Part shown: positions 1-64,000 of the stretch, piece after piece
How positions within the stretch are numbered: position 1 is the first letter of the stretch
Layout of the letters: each line of letters begins with the position of its first letter
DNA from: Pocillopora verrucosa
Taxonomy: Eukaryota; Cnidaria; Anthozoa; Scleractinia; Pocilloporidae
Length of the DNA: 64,000 nucleotides
NCBI RefSeq assembly: GCF_036669915.1
Contig: NC_089312.1
Coordinates: forward strand, 31,318,330 to 31,382,329
Reading direction: 5' to 3'
Notes under the pieces: model-generated
What the model saw: the letters and a program-made list of their open reading frames with translations, nothing else
Told to the model about the DNA's origin: nothing
Databases searched by the model: none
Made by a program: the position numbers and the translations under genes

Positions 1-588
<588 letters not shown>

Positions 589-674
589 TGTTCGAATGTT
601 GAATTCACCTTAGACTTTAACTTCTGAAAGTAATGAGTGCTAAGTTATGATGGCAGAACTGCTGCAGCCAACTG

Positions 675-684
675 AATTTATACT
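675..684 (-). promoter_or_regulatory. TATA-like box of alpha, copy A
   Basis: On the minus strand this reads AGTATAAATT, about 90 bp upstream of the alpha start codon, a normal distance for a TATA box plus a short 5' UTR. It is conserved at 39,645-39,654 in copy B. Confidence 0.45.
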
Positions 685-1116
685 CCCCGATGTTAACCCA
701 TTTTAAGGAAGAGAATACTTCGTGAGTGCTAAACAGCTATTTTAGTACAATGCACTCAACAATTTAATTTTAGATAGCTGCTTAAACAGAAGTTCAAGGA
801 TCTCTTTTATGGCCATGCGGAAGCTTAGTAGAAGGAACGAAAAACATCCCACGCCTTAAATTTCGTTTTTGAAGAAACTATTGCTCAATATTTAGACTTC
901 CTTTTAACTATGTTCAAGAAAATATGAACATACACATTTGATGCTTCATGTTACTGAATACAAATTTTATGAGCATAAAGCTTGATGCTTCGTGTTCCTT
1001 TTTACAGTTGTTTAATTTAATACCTGTAGATTCAAACGGTGGATTTACTCTTCAGTAAGAATTTGCTCCGAAAGGAGAGCATATGTTCATAAAGGCCCTT
1101 ATTTCACCTCGTAATG

Positions 1117-1262
1117 TAGGTAACTAACTCTTTTTCTCCTTTTTTTTTTTGTTCAAAAATTTTCATTTGACCAAGGCAAAAAAAAAATATAGGTAACTAA
1201 CTCTTTTTCTCCTTTTTTTTTTGTTTAAAAATTTTCATTTGACCAAGGCAAAAAAAGAAAAA
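1117..1262. repeat. 73-bp direct tandem repeat, two copies
   Basis: Two adjacent copies begin TAGGTAACTAACTC, continue through a T tract and TTTTCATTTGACCAAGGC, and end in an A tract (1,117-1,189 and 1,190-1,262). The pair is repeated at 40,085-40,231 in copy B. Terminal A runs suggest slippage or a small insertion; no further identity is supported. Confidence 0.8.
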
Positions 1263-2633
1263 AAAAATTATTTCCAGGTTTTATTTTGGATCCATAGTGA
1301 TATTATTGGTCCTCAGTGTAATGTTGCCAGAATATACAACAATTAAGATGAAATTATTTAGTGTTAGTCAGTGGAAGATTGATGATGTCTTTCCCATATT
1401 TTCTACAGTGCGGTGGACACTCTTTGAAGTTAACTTAAGTTAAAAAAAAAACAAACAAACAAAAACAAAAAAAACGCCAGCTGTTTTCAAATAGGGGGGG
1501 TGTGAACTTCAAACTAAGTAAAACTCAACATGCTATTCAAGGAAGTAAAAACAAGTCACGGCCCAAATTAAAAATGAGTTAAGAGTGCCAGCTGTTTTCA
1601 AGACTGAACCTTAGTGGGCGAGAATTTCAAAGTTGACAGATACAGTTAAACACAAGATCCCAGGATGTGGAGAAGATTAGGATGTTGGCCCACTTATTTT
1701 GCGTATTCAATGAAGCCTGATGGAGAATTGATACTTCCGCCAATGGTACTGAGTAGGTTTAGCCAGGTTTGAAAAGAGGGATCGTAATATTTTCCTCGTT
1801 TGTCTTATCTATGAAATGAAGCCTTTATGTGCAAGATTCGAATTCGAATGGACGACTTATGTAGTATTTGTTCACGAACCATTGAATAAATTTGAATGTC
1901 TTGGAAAGAAGAAAACAAACGCCACGGGCAGTTAACATTTTTCGATGTTCTGTTTTCAAAAAACAAGAAAAAAGAAAAGAAAAGAAAGAAAACCAAAACC
2001 AAAATAAAAGTGAAAAAAAAAAGGGAAACATAATTTCCACAAAGAAAAGAAAAGAATACATGCGAATCAAATGCTATTCAGAAATGACGAGCTAAACTGC
2101 CGAATTTTTTAGGGTCAACTCCAACACGGCTGTTGATCGAATTTCTAAGTTACTATGCTTATTTTTCTGGGTAGCCCAAAAATTGCCAGCTGCCCGAAAT
2201 CTATCGATCGATAACAAAGCAAGACAAGAATACTCAAAGGATAATTCAAAAATAAGGTTTTATTCAAAGAAGGGCTAAATCATTTCTGTTGTGAAGCAAA
2301 AGCGTACGAATATCTTTCGTCTACGAAGCCCAAGGTGGATAATGATTATTCCTTGGCCGCCGATTTTTCTCTGACCTAACGTAATAACAAATGAGTAGCT
2401 GACATGAGACGCATGTCCTGGGATCAGCAATATCGGAAGCCCCATGTGAGTTAACGAATTAGATATGATCTTTTAGTTCGCTGATTATAACACAAGGGAT
2501 GATGCTTTCCGTCTCGTCGTGAGCTTGGGACACAAAAAAATGTGACCCAGACATCTTTCTTGTCCCATAGAGGCATGAATGCGGCATGCCCGTTTAAAAA
2601 CGAACCTTGTTACAGCCTTGCTAACCACAAAAT

Positions 2634-2690
2634 CTCCGTGGCTCATCGATAGAGCATGCGAAGATTCGAGGTTTGATTCCTCATATTAGC
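2634..2690 (+). repeat. tRNA-like SINE head candidate, copy A
   Basis: An A-box-like TGGCTCATCGATAGAGCATG is followed about 10 bp later by a B-box-like GAGGTTTGATTCC, the Pol III internal promoter layout of a tRNA. The spacing is too short for an anticodon arm, so this is a degenerate tRNA-derived sequence (SINE relic or tRNA pseudogene), not a working tRNA. Confidence 0.45.
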
Positions 2691-3785
2691 ATACAATTAT
2701 TCCAATGTGCCCTACAGTGTTGACAAGACTAAAAAATTCCCTCCTTAAAATTTTGAAGTTTCATTTTCATGGGCGTAATCGGCGATTGGAAATAACTCGG
2801 AAAATATTAGTTGGGTTATGTTTGTGAAGCTCGTGTTCTTATCCGCAGTTTAGATACAGAAAATATCAAGGGGCTTTGTGATAGACAAGATCAATTGGCA
2901 AGAGGAAGTTAATTCTGAAATAAAATGTAAAGAGGAAACCCTGACTTTAGTTTATGATAATTAAAGGTATGTGGGTTCCTAAGGCGTGGAGTAAGCTTAA
3001 TTTCGAAGATGTTATATGAAACAGGACGAGCGAGTTTTTCATAGCGATTAGTCATTGTTGACGCTCCTTGCCATGGAAACGACATGAAAACAGGTGCAAG
3101 GGGTAGGAGTAGATAATTTCCTTTTTTAACATGACATTCACAATATAAATGTTTTATTCTTTGACACAAAAATTATTATTACTCAATAAGAATAAAAGGC
3201 ATTGTACACTGTAAAAGGTGTAATTTGATATCTTTCCATTTCTGGACTGCTAGTTGAAGAAGCGGTTACCAGAAGTGAATTTTCAATTCATTTTGCTCTA
3301 CGTCTAACTTTCGGTAAGAATTACAATTGATTTCACCTTTTCTTATTGTGAAAGAACTTCTGATTAAATAGTTACTTCAAAGTTTCCTTGCGTCAACTGC
3401 TGTGTTGAAAGGGTAAAGTCGCTAGTATTTTTTCTTTGTTCTCCAGTCTTCTTTATATTTCGTGCAGAAAAAGTAAAAAGGAAACGCTTGCAGAGGTTCC
3501 GGCCCTATGAAGTGAAGTGTTAAAATTTGAACTTCCACGATTATTATCAGGATACGTAGAAGTCGGAATCTGTCAGCACGTTTTTAGTGTGGTCCTCTTT
3601 ATACTTTTATAAACTGAGCCTCGTTATATTAATAACAAGAATTATTGGCATTTCCATCCAAGAAAAATACGCTGAGTTATCAAGGTATTTGAAGGGAAAT
3701 CATTCTTTTCAACGGCTGTTACAATGCGCAGAAACCTTTTGTTGAAATTCATCAAATAACGGTTGATTACAAAACCATTTAAACT

Positions 3786-4800
3786 AAATTGCTGAAATGT
3801 GCCGTAGTAAACGGCATGAGATCTTTCAGTATGTACATATACCGACTGAAAGAAATTATGCCGTTGGTTAACGGCGTAAAATCTTACAGTATGTATATTT
3901 ATCGACTGAGCCGAATTACGCCGTTATTTAACGGCTAAAAATCTTACCGTATATGTTCCATCCACTGAGCCAAATTACGCCTTTAGTTAACAGCGTAAAC
4001 TCTTACAGTATATACATATACAGAACGGAAGAAATTACGCCGGTAGTTAACGGTGTAAAATATTACAGTATATATCACCAACTAAGCCAAATTGCGCCAT
4101 AAGTTAACGACATAAACTCTTACAGAATATAAATATACAGAGCGGAAGATATTGACCCTAATGAAATTACGCTGTTAGTTACCGGCGTAAGATCTTACAA
4201 TATGTATTTATACCGACTGAGCCAAATGACGCCGTTAGTTAACGGCGTAAAATCTTGCAGTATTTACTCACAGCGACTGAGCCCAATTACGGTTGTGGAA
4301 AAAAATCTTACAGTATGAATACTTTATGTTTCATTACTGCTCAGAAGGCTTTATCCACCACAGGTACTCCTTGTTTCTCTTTTCATTTCTCTCGAACTCT
4401 TGTACGGGTATCCAATTCATTAATTGCTTCTACAATATCCGTTGCATTGCGGGTGGCGCGACAAATTTTCAGTCAAGCTTGAGAAGTGACAGGGTATGCG
4501 ACAACTTTCACGAGCATTGCGTTTGTAACAACTTTCACACCGTAGTTAATCGTAACCCTAACGACAGTGGTATATGTGCCTCTATTGGTTCCGAACCGCG
4601 CCGAAATTCATTACAGCCTAATTTGAATTCGAATGTCTTGTCTTTTTTTTTTTTTTTTGTTCTGTGTGTGTGTATGTTTGTGTTTGGCCGTTAACTAACG
4701 GCGTAATTTGGCTCAGACGGTGATATATATATTGTAAGGTTTTATGCCGTTAACTAATAGCGCAATTTGGCTCAGTCGGTTATATATACAAATCAGTCAA
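3786..4800. mobile_element. Element with arrayed palindromic ~62-bp units in inverted orientation, copy A
   Basis: From 3,790 to 4,320 about nine units spaced about 60 bp apart each carry an imperfect palindrome near ACGCCGTTAGTTAACGGCGT, followed by AAATCTTACAGTAT and CGACTGAGCCAAATT. At 4,686-4,800 two units occur in the opposite orientation (GCCGTTAACTAACGGC, then TTTGGCTCAG). Directly arrayed units at one side and inverted ones at the other suggest a non-autonomous DNA element with multi-unit subterminal repeats. The ~365 bp between them encodes nothing I recognise and contains a T17 tract. Ends and target-site duplication are not resolved. Confidence 0.55.
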
Positions 4801-5960
4801 CATGGCTACTATTCATTTTTTTTTTTTAATAACATCTATGTTAGCGTATAAAAAAAGTGGTATGTTGCTCGCACCAATCAGATCGCCGCATTAGTGTATG
4901 TATCTCGCACCAATCAGAGCGTCGTTTTTGTTCTTTGGTTTGAGAAGTGTTCAAATTTCACCGAAGTAATGGGGGATTCGGAGAGAGCGGTCCGTAAAAT
5001 AGAATGATCTTGAAAAATGAGAAATGTTGGCTTTTCTGTGTCTTTAACGTGTATTTTACCGCGCTTTATGAGAAATGCGATACTACTGGACAGATGAAAG
5101 ATATGAGATTACCTATAGTAAACGTGTTACTCATGCAGTGAAAATGGTGGATAGTTGTTCGAGAGAAAATGGAGTCCTGTGCACTGTAGCATGATCATGG
5201 TTATTGTTCCTTCACGACGAGAGTAAGTGGAAAAATTGGAATCAAATATTACTTGAGGCGTTGATGAATTGCACCAAACATTTTGATTTGAACAGTTCTT
5301 TAACGGCAAGCTGTGTCGCAAGATTTATGATTTGTTGAGTGTGCCGATTATATTTTTCTGGATTGGTTTGCTCGGAGCTATCTCTCGATGAATGTTTGTT
5401 TAAAATTACCTAATGGCGATTTTGTGTGTGTTTCCGATGCCTGGAGAAAGTGATCTGAGTCGTTTGTGTTTGGCCAAGGAGGAATTCATATACCATCGTT
5501 AGCGTGTTTATTTGATTTTGTTATCTGGGACGAATGATTACAGAGGTAAGTTAATATGATGTGATCTACTAACGTCGAAAATATATCAAGTCGAAGAAAT
5601 ATTTTTGGCCTTGGTCCGCATTTTTGTCGACAAAATAAACACATACCGCTTAAAAAGATGATAATACGGAGCACGTGCAAAGCTGTCAATTGTTTCTCGC
5701 ATGTTGCGCGTGTTAAATATTCATTAGTGACATCTCATTTACATCTTCAGCTACTTTTATTACGTTGATAAAATCTGTACAGACACCTCACCAACCAACT
5801 CGCGTGCAAAGTGAGAAGACTATATGAAGGCTTTAAATTATATTATGATCGATTTGGATCAAGAAATGGGTCAGGAATATCCCACAATAGTGCAAATAAT
5901 CGTGAAAGCTGATCGCGGAAAAGCGATTGCGTGACGCTCCGTAAGTTGTAAAGTGATATA
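4801..5960. other. Non-coding stretch left of the ISL2EU-type element
   Basis: I see no gene with support. It begins with a poly-T tract and two CCAAT-type motifs. A twelve-codon frame starting ATGGGGGATTCGG near 4,970 follows the CCAAT pair but is too short to call; it starts ATGAGGGATTCGG in copy B. Several open frames of 60-70 codons (5,127-6,024, minus) show no domain or signal peptide. Confidence 0.5.
4871..4919 (+). promoter_or_regulatory. Paired CCAAT boxes (NF-Y-like)
   Basis: GCACCAATCAGATCGCCG and GCACCAATCAGAGCGTCG stand about 38 bp apart and match the NF-Y consensus CCAATCAG. The pair is conserved in copy B. Whether a transcript starts nearby is unknown. Confidence 0.3.
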
Positions 5961-6052
5961 GACGACTTTCATAATAGCGGGCGTAGCGCGAGGCCTGGTG
6001 AGAACGGCATGAAAACGAGGTCACAAAGGCCTCAAACTTTCACAGTATAATT

Positions 6053-6927
6053 ATGGCGTCCTCCTCGAGTAGTTTACGCGATGATTCTCCAAGTGCGATT
6101 TTTCTTACGGAATATGATATTCCAGGCGCTTCTCTGCTTGGACGAAAGCCTGAAGAGCTGAAAAACACAGAACTATGTTTGTGGCTTTAGTGCCGGGGTG
6201 ATTTGGGTAAAGGTCTGAAGACAAAAGCGGAGCTCGTGAAACGAGTGTCCGAGTATATCAGAACTGGCAAAGATAAAAATATTGTTGACCCAGATCCAGA
6301 CAAGATTTACAGTCGCAGAAAAGAGCGATTGAGCACCTTCACTGATGTTAGCGGAGAAGAGGGTATTTTGGTGCAGTTTCCCGACGACGGTTGGGGCACT
6401 TCGCTCGAGAAAATGTCAATGTTTACCAGAGTCGAAATGAATCGCCATAACTTAAATTCGGGAAAATCCATCGCGGACAAAGACCACCACATGGTCCCAA
6501 CAAGCTTGTTAAAAGCCAAACGATTCTTGGATGACGAATATCTCGAGGAAATTCAGTGTACAAGTGTCCAAAGGTATTTTTATTTCAAAAGCAAGTGCTG
6601 CCATAGCTTTCGGAAGAATGACCCACCACATACTCTAAAGATTCCCCTATGCATCTTACCTGGCGGAGTAAGGAGTGCTTGCTGTTCATGCATAGCCGGC
6701 AAGGTGGGATTCTGCAATCATGTGTTGGCCCTCATGTTCAAGTTATGTAAGTTTTCTTATTTAACTGTGCCTCAACGAAAGATCTGTTGGAAGAGGAAGA
6801 TTCACATGCACCCATAGCCTGCACATCTCAATTGCAGCAATGGCATAAGAAAGGTGGGGGTTCAAATATTGCCCCACAGCCAATCATGGAAGTTGAAGTG
6901 ACCAAAACCATCCAGAAATTCAGTTGA
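6053..6927 (+). pseudogene. Second ORF of ISL2EU-type element (SWIM zinc finger), broken, copy A
   Basis: The frame opens at ATG 6,053 (MASSSSSLRDDSPS), then meets one in-frame TAG at 6,188-6,190 within the phrase CLWL-stop-CRGDLGKG, and stays open to 6,817. The downstream part has KTKAELVKRV (SAP-like) and, near its end, a SWIM finger CSC-x7-CNH in SACCSCIAGKVGFCNHVLAL. A frame change near 6,760-6,785 is needed to pick up DLLEEEDSHAP and CTSQLQQWHKKGG, which ends at TGA 6,925-6,927. In related two-gene transposons a YqaJ-type nuclease follows; only ~390 bp remain before the transposase gene and I see no nuclease motifs. A very short intron at the frame change (GTAAGT to AAAG) cannot be excluded. 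Confidence 0.75.
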
Positions 6928-7317
6928 TAATATTGTACTCTCCGTTTAAAGTTTAAGTTTTCGAGACTCTTCCAGCTCCCTTGGAATTTCCAGTGACCTT
7001 CCATGGGATAGGTATGGATAATATTCTGAAACATGATCTTTATCTATCAACCAACAGAGTATAAGGAATTCAGAGGTCATTAAAAGTAGTGTAGCAATGT
7101 TTTGTTTCCCTTTGTCTTTTATTTAACTATAAAGGAAGTGTCTTCTGTTAAAAAACGTTACTACAGAAGCATACCAAGCAATAGGTATTTTTCCTTGAAA
7201 ATAACAAATGCAATGCAAATTTTCTCCAAAAAAGTGATTGATTTGGAGTTTATTTTGTTGCAATTTCTATCACCTTTATATACACAAAATAATTACCAAT
7301 TTTAGTGTACCATTTCA

Positions 7318-8874
7318 TCACACTGATATTATGTTGGGTTGTGCATTACACAAGAAGGCACACACTGCCCACATTTGGTTTACAACACCTATTTGGTGAA
7401 GGGGTACTACTCTGTCCCAGATGTGAAAGTTTTTTATCTTGTTGATTGCCCGTTCAATATGAATTCTGAGACTAGCAATTTCTTGGGTCTGTACCACATC
7501 TTCTGCTGGCATTTGATTTGATCCTCCCAAGAAAGGTGGAAGGTTGAGTGAAACTCCCAAAGGCAACAAATCTGAAATAGTGAAACCTTTATCTGCCATT
7601 ATGGAGTCTTTGTCCTTGAAGGGTAGATCTAAAAGGCCACTTCTTCTAACAATCTCTCTGTCAGAGATGCTTCCAGTATATAATTGGCTGATGAATGTAA
7701 TTGCTCCTCCAGGAGAAATCCCCACCAAACCCTTAAGTGTGGTGTGATGTTTGTAGCTGCTGAAGAGCTCTCCATTCAATTGTAAGCTACTTGGCATCTG
7801 GCATCTTACTTCCGTACAATCAATTATCACACGCGTACTCCCATATTTATTCTTGAATGCTTCAGGCATTGTTCTGTCTATCACTTCCCTTGAAGGCCAA
7901 ATGTTAATGTGACCAAACTTAAAGTAAATGAAATTGATCCATGTTATGACTATCCGACTGACAGTCGGTGTTGACACGTTGAACAAGTGAGCAAGATGAT
8001 CTTCATGAAACCCTTGTCTTAGTCTGCACATTACAAGAAAAAATTCGTCCATTGGCCTCAAAGACCTAGCTCTTCCTTTTTTCGTGAAAGAGTCCTTTGA
8101 CTGATCCTGGTCATAATCAACAGGGACCTCACCATTTCCAGAACGCCAGTAAGCTATGTTTCCTCCTCGTTCTCCGGGATCAAGATAATTGTACACCGCC
8201 TCAAAAGCATCCCAGTTATTAAAACCGGTGTAAAAACCTGCTGTATTTTTCTTAGCTTTCAAGTTCTCGAGCACAAATTGTTTCTTTGTAAGGTTTGTGA
8301 TTTGCCGCTGAGCATTTTCTAATCGCAATTTAATGTCATTGATTTCCTGTTCTAATTCTTCAATTCTTTTGTTTTTGTTTGTGATGGTTTCCGTCAAATC
8401 ATAACATTCCTTTTCTGGCAAGATTATATTCTGATTCTCAACAACACTGGTAGTCAAACCGATACTTACTTCCACTTTTTCTTCCAAATCAAAATCCACC
8501 ACACTCTCGGCAGATGCATTCGATCTAGAAACAGTGGCAATCGACGCCACTGGTTCGCAAACGTTCCTTTCTGTCGGTGGTTTCCTCTTGCGAGGCGACG
8601 TGCGAATCCAGGAAAATATCGAAGGTATGGCGCCAGGTTTTAGACATATTTTCCCCGCAAGAGTCTTTTTTAGATCTTCATTTCTAAAATGTCTGGAACA
8701 GACCTTTGTTGAGTCGGATATTTTAAAGTCTTTTCCTTCGTCTCGCCTGATGGCCTGTATCCATTTCTTCTTTACTATTTTTTCTCTAGGAAATTGAAAG
8801 TACGACACTTTCGACCCATGCTCTTCGCGATAGCCTTCTTTGGTGCATCCTGGAACGCAGCAGTGTGTAGGCAT
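7318..8874 (-). CDS. THAP-domain DDE transposase, copy A
   Basis: This intact 518-residue single-exon ORF encodes the transposase of the surrounding element. Residues 1-87 form a THAP (C2CH) zinc finger: CCVPGC (C5 or C6 with C10), W38, then C59 and H62 in VCSRHF, closing with GAIPSIF. Residues ~165-205 are a probable coiled coil. Residues ~270-515 are a DDE_Tnp_4 (HARBI1/IS5-like) catalytic domain, with a helix-turn-helix-like VSTPTVSRIVITW and candidate catalytic residues D352 (IIDCTE), D428 (MADKGF) and E474 (IHIERA). Length and domain order match full-length ISL2EU-type transposases. No lesion is seen and the protein is identical to the copy at 46,286-47,842. Domestication is possible but unsupported, as the terminal repeats are still present. 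Confidence 0.92.
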   Translation of the reverse strand: MPTHCCVPGCTKEGYREEHGSKVSYFQFPREKIVKKKWIQAIRRDEGKDFKISDSTKVCSRHFRNEDLKKTLAGKICLKPGAIPSIFSWIRTSPRKRKPPTERNVCEPVASIATVSRSNASAESVVDFDLEEKVEVSIGLTTSVVENQNIILPEKECYDLTETITNKNKRIEELEQEINDIKLRLENAQRQITNLTKKQFVLENLKAKKNTAGFYTGFNNWDAFEAVYNYLDPGERGGNIAYWRSGNGEVPVDYDQDQSKDSFTKKGRARSLRPMDEFFLVMCRLRQGFHEDHLAHLFNVSTPTVSRIVITWINFIYFKFGHINIWPSREVIDRTMPEAFKNKYGSTRVIIDCTEVRCQMPSSLQLNGELFSSYKHHTTLKGLVGISPGGAITFISQLYTGSISDREIVRRSGLLDLPFKDKDSIMADKGFTISDLLPLGVSLNLPPFLGGSNQMPAEDVVQTQEIASLRIHIERAINKIKNFHIWDRVVPLHQIGVVNQMWAVCAFLCNAQPNIISV

Positions 8875-9069
8875 TCCTTCCTGTTCCTAAATGTATATTC
8901 TAAGCGGTGATTGACCCCAATTGAGTATTATTGTCTTCACACAAAAGCAAAAACTTGACCTAAAACCACTACACGCGCGCTATGTTTACGTCTGAGAGGC
9001 CTTTGTGGCCTCGTTTCCATGCAAAATCGTTACCAGTTCTGCGCGCCTTCGGCCATTATGAAAGTCGTC

Positions 9070-10411
9070 AATGTTATCATATACCAGACGAAAAAACTCT
9101 TAAGCGTTAAGATTCTCAGTCTACGTTTTGTACCCACTCTGCAATGTGCAGTCTAAATTTTGTACTTAGTTTACATTTTGTATCCGGTCTGCAGTCTGCA
9201 TTTTGTACTAACAGGTATCGTTGAATTATCCGAGAAAGTTACCGAGAGGCGGATTTGGTTCTCCGGGAAGGGATGAAAAGATTACACTGTCTGTATTATT
9301 ATACTGGAAAAGTTCTTGTAACGCGTCAATAGCATCGTGAGCTAAATCTGTTGAATTGTCTGCTTTTCTTACGCAGAGCACCACTCTGATATCTAAATCA
9401 AAAAGGTTTTTTCCCAGATTTCACAATGTCGACAAGAGGTGTACGGGCACCCGGTGTTAGGAAGATGAGATCATATGAAGGTTTCTTATTACCTTTATTA
9501 ATTCTAAAATTTCTTAAAAGTCGCTTTAGCAAGCTAAAACTAAAACATTGCTAAGCTTTAGTCCGATTTTGAAACAGCTTGCCCTGGAAGTTTTACCGCA
9601 ATCATCAACATTAAGATAACAACTGATAACCATCTGATAACCTACTAGTAGTCGAAGATAGCCTTAGACAAAAGGAAGCATTTGCCTTCGGAATTGACCA
9701 AATACATGGCACGGGCCTTGAACACTAGTACTTCCTGCTTCTACTTCAGTCCAAATCAGCCAGTGAGTTAATTGCCTTTGATGTTAATATATGTCCTCTG
9801 AAATTGATGAATCAAAGAAAAGAATTGAAGAAATGACAGGTTGAATTTAGGAATGATTCTTAGTTATGAGAGAAGTGTGTGATAAGGATAATGATAATAG
9901 ACAATAAACAAGCCAGTATTTTAGAAAAAAAGATGAACTAGATAACTCACGTGCAACTGCAATAAGCAGGCAATCAATTAAATAGTATTTGAGCTCAATA
10001 TAATCTGACCTTGTTTAATATTTAAGGGGTACTGTTCTCATGACTTGAAATTTCCCTTTTTTACAAAATTACTATACCTTATTGATACTTCCAATTGCTT
10101 CATCTCACCTTTGAAGGCAATCTTGATATACAATTAATTTACTTCGCCATTAATCAAAACATTGAGGAGTGTTTCGACTTATTTATTTCTCTAAATTATT
10201 GCAAGTCGTTGATTGGAACATTGGAGGGGTTAGACATTTCTCTATGTAATCTAATTTAATCTGATCGAGTCTTTTTGATGAAGCATTAAAATCAAAAGGA
10301 TTTGAGGGGAGAAGGAAGGGATTGGGAATTTAATACTTAGTATCAATATTACCCACCTTTACTTCTCTTAAAAAGTATTCTAGTTGTTCTACGAAGTCAG
10401 CAAACGAAGGT
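9070..10411. other. Non-coding stretch with short degenerate repeats
   Basis: I see no gene. At about 9,117-9,215 a motif of the type CAGTCTACGTTTTGTAC recurs four times in degenerate form (TCTAAATTTTGTACTTAG, TTTACATTTTGTATCCGG, TCTGCATTTTGTACTAAC), which looks like the edge of a dispersed repeat. The remainder is AT-rich without recognisable structure. Confidence 0.5.
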
Positions 10412-10714
10412 CTAAGCGTGATCTAAGATGTTAAAACACTCATCAGAACAAAGAGTGCGACATTGTGGATAATTAAATAGATGTCTTAAAATGTGAGAGG
10501 TCCTATCACTGACCAAGTGCTCACGTACGCGCGTGGATAAATGCCGAGAGGTTTCGCCGACATAGCAAGCATTACAGCCCGTACATAGGTCGCACAATGT
10601 CGCACTCTTTTTTCTGATGAGTGCTTTAACATCTGAGATCACGCTTCCACAACTTTTCAACTTAAAATCAAAGAAGCTATCTACATTCAATGGGAGAAAC
10701 CTACACCTAATCAT
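10412..10714 (-). pseudogene. Penelope-like element fragment, GIY-YIG endonuclease end, copy A
   Basis: The 100-residue frame contains CTGCNACYVGETSRHLSTRV and then REHL and SHILRHL, the pattern of the GIY-YIG endonuclease that ends Penelope-like retroelement proteins (the ACYVGET core takes the place of GIY...YIG). It finishes LCSDECFNILDHA and a stop. No reverse transcriptase is seen upstream on the minus strand, where stops occur at once, so this is a 5'-truncated and probably 3'-truncated remnant. It is unchanged in copy B. Confidence 0.7.
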
Positions 10715-11111
10715 CTACTTTATTACGTTAATTTAAAACTTTCCTCGTAAATGCATACATTTTTCTGTTACTATTGTTAGTTTTGTCCAATCAGCATTTT
10801 GCTACACACTTTAAATTCAACTTTGTGCTTTGTATTATTCAGAAGTGAAGATGACAGAAGAACTATCGAAACATGTTTTTAAAAAGTGTCGTTCATTTTC
10901 TTAAAACTACAACGCTAAAGGATAAGGCAGTTTATGGCATCAAAAAGTCTAACAAACTTTTATCTTATTCACTTCAGTAAGAACGAATGGCTGCTAAGGA
11001 ATCGCGCCTTTTCACCAACAAAAACAATGCCGCTGTGCAACAGCTAAACGAAAGACTAAAACAGTTGGCAGTTATTGATATACGATAACAATAGATTATT
11101 AGAGTTTATTT
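10715..11111. other. Non-coding gap between Penelope fragment and MITE
   Basis: AT-rich sequence without recognisable coding potential, repeats or RNA genes. Confidence 0.5.
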
Positions 11112-11965
11112 GTGACCCTCCAGAGAGTTTCAGGGAATAAGGTGAACGCACGCACACGGCACGTTGTAACACGCTCGCACGCTAATGGCATCACACTCTT
11201 ACCGTGAATATATACGCATAAAAACAATTGATTTTGGAAAGCGTGTTCGTAGTAATTCTTCATATCTGGCTAACACGGTAGAGCTTTGTTTCTATAATAC
11301 TTTAGGTTTTTTTGGTTGGTTTTGTTTTTTTTTAACACGCTAGGTTCCTTTTTTCCTTAACAGGCCAGCTTATCTTGTACACCCTAGCTCACTTTGTTAC
11401 TTGTATTTGCCATCATCTTAATTGTGAGAATGGTGTTTGTGAAGTATATTACTTACAGAATATAAGCGGAAATAAAGATCTTCTGTCCTATCCAAAAGTT
11501 GTAATAAAAAGAAACATTCACGGTAAATCACGGCTCTTTCCCTCAAGATTTTCACAAGGAATTCAGTGAGCACGACGTGTTTCACAAGATCCAGAGGAGC
11601 TCAGTTTGAACACATGAATTACCCTTTTAAAACTTAATTCTTACCTTGTAAACTATAAATCCTTATCGCTTTACGCAGTTTATAAGCCAAGCTTTCCGGC
11701 TCCATGTACAAATCGAAAGCAACTTTAACTTTAAGGGGCGTCTTATAAAATTGGCACGGTCACTGTGTTGTATCGAGCAAAGTTGCGAGCAAGATCTTAA
11801 CACGTTTCTTAGCTTCTACCGTGCGAAGCAAGACAATGGCTGCAAAATTAACGAAGCAAGTAACCAAGACGAAGCTCACGTGGTAAAAGCTAGTCATTTT
11901 GTCTTAGCGTGCGAGCGTACCATGTGCATGTTCACCTTATTCCCGGAAATCCCGTGGAGGGTCAC
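11112..11965. mobile_element. MITE-like element with ~65-75 bp terminal inverted repeats, copy A
   Basis: The left end (11,112-11,187) reads GTGACCCTCCAGAGAG, then GGGAATAAGGTGAAC and ACGCTCGCACGCTAA. The right end (11,904-11,965) is its imperfect reverse complement, ending GGGTCAC. The 700-bp interior has no transposase frame, so this fits a non-autonomous terminal-inverted-repeat element. Flanks are T-rich (TTATT and ATATT) and the target duplication is unclear. Confidence 0.65.
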
Positions 11966-13595
11966 ATATTTTCTTGACGATAAAAAGAGTTATGATCTTA
12001 CAGCGATAGATAAATAGCAAGCACAACAGGTACCAAAAAAACAAACAAACAAACAAACAAAAAATTAAAACTACGCCATGATTGCTTGTTCCCCTTGCAG
12101 ACGGTTTACGCCACCACGTTTCAACATTCTTAGTGATCATGATCATATGTCTAGTAAGTCTACATGAAAAATAGTAGTGATAGTACTCATTAAGCAATGT
12201 CAATCTTTTAGGCTTTTGATCGCAAAGAGCGCTCATTTTTCCCCGAAGAAAAGATAGATAAGGGAATTAAATAGAGTTGTTCTGAGCCAATTGAGGTGAT
12301 ACAGTTCACACAAGAACCAAAACAAAACAACAAAACAAAAACAAAATAAAAAACAACAGCAACAATGATCAGAAAATTGGTCAGAAATTCACTCTCGACG
12401 CGGGATTTTGTGTGTCCGGCTACTCTGAAGGGAAAATAATACTTAACACGCTTGAGCTAGCAAATTGGCGCGTAAGTAGAGCACTCTTTACCAATAAAAT
12501 ATATCCCAATCACATTACACGAAGTCGTTTCTAAAGTTAACATCAAGGTATTAACGACATTAACGTCTTAGTATTTAGATTTCGTGAGGAAAAGTAGAAT
12601 AGCAACAAGGAATCGCCTTAGATACATGCTAGTAGCTTATAATGATAAAGCCGTTTATGAAGGCAAAACGACTGACCAAACTGGTTCACTTATAAGAGTT
12701 GCCTTGTGAAGAATTGTCTCTTAAGATTCCGCAAAATGAAGGTCTACTGTACTGATTCACAGAGCTATGTGTCGTAGAAGTATTGCAAAGTATTGCTCAA
12801 TAATCTTTTCACGAAAATAAAACGAACTATTGACCTCAAACATACCTCCTCAACTGTGGCAGCAATTGTAGTCCACGGAAACAACGTGCGTGACAGTCGA
12901 TGATGTGAGACCTGGCAAGTGTCCCATTTATCGCGCGATATTTTGATTTTATCACGCGATAAAAAATGTGGCGTGTCCTCTATGGGCCATCGTAAAATGC
13001 TTACATATCTTAAGAACTTTGCGCAGAGAATGTTACAATGAATCCCATGTTAATCATTTATTAAAAACTCTGGTTCCGCCAAATTTTCTACACGCTTTAA
13101 CTGTAGGTGCCTCGGAATCTGACCTCTCCACATATTTATTTGGTAAGTGATTTTTAATTATCCAGGGGCGTCCAGGAGTCTAAATGAAAATACCTCTGAA
13201 ACATTGATGAGATTCCCCTAATGTCTTCGTGTTTTTCTCTTTCATCTAAAAGTTGAAAAGTCAAACAATCTTTCTTCAACTGTTTTATTTCTTACTTATC
13301 CGATAGGACATAACATCTAATTCAACCATGGAAAGTTAGAAGTTAATTTCTCCGCACACAAAGCTAGGTAAATCTGTAATACGAATTTGACAAAATGTCC
13401 AATTTTTCTCATGGAAGTGATTCCGAGTTAATTTGAAACTTCCCTTTAACTCATAAGTTCAGCTTTGTTTTTTTTTCTCTATTACACGTCTTTGGTTTGT
13501 TAAGTGAAAAATTAGGGGATTGATAAAATAGCCGATTCCTGTTCTGCGTTGTGCCGAGCGATCATTAAACAGGTCTCTGGGAGAAATATATCTTA
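11966..13595. other. Non-coding stretch with A/C-rich tracts and a hairpin
   Basis: I see no certain gene. It includes a (CAAA)n tract near 12,037-12,062, an A/C-rich tract near 12,320-12,355 and the hairpin at 12,928-12,962. A possible 66-nt minus-strand exon at 12,846-12,911 has an acceptor (TTGCCAG), a donor (GTATGT) and a cysteine-containing frame (DCHARCFRG); it could belong to gene gamma but nothing proves it. Confidence 0.4.
12928..12962. other. Perfect-loop hairpin TTATCGCGCGATA / TATCACGCGATAA
   Basis: A 13-bp inverted repeat with one mismatch and a 9-nt T-rich loop. It is GC-containing against an AT background and conserved in copy B (near 51,906-51,940). Function unknown. Confidence 0.5.
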
Positions 13596-13712
13596 TTACA
13601 CGTTTGGTGTATAGTCGTTATGGCAAGGGGCTCCATACGTCGAAGCAAGATGTTTTGTCATCACGAAAAGCGCCGCAAGCAGTAAAGTCCAACTTAAGGA
13701 AACAGAAGTCAT
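13596..13712 (-). pseudogene. Small secreted-protein exon gamma, copy A (shorter by one base)
   Basis: The frame starts MTSVSLSWTLLLAALFVM, a strong signal peptide with a probable cleavage after the following STYG, then APCHNDYTP. One T is missing at about 13,603 compared with copy B, so the frame ends here after 38 residues (YTPNV-stop) whereas copy B stays open for 87. If a splice donor lies near this point (GTGTAATA) the base would fall in an intron and be harmless. I do not recognise the family; no FReD residues are present. It lies on the minus strand and is not exon 1 of delta, because delta's exon is upstream of it. Confidence 0.4.
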
Positions 13713-14588
13713 TTTAATGCTTGAAGCTTAATCGAACTCAGTATAAACTGAAAACGGTTATGGTGCAATGTAGATTCAGACTGGAGTAAAATTCAATAAA
13801 TGAACCGATAAAAATAATCAGGCACCAATCAAATTCAAAAATGTAACCAGGATTTGGTTCTCACATGCTAGGGAAGTGGCCTTCCAAATGTGTCATAGAA
13901 ATTGCTTGCAGATTCGGCGAGTTCTCGGGCACTGCCCACGAGTAGATCGAAAGATCTCATACTCTATAATTTACCTTGAATTTGATCGGTTTTCGCGTGT
14001 GTGACTTAGGCGAACCGATAAGTTGTCATTCAAGTCTTCCTGTTTGCTTGATTAAAAACGTGACGTTCACGAAAGTCTTCTCGATAGATAAGATGGAGTA
14101 AATATATATAGCTGGGGTATTTTTATTTTGCTGAGCTCCGTAGTTTTTTGTAAATGTCTTCCAAAGTTGTCTTAAATTAAAGTCTTAAAAAGTGTCACGA
14201 CAAGCCCTTGCTCGAGTGAATTTTAATTTCCGTAAAACTCTGAAAAATAAAGAGATCCGATCAAACGGATTGTAGTTTTAGTACAGGTACACGAATGTCT
14301 TACAACACACAAGAAATGGGCGAAATCCGTGTCTCAAGCAAAATCGACCGGACCGCTCTTACAGAGACACTCTTACGTGTCTTTCTGAATTAAACCTGTC
14401 TCCCGCATTAAAATCGGAACAAAAAGAAGCAATTTCTGCACAGGTTCTGGAAAGAATCTACTTGACGTGTTGCCAAATGGCTTTGGGAACAGCCTGAAAC
14501 TTTAGGAGTTGGTTCGTACAAAGGAAATTATAAAAGGAAGCCTTTGAGCATAGTTGTCCTTTATCCGCTTCAACGTATTGGTTTATGA
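13713..14588. other. Non-coding gap between gamma and delta
   Basis: No gene recognised. AT-rich; presumably carries the gamma promoter, although no TATA in the correct orientation stands out. Confidence 0.4.
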
Positions 14589-14938
14589 TCAAGTGGTGGA
14601 AGCATCATTGATCGGATTAACGTTAGTTACGCCCACGGATTGTCGTATGGAGGACATAGAGAGTGGCAAATATATACTGGTATTTGCGTCAGCAAAGACC
14701 GCTTTGGTGAAGCCATTTTTTTCGTTGCTGAAAAAAAAGCCACACCATTTCACCAGAGTATGCTGGTTTGCATCACACTGATTATGGCGTATAAATTTCG
14801 AAAGCTGTTGTTTGTGCTTCAAAGTATCGTATAGTATCGTGCCCTCAAAGGCACCTGAATCATCGGGGTCGACTGTGTAGACACTGCTGGTTCCGCTGTT
14901 TCTCTCACCCAATTTGTACAGCTGAGCACAGCTTTTTG
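14589..14938 (-). pseudogene. FReD gene fragment delta, copy A
   Basis: After a clean acceptor (TTTTTAATTTCAG) at 14,939-14,940, the frame reads AKSCAQLYKLGERNSGTSSV and then YTVDPDDSGAFE, the first ~30 residues of a FReD exon as in alpha and L1-L4. At about 14,843 the similarity stops, just where VYCDQ should follow. The frame stays open for a further 85 codons (GTILYDTLKHKQQ to NDASTT) without FReD motifs. The breakpoint is beside a short repeat (AGTATCGT twice). I read this as a truncated FReD exon joined to other sequence; an unusual splice into a new C-terminus is possible. No signal-peptide exon was found upstream. Confidence 0.5.
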
Positions 14939-14939
14939 C

Positions 14940-16046
14940 TGAAATTAAAAACTTGTTAGAAGTTTCATGAGCTGAGTGCGCCATGCATCGTGCTACACGG
15001 AATAATCGAAAAAAAAAAAAAAAAGAAAAGAGGTTAGGGGAGAAGAGATACAATAAAATCGTGCTTTAGGCGGCGTTTTTTAGTTTAAGCTCAAGAGCCT
15101 TGGTGGGTCGTTTATTCCCCTTTAGGAGAGGTTGATCATAAATCAAACAATCCAGTCCTAGTTTTTTGTACGGAGGACGCCCATAACAATGTTCTATTTT
15201 AACATTCATATTATGGCTAATCAATCTGACTGATATCACCGTTGAACGATTTAATTAACAATAAGTTGTCCATCGCCAGAAAAGTGGATCCAAACTCGGT
15301 GGCCTCGTCAAATGAGCTGTTACTCCTCTAGCCGCATCGAGACGTGTTTTTGACCCACAACAACCGGTCAGGGTTCCAAATTAAAAAAATTCACAAATAT
15401 GGCCTCAAAACCGTCTTATATTGCTCTTTAATCGAATGGATATATGAAAGGTTTGTTACGCTTTCCTATAATTAGAAAAACAGAAATTTGAAGTCGCATC
15501 TTGCCCAGATTCATTGACTCAATAACATACAATACGGGCGTCGCACAAAAGCAACTAAACAAAATTCGCAAAACCGAACCGCAATTTGTTTGTTTCATGC
15601 CAGGAAAAACATTGAAAAAAACATCGGAAATGTATGATCATAACTAGGCAATTGTGCATTCTAAGAAAAGTGTTACTCCACGAAAATGTTGATTCGACTT
15701 TTCTGGCAATGAGTTACGAAATGAGCAATGTTTCCCTTTTCATTGTGCTTCATTGATTTTTGTGGAGATTTCAGTATCTGAGATCTCGCCTTTAACCACA
15801 AAGTACACATTTCGTACAGTAAATTGTTTCGCGAAGTGGATTTGTGTTCTATCGTCCCCAAAGAACCTTTACCTGCAACGTTCAAACTCCTCAATATTAA
15901 GTCCTGCTGTCGCAATACGGATTGTGGTTTACGGATATAAATTACGGAAACGCCCAGGAAAAGGCACAGCAGCTTTCCTAATTAACAGTGGGGGCACTAA
16001 TTAATTTTTTCGATATAAGAAAGTGAAGGGATAAAACATAAATTTT
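14940..16046. other. Non-coding stretch, probably poorly polished
   Basis: No gene recognised. Compared with 53,919-54,995, this stretch from about 15,060 differs by many single-base insertions, in contrast to the nearly identical sequence to its left. Confidence 0.5.
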
Positions 16047-16239
16047 GAGTCGAGATGTTACATGAAAGTAGGTAGAAACTTATTATTAACACAATATGTA
16101 TCGTCCCTTTCTCCTAAAAGGTGGAGGTCGATTTTCCGGAGCACGCAAAGCTCCTTGAAATTCAAGTCATGTGAAAGTTATAGCGACAGTTTCAGAGTAA
16201 ACAAGATAACGTTTATTAAAAAGGCCTAACAAAAAGTCT

Positions 16240-16311
16240 TGGTTGTTAGCTCAGTTGGCAAAGCACTGCACCGTAATCCGCAGAGGTCCGGGGTCCAATC
16301 CCTTACAGGCC
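16240..16311 (+). repeat. tRNA-like sequence, unit 1
   Basis: A perfect A box (TAGCTCAGTTGGC) and a B-box-like GGGTCCAATCC lie at tRNA spacing. An extra C in the anticodon region compared with unit 3, and a mismatched acceptor stem, argue against a working tRNA. Confidence 0.45.
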
Positions 16312-17545
16312 TGACATTTTTTCAGTCCTTAGTTTTCACTACTGCCTTTTAAACAGTAAAAACCACTAGAACCCTACTTAAAAGTATGGTATCAGTATTG
16401 CGAAGATGCTTCCAAGTTCATTTCTAAAACCGCAGTTTGCATATATGATTTCATATATTGTACAGGTGTTTTAACAGACGTAGTTTTGCTTTAGTACCAA
16501 ACAGTTTAATTCATGTATATGTCCTTCGTACATCACATCACATCATCTCCGGATTCAACACGAGTAGCTGTATAGCTAATTTCTCCTCTCCGAGAAAGAA
16601 AGAATAAAAAAACAGAAAATAAAATAAACCGTATATTATATACAGTACATTAACTGCTATCTACATAAGTAACAATTGCATTGATGTTCGGATTAAATTT
16701 GGCATATTTAGTTCTGAAATCATTCAAGGACGTTAATGACCTTAGTGTCCTCTGGTAGTTTGGTTTCGACCTGTTTGTAGGAGTTTATGGTAAATTATCT
16801 CACAAAATCGATGGCTTGTGTCATCAGCAAACGTTATTGAATTACCAAAAATGTAGACAACTAGGTAACTCGGTGTAGTGCCACAAGACAGGTAGAGTCA
16901 GCCTCAGTATACTCCTAAGGCCGTTGATATTTTTGAAGCTCTGATAAATGTCTCGTAACCGTAACGGTTTTATTTCACTTAAACTGTTTAACTGGGGTAT
17001 TAGGATTTAAGGTGTTGCGCTGATTTACCCGATGTTTTTATACGGTTTTTTCGCAGTGGAGTCGCCGGACCTGATGTCGTTTCTTGTAGTGTTAAGTTAA
17101 TCGGCAGACTAATCGTCACCACGGAAACCACAATCCAAATGATCCTTGAAACTGATTTTGTTAATCCCTTTCAGGTTTGTGAGAAATGTGGAATTTAGGG
17201 AATGATTCTCATACTTTGTCGAGTATAGTCAACCTGCTAGGTGTCACTGACCCTGCATAACTTCTTAAGTCAATTTTTTTCTTTTTTCCCACGGAGTTTA
17301 TTGTGATCGCCTTACTGATCTTTACAAAGGATATTTAAGTTATTTTTTTTGTTCAGTCCCGTTTCCGTGAGACACGAAAACGCGAGACCCAAAAAATTCC
17401 ATAAAAGGATAAGACAACCGCTTGAAAAGATAAAATACACGATTATGACGCTTGCAAGTTTCTGCAGTTGTTTGTACATGTTTGTGTTGCTTTTACAACC
17501 TTTTATCTTTATAAACTACTTGGGGGGTGAGACAGTGCATCCCAT

Positions 17546-19119
17546 ATGAAGTCCTTACAAATAACTAATAATTTGCTGCTCGTGCCGCTTTTTTTGCGTT
17601 GATTTCAAAAATTAGCAACAACGAGTACCGCTCCGATGGACGCACAAAAATATCTGGCAAACTGCTTGAAACAATGTAAGAGAGTAATGGCAGTGGCGTG
17701 TTTATAGAAGAAATTTTTTTCCTTTGTGAAAACGTTTACTGCCTTTGCCACTCATGAGAAAAAGAGTGTTTATTCGCAAATTCCGTGAAATGGACAGATA
17801 TTTATCATATATTATTTTTCTAAACCTCAGGAGACTGGAACTGGAATTTCAAAACACACTTTTCGACATTTGCATCCTTCTTTTCTTATCTCCGCCCGTT
17901 TACTTTCCCTCCCCCCTCACTTCTCTCTCTTTCACGCTTTGCCTGTTATTTTCAAAGTACTATAATGAACCTCTCGTCACTTTACCTTTACACTACACAC
18001 TTTAATTTCAACAGCTAAGGATTGTGCTGAGCTGTACAAATGCGGAGAAAGAATCAGCGGCGTTTACTCAATAGACCCTGATGGTTTAGGTCCCTTTAAA
18101 GTTTATTGTGACCAGACAACAGCAGGTGGGGGATGGACGGTGTTTCAGAGGAGACTGGATGGTTGCTTGGATTTTTAACCGCGATTGGGCTGACTACAAG
18201 CATGGCTTCGGTAATTTTCTTATTGGTGAATATTGGCTCGGATTGGACAAGATTTATTGTCTGACACAAAAGGAGACGGAAAACAGACTTCGAGTAGATC
18301 TGGGAAGTTAAGAGCAATGCGGTCTACGCTGAATATTCGTGGTTCAAGATCGGAGACGAGAAAGCCATGTACCAGCTAAACCTTGGAAATATTGCAAGTA
18401 AGTCAATTAGCTTCCTTAGGGCAATTATGTCAACTGCAGCCATGACAACATCCTCAATAACTAGCATTTACGGCACATGCATGTCTCCCAAACGACTGTA
18501 TTGCGCTTCTTTATTTAAAAAGAGCTTCATACTTCAACATTCGTCGAGATACGAACAATCGGGAAGTCTATAGAGCACGAAAGATGCGTAAGAGTCGTTC
18601 GATTCGAAGCTAAGTGCAACTCGAGCTTCATCATCAATATCGTCATTCTCGAACTTATATCGATATTATAACTATACCATCACTTAATGATTAAATGGTA
18701 TCATAATTTGTTCTTGATATCATTATCGTCGTCTTTTTCATCCTAATTACTATTATGTTATTATTATTATTTTAATATTATTACTATCAATATCATCGTT
18801 GTTGTTGTTGTTGTTGGTAGATGCGACTGTCCATGACTCTCTCGAGTATCATAATGGCTCGTCGTCGTTTGGTACCCGGGATAAAGTTAATGAACACTGT
18901 GTCCATAATATATCGGGAGGCTGGTGGTACGTCAAAAGTACTGAGTGTGCTGTGTTGTCAAATCTCAATGGTGCTCATCAGCATTGTGGAAAGGAGAACA
19001 AGACCACAGCCAGGGTCTGGGCCGAGCAAAAGATTCATTGGGGTGACTTAGCTGTCACTGCAGGAGAAACCGCTCCAACGACATCTGAAATGAAAATTAA
19101 AACTGTGGACTTTCCTTAA
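17546..19119 (+). pseudogene. FReD gene L1 (frameshifted)
   Basis: This has the same three-exon structure as L3/L4: exon 1 17,546-17,675, exon 2 18,015-18,397, exon 3 18,821-19,119. Exon 1 keeps MKSLQITNNLLLV but has extra bases and a stop right after. Exon 2 has one extra T at the LDF codons and lacks two bases after LRVDLG (net frameshift). Exon 3 is open and has one extra serine codon (GSSSFGT). Splice sites survive (the first donor is AAT/GTAAGA). Exon 1 lies inside a block rich in single-base insertions, so part of the damage may be assembly error; the exon 2 changes lie outside the worst part. Exons share diagnostic bases with L2. Confidence 0.75.
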
Positions 19120-19560
19120 CTCTTTCTTTCATACATGTAATGGTGCACTTACATCTATTCGATTACTTCATGAACAAAATGCGATCATCAGACCAATTGT
19201 TTATATCAGTTGCAAGGAGAAATCTAGCAATAAAATGTTTAGAACACAATCCGTTTAGTTATTTGCTTTGTGTAACTTAATATAGATAAACCCAAAGAAA
19301 ATATTAGTACGCTTGTCAAGGATACTGTTTTTATTGCACCAGATTTTACGAGAAATATATATATCACATGGCCCGGCGTCTGTGTAAACTGCTTGCGTGG
19401 AAAGCTGGCAGGATGAGTGCGGAATGGTTTATCAATTTTTGTCCTAGTTTTGCTTTTGTATGTTTGGCTTTATCGTAGAGTTAGTCAGATGGGACCCTAC
19501 AAGGGTATAATTTTTAGAGCGAATATGTCAGATTATGTATAATTTTATGGTTGCTCTAAG

Positions 19561-19932
19561 GCCATAACTGACACGAAGCTTAAAATATGCAAAGTGTTGG
19601 GTATAGAATCAAATCTGGAAAGCCTTAGCTGTTTCGAAAGTGTGCTGCATGACGAACGGATGGTTTGACTTGATATTAAATACATAAGAATCGAGATTGA
19701 CAGTTACACAGACAACGAAAACGGAAAAAGAAGGATGAAAGAAAACTGCAACAGTGCAAATCCCTATGAAGAAAATTTACTTCGTTTCAGAGAAGGCAGT
19801 GTCCAGTATTGCGGACGTGCTCTGAAACGGCGGAAGTCTGCGTTTTGTCTGTGCTTTAGCGAGTCGGATATCAAGATTATGATACTTGATTATCTCCCCT
19901 GCAGATCACTAAACCCAAACGAGTTTGATTGA
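19561..19932 (+). pseudogene. Decayed ORF of unknown origin, unit 1
   Basis: Same frame as 25,123-25,473 and 58,395-58,718, starting AITDTKLKI. Here GATCGA has become GTTTGA, giving a stop in the DERM(D/V) region, after which MKENCNSANPYEENLLRFRE remains open. I do not recognise it; it could be an exon of an old gene or part of a retroelement. Confidence 0.35.
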
Positions 19933-19962
19933 ATTCAATTGATCGGGGGTTAGATAAGATCT

Positions 19963-19995
<33 letters not shown>

Positions 19996-21274
19996 ACAAC
20001 TGTGAAGACAAGTTCTTAGTCAAAGCGGAAAACTTCGCCAGATAGATTACTTTTGCGTGGGTATTATTTCATGCTTCATTCTTTCTTGCCGATTATACAT
20101 GAAGATAGTAGTTACATCCTCTTCATAAGACGTTTGACTAACTATTGGCATAAAAATAACAGTATTATTTCCTCTAGGCACACACGTTAATTGCACCAAC
20201 ATTTAAGTTTCAAGTGTGCGTTTGCCACTGGTAACACTCAAGATCTGGTTGGCGCGAATATCCTCGAATTCAGTTAACATTTGCGTAAATATTTCACTAA
20301 TAACCGAAAGTTTCACCCCATAGCTCTCTACAACCACTGTGAGTTTCCCCTTGGACGAAAACTTGTTCTTTCCCACTTTAACATTTCCCTCTTACAAATT
20401 TCATGTCCTTTTCTTTTGGTTGAACTTTAATAAATCGATTGCTTACCTGGTGTTATGTTTATTGTAAAAGCAACGCTGCCTCTATCCACAACACGGGATA
20501 GAACATAGGAAATCTGTTGGTTTTAAAGCGATGTAATTTTTAAAATCCACAATCCTTTTTAAAACAAAAAATCCATTAGTGCACAAATATTAGTTTATTT
20601 TCTTTGTGTGATGATTAGCTTTCAATACTACTTATCAAAAAAGCACTTCTCCTCTTAACTTTCCACCCTAACTAAATACACTTAGCGATCTTCAGGAGAT
20701 TCTATAGAGAATATCTAGGACTCGTTTAAACATGGTGCATCACAAAGCGATTTGAGTTATTGAAACTTTATGTGAATATAAGCGAAAAAATTGTGTCAAA
20801 CCGAACGAAACGCGGAGAAAAATTGCCAATTAGCAACAATATAACACTGACCAACGACAGAAGTATCGATATTTTGTTTTCAGAAAGAAGAGCTTCATAG
20901 CTTAGGGGGTTAAATACTTTAAATTCAAGGTTCATTTAATTATAGAATTTCGTGTCTAGGTATTTACTTTATGGTCGGGGAGGATTGCGAGATCATTACA
21001 ATCCAAACAGAACAGCGTCCAGTACTCGAGCCCACAAGACCTCCTGCTATAGTACGGCGAGCTGTTTACGGTATTCAAAGGTGCTTCCATGAGTGAATTT
21101 TTTTCGAAAAAGGGGAATAGGTCGTAATTGAACGTCACCGCAACCGGGTTCCAGTGGTTACCCAACCTTAAGAACATTCGTAAGATTTTGAACATCCCTC
21201 AAAACTAACCGCACTTAAGAGCAATATTTGAGGAGCCACCTTGTCATCATGACGCAAAGTATCCCTCTTAGAGT

Positions 21275-21505
21275 TTAACTTTGAAGACCGTACATGTGGG
21301 ACTTGGGAAAGAGACCCTGGTGATGGGAAGTACAAAACACACACGCTGGGGAGGCTGATGGTATGTAAAAATCAATGGTGTTCATCCGCGTAGAGGAACA
21401 GAAACTCCCTTGAGCCACATCTACACATGGGACTTTTTAGGAAACACTCCCAGCGCAAGCGCTCCTGCAAACACTGAATTGACCAGTGGATTTCAATTAA
21501 TTCGG
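21275..21505 (+). pseudogene. Relic FReD C-terminal exon, unit 1
   Basis: GGGAGGCTGATGGTATG and TCAATGGTGTTCATCCGCG align with the L-gene exon 3 stretch for GGWWY and SNLNGAHQ, and the following frame gives NGVHPRRGTETP and later APANT, parallel to NGAHQHCGKENK and APTT. Spacing between blocks is partly lost here but better kept in unit 2. No matching exon 2 is evident upstream. This is an older, degenerate FReD duplicate. Confidence 0.5.
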
Positions 21506-21581
21506 TCCAAAAATAACAAGAAAGATAATAATACGAGCCATGATAAATAGCGTAGACACTGATCTCTTGGCTGAGCGAAGA

Positions 21582-21612
<31 letters not shown>

Positions 21613-22896
21613 GATTACAATCGTAGGAAGACTGCCTTCCAAGAGGGATCATTTTTGCTTTGTTTTAATTTGTCTTTCTTTAGAACACGACCTATTCTGA
21701 AACAAGGCGTAATTGAGCTACAATTATGGCAGGGTATATCGAAGAAAATCAGCCTTTATTACTTAAAACGAGCTCCGATTTATTTCTCATTTACGAATGG
21801 TTTCATTTTCATACATCCCCATGGTAAAAGATTTAAGTAAAACAGATATCACAGTCAGGTTATAACTGGTAGGCACGACATTATTCCTTACCATTGTCTC
21901 CTGGTGTTTCATAATTGTTTAGGGCTACATAAAAACAGACATGATTTTGAGTTGAAAAAAACGTCCTTTTAAGAGTACAGTTTGTGAAAGTACCTCTGGT
22001 CATTGACAAAAAAAAGTCATTTACAGTTGGAATAAATACATGTAGAAAAGAGCTTTATAAGAGTTACTTATTTCTGTATGGTTTGATGAAATCTGCAGCA
22101 AAGACCTAAATTAACTCAGTTTGTGGCCCACCGTTTATTTTCGTGTGATGCTTTTGTGTACCTTTAATCATGTGGTGGACAATAGGCGGACAGCTGCTGC
22201 TTTTTTCGTAATTTTTTCGTCGAACAAATTCCCTGATTACGGTTCAGAGAATGATCTGACTGTTTCAGAGTATTTAAATTCCCTTTTATACTACACACTG
22301 CTATTTGTTTCAGTTCACACATGAACTTAAGAAGTCTCCTAACCCAAGCGTAACTCCTCTACAACATTTTTTCTGACAACAGTCACGCAATTGATTTATA
22401 AGCTGAGAGAAGAGCAAGGCACCTTTGTTACAGTCAAATAATACAACTGTTCTAAAAGAATGATTAACCACAAAAGCTACCAATCTAAGCCTTAACGATA
22501 CATCAAATGAAATCCGATAAGTGAAAACTGTCAGAGAAAGATAGGACACAACTGCATAAATTTGTCTAGAGAAGAAAATTTTCAATTAAATGACAGTGCA
22601 TATTTTGTCTCGGAAAAATCCTTGCTTTACTTTCCTTGGGTGGTATGAACATAAACCGCAAGTACAGGAGGCCTAATCTCGTATAAATTTTGTAACATTT
22701 GAGTCGAGAGGTTACATAAAAGTAGGTAGAAACTTATTATTAACACAAGATGTATCGTCCCTTTCTCCTAAAAGGTGGAGGTCTATTTCCTGAGCACGCA
22801 AAGCTCCTTGAAAGTTAAGTCATGTGAAGGTTTTAGCGACATTTTTTTCAGAGTAAACAGGGATAACATAGTATTAAAAAGGCCTAAAAAAATTCT

Positions 22897-22957
22897 TGGT
22901 TGTTAGCTCAGTTAGCAAAGCACTGCGCCGTCATCGCAGAGGTCATGGGGTCAAATC
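22897..22957 (+). repeat. tRNA-like sequence, unit 2 (truncated)
   Basis: The A box is TAGCTCAGTTAGC. The copy stops in the B box (GGGTCAAATC) at the deletion that joins it directly to the L2 promoter region. Confidence 0.45.
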
Positions 22958-22977
22958 AAAGAAACCGCTCGAAAAGA

Positions 22978-22985
22978 TATAAATA
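22978..22985 (+). promoter_or_regulatory. TATA box of L2
   Basis: TATAAATA lies 110 bp upstream of the L2 ATG. It is identical in L3 and L4; in L1 it reads GATAAAATA, possibly a sequencing error. Confidence 0.55.
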
Positions 22986-23087
22986 CACGATTATGACCTT
23001 GCAGTTTCTGCAGTTGTTTGTACATGTTGTGTTGCTTTACAACCTGTATCTTTATAAACTACTTGGAGTGAGCCAGTGCATCCCATA

Positions 23088-24635
23088 ATGAAGTCCTTAC
23101 AAATAACTAATAATTTGCTGCTCGTGACTCTTTTTGCGTTGATTCAAAAATTAGCAACAACGAGTACCGCTCCGATGGACCACAAAAATAGACCTGGAAA
23201 CTGCTTGAAACAAGGTAAGAGGGTAAGGTAGTGGCTTTTTATAGAGGGAAAACTTTTTTCCCTTTGTGTGAAAACGTTTAATGCCTTTGCCACTCATGAG
23301 AAAAAGAGGTTTATTCGCAAATTCCGTGAAATGGACAGATATTTATCATATATTTTTATTTTTCTAAACCTCAGAGACTGGAACGGGAATTTAAAACACA
23401 CTTTTCGACATTGCATCCTTCTTTTTCCTATCTCCGCCCGTTTACTTTCCCTCCCCCCTCACTTCTCTCTCTTTCACGCTTTGCCTGTTATTTTCAAAGT
23501 ACTATAATGAACCTCTCGTCACTTTACCTTTACACTACACACTTTAATTTCAAACAGCTAAGGATTGTGCTGAGCTGTACAAATGCGGAGAAAGAATCAG
23601 CGGCGTTTACTCAATAGACCCTGATGGTTTAGGTCCCTTTAAAGTTTATTGTGACCAGACAACAGCAGGTGGGGGATGGACGGTGTTTCAGAGGAGACTG
23701 GATGGTTGCTTGGATTTTAACCGCGATTGGGCTGACTACAAGCATGGCTTCGGTAATTTTCTTATTGGTGAATATTGGCTCGGATTGGACAAGATTTATC
23801 GTCTGACACAAAAGGAGACGGAAAACAGACTTCGAGTAGATCTGGGAAGAGTTAAGAGCAATGCGGTCTACGCTGAATATTCGTGGTTCAAGATCGGAGA
23901 CGAGAAAGCCATGTACCAGCTAAACCTTGGAAATATTGCAAGTAAGTCAATTAGCTTCCTTAGGGCAATTATGTCAACTGCAGCCATGACAACATCCTCA
24001 ATAACTAGCATTTACGGCACATGCATGTCTCCCAAACGACTGTATTGCGCTTCTTTATTTAAAAAGAGCTTCATACTTCAACATTCGTCGAGATACGAAC
24101 AAATCGGGAAGTCTATAGAGCACGAAAGATGCGTAAGAGTCGTTCGATTCGAAGCTAAGTGCAACTCGAGCTTCATCATCAATATCGTCATTCTCGAACT
24201 TATATCGATATTAAATGGTATCATAATTTGTTCTTGATATCATTATCGTCGTCTTTTTCATCCTAATTACTATTATGTTATTATTATTACTTTAATATTA
24301 TTACAATCAATATCATCGTTGTTGTTGTTATTGTTGGTAGATGCGACTGTCCATGACTCTCTCGAGTATCATAATGGCTCGTCGTTTGGTACCCGGGATA
24401 AAGTTAATGAACACTGTGTCCATAATATATCGGAGGCTGGTGGTACGTCAAAAGTACTGAGTGTGCTGTGTTGTCAAATCTCAATGGTGCTTATCAGCAT
24501 TGTGGAAAGGAGAACAAGACCACAGCCAGGGTCTGGGCCGAGCAAAAGATTCATTGGGGTGACTTAGCTGTCACTGCAGGAGAAACCGCTCCAACGACAT
24601 CTGAAATGAAAATTAAAACTGTGGACTTTCCTTAA
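23088..24635 (+). pseudogene. FReD gene L2 (one-base deletion in exon 3)
   Basis: Exon 1 (23,088-23,214) encodes the signal peptide MKSLQITNNLLLVTLFALIQ; exon 2 (23,558-23,941) encodes the N-terminal FReD half from AKDCAELYKCGERISGVYS to YQLNLGNIA; exon 3 (24,341-24,635) the C-terminal half. All introns are phase 1 with GTAAG donors. Exon 3 is 295 nt instead of 296: CGGGAGG has become CGGAGG, so the frame is lost just before GGWWY and the domain's C-terminal third is scrambled. Otherwise it is as complete as L3 and L4. One base in a G run could be an assembly error. Confidence 0.8.
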
Positions 24636-25122
24636 CTCTTTCTTTCATACATGTAATGGTGCACTTACATCTATTCGATTACTTCATAAACAAAAAATGC
24701 GATCATCAGACCAATTGTTTATATCAGTTGCAAGGAGAAATCTAGCAATAAAATGTTTAGAGCACAATCCGTTTAGTTATTTGCTTTGTGTAACTTAATA
24801 TAGATAAACCCAAAGAAAAATATTAGTACGCTTGTCAAGGATACTGTTATTTGCTTTTTTTATTGCACCAGATTTTACGAGAAATATTTATATCACATGG
24901 CCCGGCATCTGTGTAAACTGCTTGCGTGGAAAGCTGGCAGGATGAGTGCGGAATGGTTTATCAAACTAATTGCATTCAATTAAAGAAAAGCATGCTATTT
25001 TTGTCCTAGTTTTGCTTTTGTATGTTTGGCTTTATCATAGAATTAGTCAGATGGAACCCTACAAGGGTATAATTTTAAGAGCGAATATGTCAGATTATGT
25101 ATAATTTTATGATTTCTCTAAG

Positions 25123-25473
25123 GCCATAACTGACACGAAGCTTAAAATATGCAAAGAGCTGGGTATATAATCAAATCTGGATAGCCTTAGCTGTTTCGAA
25201 AGTGTGCTGCATGACGAACGGATGGATCGACTTGATATTGAATACATAATAATCGAGATTGACAGTTACACAGACAACGAAAACGGGAAAAGAAGGATGA
25301 AAGAAAACTGCAACAGTGCAAATCCCTATGAAGAAAATTTACTTCGTTTCAGAGAAGGCAGTGTCCAGTATTGCGGACGTGCTCTGAAACGGCGGAAGTC
25401 TGCGTTTTGTCTGTGCTTTAGCGAGTCGGATATCAAGATTATGATACTTGATTTCTCCCCTGCAGATCACTGA
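25123..25473 (+). pseudogene. Decayed ORF of unknown origin, unit 2
   Basis: Aligned with the open frame in unit 3, starting AITDTKLKI. Here GAA has become TAA early (LGI-stop-SNL), after which the frame is open for 105 codons through MKENCNSANPYEENLL and KRRKSAFCLCFSESDI. No domain recognised. Confidence 0.35.
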
Positions 25474-26679
25474 AACGAGTTCGATTGAGTTCAATTGATC
25501 GGGCGTTAGATAGGATCTTATTGCTTTTTTTGTTTTTTTTTTGACAACTGTGAAGACAAGTTCTTAGTCAAAGCGGAAAACTTCGCCAGATAAGATTACT
25601 TTTGCGTGGGTATTATTTCATGCTTCATTCTTTCTTGCCGATTATACATGAAGATAGTAGTTACATCCTCTTCATAAGACGTTTGACTAATTATTGGCAT
25701 AAAAATAACAGTATTATTTCCTCTAAGCACACGCGTTAATTACACCAACATTTAAGTTTCAAGTGTGCGTTTGCCTCTGGCAACACTCAAGATCTGGTTG
25801 GCACGAATATCCTCGAGTTCAGTTAACATTTGCGTAAATATTTCACTAATAACCGAAAGTTTCACCCCATAGCTCTCTACAACCACTGTGAGTTTCCCCT
25901 TGGACGAAAACTAGTTCTTTCCCACTTAAACATTTCCCTCTTACAAATTTCACATCCTTTTCTTTTGGTCGAACTTTAATAAATCGATTGCTTACCTGGT
26001 GTTATGTTTATTGTAAAAGCAACGCTGCCTCTATCCACAACACGAGATCGAACATAGGAAATCTGTTGGTTTAAAGCGATGTAATTTTTAAAATCCACAA
26101 TCCTTTTTTAAAACAAAAAAATCCACTAGTGCACAAATATTAGTTTATTTTTTTTGTGTGATGATTAGCTTTCAATACTACTTATCAAAAAAGCTCTTCT
26201 CCTCTTAATTTTCTCCCCTAACTAAATACACTTAGCGGTCTTCAGGAGATTCTATAGAGAATATCTAAGACTCGTTAAAACATGGTGCATCACAAAGCGA
26301 TTTGAGTTATTGAAACTTTATGTGAATATAAGGGAAAAAATTATGTCAAACCGAACAAAACGCGGAGAAAAATTGCCAATTAGCAACAATACAACACTGA
26401 CCAACGACAGAAGTATCGATATTTGTTTTCAGAAAGAAGAGCTTTATAGCTTAGGGGGTTAAATACTTTGAATTCAAGGTTCATTTAATTATAGAATTTC
26501 GTGTCTAGGTATTTACTCTATGGTCGGGGAGGATTGCGAGATCATTACAATTCAAACAGAACAGCGTCCAGTACTCGAGCCCAGAAGACCTCCTGCTATA
26601 CTACGGCGAGCTGTTTACGGTATTCAAAGGTGCTTCCATGAGTGAAATTTTTCGAAAAAGGGGAATAGGTCGTAATTGA

Positions 26680-29600
26680 CAGGGTTTTCATTTGAGGGCG
26701 GAGGCCGGACGTTTCGTCTGGTCGTTTGCCATTCCACGTCCGGTACTTTGAGATCAATATTGGCGATTTTTTTTTTACTACTGTATTATATATTTTTCTT
26801 ACTAAGGCATCTCATGAACATACTGACTAGAGGATAACAGAATAATCAATTACATTCTTCAAAACGGCCATATAACTCTTTTTTCTTTGCTTATTGAGCG
26901 GCGGGATATTTTATTGGTTTCCCCTCTTCATTTAACAGGATTGAAGTGACTATATCGTTCTCATTCCTGCTTGGCCAAGTCTTGAGGGAAATCCCCAGGT
27001 AAAACACGCAACTTGTGTTAGTCAAACTGTTGAAAGAATGAAGAGGATAAGCGAGTTTTTCGTCCCGACGGCCAAGAGAAAACAAGGTAAGTTGAAGGGC
27101 ATGATTATTCTGAATGAGTGTTTCACTGTACTGCGCTGTGAGCAGTAAAAATGGTAATTTTCTCCTGACCGAAGAAAACAAAACAATGTCTCACGGCTGC
27201 CCTTTGCTAATGAGGTCACTATTTACAAGGTTAAGTTTATATTTCCCTTATCCAACAATCAAAATATGACTTGGACTTTGAATAGAAAAAACTGAAAGAT
27301 TTTATCTTAAGACAAACGAAAAAAATAACACAGGCGATCTCAAAAGTGATACCCTGGGTACCAGAGGTTTTTTCTCACGGCCCGATGATACTTCGCTTCG
27401 GCGGTCACGCGGGTCAAACAAAGACTTAACCGAAACCGGAAACCGGAACTAAACTTACTCGCCTAGTTTCACGCACGAAAGGATTTAATTCATGGATGTC
27501 GATTTTATCATCGGCAGACGCTGGTTCATAAAATCCTTGATAATGTCAACTTTGAACACAGACAACAGTGATCATTCAGTAGAAATGAATTGACAAAAAT
27601 ATTGGGTGTCTTTAGGGGAAATTCTAACGCAAGCAACCATAGATGAAGAAAGCCTGTCCGAGGCAACAAACTGTGATCCAATGCCTGCAAGTAGTAATGA
27701 GAGTATAAAACCAAGTTGTTCCTAAAGAAGACGACGCTAAAGAAGAGTTGCCAAACAGAAAGTTGTCCTCGGTTCTTGAGATGATAAAGAAGATTGCTGG
27801 AGTTGATCTGAAACGTCAGTTCCCCTACTCGTCAAAGGGAATTGAAAGAGAGCTGTTTTTAACTCTTGCGCAGGTTTTCAAAGAAAAGATTAAAGAAAAG
27901 ATTGGTAATGGCGTTTATGGCATCCTCACTGATGAGGTCACCGACATCTCTTTGACGCAGCAGCTTGTAACTTTTATCCAGTATTATGACAGTCAAAGCT
28001 GTACCACCACCATCAGTTTCCTTGCAATATCAAACACACTGAAAGGCAACAACTCGGCAGATGCGCCACAGATCAAAAAAGTACTCCTCGAACAGTTGCA
28101 ATCCGTTGGGTTAGAGGTACAAACCATGCGCAGCTTTGTCTCTGACGGTGCGTCTGTTATGACTGGGGCCAGAAACGGGGTGGCAAAGCTTCTAAAAGAT
28201 GAGAACCCATTGATCCTGTCTTTCCACTGCTTAGCACACAAACTTGCTCTTGCTTGTGCTAGCTCTGCAGATACCCTTGACTACATTGCCCACTGTTAAC
28301 TACAGTTACACCAGTTGTGGAAGCTATTCGAGAATTCTGCAAAGTGCACTGCAACGTATCTTAAGTGCAAGAGAGCACAAAGAATCTTACTCTAAATTCG
28401 GCGGGGAGGAAGCAGGTAGCAAAAAAGCTGAAGAAGGCTTGTCGTACACGCTGGTTGTCGTTAGATAAATCGGTAGAGGCGGTATTTACGGATTTCTGCG
28501 CAATAATCGAAACGCTGGAGCAGCTTAAAACTGAACCAACGGGATCAGTAGCGGATGGTCTCCTGAAAAGAATGAAAAAGGTGAAATTCATCGACACCAT
28601 TACATCCTCCACGATGTCTTGCCAGTATTATCACAATTAAGCAAGCGTTTTCAATGAGGAAACGTAAACTTCTCACACCTGCTTCCTGCAATCAAGGCCA
28701 CACATGCAAAACTGAACAGGCTTAAAGAGGACAAGGAATGTTTGAAAAAGCTGCAGAACGACCTCGCGTAGAATGGAAGGCTTCACCGTTGTGGTTTAAC
28801 GCTTTCAGACAACAAGATGCGAGAGCTGTGTTCTCTCATGAACCGCTACACTGTGGCCCTGCATGACAATATCAACAATCGCTTTGAACCCACTTTACCC
28901 CAAGTTAGCGCCTTTTCCATCTTCGATATCGCTGATCTTCCAAATGAAAGTGACCCGGGATTTGAAGACTATGGCCAGGCAGAGATAAAAATCATCAGTA
29001 ACCACTTCTATGGAACAAAAGAAGAAGAGAAAAGAAAATGAAGTCTGCAAAATTACTCGCACACAATGGGAGAATTTCAAGTTTGAAATGGTTGGTTGCT
29101 TGGAAGAAACAAGTGCCGCAAACTCTGTTGCAGCCGAATGACAGAAGCCCTGAAGATACCAACATTCTCACCACAACAGAATGGACCTTACAAAGGTTGC
29201 TTGCGCGGCGCAAGACCTACAGGATACCTATTCAGAACTTCTTATGGTGGCGGACGCTGCATGGACGATGCCCCTTAGCAACTGTTGGCCTGAGAGAGGT
29301 GGAAGTGCTATTAAACGCATCAAAACAAGAATGAGAAGTCGACTCACTGATGACATGCTAAATGCACTTATGCATGTGAGCATCAGTGGCCCATCGTTTG
29401 GGACAGAGGAGTGTACTGACATAGTCCAAAGGGCGGCAGAAATCTGGTTGTCCGCAAAGAACAGACGTAAGCCTCGTTCACCAAAGGAAAGCAAGGTACT
29501 CATTATTTTGACACAACCTTGTAACATAACGGTACATTTTTTCCTGAATAGTGATGCAGTGTATTGTATGGTCATATGCTCACAACAATACGGTTTAAAT

Positions 29601-30395
29601 TTTGCAGGTGCCTGAAGTTGAGTCGGTCAGTGAAACACGTGCTTCAGAAGGAGAGAGGCTGAGTGGCAATCAAAGTCAAGAGGCTGTAGATGAAATTGAA
29701 GACCACGAGGTTGATGCTGATGCTCGCACTGAAGAGTCAGTTACACGACTAAAGCTATTCACGTTAAGAGTCATTACCTAATCGCTTTTTTGCGAGCTTC
29801 AAAAGTGTTTTAACTGAACCAAGCTGCTGCTAAAACTTAAAAGATCTGAGTGCTTACTCGGTTGCTATTCATTTCTTTCTCTCACAGGAGGTAGAAATAG
29901 CCACAGCTGCTCTTGGGCTTTGCGAGGTGGACTGTGACACAGATAGTGATGATTCAGCTTTTGGCTCGGACCTTGATGAATAGCCTTCACTCTTGATGAA
30001 TGGACTACAACCCAAGTTACCAAACATCTTTTTTGAAAATCAAATAAATTCGCAATGATAAGCCAATGAAAATTCTGTTGTTGCCATTCTCCCTCCCTCT
30101 CCCCCTACCAACTGACCATTTTCATTCAGTAATTTACTTTTTAAAGAGAATTTTAGTGAGCGCCAGCATTACCTAGGAAACTGTTTCCTTGCTTCCAGAA
30201 ACGCTGGAAATGGCGTTTCTGAGTATTCTATTTTAAAAATTTCATGGGGGAGCATGCCCCCAGACCCCCCTAGGTGCTTGCGCTCGCTTACGCTTACGCT
30301 TGCGCTCGCGAGGCGCCTTACGGCGCCAAGAAAACATTCACGTCCGGTGCTTTCAGAAGTATGTCCGCTACTTTACAAAACAGTTGAAAACCCTG
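26680..30395 (+). mobile_element. hAT-type DNA transposon inserted in FReD unit 2
   Basis: Terminal inverted repeats CAGGGTTTTCA and TGAAAACCCTG bound 3,716 bp. The flanking 5-bp direct repeat ATTGA (26,675-26,679 and 30,396-30,400) is present once at the empty site in unit 1 (GTCGTAATTGAACGTC near 21,122) and unit 3. The motif CACGTCCGGT recurs near both ends, and a GC-rich block (about 30,273-30,330, GCTTGCGCTCGCTTACGC) precedes the right end. It carries a decayed transposase. Most hAT elements make 8-bp target duplications, so the 5 bp here marks a particular subgroup. Confidence 0.9.
27038..29983 (+). pseudogene. hAT transposase, KIAA1586/ZNF862-like, decayed
   Basis: A likely exon 1 (27,038-27,086) reads MKRISEFFVPTAKRKQ and ends at a GTAAGT donor. 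The core frame 27,748-28,299 has the hAT RNase-H-like signature: GILTDEVTDISLTQQL, then SFVSDGASVMTGARNGVAKL and SFHCLAHKLALA. A TAA follows at DYIAHC. The next pieces, in shifted frames, are KKLKKACRTRWLSLDKSV (28,365-28,640), MRELCSLMNRYTVALH (28,817-29,041) and the hATC dimerisation part NCWPERGGSAIKRIKTRMRS (to 29,615). Two acidic tail exons end DSAFGSDLDE at 29,983. At least four stops or frame changes, and no visible N-terminal BED/TTF finger, mean it is inactive. Confidence 0.85.
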
Positions 30396-30532
30396 ATTGA
30401 ACGTCACCGCAACCGGGTTCCAGTGGTTACCCAACCTTAAGAACATACGTAAGAACATCCCTCAAAACTAACCGCCCTTAAGAGCAATATTTGAGGAGCC
30501 ACCTTGTCATCATGACGCAAAGTATCCTGATT

Positions 30533-30780
30533 AGAGTTTAACTTTGAAGACCGTACATGTGGGACTTGGGAAAGAGACCCTGGTGATGGGAAGTACAACG
30601 ACACACGCTGGGAGGCTGATGGTATGGTAAAAATACGCGGTAACATCAAACATCAATGGTGTTCATCCGCGTAGAGGAACAGAAACTCCCTTGAGCCGCA
30701 TCTAATGGGACTTTTTAGGAAGCACTCCCAGCGCAAGCGCTCCTGCAAACACTGAATTGACCAGTGCATTTCAATTAATT
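30533..30780 (+). pseudogene. Relic FReD C-terminal exon, unit 2
   Basis: Better preserved partner of the relic in unit 1. GGGAGGCTGATGGTATGG, then AAACATCAATGGTGTTCATC, keep about the spacing of GGWWY and SNLNGAHQ in the L genes. Frames are broken. Missing from unit 3, where a ~740-bp deletion removes the region. Confidence 0.5.
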
Positions 30781-31863
30781 CGGTCCAAAAATAACAAGAA
30801 AGATAATAATACGAGCTATGATAAATAGCGTAGACACTGATCCCTTGGCTGAGCGAAAATAAATAAAAAAAAAAAAAATAAAAAAAAAATAAAGATTTAC
30901 AATCGTAGGAAGACTGCCTTCCAAGAGGGATCATTTTTGTTTTGTTTTAATTTGTCTTTCTGAATGGTTTTATTTTCATACATTCCCATGGTAAAAAGAT
31001 TTAAGTAAAACAGATATCACAGTCAGGTTATAACTGGTAGGCACGACTTATTCCTTACCATTGTCTCCTGGTGTTTCATAATTGTTTAGGGCTACATAAA
31101 AACAGACATGATTTTGAGTTGAAAAAAACGTCCTTTTAAGAGTACAGTTTGTGAAAGTACCTCTGGTCATTGACAAAAAAAAGTCAATTTACAGTTGGAA
31201 TAAATACGTGTAGAAAAAGAGCTTGATAAGAGTTACTAATTTCTGTATGGTTTGATGAAATCTGCAGCAAAGATCTAAATTAACTCAGTTTGTGGCCCAC
31301 CGTTTATTTTCGTGTGATGCTTTTGTGTTCCTTTAATCATGTGGTGGACAATAGGCGGACAGCTGCTGCTTTTTTCGTAATTTTTTCGTCGAACAAATTC
31401 CCTGATTACGGTTCAGAGAATGATCTGACTGTTTCAGAGTATTTAAATTCCCTTTTATACTACACACTGCTATTTGTTTCAGTTCACACATGAACTTAAG
31501 AAGTCTCCTAACCCAAGCGTAACTCCTCTACAACATTTCTGACAACAGTCATGCAATTGATTTATAAGCTGAGAGAAGAGCAAGGCACCTTTCTTACAGT
31601 CAAATAATACAACTGTTCTAAAAGAATGATTAACCACAAAATCTACCAATCTAAGCCTTAACGATACATCAAATGAAACCCGATAAGTGAAAACTGTCAG
31701 AGAAAGATAGGACACAACTGCATAAATTTGTCTAGAGAAGAAAAATTTTCAATTAAATGACAGTACATATTTTGTCTCGGAATAAAATCCTTGCTTTACT
31801 TTCCTTGGGTGGTATGAACATAAACCGCAAGTACAGGAGGCCTAATCTCGTATAAATTTTGTA

Positions 31864-34800
31864 AGCATTGCGAATTATCAATATCACACAAGGTTTTTTC
31901 TGTTTTAGTATTTCGCGTTTTCCATAAAATTCAATAAGCTCTTATGCTAAGCAATATTAGAAAGGCATCAGTATTCTGTTGATTGACTGAGTATTCAATT
32001 GTGAGTTTGGGCTGCTTTTTACCGAAGTTGTTGGTTAAGTGGTGTTGGTCGCGCATGCACTATGACCTTTTCGCAACAAAATATTTACATTGGTTTTAGA
32101 ACTCCAGAAACATTAACGTAAACTCCAGGCTCTCCAAACATATTTTGCACCTTTTTTCTGTCTTAACGTAGAAGGTTTAACCGAAAACTCTATCGAAATG
32201 TCCTCAGCCGTTGTCTTTTTTCGACCTAGGAAGACAATCAGCTATTTAAAATGTTTTTTCGCCGCATCCGGCGTCACTTGGGATTCAGATTTTGGGGGGT
32301 TGTTGATCTCAAAATTTGTAAAGAAAAACCTTTCTCCACGCCACCCTTTGGATAACTCGAGGTGGTGTTAATTATCTTCTGAGCGCTTCCCGACAGGGAT
32401 TTGTGTTCAGCTTAACAAATTCCTCGATCCTCTATACCGTACTCAGACAAAAGTAGTTTCACTGCTCTTCTGTCAATATCAGGCGTTCATTACATAATCG
32501 GCAGATAGTTGTTTCTGGAAAAAGGCGAACTCGAATGATCGCAAAAAGTCGTATTGAAAATTTTAATCTTCCTTATCAATTTTCGATGATTTGCCACCAT
32601 GATATTCCTTTAGGGGAACAACTCTGAGAGCCAAGAGGATTTGATCTACCGTGGCTGTCACTAAAGTTATAGTTTAAGTCTGATAAAAACTCGACTCGCA
32701 ATTGGTCGCGCGTAAGAAAAGTAGCAGAATCTGGTACATACCATCACTAACAAAAAGTCGACTTGAAAAAACGGAGTCATTTGCAATTACAGAATGCCAT
32801 TGCAAGTGAATCCTGATTACAGCTAGTAAGGGATCAAATTTTTACGGAATTTACCAAGATTGTTGTTCTCTGGGCGAGCGCGGTTAAAATCACGCGAAGC
32901 TGAGTAAAATACAGGCAAACGAAGCGAATATATGAAATCTATCCTCACAAAGAAGGTATCCAGCTCGAACAGGATCACGCAACGCCTTTACCTTTTCTTA
33001 TGATATGGTGTGTTCTGGATCACTTATCGGTATTTTTTCAATGGTGTTTGACATCAATTGTTCCGTATGCTTCTAGAATTTTTAAGAATACTTTGTTACT
33101 GCATTTCAAGGCTCACCAAGTTAGGTTAAATTTCCCACCAAGTCAGGTCAAATTTCCTACGCGATGGGGTGTTGCTGTAACTCTAGTCCTATTGCCCTAC
33201 AAATTTGTCTAATGCTGAACCTTTTTTTTCATATTATTTTAATTCGCTTACTTATTTATTATTATTATTTTTTTTCATTTCCACACAACGTCAAAACTGA
33301 ATGTTGTCTGCAGTTAGGTTGACCAGTTTAAGGTAATCCAAACTAAACCAATCTAATGGAGGTGGATGAGCTGTACCAGAAATAACGCTACGGCCGCATT
33401 CCATATTATTTTCTCAACAACGATCTCTGTTATGCTGGCTAAATTTCTGTCGCTCTATGGACTGTGGTATTTGCTACAACCTCATTCCTCGTTGAACTTT
33501 GGAGACTATTTTTCTCTCTTTGTTGGCGATAATTCTGATAAAATCATTATTTCTGGATCTATCTTTCCCCATAACTTAGTTTATCTATCTACGTCATGGC
33601 TTTTTTCACCCTCGAATTAAGGTTGAATGTGTCTTGTATCATATCCTATTCTTTGCTGTTCCTTGACATGTGCCTCAGGTGACAACAATGAAACTGATGA
33701 CCTGACTAACAGAACGGCAAAAAATATATTAGTGTGAACAAAGCTTCACCTTAACAAACTCCTTTTTTTTCTCTGTTGGTTCAACTAATTAATTATAGTC
33801 TTACTCTTGTGTTCTATACTTAACCGTAAACTAGCAAGTGCATACGTGAATTCCCTGAATTTGCGATTCAATATTACCCAAGAAAGTAAAGAGAGATTGT
33901 AGGCTTTTTAGAAAGTGGAAGTTCCAATTAGTTAATAGAGAAGATTGTGGGAATTTATTTAGAAAAATGCCGTTATTAGCGTTGTTCTCGAACTGATCGT
34001 GGAGCGTATGTTAAGTGTGTTAGGGAACTGTTATGTACGACTGAAATTGACGAGAATTCCTATTCGACATTTTTCCAGATTCTCATATGTGAGCGGAGCA
34101 CAGTACATAAGGAAGTGGGCTAAGAAACAACTGTTTGTTTGAATCCTATTACAGGATAACTAAATACCTCCAAATTCGGGGCAAACAGAAAGAAATTATT
34201 TCAAACAGTTTCCTGGCTTAGCATGTGCGGCGATGTTACGATGGAAAAGTATTTTAACTTATCGAAAACCCTCTTTGGTAAACCGAATGAACACCAAAAG
34301 AGAGTTTTATTTTGGAAACTCAACGAAAGTTTTCGCCTATTTAAAGTGTGAGAGTGACTGGAACGAGATAGGAACCGAATCAAAATCATTAAAGGCATGT
34401 TTTCTTAAGGCTAAACACTTATGCAAGGCAGAATTTTCGGAATGAGCCATTACACTGAGTTGACTGTCACAAGATTTTATGCATTTTTTACTGTTTTCTA
34501 CAATAATATAGTTACTAGCATGGACAACAGCGAGCTTTCGTAGGTCTCTTTCATGGAACTGTGTTTTGCTTGTTTTTCCAGATATTTTGAACTAATCCAC
34601 CACTGTGATAGAGAGATTCCCATTCAATTTTGTTCTCAAGTAAGGTTACAACGCAAAGCCATGGCGAACGAAAAAATGCGCCCTTGACGGACGATTTATC
34701 AGCGTAAGTACTAGTGCAGCTCAGCTAATATTAATCACGTACCGTCAGATATCATAGCAATTAGTAGCAAACGTTTACATGTTTAATGGGCATCAGTGGA

Positions 34801-37800
34801 GGCCTAAATGGTCTCTAAGCATGGCCTCCTGCAGCGTCAAATAGGTTGAAATATAGCTGCTAGGTATACTATTGGATCGAAAAAGACCTATTGTGACATA
34901 TGTGGGCAAATACACTTGTTCCCTTATGTTTGTTTTAACGTAAGAAAGTTGAGTATATTACACTTTGTCTTGTCTACTGTGGCAAGCAAAAGACTTGAGG
35001 TGGTTGAATGACCTTTTTCGCATCATGACTTTTACTATTTATTAATTTTTTTAATTTATTTTAAAATACTTTATTTTCGCGAAAACTCACCAAAGCTGTC
35101 TCTAAGTGTCAAAAACTCATGGAGATTCAGCAATTTGAGTGATCAGAGAGAAACTTGACATTTCTTCAATGACGAACATCTTAAGCTTTTGCAAGACTTT
35201 CTTAAATTATTCCGTGGGAAATGACATTTGACAAAAATATAAATTAAAACAATCAACAACGATCATAAAAAAATAAAGGGTAAGCGAATGAGGTTTTCTC
35301 ATTTCTTTAACGTTTTTCCCTTCGGTCTTTCATGACAAAATCTCCCACCTGCTGTTTTCACGAGGCTTTATTCAGACCTTCAATTTACATTCTGGTCAGG
35401 TTTCGTGAGCATCGGTTGCGTAGGTAATACACGGTGGTTCGTTGCTAGGTTTTTCCTCCTGGAAGCGCGGGCGCGTGAATGTCTGCGGTAATTGCCATTA
35501 GTGTTCCAACGTAAAGCAAGATGGCGGCGAATTTAAGTGAAGTCGTGTTCGATTTAAGAGGCCAAACACATTTTTTCAGAGAGGGGAAAAACATTTTGGA
35601 ACGCAAGTGAACTGGAGCTGAAGTTTTCTTTTGAGCGGGAGTAGATAAAGGCGGTCAGGGGCAAAAAGACGACCAAACTATGGTATAGGGAAGATGAATA
35701 GGGGACTGGAAGAGGTTTGCAGCAACAAACTTGAGCTTGTGGTCCACTGGTATCGTAGCAGCTAGAGATCTTCAAGTTAACTTCCTCCTTTCACTTGGGT
35801 CCCAGCAGGCTAAAGTTTGAGATACGCTCAAGCCTATTCCATAAACAAGAAGAAAAAAAAAAAAAAAAAAGGAAGAAAGAAAAAATCCCTGATGGGAACT
35901 GCAAGAATGAGAAACAGAAAACGAGTTACAACAACTGCAATATAATGTAATAGAATATAAAACGAGGTGAAGATGTAGAGGTGGAAAATTACAATAACGT
36001 AGACATAATAGAACAAATCAGGGAGATTATCGAAAAACTAAGACTTAAACTTGCTTCCGTCATAAATGGACTCGGAGGAGCTCCTTATAAAAATTCTGCA
36101 ACGTCAGTGAAATTAATAATGCCCTCGAGGCTCAAACTCGAAGAGCATGGGCCAGAACGGGGATAAAAGGTAGCCGCTTCAGCTTTTCCTCAGAAACATG
36201 GACGAGACTGAATCAAATGAAATTGACAGGAATTTTTTATTTGTCCTCACTTTTTAATTAACCTAATTGTATCTCATAAACCGCGGGTGGGTTATACAGG
36301 GATTTCAGGCCCTGAGAAAAGCCCGTAACAAACACACGCGAAAAATATCGGTATTTTTTCACGTCTGTTGATATAGCTATCGGCTGCTGACACGTCCATC
36401 GCCTTTGGCGTCCGCTCGCGGTCAGGTGTGATGAATGAACGGCAAAATGCCTTCACGGATTCTCAATACAAGGTTGTTTGTCGTGAGAAATCCTCGAATT
36501 GTGGTGGCTAAAAAACTGAAATTCCCTATTGCTAAACAGACAGTAAGGTTCAAACTTTCCTTGAAGGGAAGAAAAATAATCTACTAAAAGAAAACCGAAA
36601 GTTACGTATTTAGTGGCTTTGGTGTTCATTATTTCCTCTCGGCTGAGAATGAAAATCGACAACTGGAAGATTTGCCACTGGCCGATTTTTGCCGTTTACC
36701 TGAAAGACTTTCTTCTTCTGTCGTGCAAGGAAAAAGTCGGTAAATGAGAATTTTTGTAAATTGAAAATTACGACCATTGCTGTTTTTGTAATCATGATTC
36801 CACGCATTTTTCCATCTTAAGAGTCAGCGCCCGCCAACGCACTCTACGATTGTTATTCGAGGATTGTCTATTCTTTTATTTTCATTCATTCATGAAGTCC
36901 GCTTTTCTTGTCACTAAAGGGCTATTGTGTTATATGATAAACAAAATAATGCCTGGTTGCTTGTAGATATGCAGTTTCTCTTCTCGTGTTCAAGTCCGAA
37001 GAGCAATTCCATATCTACGCGCGCCCATGGATTATTCTCTCCATCTCAGAATATTGTAAGGCTCCCTCCAATTTTTTTTTTTTTTTGGATATTGCTATTC
37101 CTTAATAAGATCTACTTTGCTTGCATATTCACTGGCAAGAGCATTACGATATTTTGAACGAATACAGCATTTTTTCGTTTCTCTTTTAATTCAGCAGGGT
37201 GACAGTAGGGGGTAGGAAATAAATGACAGAAATGTAGGCTTGGTTACATTTCGGTTAGTTTCGTGAGTTCGGCTACTTTGTTCATGCAAACTAAAAATAA
37301 GAATACATGTGGGCGTTCAGTGGGCTTTGAGTTTAGCCGTGCGGATGTTGTAAGAGACAGGAAGAACGGAATTTTGAGCGACTAAACACCACTGACGCCT
37401 TTATATGCAACACCAGGAAAACAGGGTGTGAAAAAAATGGAATTAAGAATACATGTTATTAATTCTAAATGTGGCATTCTTTGACACATGAATTACGATT
37501 CTAATCGAGTGCGGTAATTGTTAGCATTTAATGAGGATAAGTAACAACAATATTCAAAAGGTATTAAATGGACACCTGTTTCTTCCTAGCTTATTGTGAG
37601 AGGAGGAAACTAGGGGTGACCTTTCAGTTTACGCTAATCGATATTCGGATTTACTGTCATTACGCTCATCACGGACGATCATTACCCCCCGATCTCGCTG
37701 CATTCCCTTGGTCTGAAATATTTTCCCGTTTTGCCTCTCGCTTACTTATTTCATAATAAAAAACTATTCACCTCCGTGGGTGGCTAGTGGTGGATATTTA

Positions 37801-38314
37801 TCGAGCTGCGAATCCCGCGCGAGTTTCTCGGAGTTGGGGGGCAAAAGCTATTTGTAGTTCGAGCAGTCACTCAGGGCGTGCTTTCAACGTTATCCACCGA
37901 ATCAGTACTAATCAAACAATTACAAGTTCCTCGATTTTGATTGGTTTCGAAAAACTTATATATACCCCCTTATTCATTCGCTAAGTTTTTATCGGACAGT
38001 TCACTTGGATGAGCCAATCATATTCAAAGTTTTAGTTTAAATCAACCAATCCCAGCCTTTGTTTCAATCACCATTGAAACAGTGTACAGACTTAGTCTTT
38101 TCATGCAAATTTTCCCTTTCTTTGATAACTGGCTATTCTTGGACTCCTCTCAGTCCTGTTGCCATTACATATACTAACTCAATCATTACACCTCACGCTT
38201 CTAACGAGTTACAAAAACATCTCCTCTCATATGGCAGATAAATTTAATTCTCAAATTTTATTTACAGACATATATGAATACACATATACACATAAAGAGA
38301 AAAAAAAATTATCC
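31864..38314. other. Unique spacer between the duplicated copies
   Basis: No duplicate of this stretch is in the window. I recognise no complete gene. The open frames of 60-85 codons (33,000-33,212, 33,366-33,620, 34,201-34,445, 36,453-36,807, 37,568-37,756) lack signal peptides and domains. An AG-rich tract lies at 35,848-35,886. Around 37,770-37,900 GGGTGGCTAGTGGTGGATAT followed by GCGCGAG looks like a dispersed repeat, but its ends are not clear. Confidence 0.45.
35521..35610 (+). CDS. Possible first coding exon, unknown gene
   Basis: AAGATGGCGGCG is a strong Kozak context and the upstream 120 bp is locally GC-rich, as in many promoters. The frame gives MAANLSEVVFDLRGQTHF and stops at TGA 35,608; a donor CAA/GTGAAC just before the stop would allow splicing. 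No downstream exon could be linked to it, so this is only a candidate. Confidence 0.2.
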   Translation: MAANLSEVVFDLRGQTHFFREGKNILERK

Positions 38315-39555
<1,241 letters not shown>

Positions 39556-39644
39556 TGTTCGAATGTTGAATTCACCTTAGACTTTAACTTCTGAAAGTAA
39601 TGAGTGCTAAGTTATGATGGCCAGAAAACTGCTGCAGCCAACTG

Positions 39645-39654
39645 AATTTATACT
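39645..39654 (-). promoter_or_regulatory. TATA-like box of alpha, copy B
   Basis: AGTATAAATT on the minus strand, 90 bp upstream of the alpha ATG in copy B, as in copy A. Confidence 0.4.
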
Positions 39655-39659
39655 CCCGA

Positions 39660-42600
39660 TGTTAACCCATTTTAAGGAAGAGAATACTTCGTGAGTGCTA
39701 AACAGCTATTTTAGTACAATGCACTCAACAATTTAATTTTAGATAGCTGCTTAAACAGAAGTTCAAGGATCTCTTTATGGCCATGCGGAAGCTTAGTAGA
39801 AGGAACGAAAAACATCCCACGCCTTAAATTTCGTTTTTGAAGAAACTATTGCTCAATATTTAGACTTCCTTTTAACTATGTTCAAGAAAATATGAACATA
39901 CACATTTGATGCTTCATGTTACTGAATACAAATTTTATGAGCATAAAGCTTGATGCTTCGTGTTCCTTTTTACAGTTGTTTAATTTAATACCTGTAGATT
40001 CAAACGGTGGATTTACTCTTCAGTAAGAATTTGCTCCGAAAGGAGAGCATATGTTCATAAAGGCCCTTATTTCACCTCGTAATGTAGGTAACTAACTCTT
40101 TTTCTCCTTTTTTTTTTTGTTCAAAAATTTTCATTTGACCAAGGCAAAAAAAAAAATATAGGTAACTAACTCTTTTTCTCCTTTTTTTTTTGTTTAAAAA
40201 TTTTCATTTGACCAAGGCAAAAAAAGAAAAAAAAAATTATTTCCAGGTTTTATTTTGGATCCATAGTGATATTATTGGTCCTCAGTGTAATGTTGCCAGA
40301 ATATACAACAATTAAGATGAAATTATTTAGTGTTAGTCAGTGGAAGATTGATGATGTCTTTCCCATATTTTCTACAGTGCGGTGGACACTCTTTGAAGTT
40401 AACTTAAGTTAAAAAAAAAACAAACAAACAAAAACAAAAAAAACGCCAGCTGTTTTCAAATAGGGGGGGTGTGAACTTCAAACTAAGTAAAACTCAACAT
40501 GCTATTCAAGGAAGTAAAAACAAGTCACGGCCCAAATTAAAAATGAGTTAAGAGTGCCAGCTGTTTTCAAGACTGAACCTTAGTGGGCGAGAATTTCAAA
40601 GTTGACAGATACAGTTAAACACAAGATCCCAGGATGTGGAGAAGATTAGGATGTTGGCCCACTTATTTTGCGTATTCAATGAAGCTGATGGAGAATTGAT
40701 ACTTCCGCCAATGGTACTGAGTAGGTTTAGCCAGGTTTGAAAAGAGGGATCGTAATATTTTCCTCGTTTGTCTTATCTATGAAATGAAGCCTTTATGTGC
40801 AAGATTCGAAATTCGAATGGACGACTTATGTAGTATTTGTTCACGAACCATTGAATAAATTTGAATGTCTTGGAAAGAAGAAAACAAACGCCACGGGCAG
40901 TTAACATTTTTCGATGTTCTGTTTTCAAAAAACAAGAAAAAAGAAAAGAAAAGAAAGAAAACCAAAACCAAAATAAAAGTGAAAAAAAAAAGGGAAACAT
41001 AATTTCCACAAAGAAAAGAAAAGAATACATGCGAATCAAATGCTATTCAGAAATGACGAGCTAAACTGCCGAATTTTTTAGGGTCAACTCCAACACGGCT
41101 GTTGATCGAATTTCTAAGTTACTATGCTTATTTTTCTGGGTAGCCCAAAAATTGCCAGCTGCCCGAAATCTATCGATCGATAACAAAGCAAGACAAGAAT
41201 ACTCAAAGGATAATTCAAAAATAAGGTTTTATTCAAAGAAGGGCTAAATCATTTCTGTTGTGAAGCAAAAGCGTACGAATATCTTTCGTCTACGAAGCCC
41301 AAGGTGGATAATGATTATTCCTTGGCCGCCGATTTTTCTCTGACCTAACGTAATAACAAATGAGTAGCTGACATGAGACGCATGTCCTGGGATCAGCAAT
41401 ATCGGAAGCCCCATGTGAGTTAACGAATTAGATATGATCTTTTAGTTTGATCTGATTATAACACAAGGGATGATGCTTTCCGTCTCGTCGTGAGCTTGGG
41501 ACACAAAAAAATGTGACCCAGACATCTTTCTTGTCCCATAGAGGCATGAATGCGGCATGCCCGTTTAAAAACGAACCTTGTTACAGCCTTGCTAACCACA
41601 AAATCTCCGTGGCTCATCGATAGAGCATGCGAAGATTCGAGGTTTGATTCCTCATATTAGCATACAATTATTCCAATGTGCCCTACAGTGTTGACAAGAC
41701 TAAAAAATTCCCTCCTTAAGATTTTGAAGTTTCATTTTCATGGGCGTAATCGGCGATTGGAAATAACTCGGAAAATATTAGTTGGGTTATGTTTGTGAAG
41801 CTCGTGTTCTTATCCGCAGTTTAGATACAGAAAATATCAAGGGGCTTTGTGATAGACAAGATCAATTGGCAAGAGGAAGTTAATTCTGAAATAAAATGTA
41901 AAGAGGAAACCCTGACTTTAGTTTATGATAATTAAAGGTATGTGGGTTCCTAAGGCGTGGAGTAAGCTTAATTTCGAAGATGTTATATGAAACAGGACGA
42001 GCGAGTTTTTCATAGCGATTAGTCATTGTTGACGCTCCTTGCCATGGAAACGACATGAAAACAGGTGCAAGGGGTAGGAGTAGATAATTTCCTTTTTTAA
42101 CATGACATTCACAATATAAATGTTTTATTCTTTGACACAAAAATTATTATTACTCAATAAGAATAAAAGGCATTGTACACTGTAAAAGGTGTAATTTGAT
42201 ATCTTTCCATTTCTGGACTGCTAGTTGAAGAAGCGGTTACCAGAAGTGAATTTTCAATTCATTTTGCTCTACGTCTAACTTTCGGTAAGAATTACAATTG
42301 ATTTCACCTTTTCTTATTGTGAAAGAACTTCTGATTAAATAGTTACTTCAAAGTTTCCTTGCGTCAACTGCTGTGTTGAAAGGGTAAAGTCGCTAGTATT
42401 TTTTCTTTGTTCTCCAGTCTTCTTTATATTTCGTGCAGAAAAAGTAAAAAGGAAACGCTTGCAGAGGTTCCGGCCCTATGAAGTGAAGTGTTAAAATTTG
42501 AACTTCCACGATTATTATCAGGATACGTAGAAGTCGGAATCTGTCAGCACGTTTTTAGTGTGGTCCTCTTTATACTTTTATAAACTGAGCCTCGTTATAT

Positions 42601-42756
42601 TAATAACAAGAATTATTGGCATTTCCATCCAAGAAAAATACGCTGAGTTATCAAGGTATTTGAAGGGAAATCATTCTTTTCAACGGCTGTTACAATGCGC
42701 AGAAACCTTTTGTTGAAATTCATCAAATAACGGTTGATTACAAAACCATTTAAACT
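39660..42756. other. Non-coding stretch upstream of alpha, copy B
   Basis: Duplicate of 690-3,785, including the 73-bp direct repeat (40,085-40,231). One local difference replaces TTCGCTGATT with TTTGATCTGATT near 41,445. No gene seen. Confidence 0.6.
41605..41661 (+). repeat. tRNA-like SINE head candidate, copy B
   Basis: Identical in its A-box- and B-box-like parts to 2,634-2,690. Confidence 0.45.
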
Positions 42757-43768
42757 AAATTGCTGAAATGTGCCGTAGTAAACGGCATGAGATCTTTCAG
42801 TATGTACATATACCGACTGAAAGAAATTATGCCGTTAGTTAACGGCGTAAAATCTTACAGTATGTATATTTATCGACTGAGCCGAATTACGCCGTTATTT
42901 AACGGCTAAAAATCTTACAGTATATGTTCCATCCACTGAGCCAAATTACGCCTTTAGTTAACAGCGTAAACTCTTACAGTATATACATATACAGAACGGA
43001 AGAAATTACGCCGGTAGTTAACGGTGTAAAATATTACAGTATATATCACCAACTAAGCCAAATTGCGCCATAAGTTAACGACATAAACTCTTACAGAATA
43101 TAAATATACAGAGCGGAAGATATTGACCCTAATGAAATTACGCTGTTAGTTACCGGCGTAAGATCTTACAATATGTATTTATACCGACTGAGCCAAATGA
43201 CGCCGTTAGTTAACGGCGTAAAATCTTGCAGTATTTACTCACAGCGACTGAGCCCAATTACGGTTGTGGAAAAAAATCTTACAGTATGAATACTTTATGT
43301 TTCATTACTGCTCAGAAGGCTTTATCCACCACAGGTACTCCTTGTTTCTCTTTTCATTTCTCTCGAACTCTTGTACGGGTATCCAATTCATTAATTGCTT
43401 CTACAATATCCGTTGCATTGCGGGTGGCGCGACAAATTTTCAGTCAAGCTTGAGAAGTGACAGGGTATGCGACAACTTTCACGGGCATTGCGTTTGTAAC
43501 AACTTTCACACCGTAGTTAATCGTAACCCTAACGACAGTGGTATATGTGCCTCTATTGGTTCCGAACCGCGCCGAAATTCATTACAGCCTAATTTGAATT
43601 CGAATGTCTTGTCTTTTTTTTTTTTTTTGTTCTGTGTGTGTGTATGTTTGTGTTTGGCCGTTAACTAACGGCGTAATTTGGCTCAGACGGTGATATATAT
43701 ATTGTAAGGTTTTATGCCGTTAACTAATAGCGCAATTTGGCTCAGTCGGTTATATATACAAATCAGTC
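42757..43768. mobile_element. Element with arrayed palindromic units, copy B
   Basis: Duplicate of 3,786-4,800. Two substitutions restore palindromic symmetry relative to copy A (GCCGTTAGTTAACGGC near 42,830; TTACAGTAT near 42,915). The internal T tract is one to two bases shorter. Confidence 0.55.
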
Positions 43769-44928
43769 AACATGGCTACTATTCATTTTTTTTTTAATAA
43801 CATCTATGTTAGCGTATAAAAAAAGTGGTATGTTGCTCGCACCAATCAGATCGCCGCATTAGTGTATGTATCTCGCACCAATCAGAGCGTCGTTTTTGTT
43901 CTTTGGTTTGAGAAGTGTTCAAATTTCACCGAAGTAATGAGGGATTCGGAGAGAGCGGTCCGTAAAATAGAATGATCTTGAAAAATGAGAAATGTTGGCT
44001 TTTCTGTGTCTTTAACGTGTATTTTACCGCGCTTTATGAGAAATGCGATACTACTGGACAGATGAAAGATATGAGATTACCTATAGTAAACGTGTTACTC
44101 ATGCAGTGAAAATGGTGGATAGTTGTTCGAGAGAAAATGGAGTCCTGTGCACTGTAGCATGATCATGGTTATTGTTCCTTCACGACGAGAGTAAGTGGAA
44201 AAATTGGAATCAAATATTACTTGAGGCGTTGATGAATTGCACCAAACATTTTGATTTGAACAGTTCTTTAACGGCAAGCTGTGTCGCAAGATTTATGATT
44301 TGTTGAGTGTGCCGATTATATTTTTCTGGATTGGTTTGCTCGGAGCTATCTCTCGATGAATGTTTGTTTAAAATTACCTAATGGCGATTTTGTGTGTGTT
44401 TCCGATGCCTGGAGAAAGTGATCTGAGTCGTTTGTGTTTGGCCAAGGAGGAATTCATATACCATCGTTAGCGTGTTTATTTGATTTTGTTATCTGGGACG
44501 AATGATTACAGAGGTAAGTTAATATGATGTGATCTACTAACGTCGAAAATATATCAAGTCGAAGAAATATTTTTGGCCTTGGTCCGCATTTTTGTCGACA
44601 AAATAAACACATACCGCTTAAAAAGATGATAATACGGAGCACGTGCAAAGCTGTCAATTGTTTCTCGCATGTTGCGCGTGTTAAATATTCATTAGTGACA
44701 TCTCATTTACATCTTCAGCTACCTTTATTACGTTGATAAAATCTGTACAGACACCTCACCAACCAACTCGCGTGCAAAGTGAGAAGACTATATGAAGGCT
44801 TTAAATTATATTATGATCGATTTGGATCAAGAAATGGGTCAGGAATATCCCACAATAGTGCAAATAATCGTGAAAGCTGATCGCGGAAAAGCGATTGCGT
44901 GACGCTCCGTAAGTTGTAAAGTGATATA
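43769..44928. other. Non-coding stretch left of ISL2EU-type element, copy B
   Basis: Duplicate of 4,801-5,960, including the paired CCAAT boxes (about 43,840-43,887). No gene supported. Confidence 0.5.
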
Positions 44929-45020
44929 GACGACTTTCATAATGGCGGGCGTAGCGCGAGGCCTGGTGAGAACGGCATGAAAACGAGGTCACAAAGGCCT
45001 CAAACTTTCACAGTATAATT

Positions 45021-45895
45021 ATGGCGTCCTCCTCGAGTAGTTTACGCGATGATTCTCCAAGTGCGATTTTTCTTACGGAATATGATATTCCAGGCGCTTC
45101 TCTGCTTGGACGAAAGCCTGAAGAGCTGAAAAACACAGAACTATGTTTGTGGCTTTAGTGCCGGGGTGATTTGGGTAAAGGTCTGAAGACAAAAGCGGAG
45201 CTCGTGAAACGAGTGTCCGAGTATATCAGAACTGGCAAAGATAAAAATATTGTTGACCCAGATCCAGACAAGATTTACAGTCGCAGAAAAGAGCGATTGA
45301 GCACCTTCACTGATGTTAGCGGAGAAGAGGGTATTTTGGTGCAGTTTCCCGACGACGGTTGGGGCACTTCGCTCGAGAAAATGTCAATGTTTACCAGAGT
45401 CGAAATGAATCGCCATAACTTAAATTCGGGAAAATCCATCGCGGACAAAGACCACCACATGGTCCCAACAAGCTTGTTAAAAGCCAAACGATTCTTGGAT
45501 GACGAATATCTCGAGGAAATTCAGTGTACAAGTGTCCAAAGGTATTTTTATTTCAAAAGCAAGTGCTGCCATAGCTTTCAGAAGAATGACCCACCACATA
45601 CTCTAAAGATTGCCCTATGCATCTTACCTGGCGGAGTAAGGAGTGCTTGCTGTTCATGCATAGCCGGCAAGGTGGGATTCTGCAATCATGTGTTGGCCCT
45701 CATGTTCAAGTTATGTAAGTTTTCTTATTTAACTGTGCCTCAACGAAAGATCTGTTGGAAGAGGAAGATTCACATGCACCCATAGCCTGCACATCTCAAT
45801 TGCAGCAATGGCATAAGAAAGGTGGGGGTTCAAATATTGCCCCACAGCCAATCATGGAAGTTGAAGTGACCAAAACCATCCAGAAATTCAGTTGA
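45021..45895 (+). pseudogene. Second ORF of ISL2EU-type element (SWIM finger), broken, copy B
   Basis: The same in-frame TAG (45,156-45,158) and the same frame change near the C-terminus as in copy A, so both lesions predate the duplication. Two residues differ from copy A: CHSFQKND for CHSFRKND, and LKIALC for LKIPLC. The SWIM cysteines and histidine are kept. Confidence 0.75.
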
Positions 45896-46285
45896 TAATA
45901 TTGTACTCTCCGTTTAAAGTTTAAGTTTTCGAGACTCTTCCAGCTCCCTTGGAATTTCCAGTGACCTTCCATGGGATAGGTATGGATAATATTCTGAAAC
46001 ATGATCTTTATCTATCAACCAACAGAGTATAAGGAATTCAGAGGTCATTAAAAGTAGTGTAGCAATGTTTTGTTTCCCTTTGTCTTTTATTTAACTATAA
46101 AGGAAGTGTCTTCTGTTAAAAAACGTTACTACAGAAGCATACCAAGCAATAGGTATTTTTCCTTGAAAATAACAAATGCAATGCAAATTTTCTCCAAAAA
46201 AGTGATTGATTTGGAGTTTATTTTGTTGCAATTTCTATCACCTTTATATACACAAAATAATTACCAATTTTAGTGTACCATTTCA

Positions 46286-47842
46286 TCACACTGATATTAT
46301 GTTGGGTTGTGCATTACACAAGAAGGCACACACTGCCCACATTTGGTTTACAACACCTATTTGGTGAAGGGGTACTACTCTGTCCCAGATGTGAAAGTTT
46401 TTTATCTTGTTGATTGCCCGTTCAATATGAATTCTGAGACTAGCAATTTCTTGGGTCTGTACCACATCTTCTGCTGGCATTTGATTTGATCCTCCCAAGA
46501 AAGGTGGAAGGTTGAGTGAAACTCCCAAAGGCAACAAATCTGAAATAGTGAAACCTTTATCTGCCATTATGGAGTCTTTGTCCTTGAAGGGTAGATCTAA
46601 AAGGCCACTTCTTCTAACAATCTCTCTGTCAGAGATGCTTCCAGTATATAATTGGCTGATGAATGTAATTGCTCCTCCAGGAGAAATCCCCACCAAACCC
46701 TTAAGTGTGGTGTGATGTTTGTAGCTGCTGAAGAGCTCTCCATTCAATTGTAAGCTACTTGGCATCTGGCATCTTACTTCCGTACAATCAATTATCACAC
46801 GCGTACTCCCATATTTATTCTTGAATGCTTCAGGCATTGTTCTGTCTATCACTTCCCTTGAAGGCCAAATGTTAATGTGACCAAACTTAAAGTAAATGAA
46901 ATTGATCCATGTTATGACTATCCGACTGACAGTCGGTGTTGACACGTTGAACAAGTGAGCAAGATGATCTTCATGAAACCCTTGTCTTAGTCTGCACATT
47001 ACAAGAAAAAATTCGTCCATTGGCCTCAAAGACCTAGCTCTTCCTTTTTTCGTGAAAGAGTCCTTTGACTGATCCTGGTCATAATCAACAGGGACCTCAC
47101 CATTTCCAGAACGCCAGTAAGCTATGTTTCCTCCTCGTTCTCCGGGATCAAGATAATTGTACACCGCCTCAAAAGCATCCCAGTTATTAAAACCGGTGTA
47201 AAAACCTGCTGTATTTTTCTTAGCTTTCAAGTTCTCGAGCACAAATTGTTTCTTTGTAAGGTTTGTGATTTGCCGCTGAGCATTTTCTAATCGCAATTTA
47301 ATGTCATTGATTTCCTGTTCTAATTCTTCAATTCTTTTGTTTTTGTTTGTGATGGTTTCCGTCAAATCATAACATTCCTTTTCTGGCAAGATTATATTCT
47401 GATTCTCAACAACACTGGTAGTCAAACCGATACTTACTTCCACTTTTTCTTCCAAATCAAAATCCACCACACTCTCGGCAGATGCATTCGATCTAGAAAC
47501 AGTGGCAATCGACGCCACTGGTTCGCAAACGTTCCTTTCTGTCGGTGGTTTCCTCTTGCGAGGCGACGTGCGAATCCAGGAAAATATCGAAGGTATGGCG
47601 CCAGGTTTTAGACATATTTTCCCCGCAAGAGTCTTTTTTAGATCTTCATTTCTAAAATGTCTGGAACAGACCTTTGTTGAGTCGGATATTTTAAAGTCTT
47701 TTCCTTCGTCTCGCCTGATGGCCTGTATCCATTTCTTCTTTACTATTTTTTCTCTAGGAAATTGAAAGTACGACACTTTCGACCCATGCTCTTCGCGATA
47801 GCCTTCTTTGGTGCATCCTGGAACGCAGCAGTGTGTAGGCAT
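46286..47842 (-). CDS. THAP-domain DDE transposase, copy B
   Basis: A 518-residue protein identical to the one at 7,318-8,874: THAP finger (C5/C6, C10, C59, H62), coiled coil ~165-205, DDE_Tnp_4 domain with D352, D428 and E474. No nucleotide difference was noticed by eye across the gene, although the partner gene in the same element differs at two residues. Confidence 0.92.
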   Translation of the reverse strand: MPTHCCVPGCTKEGYREEHGSKVSYFQFPREKIVKKKWIQAIRRDEGKDFKISDSTKVCSRHFRNEDLKKTLAGKICLKPGAIPSIFSWIRTSPRKRKPPTERNVCEPVASIATVSRSNASAESVVDFDLEEKVEVSIGLTTSVVENQNIILPEKECYDLTETITNKNKRIEELEQEINDIKLRLENAQRQITNLTKKQFVLENLKAKKNTAGFYTGFNNWDAFEAVYNYLDPGERGGNIAYWRSGNGEVPVDYDQDQSKDSFTKKGRARSLRPMDEFFLVMCRLRQGFHEDHLAHLFNVSTPTVSRIVITWINFIYFKFGHINIWPSREVIDRTMPEAFKNKYGSTRVIIDCTEVRCQMPSSLQLNGELFSSYKHHTTLKGLVGISPGGAITFISQLYTGSISDREIVRRSGLLDLPFKDKDSIMADKGFTISDLLPLGVSLNLPPFLGGSNQMPAEDVVQTQEIASLRIHIERAINKIKNFHIWDRVVPLHQIGVVNQMWAVCAFLCNAQPNIISV

Positions 47843-48037
47843 TCCTTCCTGTTCCTAAATGTATATTCTAAGCGGTGATTGACCCCAATTGAGTATTATT
47901 GTCTTCACACAAAAGCAAAAACTTGACCTAAAACCACTACACGCGCGCTATGTTTACGTCTGAGAGGCCTTTGTGGCCTCGTTTCCATGCAAAATCGTTA
48001 CCAGTTCTGCGCGCCTTCGGCCATTATGAAAGTCGTC

Positions 48038-49380
48038 AATGTTATCATATACCAGACGAAAAAACTCTTAAGCGTTAAGATTCTCAGTCTACGTTTTGTA
48101 CCCACTCTGCAATGTGCAGTCTAAATTTTGTACTTAGTTTACATTTTGTATCCGGTCTGCAGTCTGCATTTTGTACTAACAGGTATCGTTGAATTATCCG
48201 AGAAAGTTACCGAGAGGCGGATTTGGTTCTCCGGGAAGGGATGAAAAGATTACACTGTCTGTATTATTATACTGGAAAAGTTCTTGTAACGCGTCAATAG
48301 CATCGTGAGCTAAATCTGTTGAATTGTCTGCTTTTCTTACGCAGAGCACCACTCTGATATCTAAATCAAAAAGGTTTTTTCCCAGATTTCACAATGTCGA
48401 CAAGAGGTGTACGGGCACCCGGTGTTAGGAAGATGAGATCATATGAAGGTTTCTTATTACCTTTATTAATTCTAAAATTTCTTAAAAGTCGCTTTAGCAA
48501 GCTAAAACTAAAACATTGCTAAGCTTTAGTCCGATTTTGAAACAGCTTGCCCTGGAAGTTTTACCGCAATCATCAACATTAAGATAACAACTGATAACCA
48601 TCTGATAACCTACTAGTAGTCGAAGATAGCCTTAGACAAAAGGAAGCATTTGCCTTCGGAATTGACCAAATACATGGCACGGGCCTTGAACACTAGTACT
48701 TCCTGCTTCTACTTCAGTCCAAATCAGCCAGTGAGTTAATTGCCTTTGATGTTAATATATGTCCTCTGAAATTGATGAATCAAAGAAAAGAATTGAAGAA
48801 ATGACAGGTTGAATTTAGGAATGATTCTTAGTTATGAGAGAAGTGTGTGATAAGGATAATGATAATAGACAATAAACAAGCCAGTATTTTAGAAAAAAAG
48901 ATGAACTAGATAACTCACGTGCAACTGCAATAAGCAGGCAATCAATTAAATAGTATTTGAGCTCAATATAATCTGACCTTGTTTAATATTTAAGGGGTAC
49001 TGTTCTCATGACTTGAAATTTCCCTTTTTTACAAAATTACTATACCTTATTGATACTTCCAATTGCTTCATCTCACCTTTGAAGGCAATCTTGATATACA
49101 ATTAATTTACTTCGCCATTAATCAAAACATTGAGGAGTGTTTCGACTTATTTATTTCTCTAAATTATTGCAAGTCGTTGATTGGAACATTGGAGGGGTTA
49201 GACATTTCTCTATGTAATCTAATTTAATCTGATCGAGTCTTTTTTGATGAAGCATTAAAATCAAAAGGATTTGAGGGGAGAAGGAAGGGATTGGGAATTT
49301 AATACTTAGTATCAATATTACCCACCTTTACTTCTCTTAAAAAGTATTCTAGTTGTTCTACGAAGTCAGCAAACGAAGGT
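48038..49380. other. Non-coding stretch, copy B
   Basis: Duplicate of 9,070-10,411 with the degenerate CAGTCTACGTTTTGTAC repeats. No gene seen. Confidence 0.5.
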
Positions 49381-49683
49381 CTAAGCGTGATCTAAGATGT
49401 TAAAACACTCATCAGAACAAAGAGTGCGACATTGTGGATAATTAAATAGATGTCTTAAAATGTGAGAGGTCCTATCACTGACCAAGTGCTCACGTACGCG
49501 CGTGGATAAATGCCGAGAGGTTTCGCCGACATAGCAAGCATTACAGCCCGTACATAGGTCGCACAATGTCGCACTCTTTTTTCTGATGAGTGCTTTAACA
49601 TCTGAGATCACGCTTCCACAACTTTTCAACTTAAAATCAAAGAAGCTATCTACATTCAATGGGAGAAACCTACACCTAATCAT
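49381..49683 (-). pseudogene. Penelope-like GIY-YIG fragment, copy B
   Basis: Same 100-residue frame as 10,412-10,714, without change: CNACYVGETSRHLSTRV, REHL, SHILRHL. Still no reverse transcriptase next to it. Confidence 0.7.
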
Positions 49684-50080
49684 CTACTTTATTACGTTAA
49701 TTTAAAACTTTCCTCGTAAATGCATACATTTTTCTGTTACTATTGTTAGTTTTGTCCAATCAGCATTTTGCTACACACTTTAAATTCAACTTTGTGCTTT
49801 GTATTATTCAGAAGTGAAGATGACAGAAGAACTATCGAAACATGTTTTTAAAAAGTGTCGTTCATTTTCTTAAAACTACAACGCTAAAGGATAAGGCAGT
49901 TTATGGCATCAAAAAGTCTAACAAACTTTTATCTTATTCACTTCAGTAAGAACGAATGGCTGCTAAGGAATCGCGCCTTTTCACCAACAAAAACAATGCC
50001 GCTGTGCAACAGCTAAACGAAAGACTAAAACAGTTGGCAGTTATTGATATACGATAACAATAGATTATTAGAGTTTATTT

Positions 50081-50936
50081 GTGACCCTCCAGAGAGTTTC
50101 AGGGAATAAGGTGAACGCACGCACACGGCACGTTGTAACACGCTCGCACGCTAATGGCATCACACTCTTACCGTGAATATATACGCATAAAAACAATTGA
50201 TTTTGGAAAGCGTGTTCGTAGTAATTCTTCATATCTGGCTAACACGGTAGAGCTTTGTTTCTATAATACTTTAGGTTTTTTTTGGTTGGTTTTGTTTTTT
50301 TTTTAACACGCTAGGTTCCTTTTTTCCTTAACAGGCCAGCTTATCTTGTACACCCTAGCTCACTTTGTTACTTGTATTTGCCATCATCTTAATTGTGAGA
50401 ATGGTGTTTGTGAAGTATATTACTTACAGAATATAAGCGGAAATAAAGATCTTCTGTCCTATCCAAAAGTTGTAATAAAAAGAAACATTCACGGTAAATC
50501 ACGGCTCTTTCCCTCAAGATTTTCACAAGGAATTCAGTGAGCACGACGTGTTTCACAAGATCCAGAGGAGCTCAGTTTGAACACATGAATTACCCTTTTA
50601 AAACTTAATTCTTACCTTGTAAACTATAAATCCTTATCGCTTTACGCAGTTTATAAGCCAAGCTTTCCGGCTCCATGTACAAATCGAAAGCAACTTTAAC
50701 TTTAAGGGGCGTCTTATAAAATTGGCACGGTCACTGTGTTGTATCGAGCAAAGTTGCGAGCAAGATCTTAACACGTTTCTTAGCTTCTACCGTGCGAAGC
50801 AAGACAATGGCTGCAAAATTAACGAAGCAAGTAACCAAGACGAAGCTCACGTGGTAAAAGCTAGTCATTTTGTCTTAGCGTGCGAGCGTACCATGTGCAT
50901 GTTCACCTTATTCCCGGAAATCCCGTGGAGGGTCAC
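50081..50936. mobile_element. MITE-like element, copy B
   Basis: Duplicate of 11,112-11,965 with both inverted ends (GTGACCCTCC and GGAGGGTCAC). Interior differs only by homopolymer length. Confidence 0.65.
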
Positions 50937-52428
50937 ATATTTTCTTGACGATAAAAAGAGTTATGATCTTACAGCGATAGATAAATAGCAAGCACAACAG
51001 GTACCAAAAAAACAAACAAACAAACAAACAAAAAATTAAAACTACGCCATGATTGCTTGTTCCCCTTGCAGACGGTTTACGCCACCACGTTTCAACATTC
51101 TTAGTGATCATGATCATATGTCTAGTAAGTCTACATGAAAAATAGTAGTGATAGTACTCATTAAGCAATGTCAATCTTTTAGGCTTTTGATCGCAAAGAG
51201 CGCTCATTTTTCCCCGAAGAAAAGATAGATAAGGGAATTAAATAGAGTTGTTCTGAGCCAATTGAGGTGATACAGTTCACACAAGAACCAAAAACAAAAC
51301 AACAAAAACAAAAACAAAATAAAAAAACAACAGCAACAATGATCAGAAAATTGGTCAGAAATTCAACTCTCGACGCGGGATTTTGTGTGTCCGGCTACTC
51401 GGAAGGGAAAATAATACTTAACACGCTTGAGCTAGCAAATTGGCGCGTAAGTAGAGCACTCTTTACCAATAAAATATATCCCAATCAACATTACACGAAG
51501 TCGTTTCTAAAGTTAACATCAAGGTATTAACGACATTAACGTCTTAGTATTTAGATTTCGTGAGGAAAAGTAGAATAGCAACAAGGAATCGCCTTAGATA
51601 CATGCTAGTAGCTTATAATGATAAAGCCGTTTATGAAGGCAAAACGACTGACCAAACTGGTTCACTTATAAGAGTTGCCTTGTGAAGAAGTGTCTCTTAA
51701 GATTCCGCAAAATGAAGGTCTACTGTACTGATTCACAGAGCTATGTGTCGTAGAAGTATTGCAAAGTATTGCTCAATAATCTTTTCACGAAAATAAAACG
51801 AACTATTGACCTCAAAACATACCTCCTCAACTGTGGCAGCAATTGTAGTCCACGGAAACAACGTGCGTGACAGTCGATGATGTGAGACCTGGCAAGTGTC
51901 CCATTTATCGCGCGATATTTTGATTTTATCACGCGATAAAAAAATGTGGCGTGTCCTCTATGGGCCATCGTAAAATGCTTACATATCTTAAGAACTTTGC
52001 GCAGAGAATGTTACAATGAATCCCATGTTAATCATTTATTAAAAACTCTGGTTCCGCCAAATTTTCTACACGCTTTAACTGTAGGTGCCTCGGAATCTGA
52101 CCTCTCCACATATTTATTTGGTAAGTGATTTTTAATTATCCAGGGGCGTCCAGGAGTCTAAATGAAAATACCTCTGAAACATTGATGAGATTCCCCTAAT
52201 GTCTTCGTGTTTTTCTCTTTCATCTAAAAGTTGAAAAGTCAAACAATCTTTCTTCAACTGTTTTATTTCTTACTTATCCGATAGGACATAACATCTAATT
52301 CAACCATGGAAAGTTAGAAGTTAATTTCTCCGCACACAAAGCTAGGTAAATCTGTAAATACGAATTTGACAAAATGTCCAATTTTTCTCATGGAAGTGAT
52401 TCGAGTTAATTTGAAACTTCCCTTTAAC
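50937..52428. other. Non-coding stretch, copy B
   Basis: Duplicate of 11,966-13,450, including the GCGCGATA hairpin and the possible 66-nt exon (51,823-51,888, minus; acceptor TTGCCAG, donor GTATGT). No certain gene. Confidence 0.4.
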
Positions 52429-52692
52429 TCATAAGTTCAGCTTTGTTTTTTTTTCTCTATTACACGTCTTTGGTTTGTTAAGTGAAAAAATTAGGGGATT
52501 GATAAAATAGCCGATTCCTGTTCTGCGTTGTGCCGAGCGATCATTAAACAGGTCTCTGGGAGAAATATATCTTATTACACGTTTTGGTGTATAGTCGTTA
52601 TGGCAAGGGGCTCCATACGTCGAAGCAAGATGTTTTGTCATCACGAAAAGCGCCGCAAGCAGTAAAGTCCAACTTAAGGAAACAGAAGTCAT
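52429..52692 (-). CDS. Small secreted protein gamma, copy B
   Basis: The open frame of 87 residues starts MTSVSLSWTLLLAALFVM (signal peptide, likely cut after STYG), then APCHNDYTPKRVIRYISPRD and RSAQRRTGIGYF. Pairs of basic residues (KR, RR) after the signal peptide could be processing sites of a secreted precursor, but no repeated peptide or amidation pattern is visible. The real protein may be shorter or spliced: the last 25 residues fall in an A/T-rich tract, and copy A ends at the YTP codons because of one missing T. No family recognised. Confidence 0.45.
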   Translation of the reverse strand: MTSVSLSWTLLLAALFVMTKHLASTYGAPCHNDYTPKRVIRYISPRDLFNDRSAQRRTGIGYFINPLIFSLNKPKTCNREKKTKLNL

Positions 52693-53567
52693 TTTAATGC
52701 TTGAAGCTTAATCGAACTCAGTATAAACTGAAAACGGTTATGGTGCAATGTAGATTCAGACTGGAGTAAAATTCAATAAATGAACCGATAAAAATAATCA
52801 GGCACCAATCAAATTCAAAAATGTAACCAGGATTTGGTTCTCACATGCTAGGGAAGTGGCCTTCCAAATGTGTCATAGAAATTGCTTGCAGATTCGGCGA
52901 GTTCTCGGGCACTGCCCACGAGTAGATCGAAAGATCTCATACTCTATAATTTACCTTGAATTTGATCGGTTTTCGCGTGTGTGACTTAGGCGAACCGATA
53001 AGTTGTCATTCAAGTCTTCCTGTTTGCTTGATTAAAACGTGACGTTCACGAAAGTCTTCTCGATAGATAAGATGGAGTAAATATATATAGCTGGGGTATT
53101 TTTATTTTGCTGAGCTCCGTAGTTTTTTGTAAATTGTCTTCCAAAGTTGTCTTAAATTAAAGTCTTAAAAAGTGTCACGACAAGCCCTTGCTCGAGTGAA
53201 TTTTAATTTCCGTAAAACTCTGAAAAATAAAGAGATCCGATCAAACGGATTGTAGTTTTAGTACAGGTACACGAATGTCTTACAACACACAAGAAATGGG
53301 CGAAATCCGTGTCTCAAGCAAAATCGACCGGACCGCTCTTACAGAGACACTCTTACGTGTCTTTCTGAATTAAACATGTCTCCCGCATTAAAATCGGAAC
53401 AAAAAGAAGCAATTTCTGCACAGGTTCTGGAAAGAATCTACTTGACGTGTTGCCAAATGGCTTTGGGAAAAGCCTGAAACTTTAGGAGTTGGTTCGTACA
53501 AAGGAAATTATAAAAGGAAGCCTTTGAGCATAGTTGTCCTTTATCCGCTTCAACGTATTGGTTATGA
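52693..53567. other. Non-coding gap between gamma and delta, copy B
   Basis: Duplicate of 13,713-14,588; no gene recognised. Confidence 0.4.
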
Positions 53568-53917
53568 TCAAGTGGTGGAAGCATCATTGATCGGATTAAC
53601 GTTAGTTACGCCCACGGATTGTCGTATGGAGGACATAGAGAGTGGCAAATATATACTGGTATTTGCGTCAGCAAAGAACGCTTTGGTGAAGCCATTTTTT
53701 TCGTTGCTGAAAAAAAAGCCACACCATTTCACCAGAGTATGCTGGTTTGCATCAAACTGATTATGGCGTATAAATTTCGAAAGCTGTTGTTTGTGCTTCA
53801 AAGTATCGTATAGTATCGTGCCCTCAAAGGCACCTGAATCATCGGGGTCGACTGTGTAGACACTGCTGGTTCCGCTGTTTCTCTCACCCAATTTGTACAG
53901 CTGAGCACAGCTTTTTG
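53568..53917 (-). pseudogene. FReD gene fragment delta, copy B
   Basis: Same as delta in copy A: acceptor CAG, AKSCAQLYKLGERNSGTSSV, then a break after DDSGAFE. The foreign tail differs at two residues (RHNQFDAN for RHNQCDAN; FTKAFFAD for FTKAVFAD) and the frame stays open in both copies. Two amino-acid changes against none in the FReD part suggest little constraint on the tail. Confidence 0.5.
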
Positions 53918-54995
53918 CTGAAATTAAAAACTTGTTAGAAGTTTCATGAGCTGAGTGAGCCATGCACGTGCTACACGGAATAATCGAAAAAAAAAAAAAA
54001 AAGAAAAGAGGTTAGGGGAGAGGAGATAAAATAAAATCGTGCTTTAGCCGGCGTTTTTTTTTAAGCTCAAGAGCATTGGTGGGTCGTTAATTCCCCTTAG
54101 GAGGTTATCATAAATCAAACAATACAGTCCTAGTTTTTTGTACGGAGGACGCCCATAACAATGTTCTATTTTAACATTCATATTATGGCGAATCAATCTG
54201 ACTGATATCACCGTTGAACGATTTAATTAACAATAAGTTGTCATCGCCAGAAAAGTGGATCCAAAATCGGTGGCCTCGTCAAATGAGCTGTTAATCCTCT
54301 AGCCGCATCGAGACGTGTTTGACCCTCAAAACCGGTCAGGGTTCCAAATTAAAAAAATTAACAAATATGGCCTCAAAACCGTCTTATATTGCTCTTTATC
54401 GAATGGATATATGAAAGGTTTGTTACGCTTTCATATAATTAGAAAACAGAAATTTGAAGTCGCATCTGCCCAGATCATTGACTCAATAACATACAATACG
54501 GCGTCGCAAAAAGCAACTAAACAAAATTCGCAAAACCGAACCGAAATTTGTTTGTTTCATGCCAGGAAAAACATTGAAAAAACATCGGAAATGTATGATC
54601 ATAACTAGGCAATTGTGCATTCTAAGAAAGTGTTACTCCACGAAAATGTTGATTCGACTTTTCTGGCAATGAGTTACGAAATGAGCAATGTTCCTTTCAT
54701 TGTGCTTCATTGATTTGTGGAGATTTCATTATCTGAGATCTCGCCTTTAACCACAAAGTACACATTTAGTACAGTAAATTGTTTCGCGAGTGGATGTGTG
54801 TTCTATCGTCCCAAAGAACATTTACCTGCAACGTTCAAATTCTCATATTAAGTCCTGCTGATGCAATACGGATTGTGGTTTACGGAGATAAGTTACGGAA
54901 ACGCCCAGGAAAAGGCACAGCAGCTTCCTAATTAACAGTGGTGACACGAATTAATTTTTTCGATATAAGAAAGTGAAGGGATAAAACATAAATTT
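53918..54995. other. Non-coding stretch left of FReD unit 3
   Basis: Counterpart of 14,940-16,046, with fewer bases. No gene recognised. Confidence 0.45.
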
Positions 54996-55188
54996 GAGTC
55001 GAGAGGTTACATGAAAGTAGGTAGAAACTTATTATTAACACAAGATGTATCGTCCCTTTCTCCTAAAAGGTGGAGGTCTATTTCCTGAGCACGCAAAGCT
55101 CCTTGAAAGTTAAGTCATGTGAAAGTTTTAGCGACATTTTCAGAGTAAACAAGATAACGTAGTATTAAAAAGGCCTAAAAAAAATTCT

Positions 55189-55260
55189 TGGTTGTTAGCT
55201 CAGTTGGCAAAGCACTGCACCGTAATCGCAGAGGTCATGGGGTCAAATCCCGTACAGGCC
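55189..55260 (+). repeat. tRNA-like sequence with Pol III-type terminator, unit 3
   Basis: 72 nt with a perfect A box (TAGCTCAGTTGGC), B-box-like GGGTCAAATCC, a 4-bp anticodon stem (CTGC/GCAG) and loop CCGTAAT. T6 follows at once (GAAATTTTTTCAGG) within a GGCCTGAAA/TTTTCAGGCC hairpin. Position 33 is C rather than U, and the acceptor stem has two mismatches. Better read as tRNA-derived (SINE head or pseudogene) than as a decoding tRNA. Confidence 0.5.
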
Positions 55261-56337
55261 TGAAATTTTTTCAGGCCTTATTTTCACTACTGCTTTTAAA
55301 CAGTAAAAAACACTAGAACACTACTTAAAAGTAGTGTACAGTATTGCGAAGATGCTTCCAAGTTCATTTCTAAAACCGCAGTTTGCATATATGATTTCAT
55401 ATATTTACAGGTGTTTAACAGACGGAGTTTTGCTTTAGGACCAAACAGTTTATTAGATGTATATGTCCTTCGTACATCACATCACATCATCTCGGATTCA
55501 CAAGAGTAGCTGTATAGCTAATTTCTCCGAGAAAGAAAGAATAAAAAACAGAAAATAAAAATAAAACCGTATATTATATACAGTACATTAACTGCTATCT
55601 ACATAAGTAACAATTGCATTGATGTTCGGATTAAATTTGGCATATTTTAGTTCTGAAATCATTCAAGGACGTTAATGACCTTAGGTCCTCTGTTAGTTTG
55701 TTCGACATGTTTGTAGGAGTTTATGGTAAATTATCTACAAAATCGATGCTGGTGTCATCAGCAAACGTTATTGATTACCAAAAATGTAGACAACTAGGTA
55801 ACTCGGGTACGTGCAACAAGACATGTAGAGTCAGCCTAGTATACGCTAAGCCGTTGATATTTTGAAGCTCTGATAAATGGCTCGTAACCGTAACGGTTTT
55901 ATTCACTTAAACTGTTAACTGGGGTATTAGGATTTAAGGTGTTGCGCTGTTACCGAGTTTTTTATACGGTTTTTCGCAGTGGAGTCTCAGGACCTATATG
56001 TCGTTTCTTGTATTGTGAGTTAATCGCAGACTAATCGTCACCATGGAAACCACATCCAAATGATCCGTGAAACTGATTTGTAATCCCTTTCAGATTTGTG
56101 AGAAATGTGGATTTTAGGGAATGATTCTATACTTTGTCGAGTATATTCAACCTGCTACGTGTCACTGACCCATTCATAACTTCTTAATTCAATTTTTTTC
56201 CCACGGAGTTTATTGTGATCGCCTTACTGATCTTTACAAAAGGATATTTAAGTTATTTATTTGTTCAAGTCCCTTTTCCGTGAGACACGCCGATGACCCA
56301 AAAATTCCAGAAAAGGATAAGAAACCGCTTGAAAAGA
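55261..56337. other. L3 upstream region
   Basis: About 1.1 kb between the tRNA-like sequence and the TATA box, nearly identical to unit 4 (61,056-62,132). No gene. It has a short tandem ACATCACATCACATC near 55,476. Confidence 0.5.
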
Positions 56338-56345
56338 TATAAATA
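56338..56345 (+). promoter_or_regulatory. TATA box of L3
   Basis: TATAAATA, 110 bp upstream of the ATG; identical in sequence and distance in L2 and L4. Confidence 0.55.
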
Positions 56346-56447
56346 CACGATTATGACCTTGCAGTTTCTGCAGTTGTTTGTACATGTTGTGTTGCTTTAC
56401 AACCTGTATCTTTATAAACTACTTGGAGTGAGCCAGTGCATCCCATA

Positions 56448-58018
56448 ATGAAGTCCTTACAAATAACTAATAATTTGCTGCTCGTGACTCTTTTTGCGTT
56501 GATTCAAAAATTAGCAACAACGAGTACCGCTCCGATGGACCACAAAAATAGACCTGGAAACTGCTTGAAACAAGGTAAGAGAGTAAGGCAGTGGCTTGTT
56601 ATACAGAGAAAATTTTTTTTCCTTTGTGAAAACGTTTAATGCCTTTGCCACTCATGAGAAAAAAGAGGTTTATTCGCAAATTCCGTGAAATGGACAGATA
56701 TTTATCATATATTTTATTTTTCTAAACCTCAGAGACTGGAACGGGAATTTAAAACACACTTTTCGACATTGCATCCTTCTTTTCCTTATCTCCGCCCGTT
56801 TACTTTCCCTCCCCCCTCACTTCTCTCTCTTTCACGCTTTGCCTGTTATTTTCAAAATACTATAATGAACCTCTCGTCACTTTACCTTTACACTAAACAC
56901 TTTAATTTCAACAGCTAAGGATTGTGCTGAGCTGTACAAATGCGGAGAAAGAATCAACGGCGTTTACTCAATAGACCCTGATGGTTTAGGTCCCTTTAAA
57001 GTGTATTGTGACCAGACAACAGAAGGTGGGGGATGGACAGTGTTTCAGAGGAGACTGGATGGTTGCTTGGATTTTAACCGCGATTGGGCTGACTACAAGC
57101 ATGGCTTCGGTAATTTTCTTATTGGTGAATATTGGCTCGGATTGGACAAGATTTATCGTCTGACGCAAAAGGAGACGGAAAACAGACTTCGAGTAGATCT
57201 GGGAAGAGTTAAGAGCAATGCGGTCTACGCTGAATATTCGTGGTTCAAGATCGGAGACGAGAAAGCCATGTACCAGCTAAACCTTGGAAATATTGCAAGT
57301 AAGTCAATTAGCTTCCTTAGGGCAATTATGTCAACTGCAGCCATGACAACATCCTCAATAACTAGCATTTACGGAACATGCATGTCTCCTAAACGGCTGT
57401 ATTGCGCTTCTTTATTTAAAAAGAGCTTCATACTTCAACATTCGTCGAGATACGAACCAATCGGGAAGTCTATAGAGCACGAAAGATGCGTAAGAGTCGT
57501 TCGATTCGAAGCTAAGTGCAACTCGAGCTTCATCATCAATATCGTCATTCTCGAACTTATATCGATATTAATAACTATACCATCACTTAATGATTAAATG
57601 ATATCATAATTTGTTCTTGATATCATAATGTCGTCTTCTTCATCCTAATTACTATTATGTTATTATTATTATTTTAATATTATTACTATCAATATCATCG
57701 TTGTTGTTGTTGTTGTTGATAGATGCGACTGTCCATGACTCTCTCGAGTATCATAATGGCTCGTCGTTTGGTACCCGGGATAAAGTTAATGAAAACTGTG
57801 TCCATAATATATCGGGAGGCTGGTGGTACGTCAAAAGTACTGAGTGTGCTGTGTTGTCAAATCTCAATGGTGCTCATCAGCATTGTGGAAAGGAGAACAA
57901 GACCACAGCCAGGGTCTGGGCCGAGCAAAAGATCCATTGGGGTGACTTAGCTGTCACTGCAGGAGAAACCGCTCCAACGACATCTGAAATGAAAATTAAA
58001 ACTGTGGACTTTCCTTAA
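56448..58018 (+). CDS. FReD gene L3, secreted fibrinogen-related protein (complete)
   Basis: Three exons, 56,448-56,574, 56,915-57,298 and 57,723-58,018, joined at phase-1 introns, give 268 residues. Residues 1-28 are a signal peptide (MKSLQITNNLLLVTLFALIQ), 29-42 a short linker with C39, and 43-268 a FReD of normal size. There is no collagen or coiled-coil region, unlike ficolins. Landmarks: [10 protein letters not shown] (80-89), [11 protein letters not shown] (99-109), YWLGLD (115-120), YHNGSSFGTRDK (180-191), GGWWY (202-206), NLNG, and EMKIKTVDF at the end. C46-C74 and C196-C212 match the usual disulfides; C52, C93 and C225 are extra. D190 of the calcium loop remains but the second Asp is V192. 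Sequons at N171, N182 and N229. Likely an extracellular lectin-like binder; ligand unknown. Confidence 0.9.
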
Positions 58019-58394
58019 CTCTTTCTTTCATACATGTAATGGTGCACTTACATCTATTCGATTACTTCATGAACAAAATGCGATCATCAGACCAATTGTT
58101 TATATCAGTTGCAAGGAGAAATGTAGCAATAAAATGTTTAGAAAACAATCTGTTCAGTTATTTGCTTTGTGTAACTTAATATAAATAAACCCAAAGAAAA
58201 ATATTAGTACGCTTGTTAAGGATACTGTTTAAAGAATTAAATTAACAACAATTAAAGAAAAGCATGCTATTTTTGTCCTAGTTTTGCTTTTGTATGTTTG
58301 GCTTTATCGTAGAATTAGTCAGATGGAACCCTACAAGGGTATAATTTTTAGAGCGAATATGTCAGATTATGTATAATTTTATGGTTGCTCTAAG

Positions 58395-58718
58395 GCCATA
58401 ACTGACACGAAGCTTAAAATATGGAAAGAACTGGGTATAGAATCAAATCTGGATAGCCTTAGCTGTTTCGAAAGTGTGCTGCATGACGAACGGATGGATC
58501 GACTTGATATTGAAGACATAAGAATCGAGATTGACAGTTACACAGACAACGAAAACGGAAAAAGAAGGATGAAAGAAAACTGCAACAGTGCAAATCCCTA
58601 TGAAGAAAATTTACTTCGTTTCAGAGAAGGCAGTGTCCAGTATTGCGGACGTGCTCTGAAACGGCGGAAGTCTGCGTTTTGTCTGTGCAGTTTAGCGAGT
58701 CGGATATCAAGATTATGA
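58395..58718 (+). pseudogene. Conserved ORF of unknown origin, unit 3
   Basis: Best copy of this frame: AITDTKLKIWKELGIESNLD, then DIEDIRIEIDSYTDNENGKR, NSANPYEENLLRFREGSVQY and KRRKSAFCLC. Two extra bases (TGCAGTTTAGC) then shift the frame and end it at SRISRL. It lies about 380 bp downstream of L3 in the same orientation. No start codon or acceptor is convincing and no domain is recognised. Confidence 0.35.
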
Positions 58719-60791
58719 TACTTGATTATCTCCCCTGCAGATCACTAAACCCAAACGAGTTCGATTGAATTCAATTGATCGGGTGTTAGATAAGATCTTA
58801 TTGCTTTTTTTTTTTTTTTTTTTTTGACAACTGTGAAGACAAGTTCTTAGTCAAAGCGGAAAACTTCGCCAGATAAGATTACTTTTGCGTGGGTATTATT
58901 GCATGTTTATTCTTTCTTGCCGATTATACATGAAGATAGTAGTTACATCCTCTTCATAAGACGTTTGACTAACTATTGGCATAAAAATAACAGTATTATT
59001 TCCTCTAAGCACACTCGTTAGTTGCACCAACATTTAAGTTTCAAGTGTGCGTTTGCCTCTGGTAACACTCAAGATCTGGTTGGCACAAATATCCTCGAAT
59101 TCAGTTAACATTTGCGTAAATATTTCACTAATAACCGAAAGTTTCACCCCATAGCTCTCTACAACCACTGTGAGTTTCTCCTCGGACGAAAACTAGTTCT
59201 TTCCCACTTTAACATTTCCCTCTTACAAATTTCATGTCCTTTTCTTTTGGTCGAACTTTAATAAATCGATTGCTTACCTGGTGTTATGTTTATTGTAAAA
59301 GCAACGCTGCCTCTATCCACAACATGGGATAGAACATAGGAAATCTGTTGGTTTAAAGCGATGTAATTTTTAAAATCCACAATCCTTTTTTAAAACAAAA
59401 AAATCCATTAGTGCACAAATATTAGTTTATTTTCTTTGTGTGATGATTAGCTTTCAATACTACTTTTCAAAAAAGCACTTCTCCTCTTAACTTTCCCCCC
59501 TAACTAAATACACTTAGCGGTCTTCAGGAGATTCTATAGAGAATATCTAAGACTCGTTAAAACATGGTGCATCACAAAGCGATTTGAGTTATTGAAACTT
59601 TATGTGAATATAAGCGAAAAAGTTGTGTCAAACCGAACAAAACGCGGAGAAAAATTGCCAATTAGCAACAATACAACACTGACCAATGACAGAAGTATCG
59701 ATATTTGTTTTCAGAAAGAAGAGCTTTATAGCTTAGGGGGTTAAATACTTTGAATTCAAGGTTCATTTAATTATGGAATTTCGTGTCTAGGTATTTACTT
59801 TATGGTCGGGGAGGATTGCGAGATCATTACAATTCAAACAGAACAGAGTCCAGTACTCGAGCCCACAAGACCTCCTGCTATACTACGGCGAGCTGTTTAC
59901 GGTATTCAAAGGTGCTTCCATGAGTGAAATTTTCCGAAAAAGGAGAATAGGTCGTAATTGAACGTCACTGCATTCCTTACCATTGTCTCCTGGTGTTTCA
60001 TAATTGTTTAGGGCTACATAAAAACAGACATGATTTTGAGCTGAAAAAAACGTCCTTTTAAGAGTACAGTTTGTGAAAGTACCTCTGGTCATTGACAAAA
60101 AAAAGTCAATTTACAGTTCGAAGAAATACTTGTAGAAAAAGAGCTTGATAAGAGTTACTTATTTCTGTATGGTTTGATGAAATCTGCAGCAAAGATCTAA
60201 ATTAACTCAGTTTGTGGCCCACCGTTTATTTTTGTGTGATGCTTTTGTGTACCTTTAATCATGTGGTGGACAATAGGCGGACAGCTGCTGTTTTTTTCGT
60301 AATTTTTTCGTCGAACAAATTCCCTGATTACGGTTCAGAGAATGATCTGACTGTTTCAGAGTATTTAAATTCCCTTTTATACTACACACTGCTATTTGTT
60401 TCAGTTCACACATGAACTTAAGAAGTCTCCTAACCCAAGCGTAACTCCTCTACAACATTTCTGACAACAGTCATGCAATTGATTTATAAGCTGAGAGAAG
60501 AGCAAGGCACCTTTGTTACAGTCAAATAATACAACTGTTCTAAAAGAATGATTAACCACAAAAGCTACCAATCTAAGCCTTAACGATACATCAAATGAAA
60601 CCCGATAAGTGAAAATTGTCGGAGAAAGATAGGACACAACTGCATAAATTTGTCTAGAGAAGAAAAATTTTCAATTAAATGACAGTGCATATTTTGTCTC
60701 GGAATAAAATCCTTGCTTTACTTTCCTTGGGTGGTATGAACATAAACCGCAAGTAAAGGAGGCCTAATCTCGTATAAATTTTGTAACATTT
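58719..60791. other. 3' part of unit 3
   Basis: No gene recognised. Holds a poly-T tract at 58,806-58,825, the empty hAT target (near 59,955), and a conserved block (60,212-60,415) that is open in all copies but has no domain. Confidence 0.45.
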
Positions 60792-60983
60792 GAGTCGAGA
60801 GGTTACATAAAAGTAGGTAGAAACTTATTATTAACACAAGATGTATCGTCCCTTTCTCCTAAAAGGTGGAGGTCTATTTCCTGAGCACGCAAAGCTCCTT
60901 GAAAGTTAAGTCATGTGAAAGTTTTAGCGACACTTTCAGAATAAACAGGATAACGTAGAATTAAAAAGGCCTAAAAAAATTCT

Positions 60984-61055
60984 TAGTTGTTAGCTCAGCT
61001 AGCAAAGCACTGCGCCGTCATCGCAGAGGTCATGGGGTCAAATCCCGTACAGGCC
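60984..61055 (+). repeat. tRNA-like sequence, unit 4
   Basis: 72 nt; A box TAGCTCAGCTAGC, loop CCGTCAT, B-box-like GGGTCAAATCC, followed by T6 within a hairpin. Shares TAGC and GCGCCG variants with unit 2. Confidence 0.45.
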
Positions 61056-62132
61056 TGAAATTTTTTCAGGCCTTATTTTCACTACTGCTTTTAAACAGTA
61101 AAAAACAATAGAACACTACTTAAAAGTAGTGTACAGTATTGCGAAGATGCTTCCAAGTTCATTTCTAAAACCGCAGTTCGCATATATGATTTCATATATT
61201 TACAGGTGTTTAACAGACGGAGTTTTGCTTTAGGACCAAACAGTTTATTAGATGTATATGTCCTTCGTACATCACATCACATCATCTCGGATTCACAAGA
61301 GTAGCTGTATAGCTAATTTCTCCGAGAAAGAAAGAATAAAAATCAGAAAATAAAGATAAAATCGTATATTATATACAGTACATTAACTACTATCTACATA
61401 AGTAACAATTGCATTGATGTTCGGATGAAATTTGGCATATTTTAGTTCTGAAATCATTCAAGGACGTTAATGACCTTAGGTCCTCTGTTTGTTTGTTCGA
61501 CATGTTTGTAGGAGTTTATGGTAAATTATCTGTAAAATCGATGCTGGTGTCATCAGCAAACGTTATTGATTACCAAAAATGTAGACAACTAGGTTACTCG
61601 GGTACGTGCAACAAGACATGTAGAGTCAGCCTAGTATACGCTAAGCCGTTGATATTTTGAAGCTCTGATAAATGGCTCGTAACCGTAACGGTTTTATTCA
61701 CTTAAACTGTTAACTGGGGTATTAGGATTTAAGGTGTTGCGCTGTTACCGAGTTTTTTATACGGTTTTTCGCAGTGGAGTCTCAGGACCTATATGTCGCT
61801 TCTTGTATTGTGAGCTAATCTCAGACTAATCGTCACCATGGAAACCACACCCTAATGATCCGTGAAACTGATTTGTAATCTCTTTCAGATTTGTGAGAAA
61901 TGTGGATTTTAGGGAATGATTCTATACTTCGTCGAGTATATTCAACCTGCTACGTGTCACTGACCCAGTCATAACTTCTTAATTCAATTTTTTTCCCACG
62001 GAGTTTATTGTGATCGCCTTACTGATCTTTACAAAAGGATATTTAAGTTATTTATTTGTTCAAGTCCCTTTTTCGTGAGACACGCCGATGACCCAAAAAT
62101 TCCAGAAAAGGATAAGAAACCGCTTGAAAAGA
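61056..62132. other. L4 upstream region
   Basis: Counterpart of 55,261-56,337; no gene. Confidence 0.5.
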
Positions 62133-62140
62133 TATAAATA
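62133..62140 (+). promoter_or_regulatory. TATA box of L4
   Basis: TATAAATA, 110 bp upstream of the L4 ATG. Confidence 0.55.
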
Positions 62141-62242
62141 CACGATTATGACCTTGCAGTTTCTGCAGTTGTTTGTACATGTTGTGTTGCTTTACAACCT
62201 GTATCTTTATAAACTACTTGGAGTGAGCCAGTGCATCCCATA

Positions 62243-63812
62243 ATGAAGTCCTTACAAATAACTAATAATTTGCTGCTCGTGACTCTTTTTGCGTTGATTC
62301 AAAAATTAGCAACAACGAGTACCGCTCCGATGGACCACAAAAATAGACCTGGAAACTGCTTGAAACAAGGTAAGAGGGTAAGGTAGTGGCTTTTTACAGA
62401 GAGAAAACTTTTTTCCCTTGTGAAAACGTTTAATGCCTTTGCCACTCATGAGAAAAAGAGGTTTATTCGCAAATTCCGTGAAATGGACAGATATTTATCA
62501 TATATTTTATTTTTCTAAACCTCAGAGACTGGAACGGGAATTTAAAACACACTTTTCGACATTGCATCCTTCTTTTCCTTATCTCCGCCCGTTTACTTTC
62601 CCTCCCCCCTCACTTCTCTCTCTTTCACGCTTTGCCTGTTATTTTCAAAGTACTATAATGAACCTCTCGTCACTTTACCTTTACACTACACACTTTAATT
62701 TCAACAGCTAAGGATTGTGCTGAGCTGTACAAATGCGGAGAAAGAATCAACGGCGTTTACTCAATAGACCCTGATGGTTTAGGTCCCTTTAAAGTGTATT
62801 GTGACCAGACAACAGAAGGTGGGGGATGGACGGTGTTTCAGAGGAGACTGGGTGGTTGCTTGGATTTTAACCGCGATTGGGCTGACTACAAGCATGGCTT
62901 CGGTAATTTTCTTATTGGTGAATATTGGCTCGGATTGGACAAGATTTATCGTCTGACGCAAAAGGAGACGGAAAACAGACTTCGAGTAGATCTGGGAAGA
63001 GTTAAGAGCAATGCGGTCTATGCTGAATATTCGTGGTTCAAGATCGGAGACGAGAAAGCCATGTACCAGCTAAACCTTGGAAATATTGCAAGTAAGTCAA
63101 TTAGCTTCCTTAGGGCAATTATGTCAACTGCAGCCATGACAACATCCTCAATAACTAGCATTTACGGCACATGCATGTCTCCCAAACGACTGCATTGCGC
63201 TTCTTTATTTAAAAAGAGCTTCATACTTCAACATTCGTCGAGATACGAACCAATCGGGAAGTCTATAGAGCACGAAAGATGCGTAAGAGTCGTTCGATTC
63301 GAAGCTAAGTGCGACTCGAGCTTCATCATCAATATCGTTATTCTCGAACTTATATCGATATTAATAACTATACCATCACTTAATGATTAAATGGTATCAT
63401 AATTTGTTCTTGATATCATTATCGTCGTCTTCTTCATCCTAATTACTATTATGTTATTGTTATTATTTTAATATTATTACTATCAATATCATCGTTGTTG
63501 TTGTTATTGTTGGTAGATGCGACTGTCCATGACTCTCTCGAGTATCATAATGGCTCGTCGTTTGGTACCCGGGATAAAGTTAATGAAAACTGCGTCCATA
63601 ATATATCGGGAGGCTGGTGGTACGTCAAAAGTACTGAGTGTGCTGTGTTGTCAAATCTCAATGGTGCTCATCAGCATTGTGGAAAGGAGAACAAGACCAC
63701 AGCCAGGGTCTGGGCCGAGCAAAAGATCCATTGGGGTGACTTAGCTGTCACTGCAGGAGAAACCGCTCCAACGACATCTGAAATGAAAATTAAAACTGTG
63801 GACTTTCCTTAA
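62243..63812 (+). CDS. FReD gene L4, secreted fibrinogen-related protein (complete)
   Basis: Exons 62,243-62,369, 62,708-63,091 and 63,517-63,812; 268 residues, the same plan as L3: signal peptide 1-28, linker, FReD 43-268. The only amino-acid difference from L3 that I see in the mature domain is RRLGGCLDF for RRLDGCLDF (residue 91). The other exon differences noticed are silent, for example TAT for TAC at Y147 and TGC for TGT at C196. The second calcium-loop Asp is again Val. All splice sites are intact. Near-identity of two tandem genes over exons and introns fits very recent duplication or gene conversion. Role as for L3: probable extracellular lectin-like recognition, ligand unknown. Confidence 0.9.
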
Positions 63813-64000
63813 CTCTTTCTTTCATACATGTAGTGGTGCACTTACATCTATTCGATTACTTCATGAACAAAATGCGATCATCAGACCAATTGTTTATATC
63901 AGTTGCAAGGAGAGATCTAGCAATAAAATGTTTAGAACACAATCCGTTTAGTTATTTGCTTTGTGTAACTTAATATAGATAAACCCAAAGAAAAATATTA

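What the first reader, a model, noticed from the sequence alone, without database searches (positions are those of the whole stretch)
16047..64000. FReD exons are homogenised within each tandem pair while their flanks keep the older relationship
Upstream and downstream flanks group unit 1 with 3 and 2 with 4. Examples: CATGAAAG against CATAAAAG at the unit start; TTGGCAAAGCACTGCACCG against TAGCAAAGCACTGCGCCG in the tRNA-like part; ACTAAACCCAAACG after the unknown ORF in 1 and 3 only. The exons group 1 with 2 and 3 with 4: S57 against N57, A79 against E79, GTT against GTG at V72, ACA against ACG at T126, H195 against N195, ATT against ATC at I241. Flanks follow the 39-kb duplication; exons follow physical neighbours. 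This is the signature of interlocus gene conversion in a recognition-protein family.
Basis: partly seen in the sequence, partly recalled or inferred. Interest (0 to 1): 0.8.

Follow-up and report, generated by a model that had tools for sequence, protein, structure and literature searches.

The report
Coral FReD conversion beside false duplicate
In a coral genome, neighbouring copies of a fibrinogen-domain recognition gene appear to have copied their binding-domain half onto each other, but one of the two 39-kb copies on which this was first seen is probably an assembly error, so the pattern had to be shown again with cleaner copies.

Summary
Copy A (units 1, 2) is very probably a false, chimeric duplicate: up to 17,884 it copies B (units 3, 4); from 17,885 it copies a third locus C (units 5, 6; window coordinates 196,621-219,051). 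The join ends a 3.4-kb stretch of sequencing-type errors about 130 bp before the unit 1 FReD exon. A mirror-image error stretch lies at the A|B junction.

Retested without A (units 3, 4 against 5, 6), the signal survives: of 49 informative sites 41 support 35|46 and 8 support 34|56, the 8 lying within nine consecutive sites, 56,957-57,934 (exact P 7e-7). AU tests favour opposite trees for tract and flanks. The tract, 1.0-1.7 kb, covers both FReD exons and their intron. Derived sites shared within each pair imply conversion in both loci; support is strong for C, weaker for B. Whether B and C are alleles or paralogues is open. The organism is probably Pocillopora; a published coral analysis calls gene conversion very rare.

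The parts
1..14489 (.). Copy A, left part: near-identical duplicate of copy B from 38,971 on; the duplicate begins 2,780 bases left of the window
   Evidence: 0-2 substitutions per 1,000 bases against B from 1 to 14,000; where C aligns it differs from A by 0.5-2.6% per kb
14490..17884 (.). Error-type tract at the end of copy A's left part; difference density rises to the right and stops at 17,884
   Evidence: against a B=C consensus 168 A-private mismatches (47 transitions, 121 transversions), 92 inserted and 11 deleted bases; some mismatch clusters are alignment shifts between an insertion and a deletion. In 14,501-18,000 C alone differs at 21 sites and B alone at 3
17885..36128 (.). Copy A, right part: near-identical to copy C (window coordinates 200,813-219,051); contains the unit 1 FReD exons and all of unit 2
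   Evidence: 28 substitutions in 18.2 kb against C, over 11,408 columns: private substitutions A 4, B 94, C 13; private 1-3 base indels A 32, B 9, C 4
36129..37600 (.). A|B seam and error-type start of copy B (36,165 onwards)
   Evidence: in the first 771 aligned columns 21 B-private substitutions and 16 B-private 1-3 base insertions (a pairwise alignment, gives 11 and 19); over 2.4 kb B-private transitions 6, transversions 20; sequence shown
16044..22696 (+). Unit 1 (chimera: 5' part from B, 3' part from C); signal-peptide exon 17,546-17,680 broken; exon a about 18,015-18,397 with two frameshifts, exon b about 18,821-19,119 (exon limits by offset from unit 3)
22697..31869 (+). Unit 2 (copy of unit 6 of locus C; lacks the 1.1-kb 5' segment); exons about 23,558-23,941 and 24,341-24,635 (by offset from unit 3), frameshift in exon b
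   Evidence: (99% to C1:31524156-31526143)
54992..60787 (+). Unit 3, intact: signal-peptide exon 56,448-56,579, exon a 56,915-57,298, exon b 57,723-58,018
60788..64000 (+). Unit 4, intact (runs past the window end): signal-peptide exon 62,243-62,374, exon a 62,708-63,091, exon b 63,517-63,812
56957..57934 (+). Minimum converted tract in unit 3 coordinates (maximum 56,615-58,308): exon a, intron, exon b; 8 of 9 informative sites group 3 with 4 and 5 with 6
62750..63728 (+). The same minimum tract in unit 4
55190..55261 (+). tRNA-like sequence at the unit 3 start (second copy 60,988-61,051 in unit 4); unconverted flank
   Evidence: Rfam RF00005, 33.9 and 33.0 bits (gathering 29); ARAGORN found none in the window

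Best explanation
Two things lie on top of each other. First (inferred from sequence, no reads seen): copy A is a false duplicate. An assembled piece of B type ends at 17,884 with an unpolished tail. A piece of C type (17,885-36,128) follows. A second B-type piece starts at 36,165 with an unpolished head and overlaps the first by about 20 kb. Second (shown by sequence, mechanism inferred): in the two clean loci B (units 3, 4) and C (units 5, 6), the gene half that encodes the FReD has been copied between the two neighbouring units by interlocus gene conversion, at least once in each locus and after B and C separated. The tract is 1.0-1.7 kb. It starts after 56,614, just past the signal-peptide exon, and ends no later than 58,308, past the stop codon. 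The flanks kept the older positional relationship. Probable mechanism (from established knowledge, not tested): repair of a break in one unit using the neighbour 5.8-6.6 kb away, on the sister or homologous chromosome, as template, without crossover.
For: A as false copy: A follows B up to 17,884 and C beyond it; errors private to A, with transversions and insertions in excess, rise to an abrupt stop; mirror-image error tract at the start of B; frameshifts in units 1 and 2 but in none of the FReD exons of units 3, 4, 5, 6. Conversion in the clean quartet: 49 informative sites, 41 of type 35|46 and 8 of type 34|56, the 8 within 9 consecutive sites (exact P 7.3e-7; thinned to 32 sites 1.8e-5); AU test, flanks (3,649 columns) p for 34|56 0.0005, tract (1,129 columns) p for 35|46 0.007; simulation without conversion, with branch lengths I chose, gives a mean of 0.09 such sites and at most 2 in 20,000 runs. 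Unit 5-6 distance 13/331 upstream, 4/953 in the tract, 63/1,693 downstream. Polarised with units 7 and 8: three sites derived in B (56,957; 57,023; 57,794), three in C (57,003; 57,165; 57,638), two undecided.
Against: No reads, depth or phasing were available. Units 3-4 differ at 15/978 in the tract against 17/978 for 3-5, so the B event is weaker and older than the C event; a Sawyer-type run test supports 5-6 (P 0.0005) but not 3-4 (P 0.57), while 3-5 (P 0.014) and 4-5 (P 0.015) also reach nominal values, uncorrected. One site inside the tract (57,712) supports 35|46. The three B-derived sites lie only in exons, with a more divergent intron between them (11/424 for 3-4). Around the signal-peptide exon (56,318-56,567) units 3, 4 and 6 are 0-0.4% apart and unit 5 is the odd one, so the left border rests on five sites at 56,582-56,614. 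The spacer gives only 2 informative sites. Thirteen sites in 11.4 kb where C alone differs from A and B show that A-right is not letter for letter C.
Confidence: 0.75

Rival explanations
1. Copy A is real: a true 39-kb tandem duplicate formed by unequal crossing-over, recombinant between B-type and C-type haplotypes, whose poor sequence only reflects weak polishing of repeats.
For: Diverged repeats (91-92%) lie at both ends of the block and could mediate unequal exchange. The contig shows no N at the seams; the one N run in the 304 kb joined (81,001-93,500) has round coordinates and looks like a withheld stretch.
Against: The errors are private to A although B and C, its near-identical partners, are clean there; they rise to an abrupt stop at the base where the affiliation changes; B has a mirror-image error head at the other junction.
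Confidence: 0.13
2. The within-pair grouping of the FReD half is itself an artefact: consensus calling or short-read polishing made units 3 and 4 (and 5 and 6) alike where they are most similar.
For: The locus has several seams; a third error tract lies in C at 282.07-287.0 kb.
Against: Unit 3- and unit 4-private differences remain interspersed in the tract (15 of 978); units 3 to 6 show few private short indels and, for 3 and 4, a transition excess (27:14 and 22:3), B and C also few; polishing should also blend B with C (inference).
Confidence: 0.1
3. No conversion: parallel substitutions under selection in both units of each pair.
For: The three B-derived shared changes are all amino-acid changes (S to N, A to E, H to N).
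Against: Of the 8 sites, 3 are synonymous and 2 intronic; parallel identical changes at 8 sites are not expected.
Confidence: 0.03

Closest known systems
Interlocus (ectopic) gene conversion and concerted evolution in tandem gene families
   Same: Short tract with a tree that conflicts with both flanks, between near neighbours in the same orientation, about 1 kb, coding and intron sequence alike
   Different: Nothing in principle; it is one more case, in a coral FReD cluster. [quoted passage not shown] I saw no report of FReD conversion in corals in the listings, which cover open-licence PMC papers only
FREP/FReD diversification in Biomphalaria glabrata
   Same: Fibrinogen-domain recognition genes; PMC7588048 (one passage seen) reports variants made by gene conversion and point mutation from germ-line source sequences
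   Different: There conversion adds variants within single snails; here it makes neighbouring genes alike in an assembled genome sequence. No IgSF domain was searched for here
False (heterotype/homotype) duplications in genome assemblies
   Same: Near-identical copies, other-haplotype-like sequence between overlapping contig ends, excess sequencing errors (PMC9516828, passages seen)
   Different: No gap between the copies here, although gaps are named as typical there; read depth could not be checked

Membership tests
Interlocus gene conversion | Tract whose tree conflicts with the flanks on both sides | tested here: met
   34|56 at 8 of 9 informative sites in the tract and 0 of 40 in the flanks
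Interlocus gene conversion | Reduced divergence between the partners in the tract | tested here: met
   Units 5-6: 13/331, 4/953, 63/1,693 (upstream, tract, downstream). Weaker for units 3-4: 7/331, 15/978, 54/1,699; run test not significant for 3-4
Interlocus gene conversion | Not produced by assembly or phasing error | tested here: inconclusive
False duplication in an assembly | Copy equals other assembled sequence apart from sequencing-type errors | tested here: met
   for copy A; 13 sites in 11.4 kb do not fit
False duplication in an assembly | Read depth at haploid level or below | not testable with these tools
   No reads held
Fibrinogen-related domain (FReD) proteins | Fibrinogen C-terminal globular domain | tested here: met
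   PF00147, 175.9 bits, cut-off 22 (unit 3); ficolins are the best-scoring solved structures (E 1e-41)
Ficolin-type FReD with calcium site | Calcium loop before the conserved cysteine | tested here: not met
   in the alignments to ficolins four loop residues are missing and the D-x-D is not kept; sequence alignment only, no structure

The most novel reading that the evidence does not exclude
Recurrent conversion, independently in two haplotypes or loci, swaps the FReD-coding half between tandem neighbours while upstream and downstream flanks stay separate, so that changes in the recognition domain (S to N, A to E, H to N) come to be shared by both genes: adaptive concerted evolution of a recognition domain in corals, against the published view that conversion is very rare there.
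Probability: 0.25. Interest if true: 0.6.

Novelty: new member of a known kind. Interest (0 to 1): 0.38.

Why it matters
It gives a concrete, testable case of gene conversion in a coral recognition gene cluster, where one published analysis calls conversion very rare. It also indicates that the assembly carries a false 39-kb copy with two apparently broken FReD genes, which would inflate gene counts, create false pseudogenes and mislead duplication dating in a gene family of interest for coral immunity.

Tried and rejected
The first four-way alignment misplaced unit 2 upstream of its 1.1-kb deletion; 7 of its 19 informative sites were dropped and the segments realigned separately. Hypermutation as the cause of the A-private tract was considered and rejected: transversions exceed transitions 121 to 47, insertions exceed deletions, and both stop at the base where the affiliation changes; it was not tested further. 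GC-biased conversion: all six polarised tract changes are G/C to A/T, so no sign of it. Allele or paralogue for B and C: C matches the main locus collinearly, mostly at 95-99% and at 85-88% near its left end, with transitions equal to or above transversions; a third error tract and seam lie at about 287.0 kb. A reported heterozygosity of 1.14% for Pocillopora cf. effusa (PMC10236652) fits alleles; but in the chaperonin family search (50 exon matches) I count by position 12 places and one extra exon match on C2, with no doubling of whole genes, so alternative haplotypes do not seem to be kept throughout this assembly (identities between places were not compared). I leave it at about 55:45 for alleles, a judgement. 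Papers: none was read in full; PMC10236652, PMC12314368, PMC9516828, PMC7588048 and PMC3908420 were seen by passages, others by search listing. PMC12314368 has no occurrence of 'gene conversion' in its main text. Literature searches.
Full report
Where it is. The window is C1:31,318,330-31,382,329 of a 353-Mb, 52-contig assembly without a name. The best-matching named protein is a Pocillopora verrucosa 'angiopoietin-related protein 7-like', 99% identical to the unit 3 FReD. The domain is PF00147 and the best-scoring solved structures are ficolins. All coordinates here are window coordinates, continued past both ends over 304 kb of joined sequence.

Layout. Copy A runs from -2,780 to 36,128 and holds units 1 and 2. 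Copy B runs from 36,165 to about 75,702 and holds units 3 and 4. A third locus C, with units 5 and 6, lies at 196,621-219,051 and has the 39-kb block only once. C's left flank matches the left flank of A and its right flank matches the right flank of B. More diverged units 7 and 8 lie at 115,585 and 249,062.

The observation. In the clean test two of the eight within-pair sites are intronic, so exons are not singled out.

Copy A is a mosaic. Against a B=C consensus, A carries 168 private mismatches between 14,490 and 17,884, of which 121 are transversions, and 92 inserted against 11 deleted bases; some mismatch clusters are only the shift between an insertion and a deletion. Beyond 17,884 A has no private substitution in the next 1,441 aligned columns and 4 in 11,408 further on. 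Left of the tract A equals B with 0-2 substitutions per kb from 1 to 14,000. Right of it A equals C with 28 substitutions in 18.2 kb, while B alone differs at 94 of the 11,408 columns. B in turn begins at 36,165 with an insertion-rich, transversion-biased stretch that decays over 0.8-1.5 kb. Units 1 and 2 are broken by frameshifts, and unit 1's signal-peptide exon also by a stop, whereas these exons of units 3, 4, 5 and 6 read through. I read this as two unmerged B-type contig ends with a C-type piece between them. Against this stand 13 sites in 11.4 kb where C alone differs from A and B.

Conversion without copy A. Units 3, 4, 5 and 6 were aligned in four homologous segments with 4,651 gap-free columns in all. 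Of 49 informative sites, 41 support 35|46: unit start 5 of 5; upstream of exon a 5 of 5; downstream 28 of 28; spacer 2 of 2; and one inside the tract. Eight support 34|56; all lie between 56,957 and 57,934, where the only other informative site is 57,712. The exact probability of such clustering is 7.3e-7, or 1.8e-5 after thinning to 32 sites. AU tests reject 34|56 for the flanks (p 0.0005) and 35|46 for the tract (p 0.007). Simulations without conversion, with branch lengths I set, gave at most 2 such sites. Seven of the 28 downstream sites lie at 59,962-59,970, next to the alignment end, and may be one event; thinning covers this. In the 1.1-kb segment that unit 6 lacks, unit 4 alone differs at 20 sites, unit 5 alone at 4 and unit 3 alone at none, which also groups 3 with 5.

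Number and age of events. With units 7 and 8 as outgroups, three of the eight sites are derived in B, three in C, two undecided. Derived states shared on both sides need at least one conversion in each locus after they separated. The C event is younger: units 5 and 6 differ at 4 of 953 sites in the tract, units 3 and 4 at 15 of 978. The run test supports the C event (P 0.0005) but not the B event (P 0.57), and gives nominal values for 3-5 and 4-5 as well; the B event therefore rests on three polarised sites. A P. verrucosa protein whose first 33 residues equal a reading frame upstream in unit 4 has unit 4's N at the first changed position but A and H at the other two. That fits A-to-E and H-to-N being recent, but the gene model could be fused, so it is weak.

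What the tract covers. The five unconverted sites at 56,582-56,614 lie just past the signal-peptide exon (56,448-56,579), and the tract ends no later than 58,308, past the stop codon. Around the signal-peptide exon itself units 3, 4 and 6 are nearly alike and unit 5 is the odd one, so that exon gives no site of its own. The FReD-coding half thus moves as a block. The three B-derived changes are all amino-acid changes. One (H to N) lies just before a conserved cysteine next to the ficolin calcium loop. In FIBCD1 a disulfide from this region joins the calcium site to the acetyl-binding site (PMC3908420, passages); that the cysteines correspond is my inference. Since this protein lacks four loop residues in the alignment, no functional claim is made.

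Limits. No reads were available. B and C may be alleles or paralogues; the conversion inference does not depend on which. C itself ends in a further error tract and seam near 287.0 kb, far from its units.

Verdict. Against a published statement that gene conversion is very rare in corals (PMC10236652, passages) the case is of moderate interest.

Noticed in passing
L033 and L034 (C1:31,600,400-31,613,400; window coordinates 282,071-295,071): Another insertion-rich, transversion-biased error tract up to about 287.0 kb with an abrupt change; the following 4.7 kb match main 155,030-159,753.
   Followed up: partly
C1:31,804,840-31,809,441; 31,941,039-31,945,636; 36,570,986-36,575,588: Three sets of diverged (81-89%) matches to the sequence at window coordinates 144,001-150,000, one of them about 22 kb from the end of contig C1.
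   Followed up: no
C2:5,085,369-5,085,461 and 5,116,873-5,116,965: One chaperonin exon matches twice, about 31 kb apart, possibly another small false duplicate.
   Followed up: no
7318-8874 and 46286-47842, strand -: 518-aa open frame in both A and B; the B copy matches THAP and DDE_Tnp_4.
   Followed up: partly
55190-55261 and 60988-61051: tRNA-like sequences at unit starts by Rfam (54,900-64,000 searched), none by ARAGORN in the window.
   Followed up: partly
39,041-39,315 and 38,327-38,576, strand -, against -30 to 347 and -642 to -394: A more diverged FReD gene on the minus strand at the block start; its exon matches fall into more pieces in B, near the A|B seam, than in A.
   Followed up: no
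   Followed up: no
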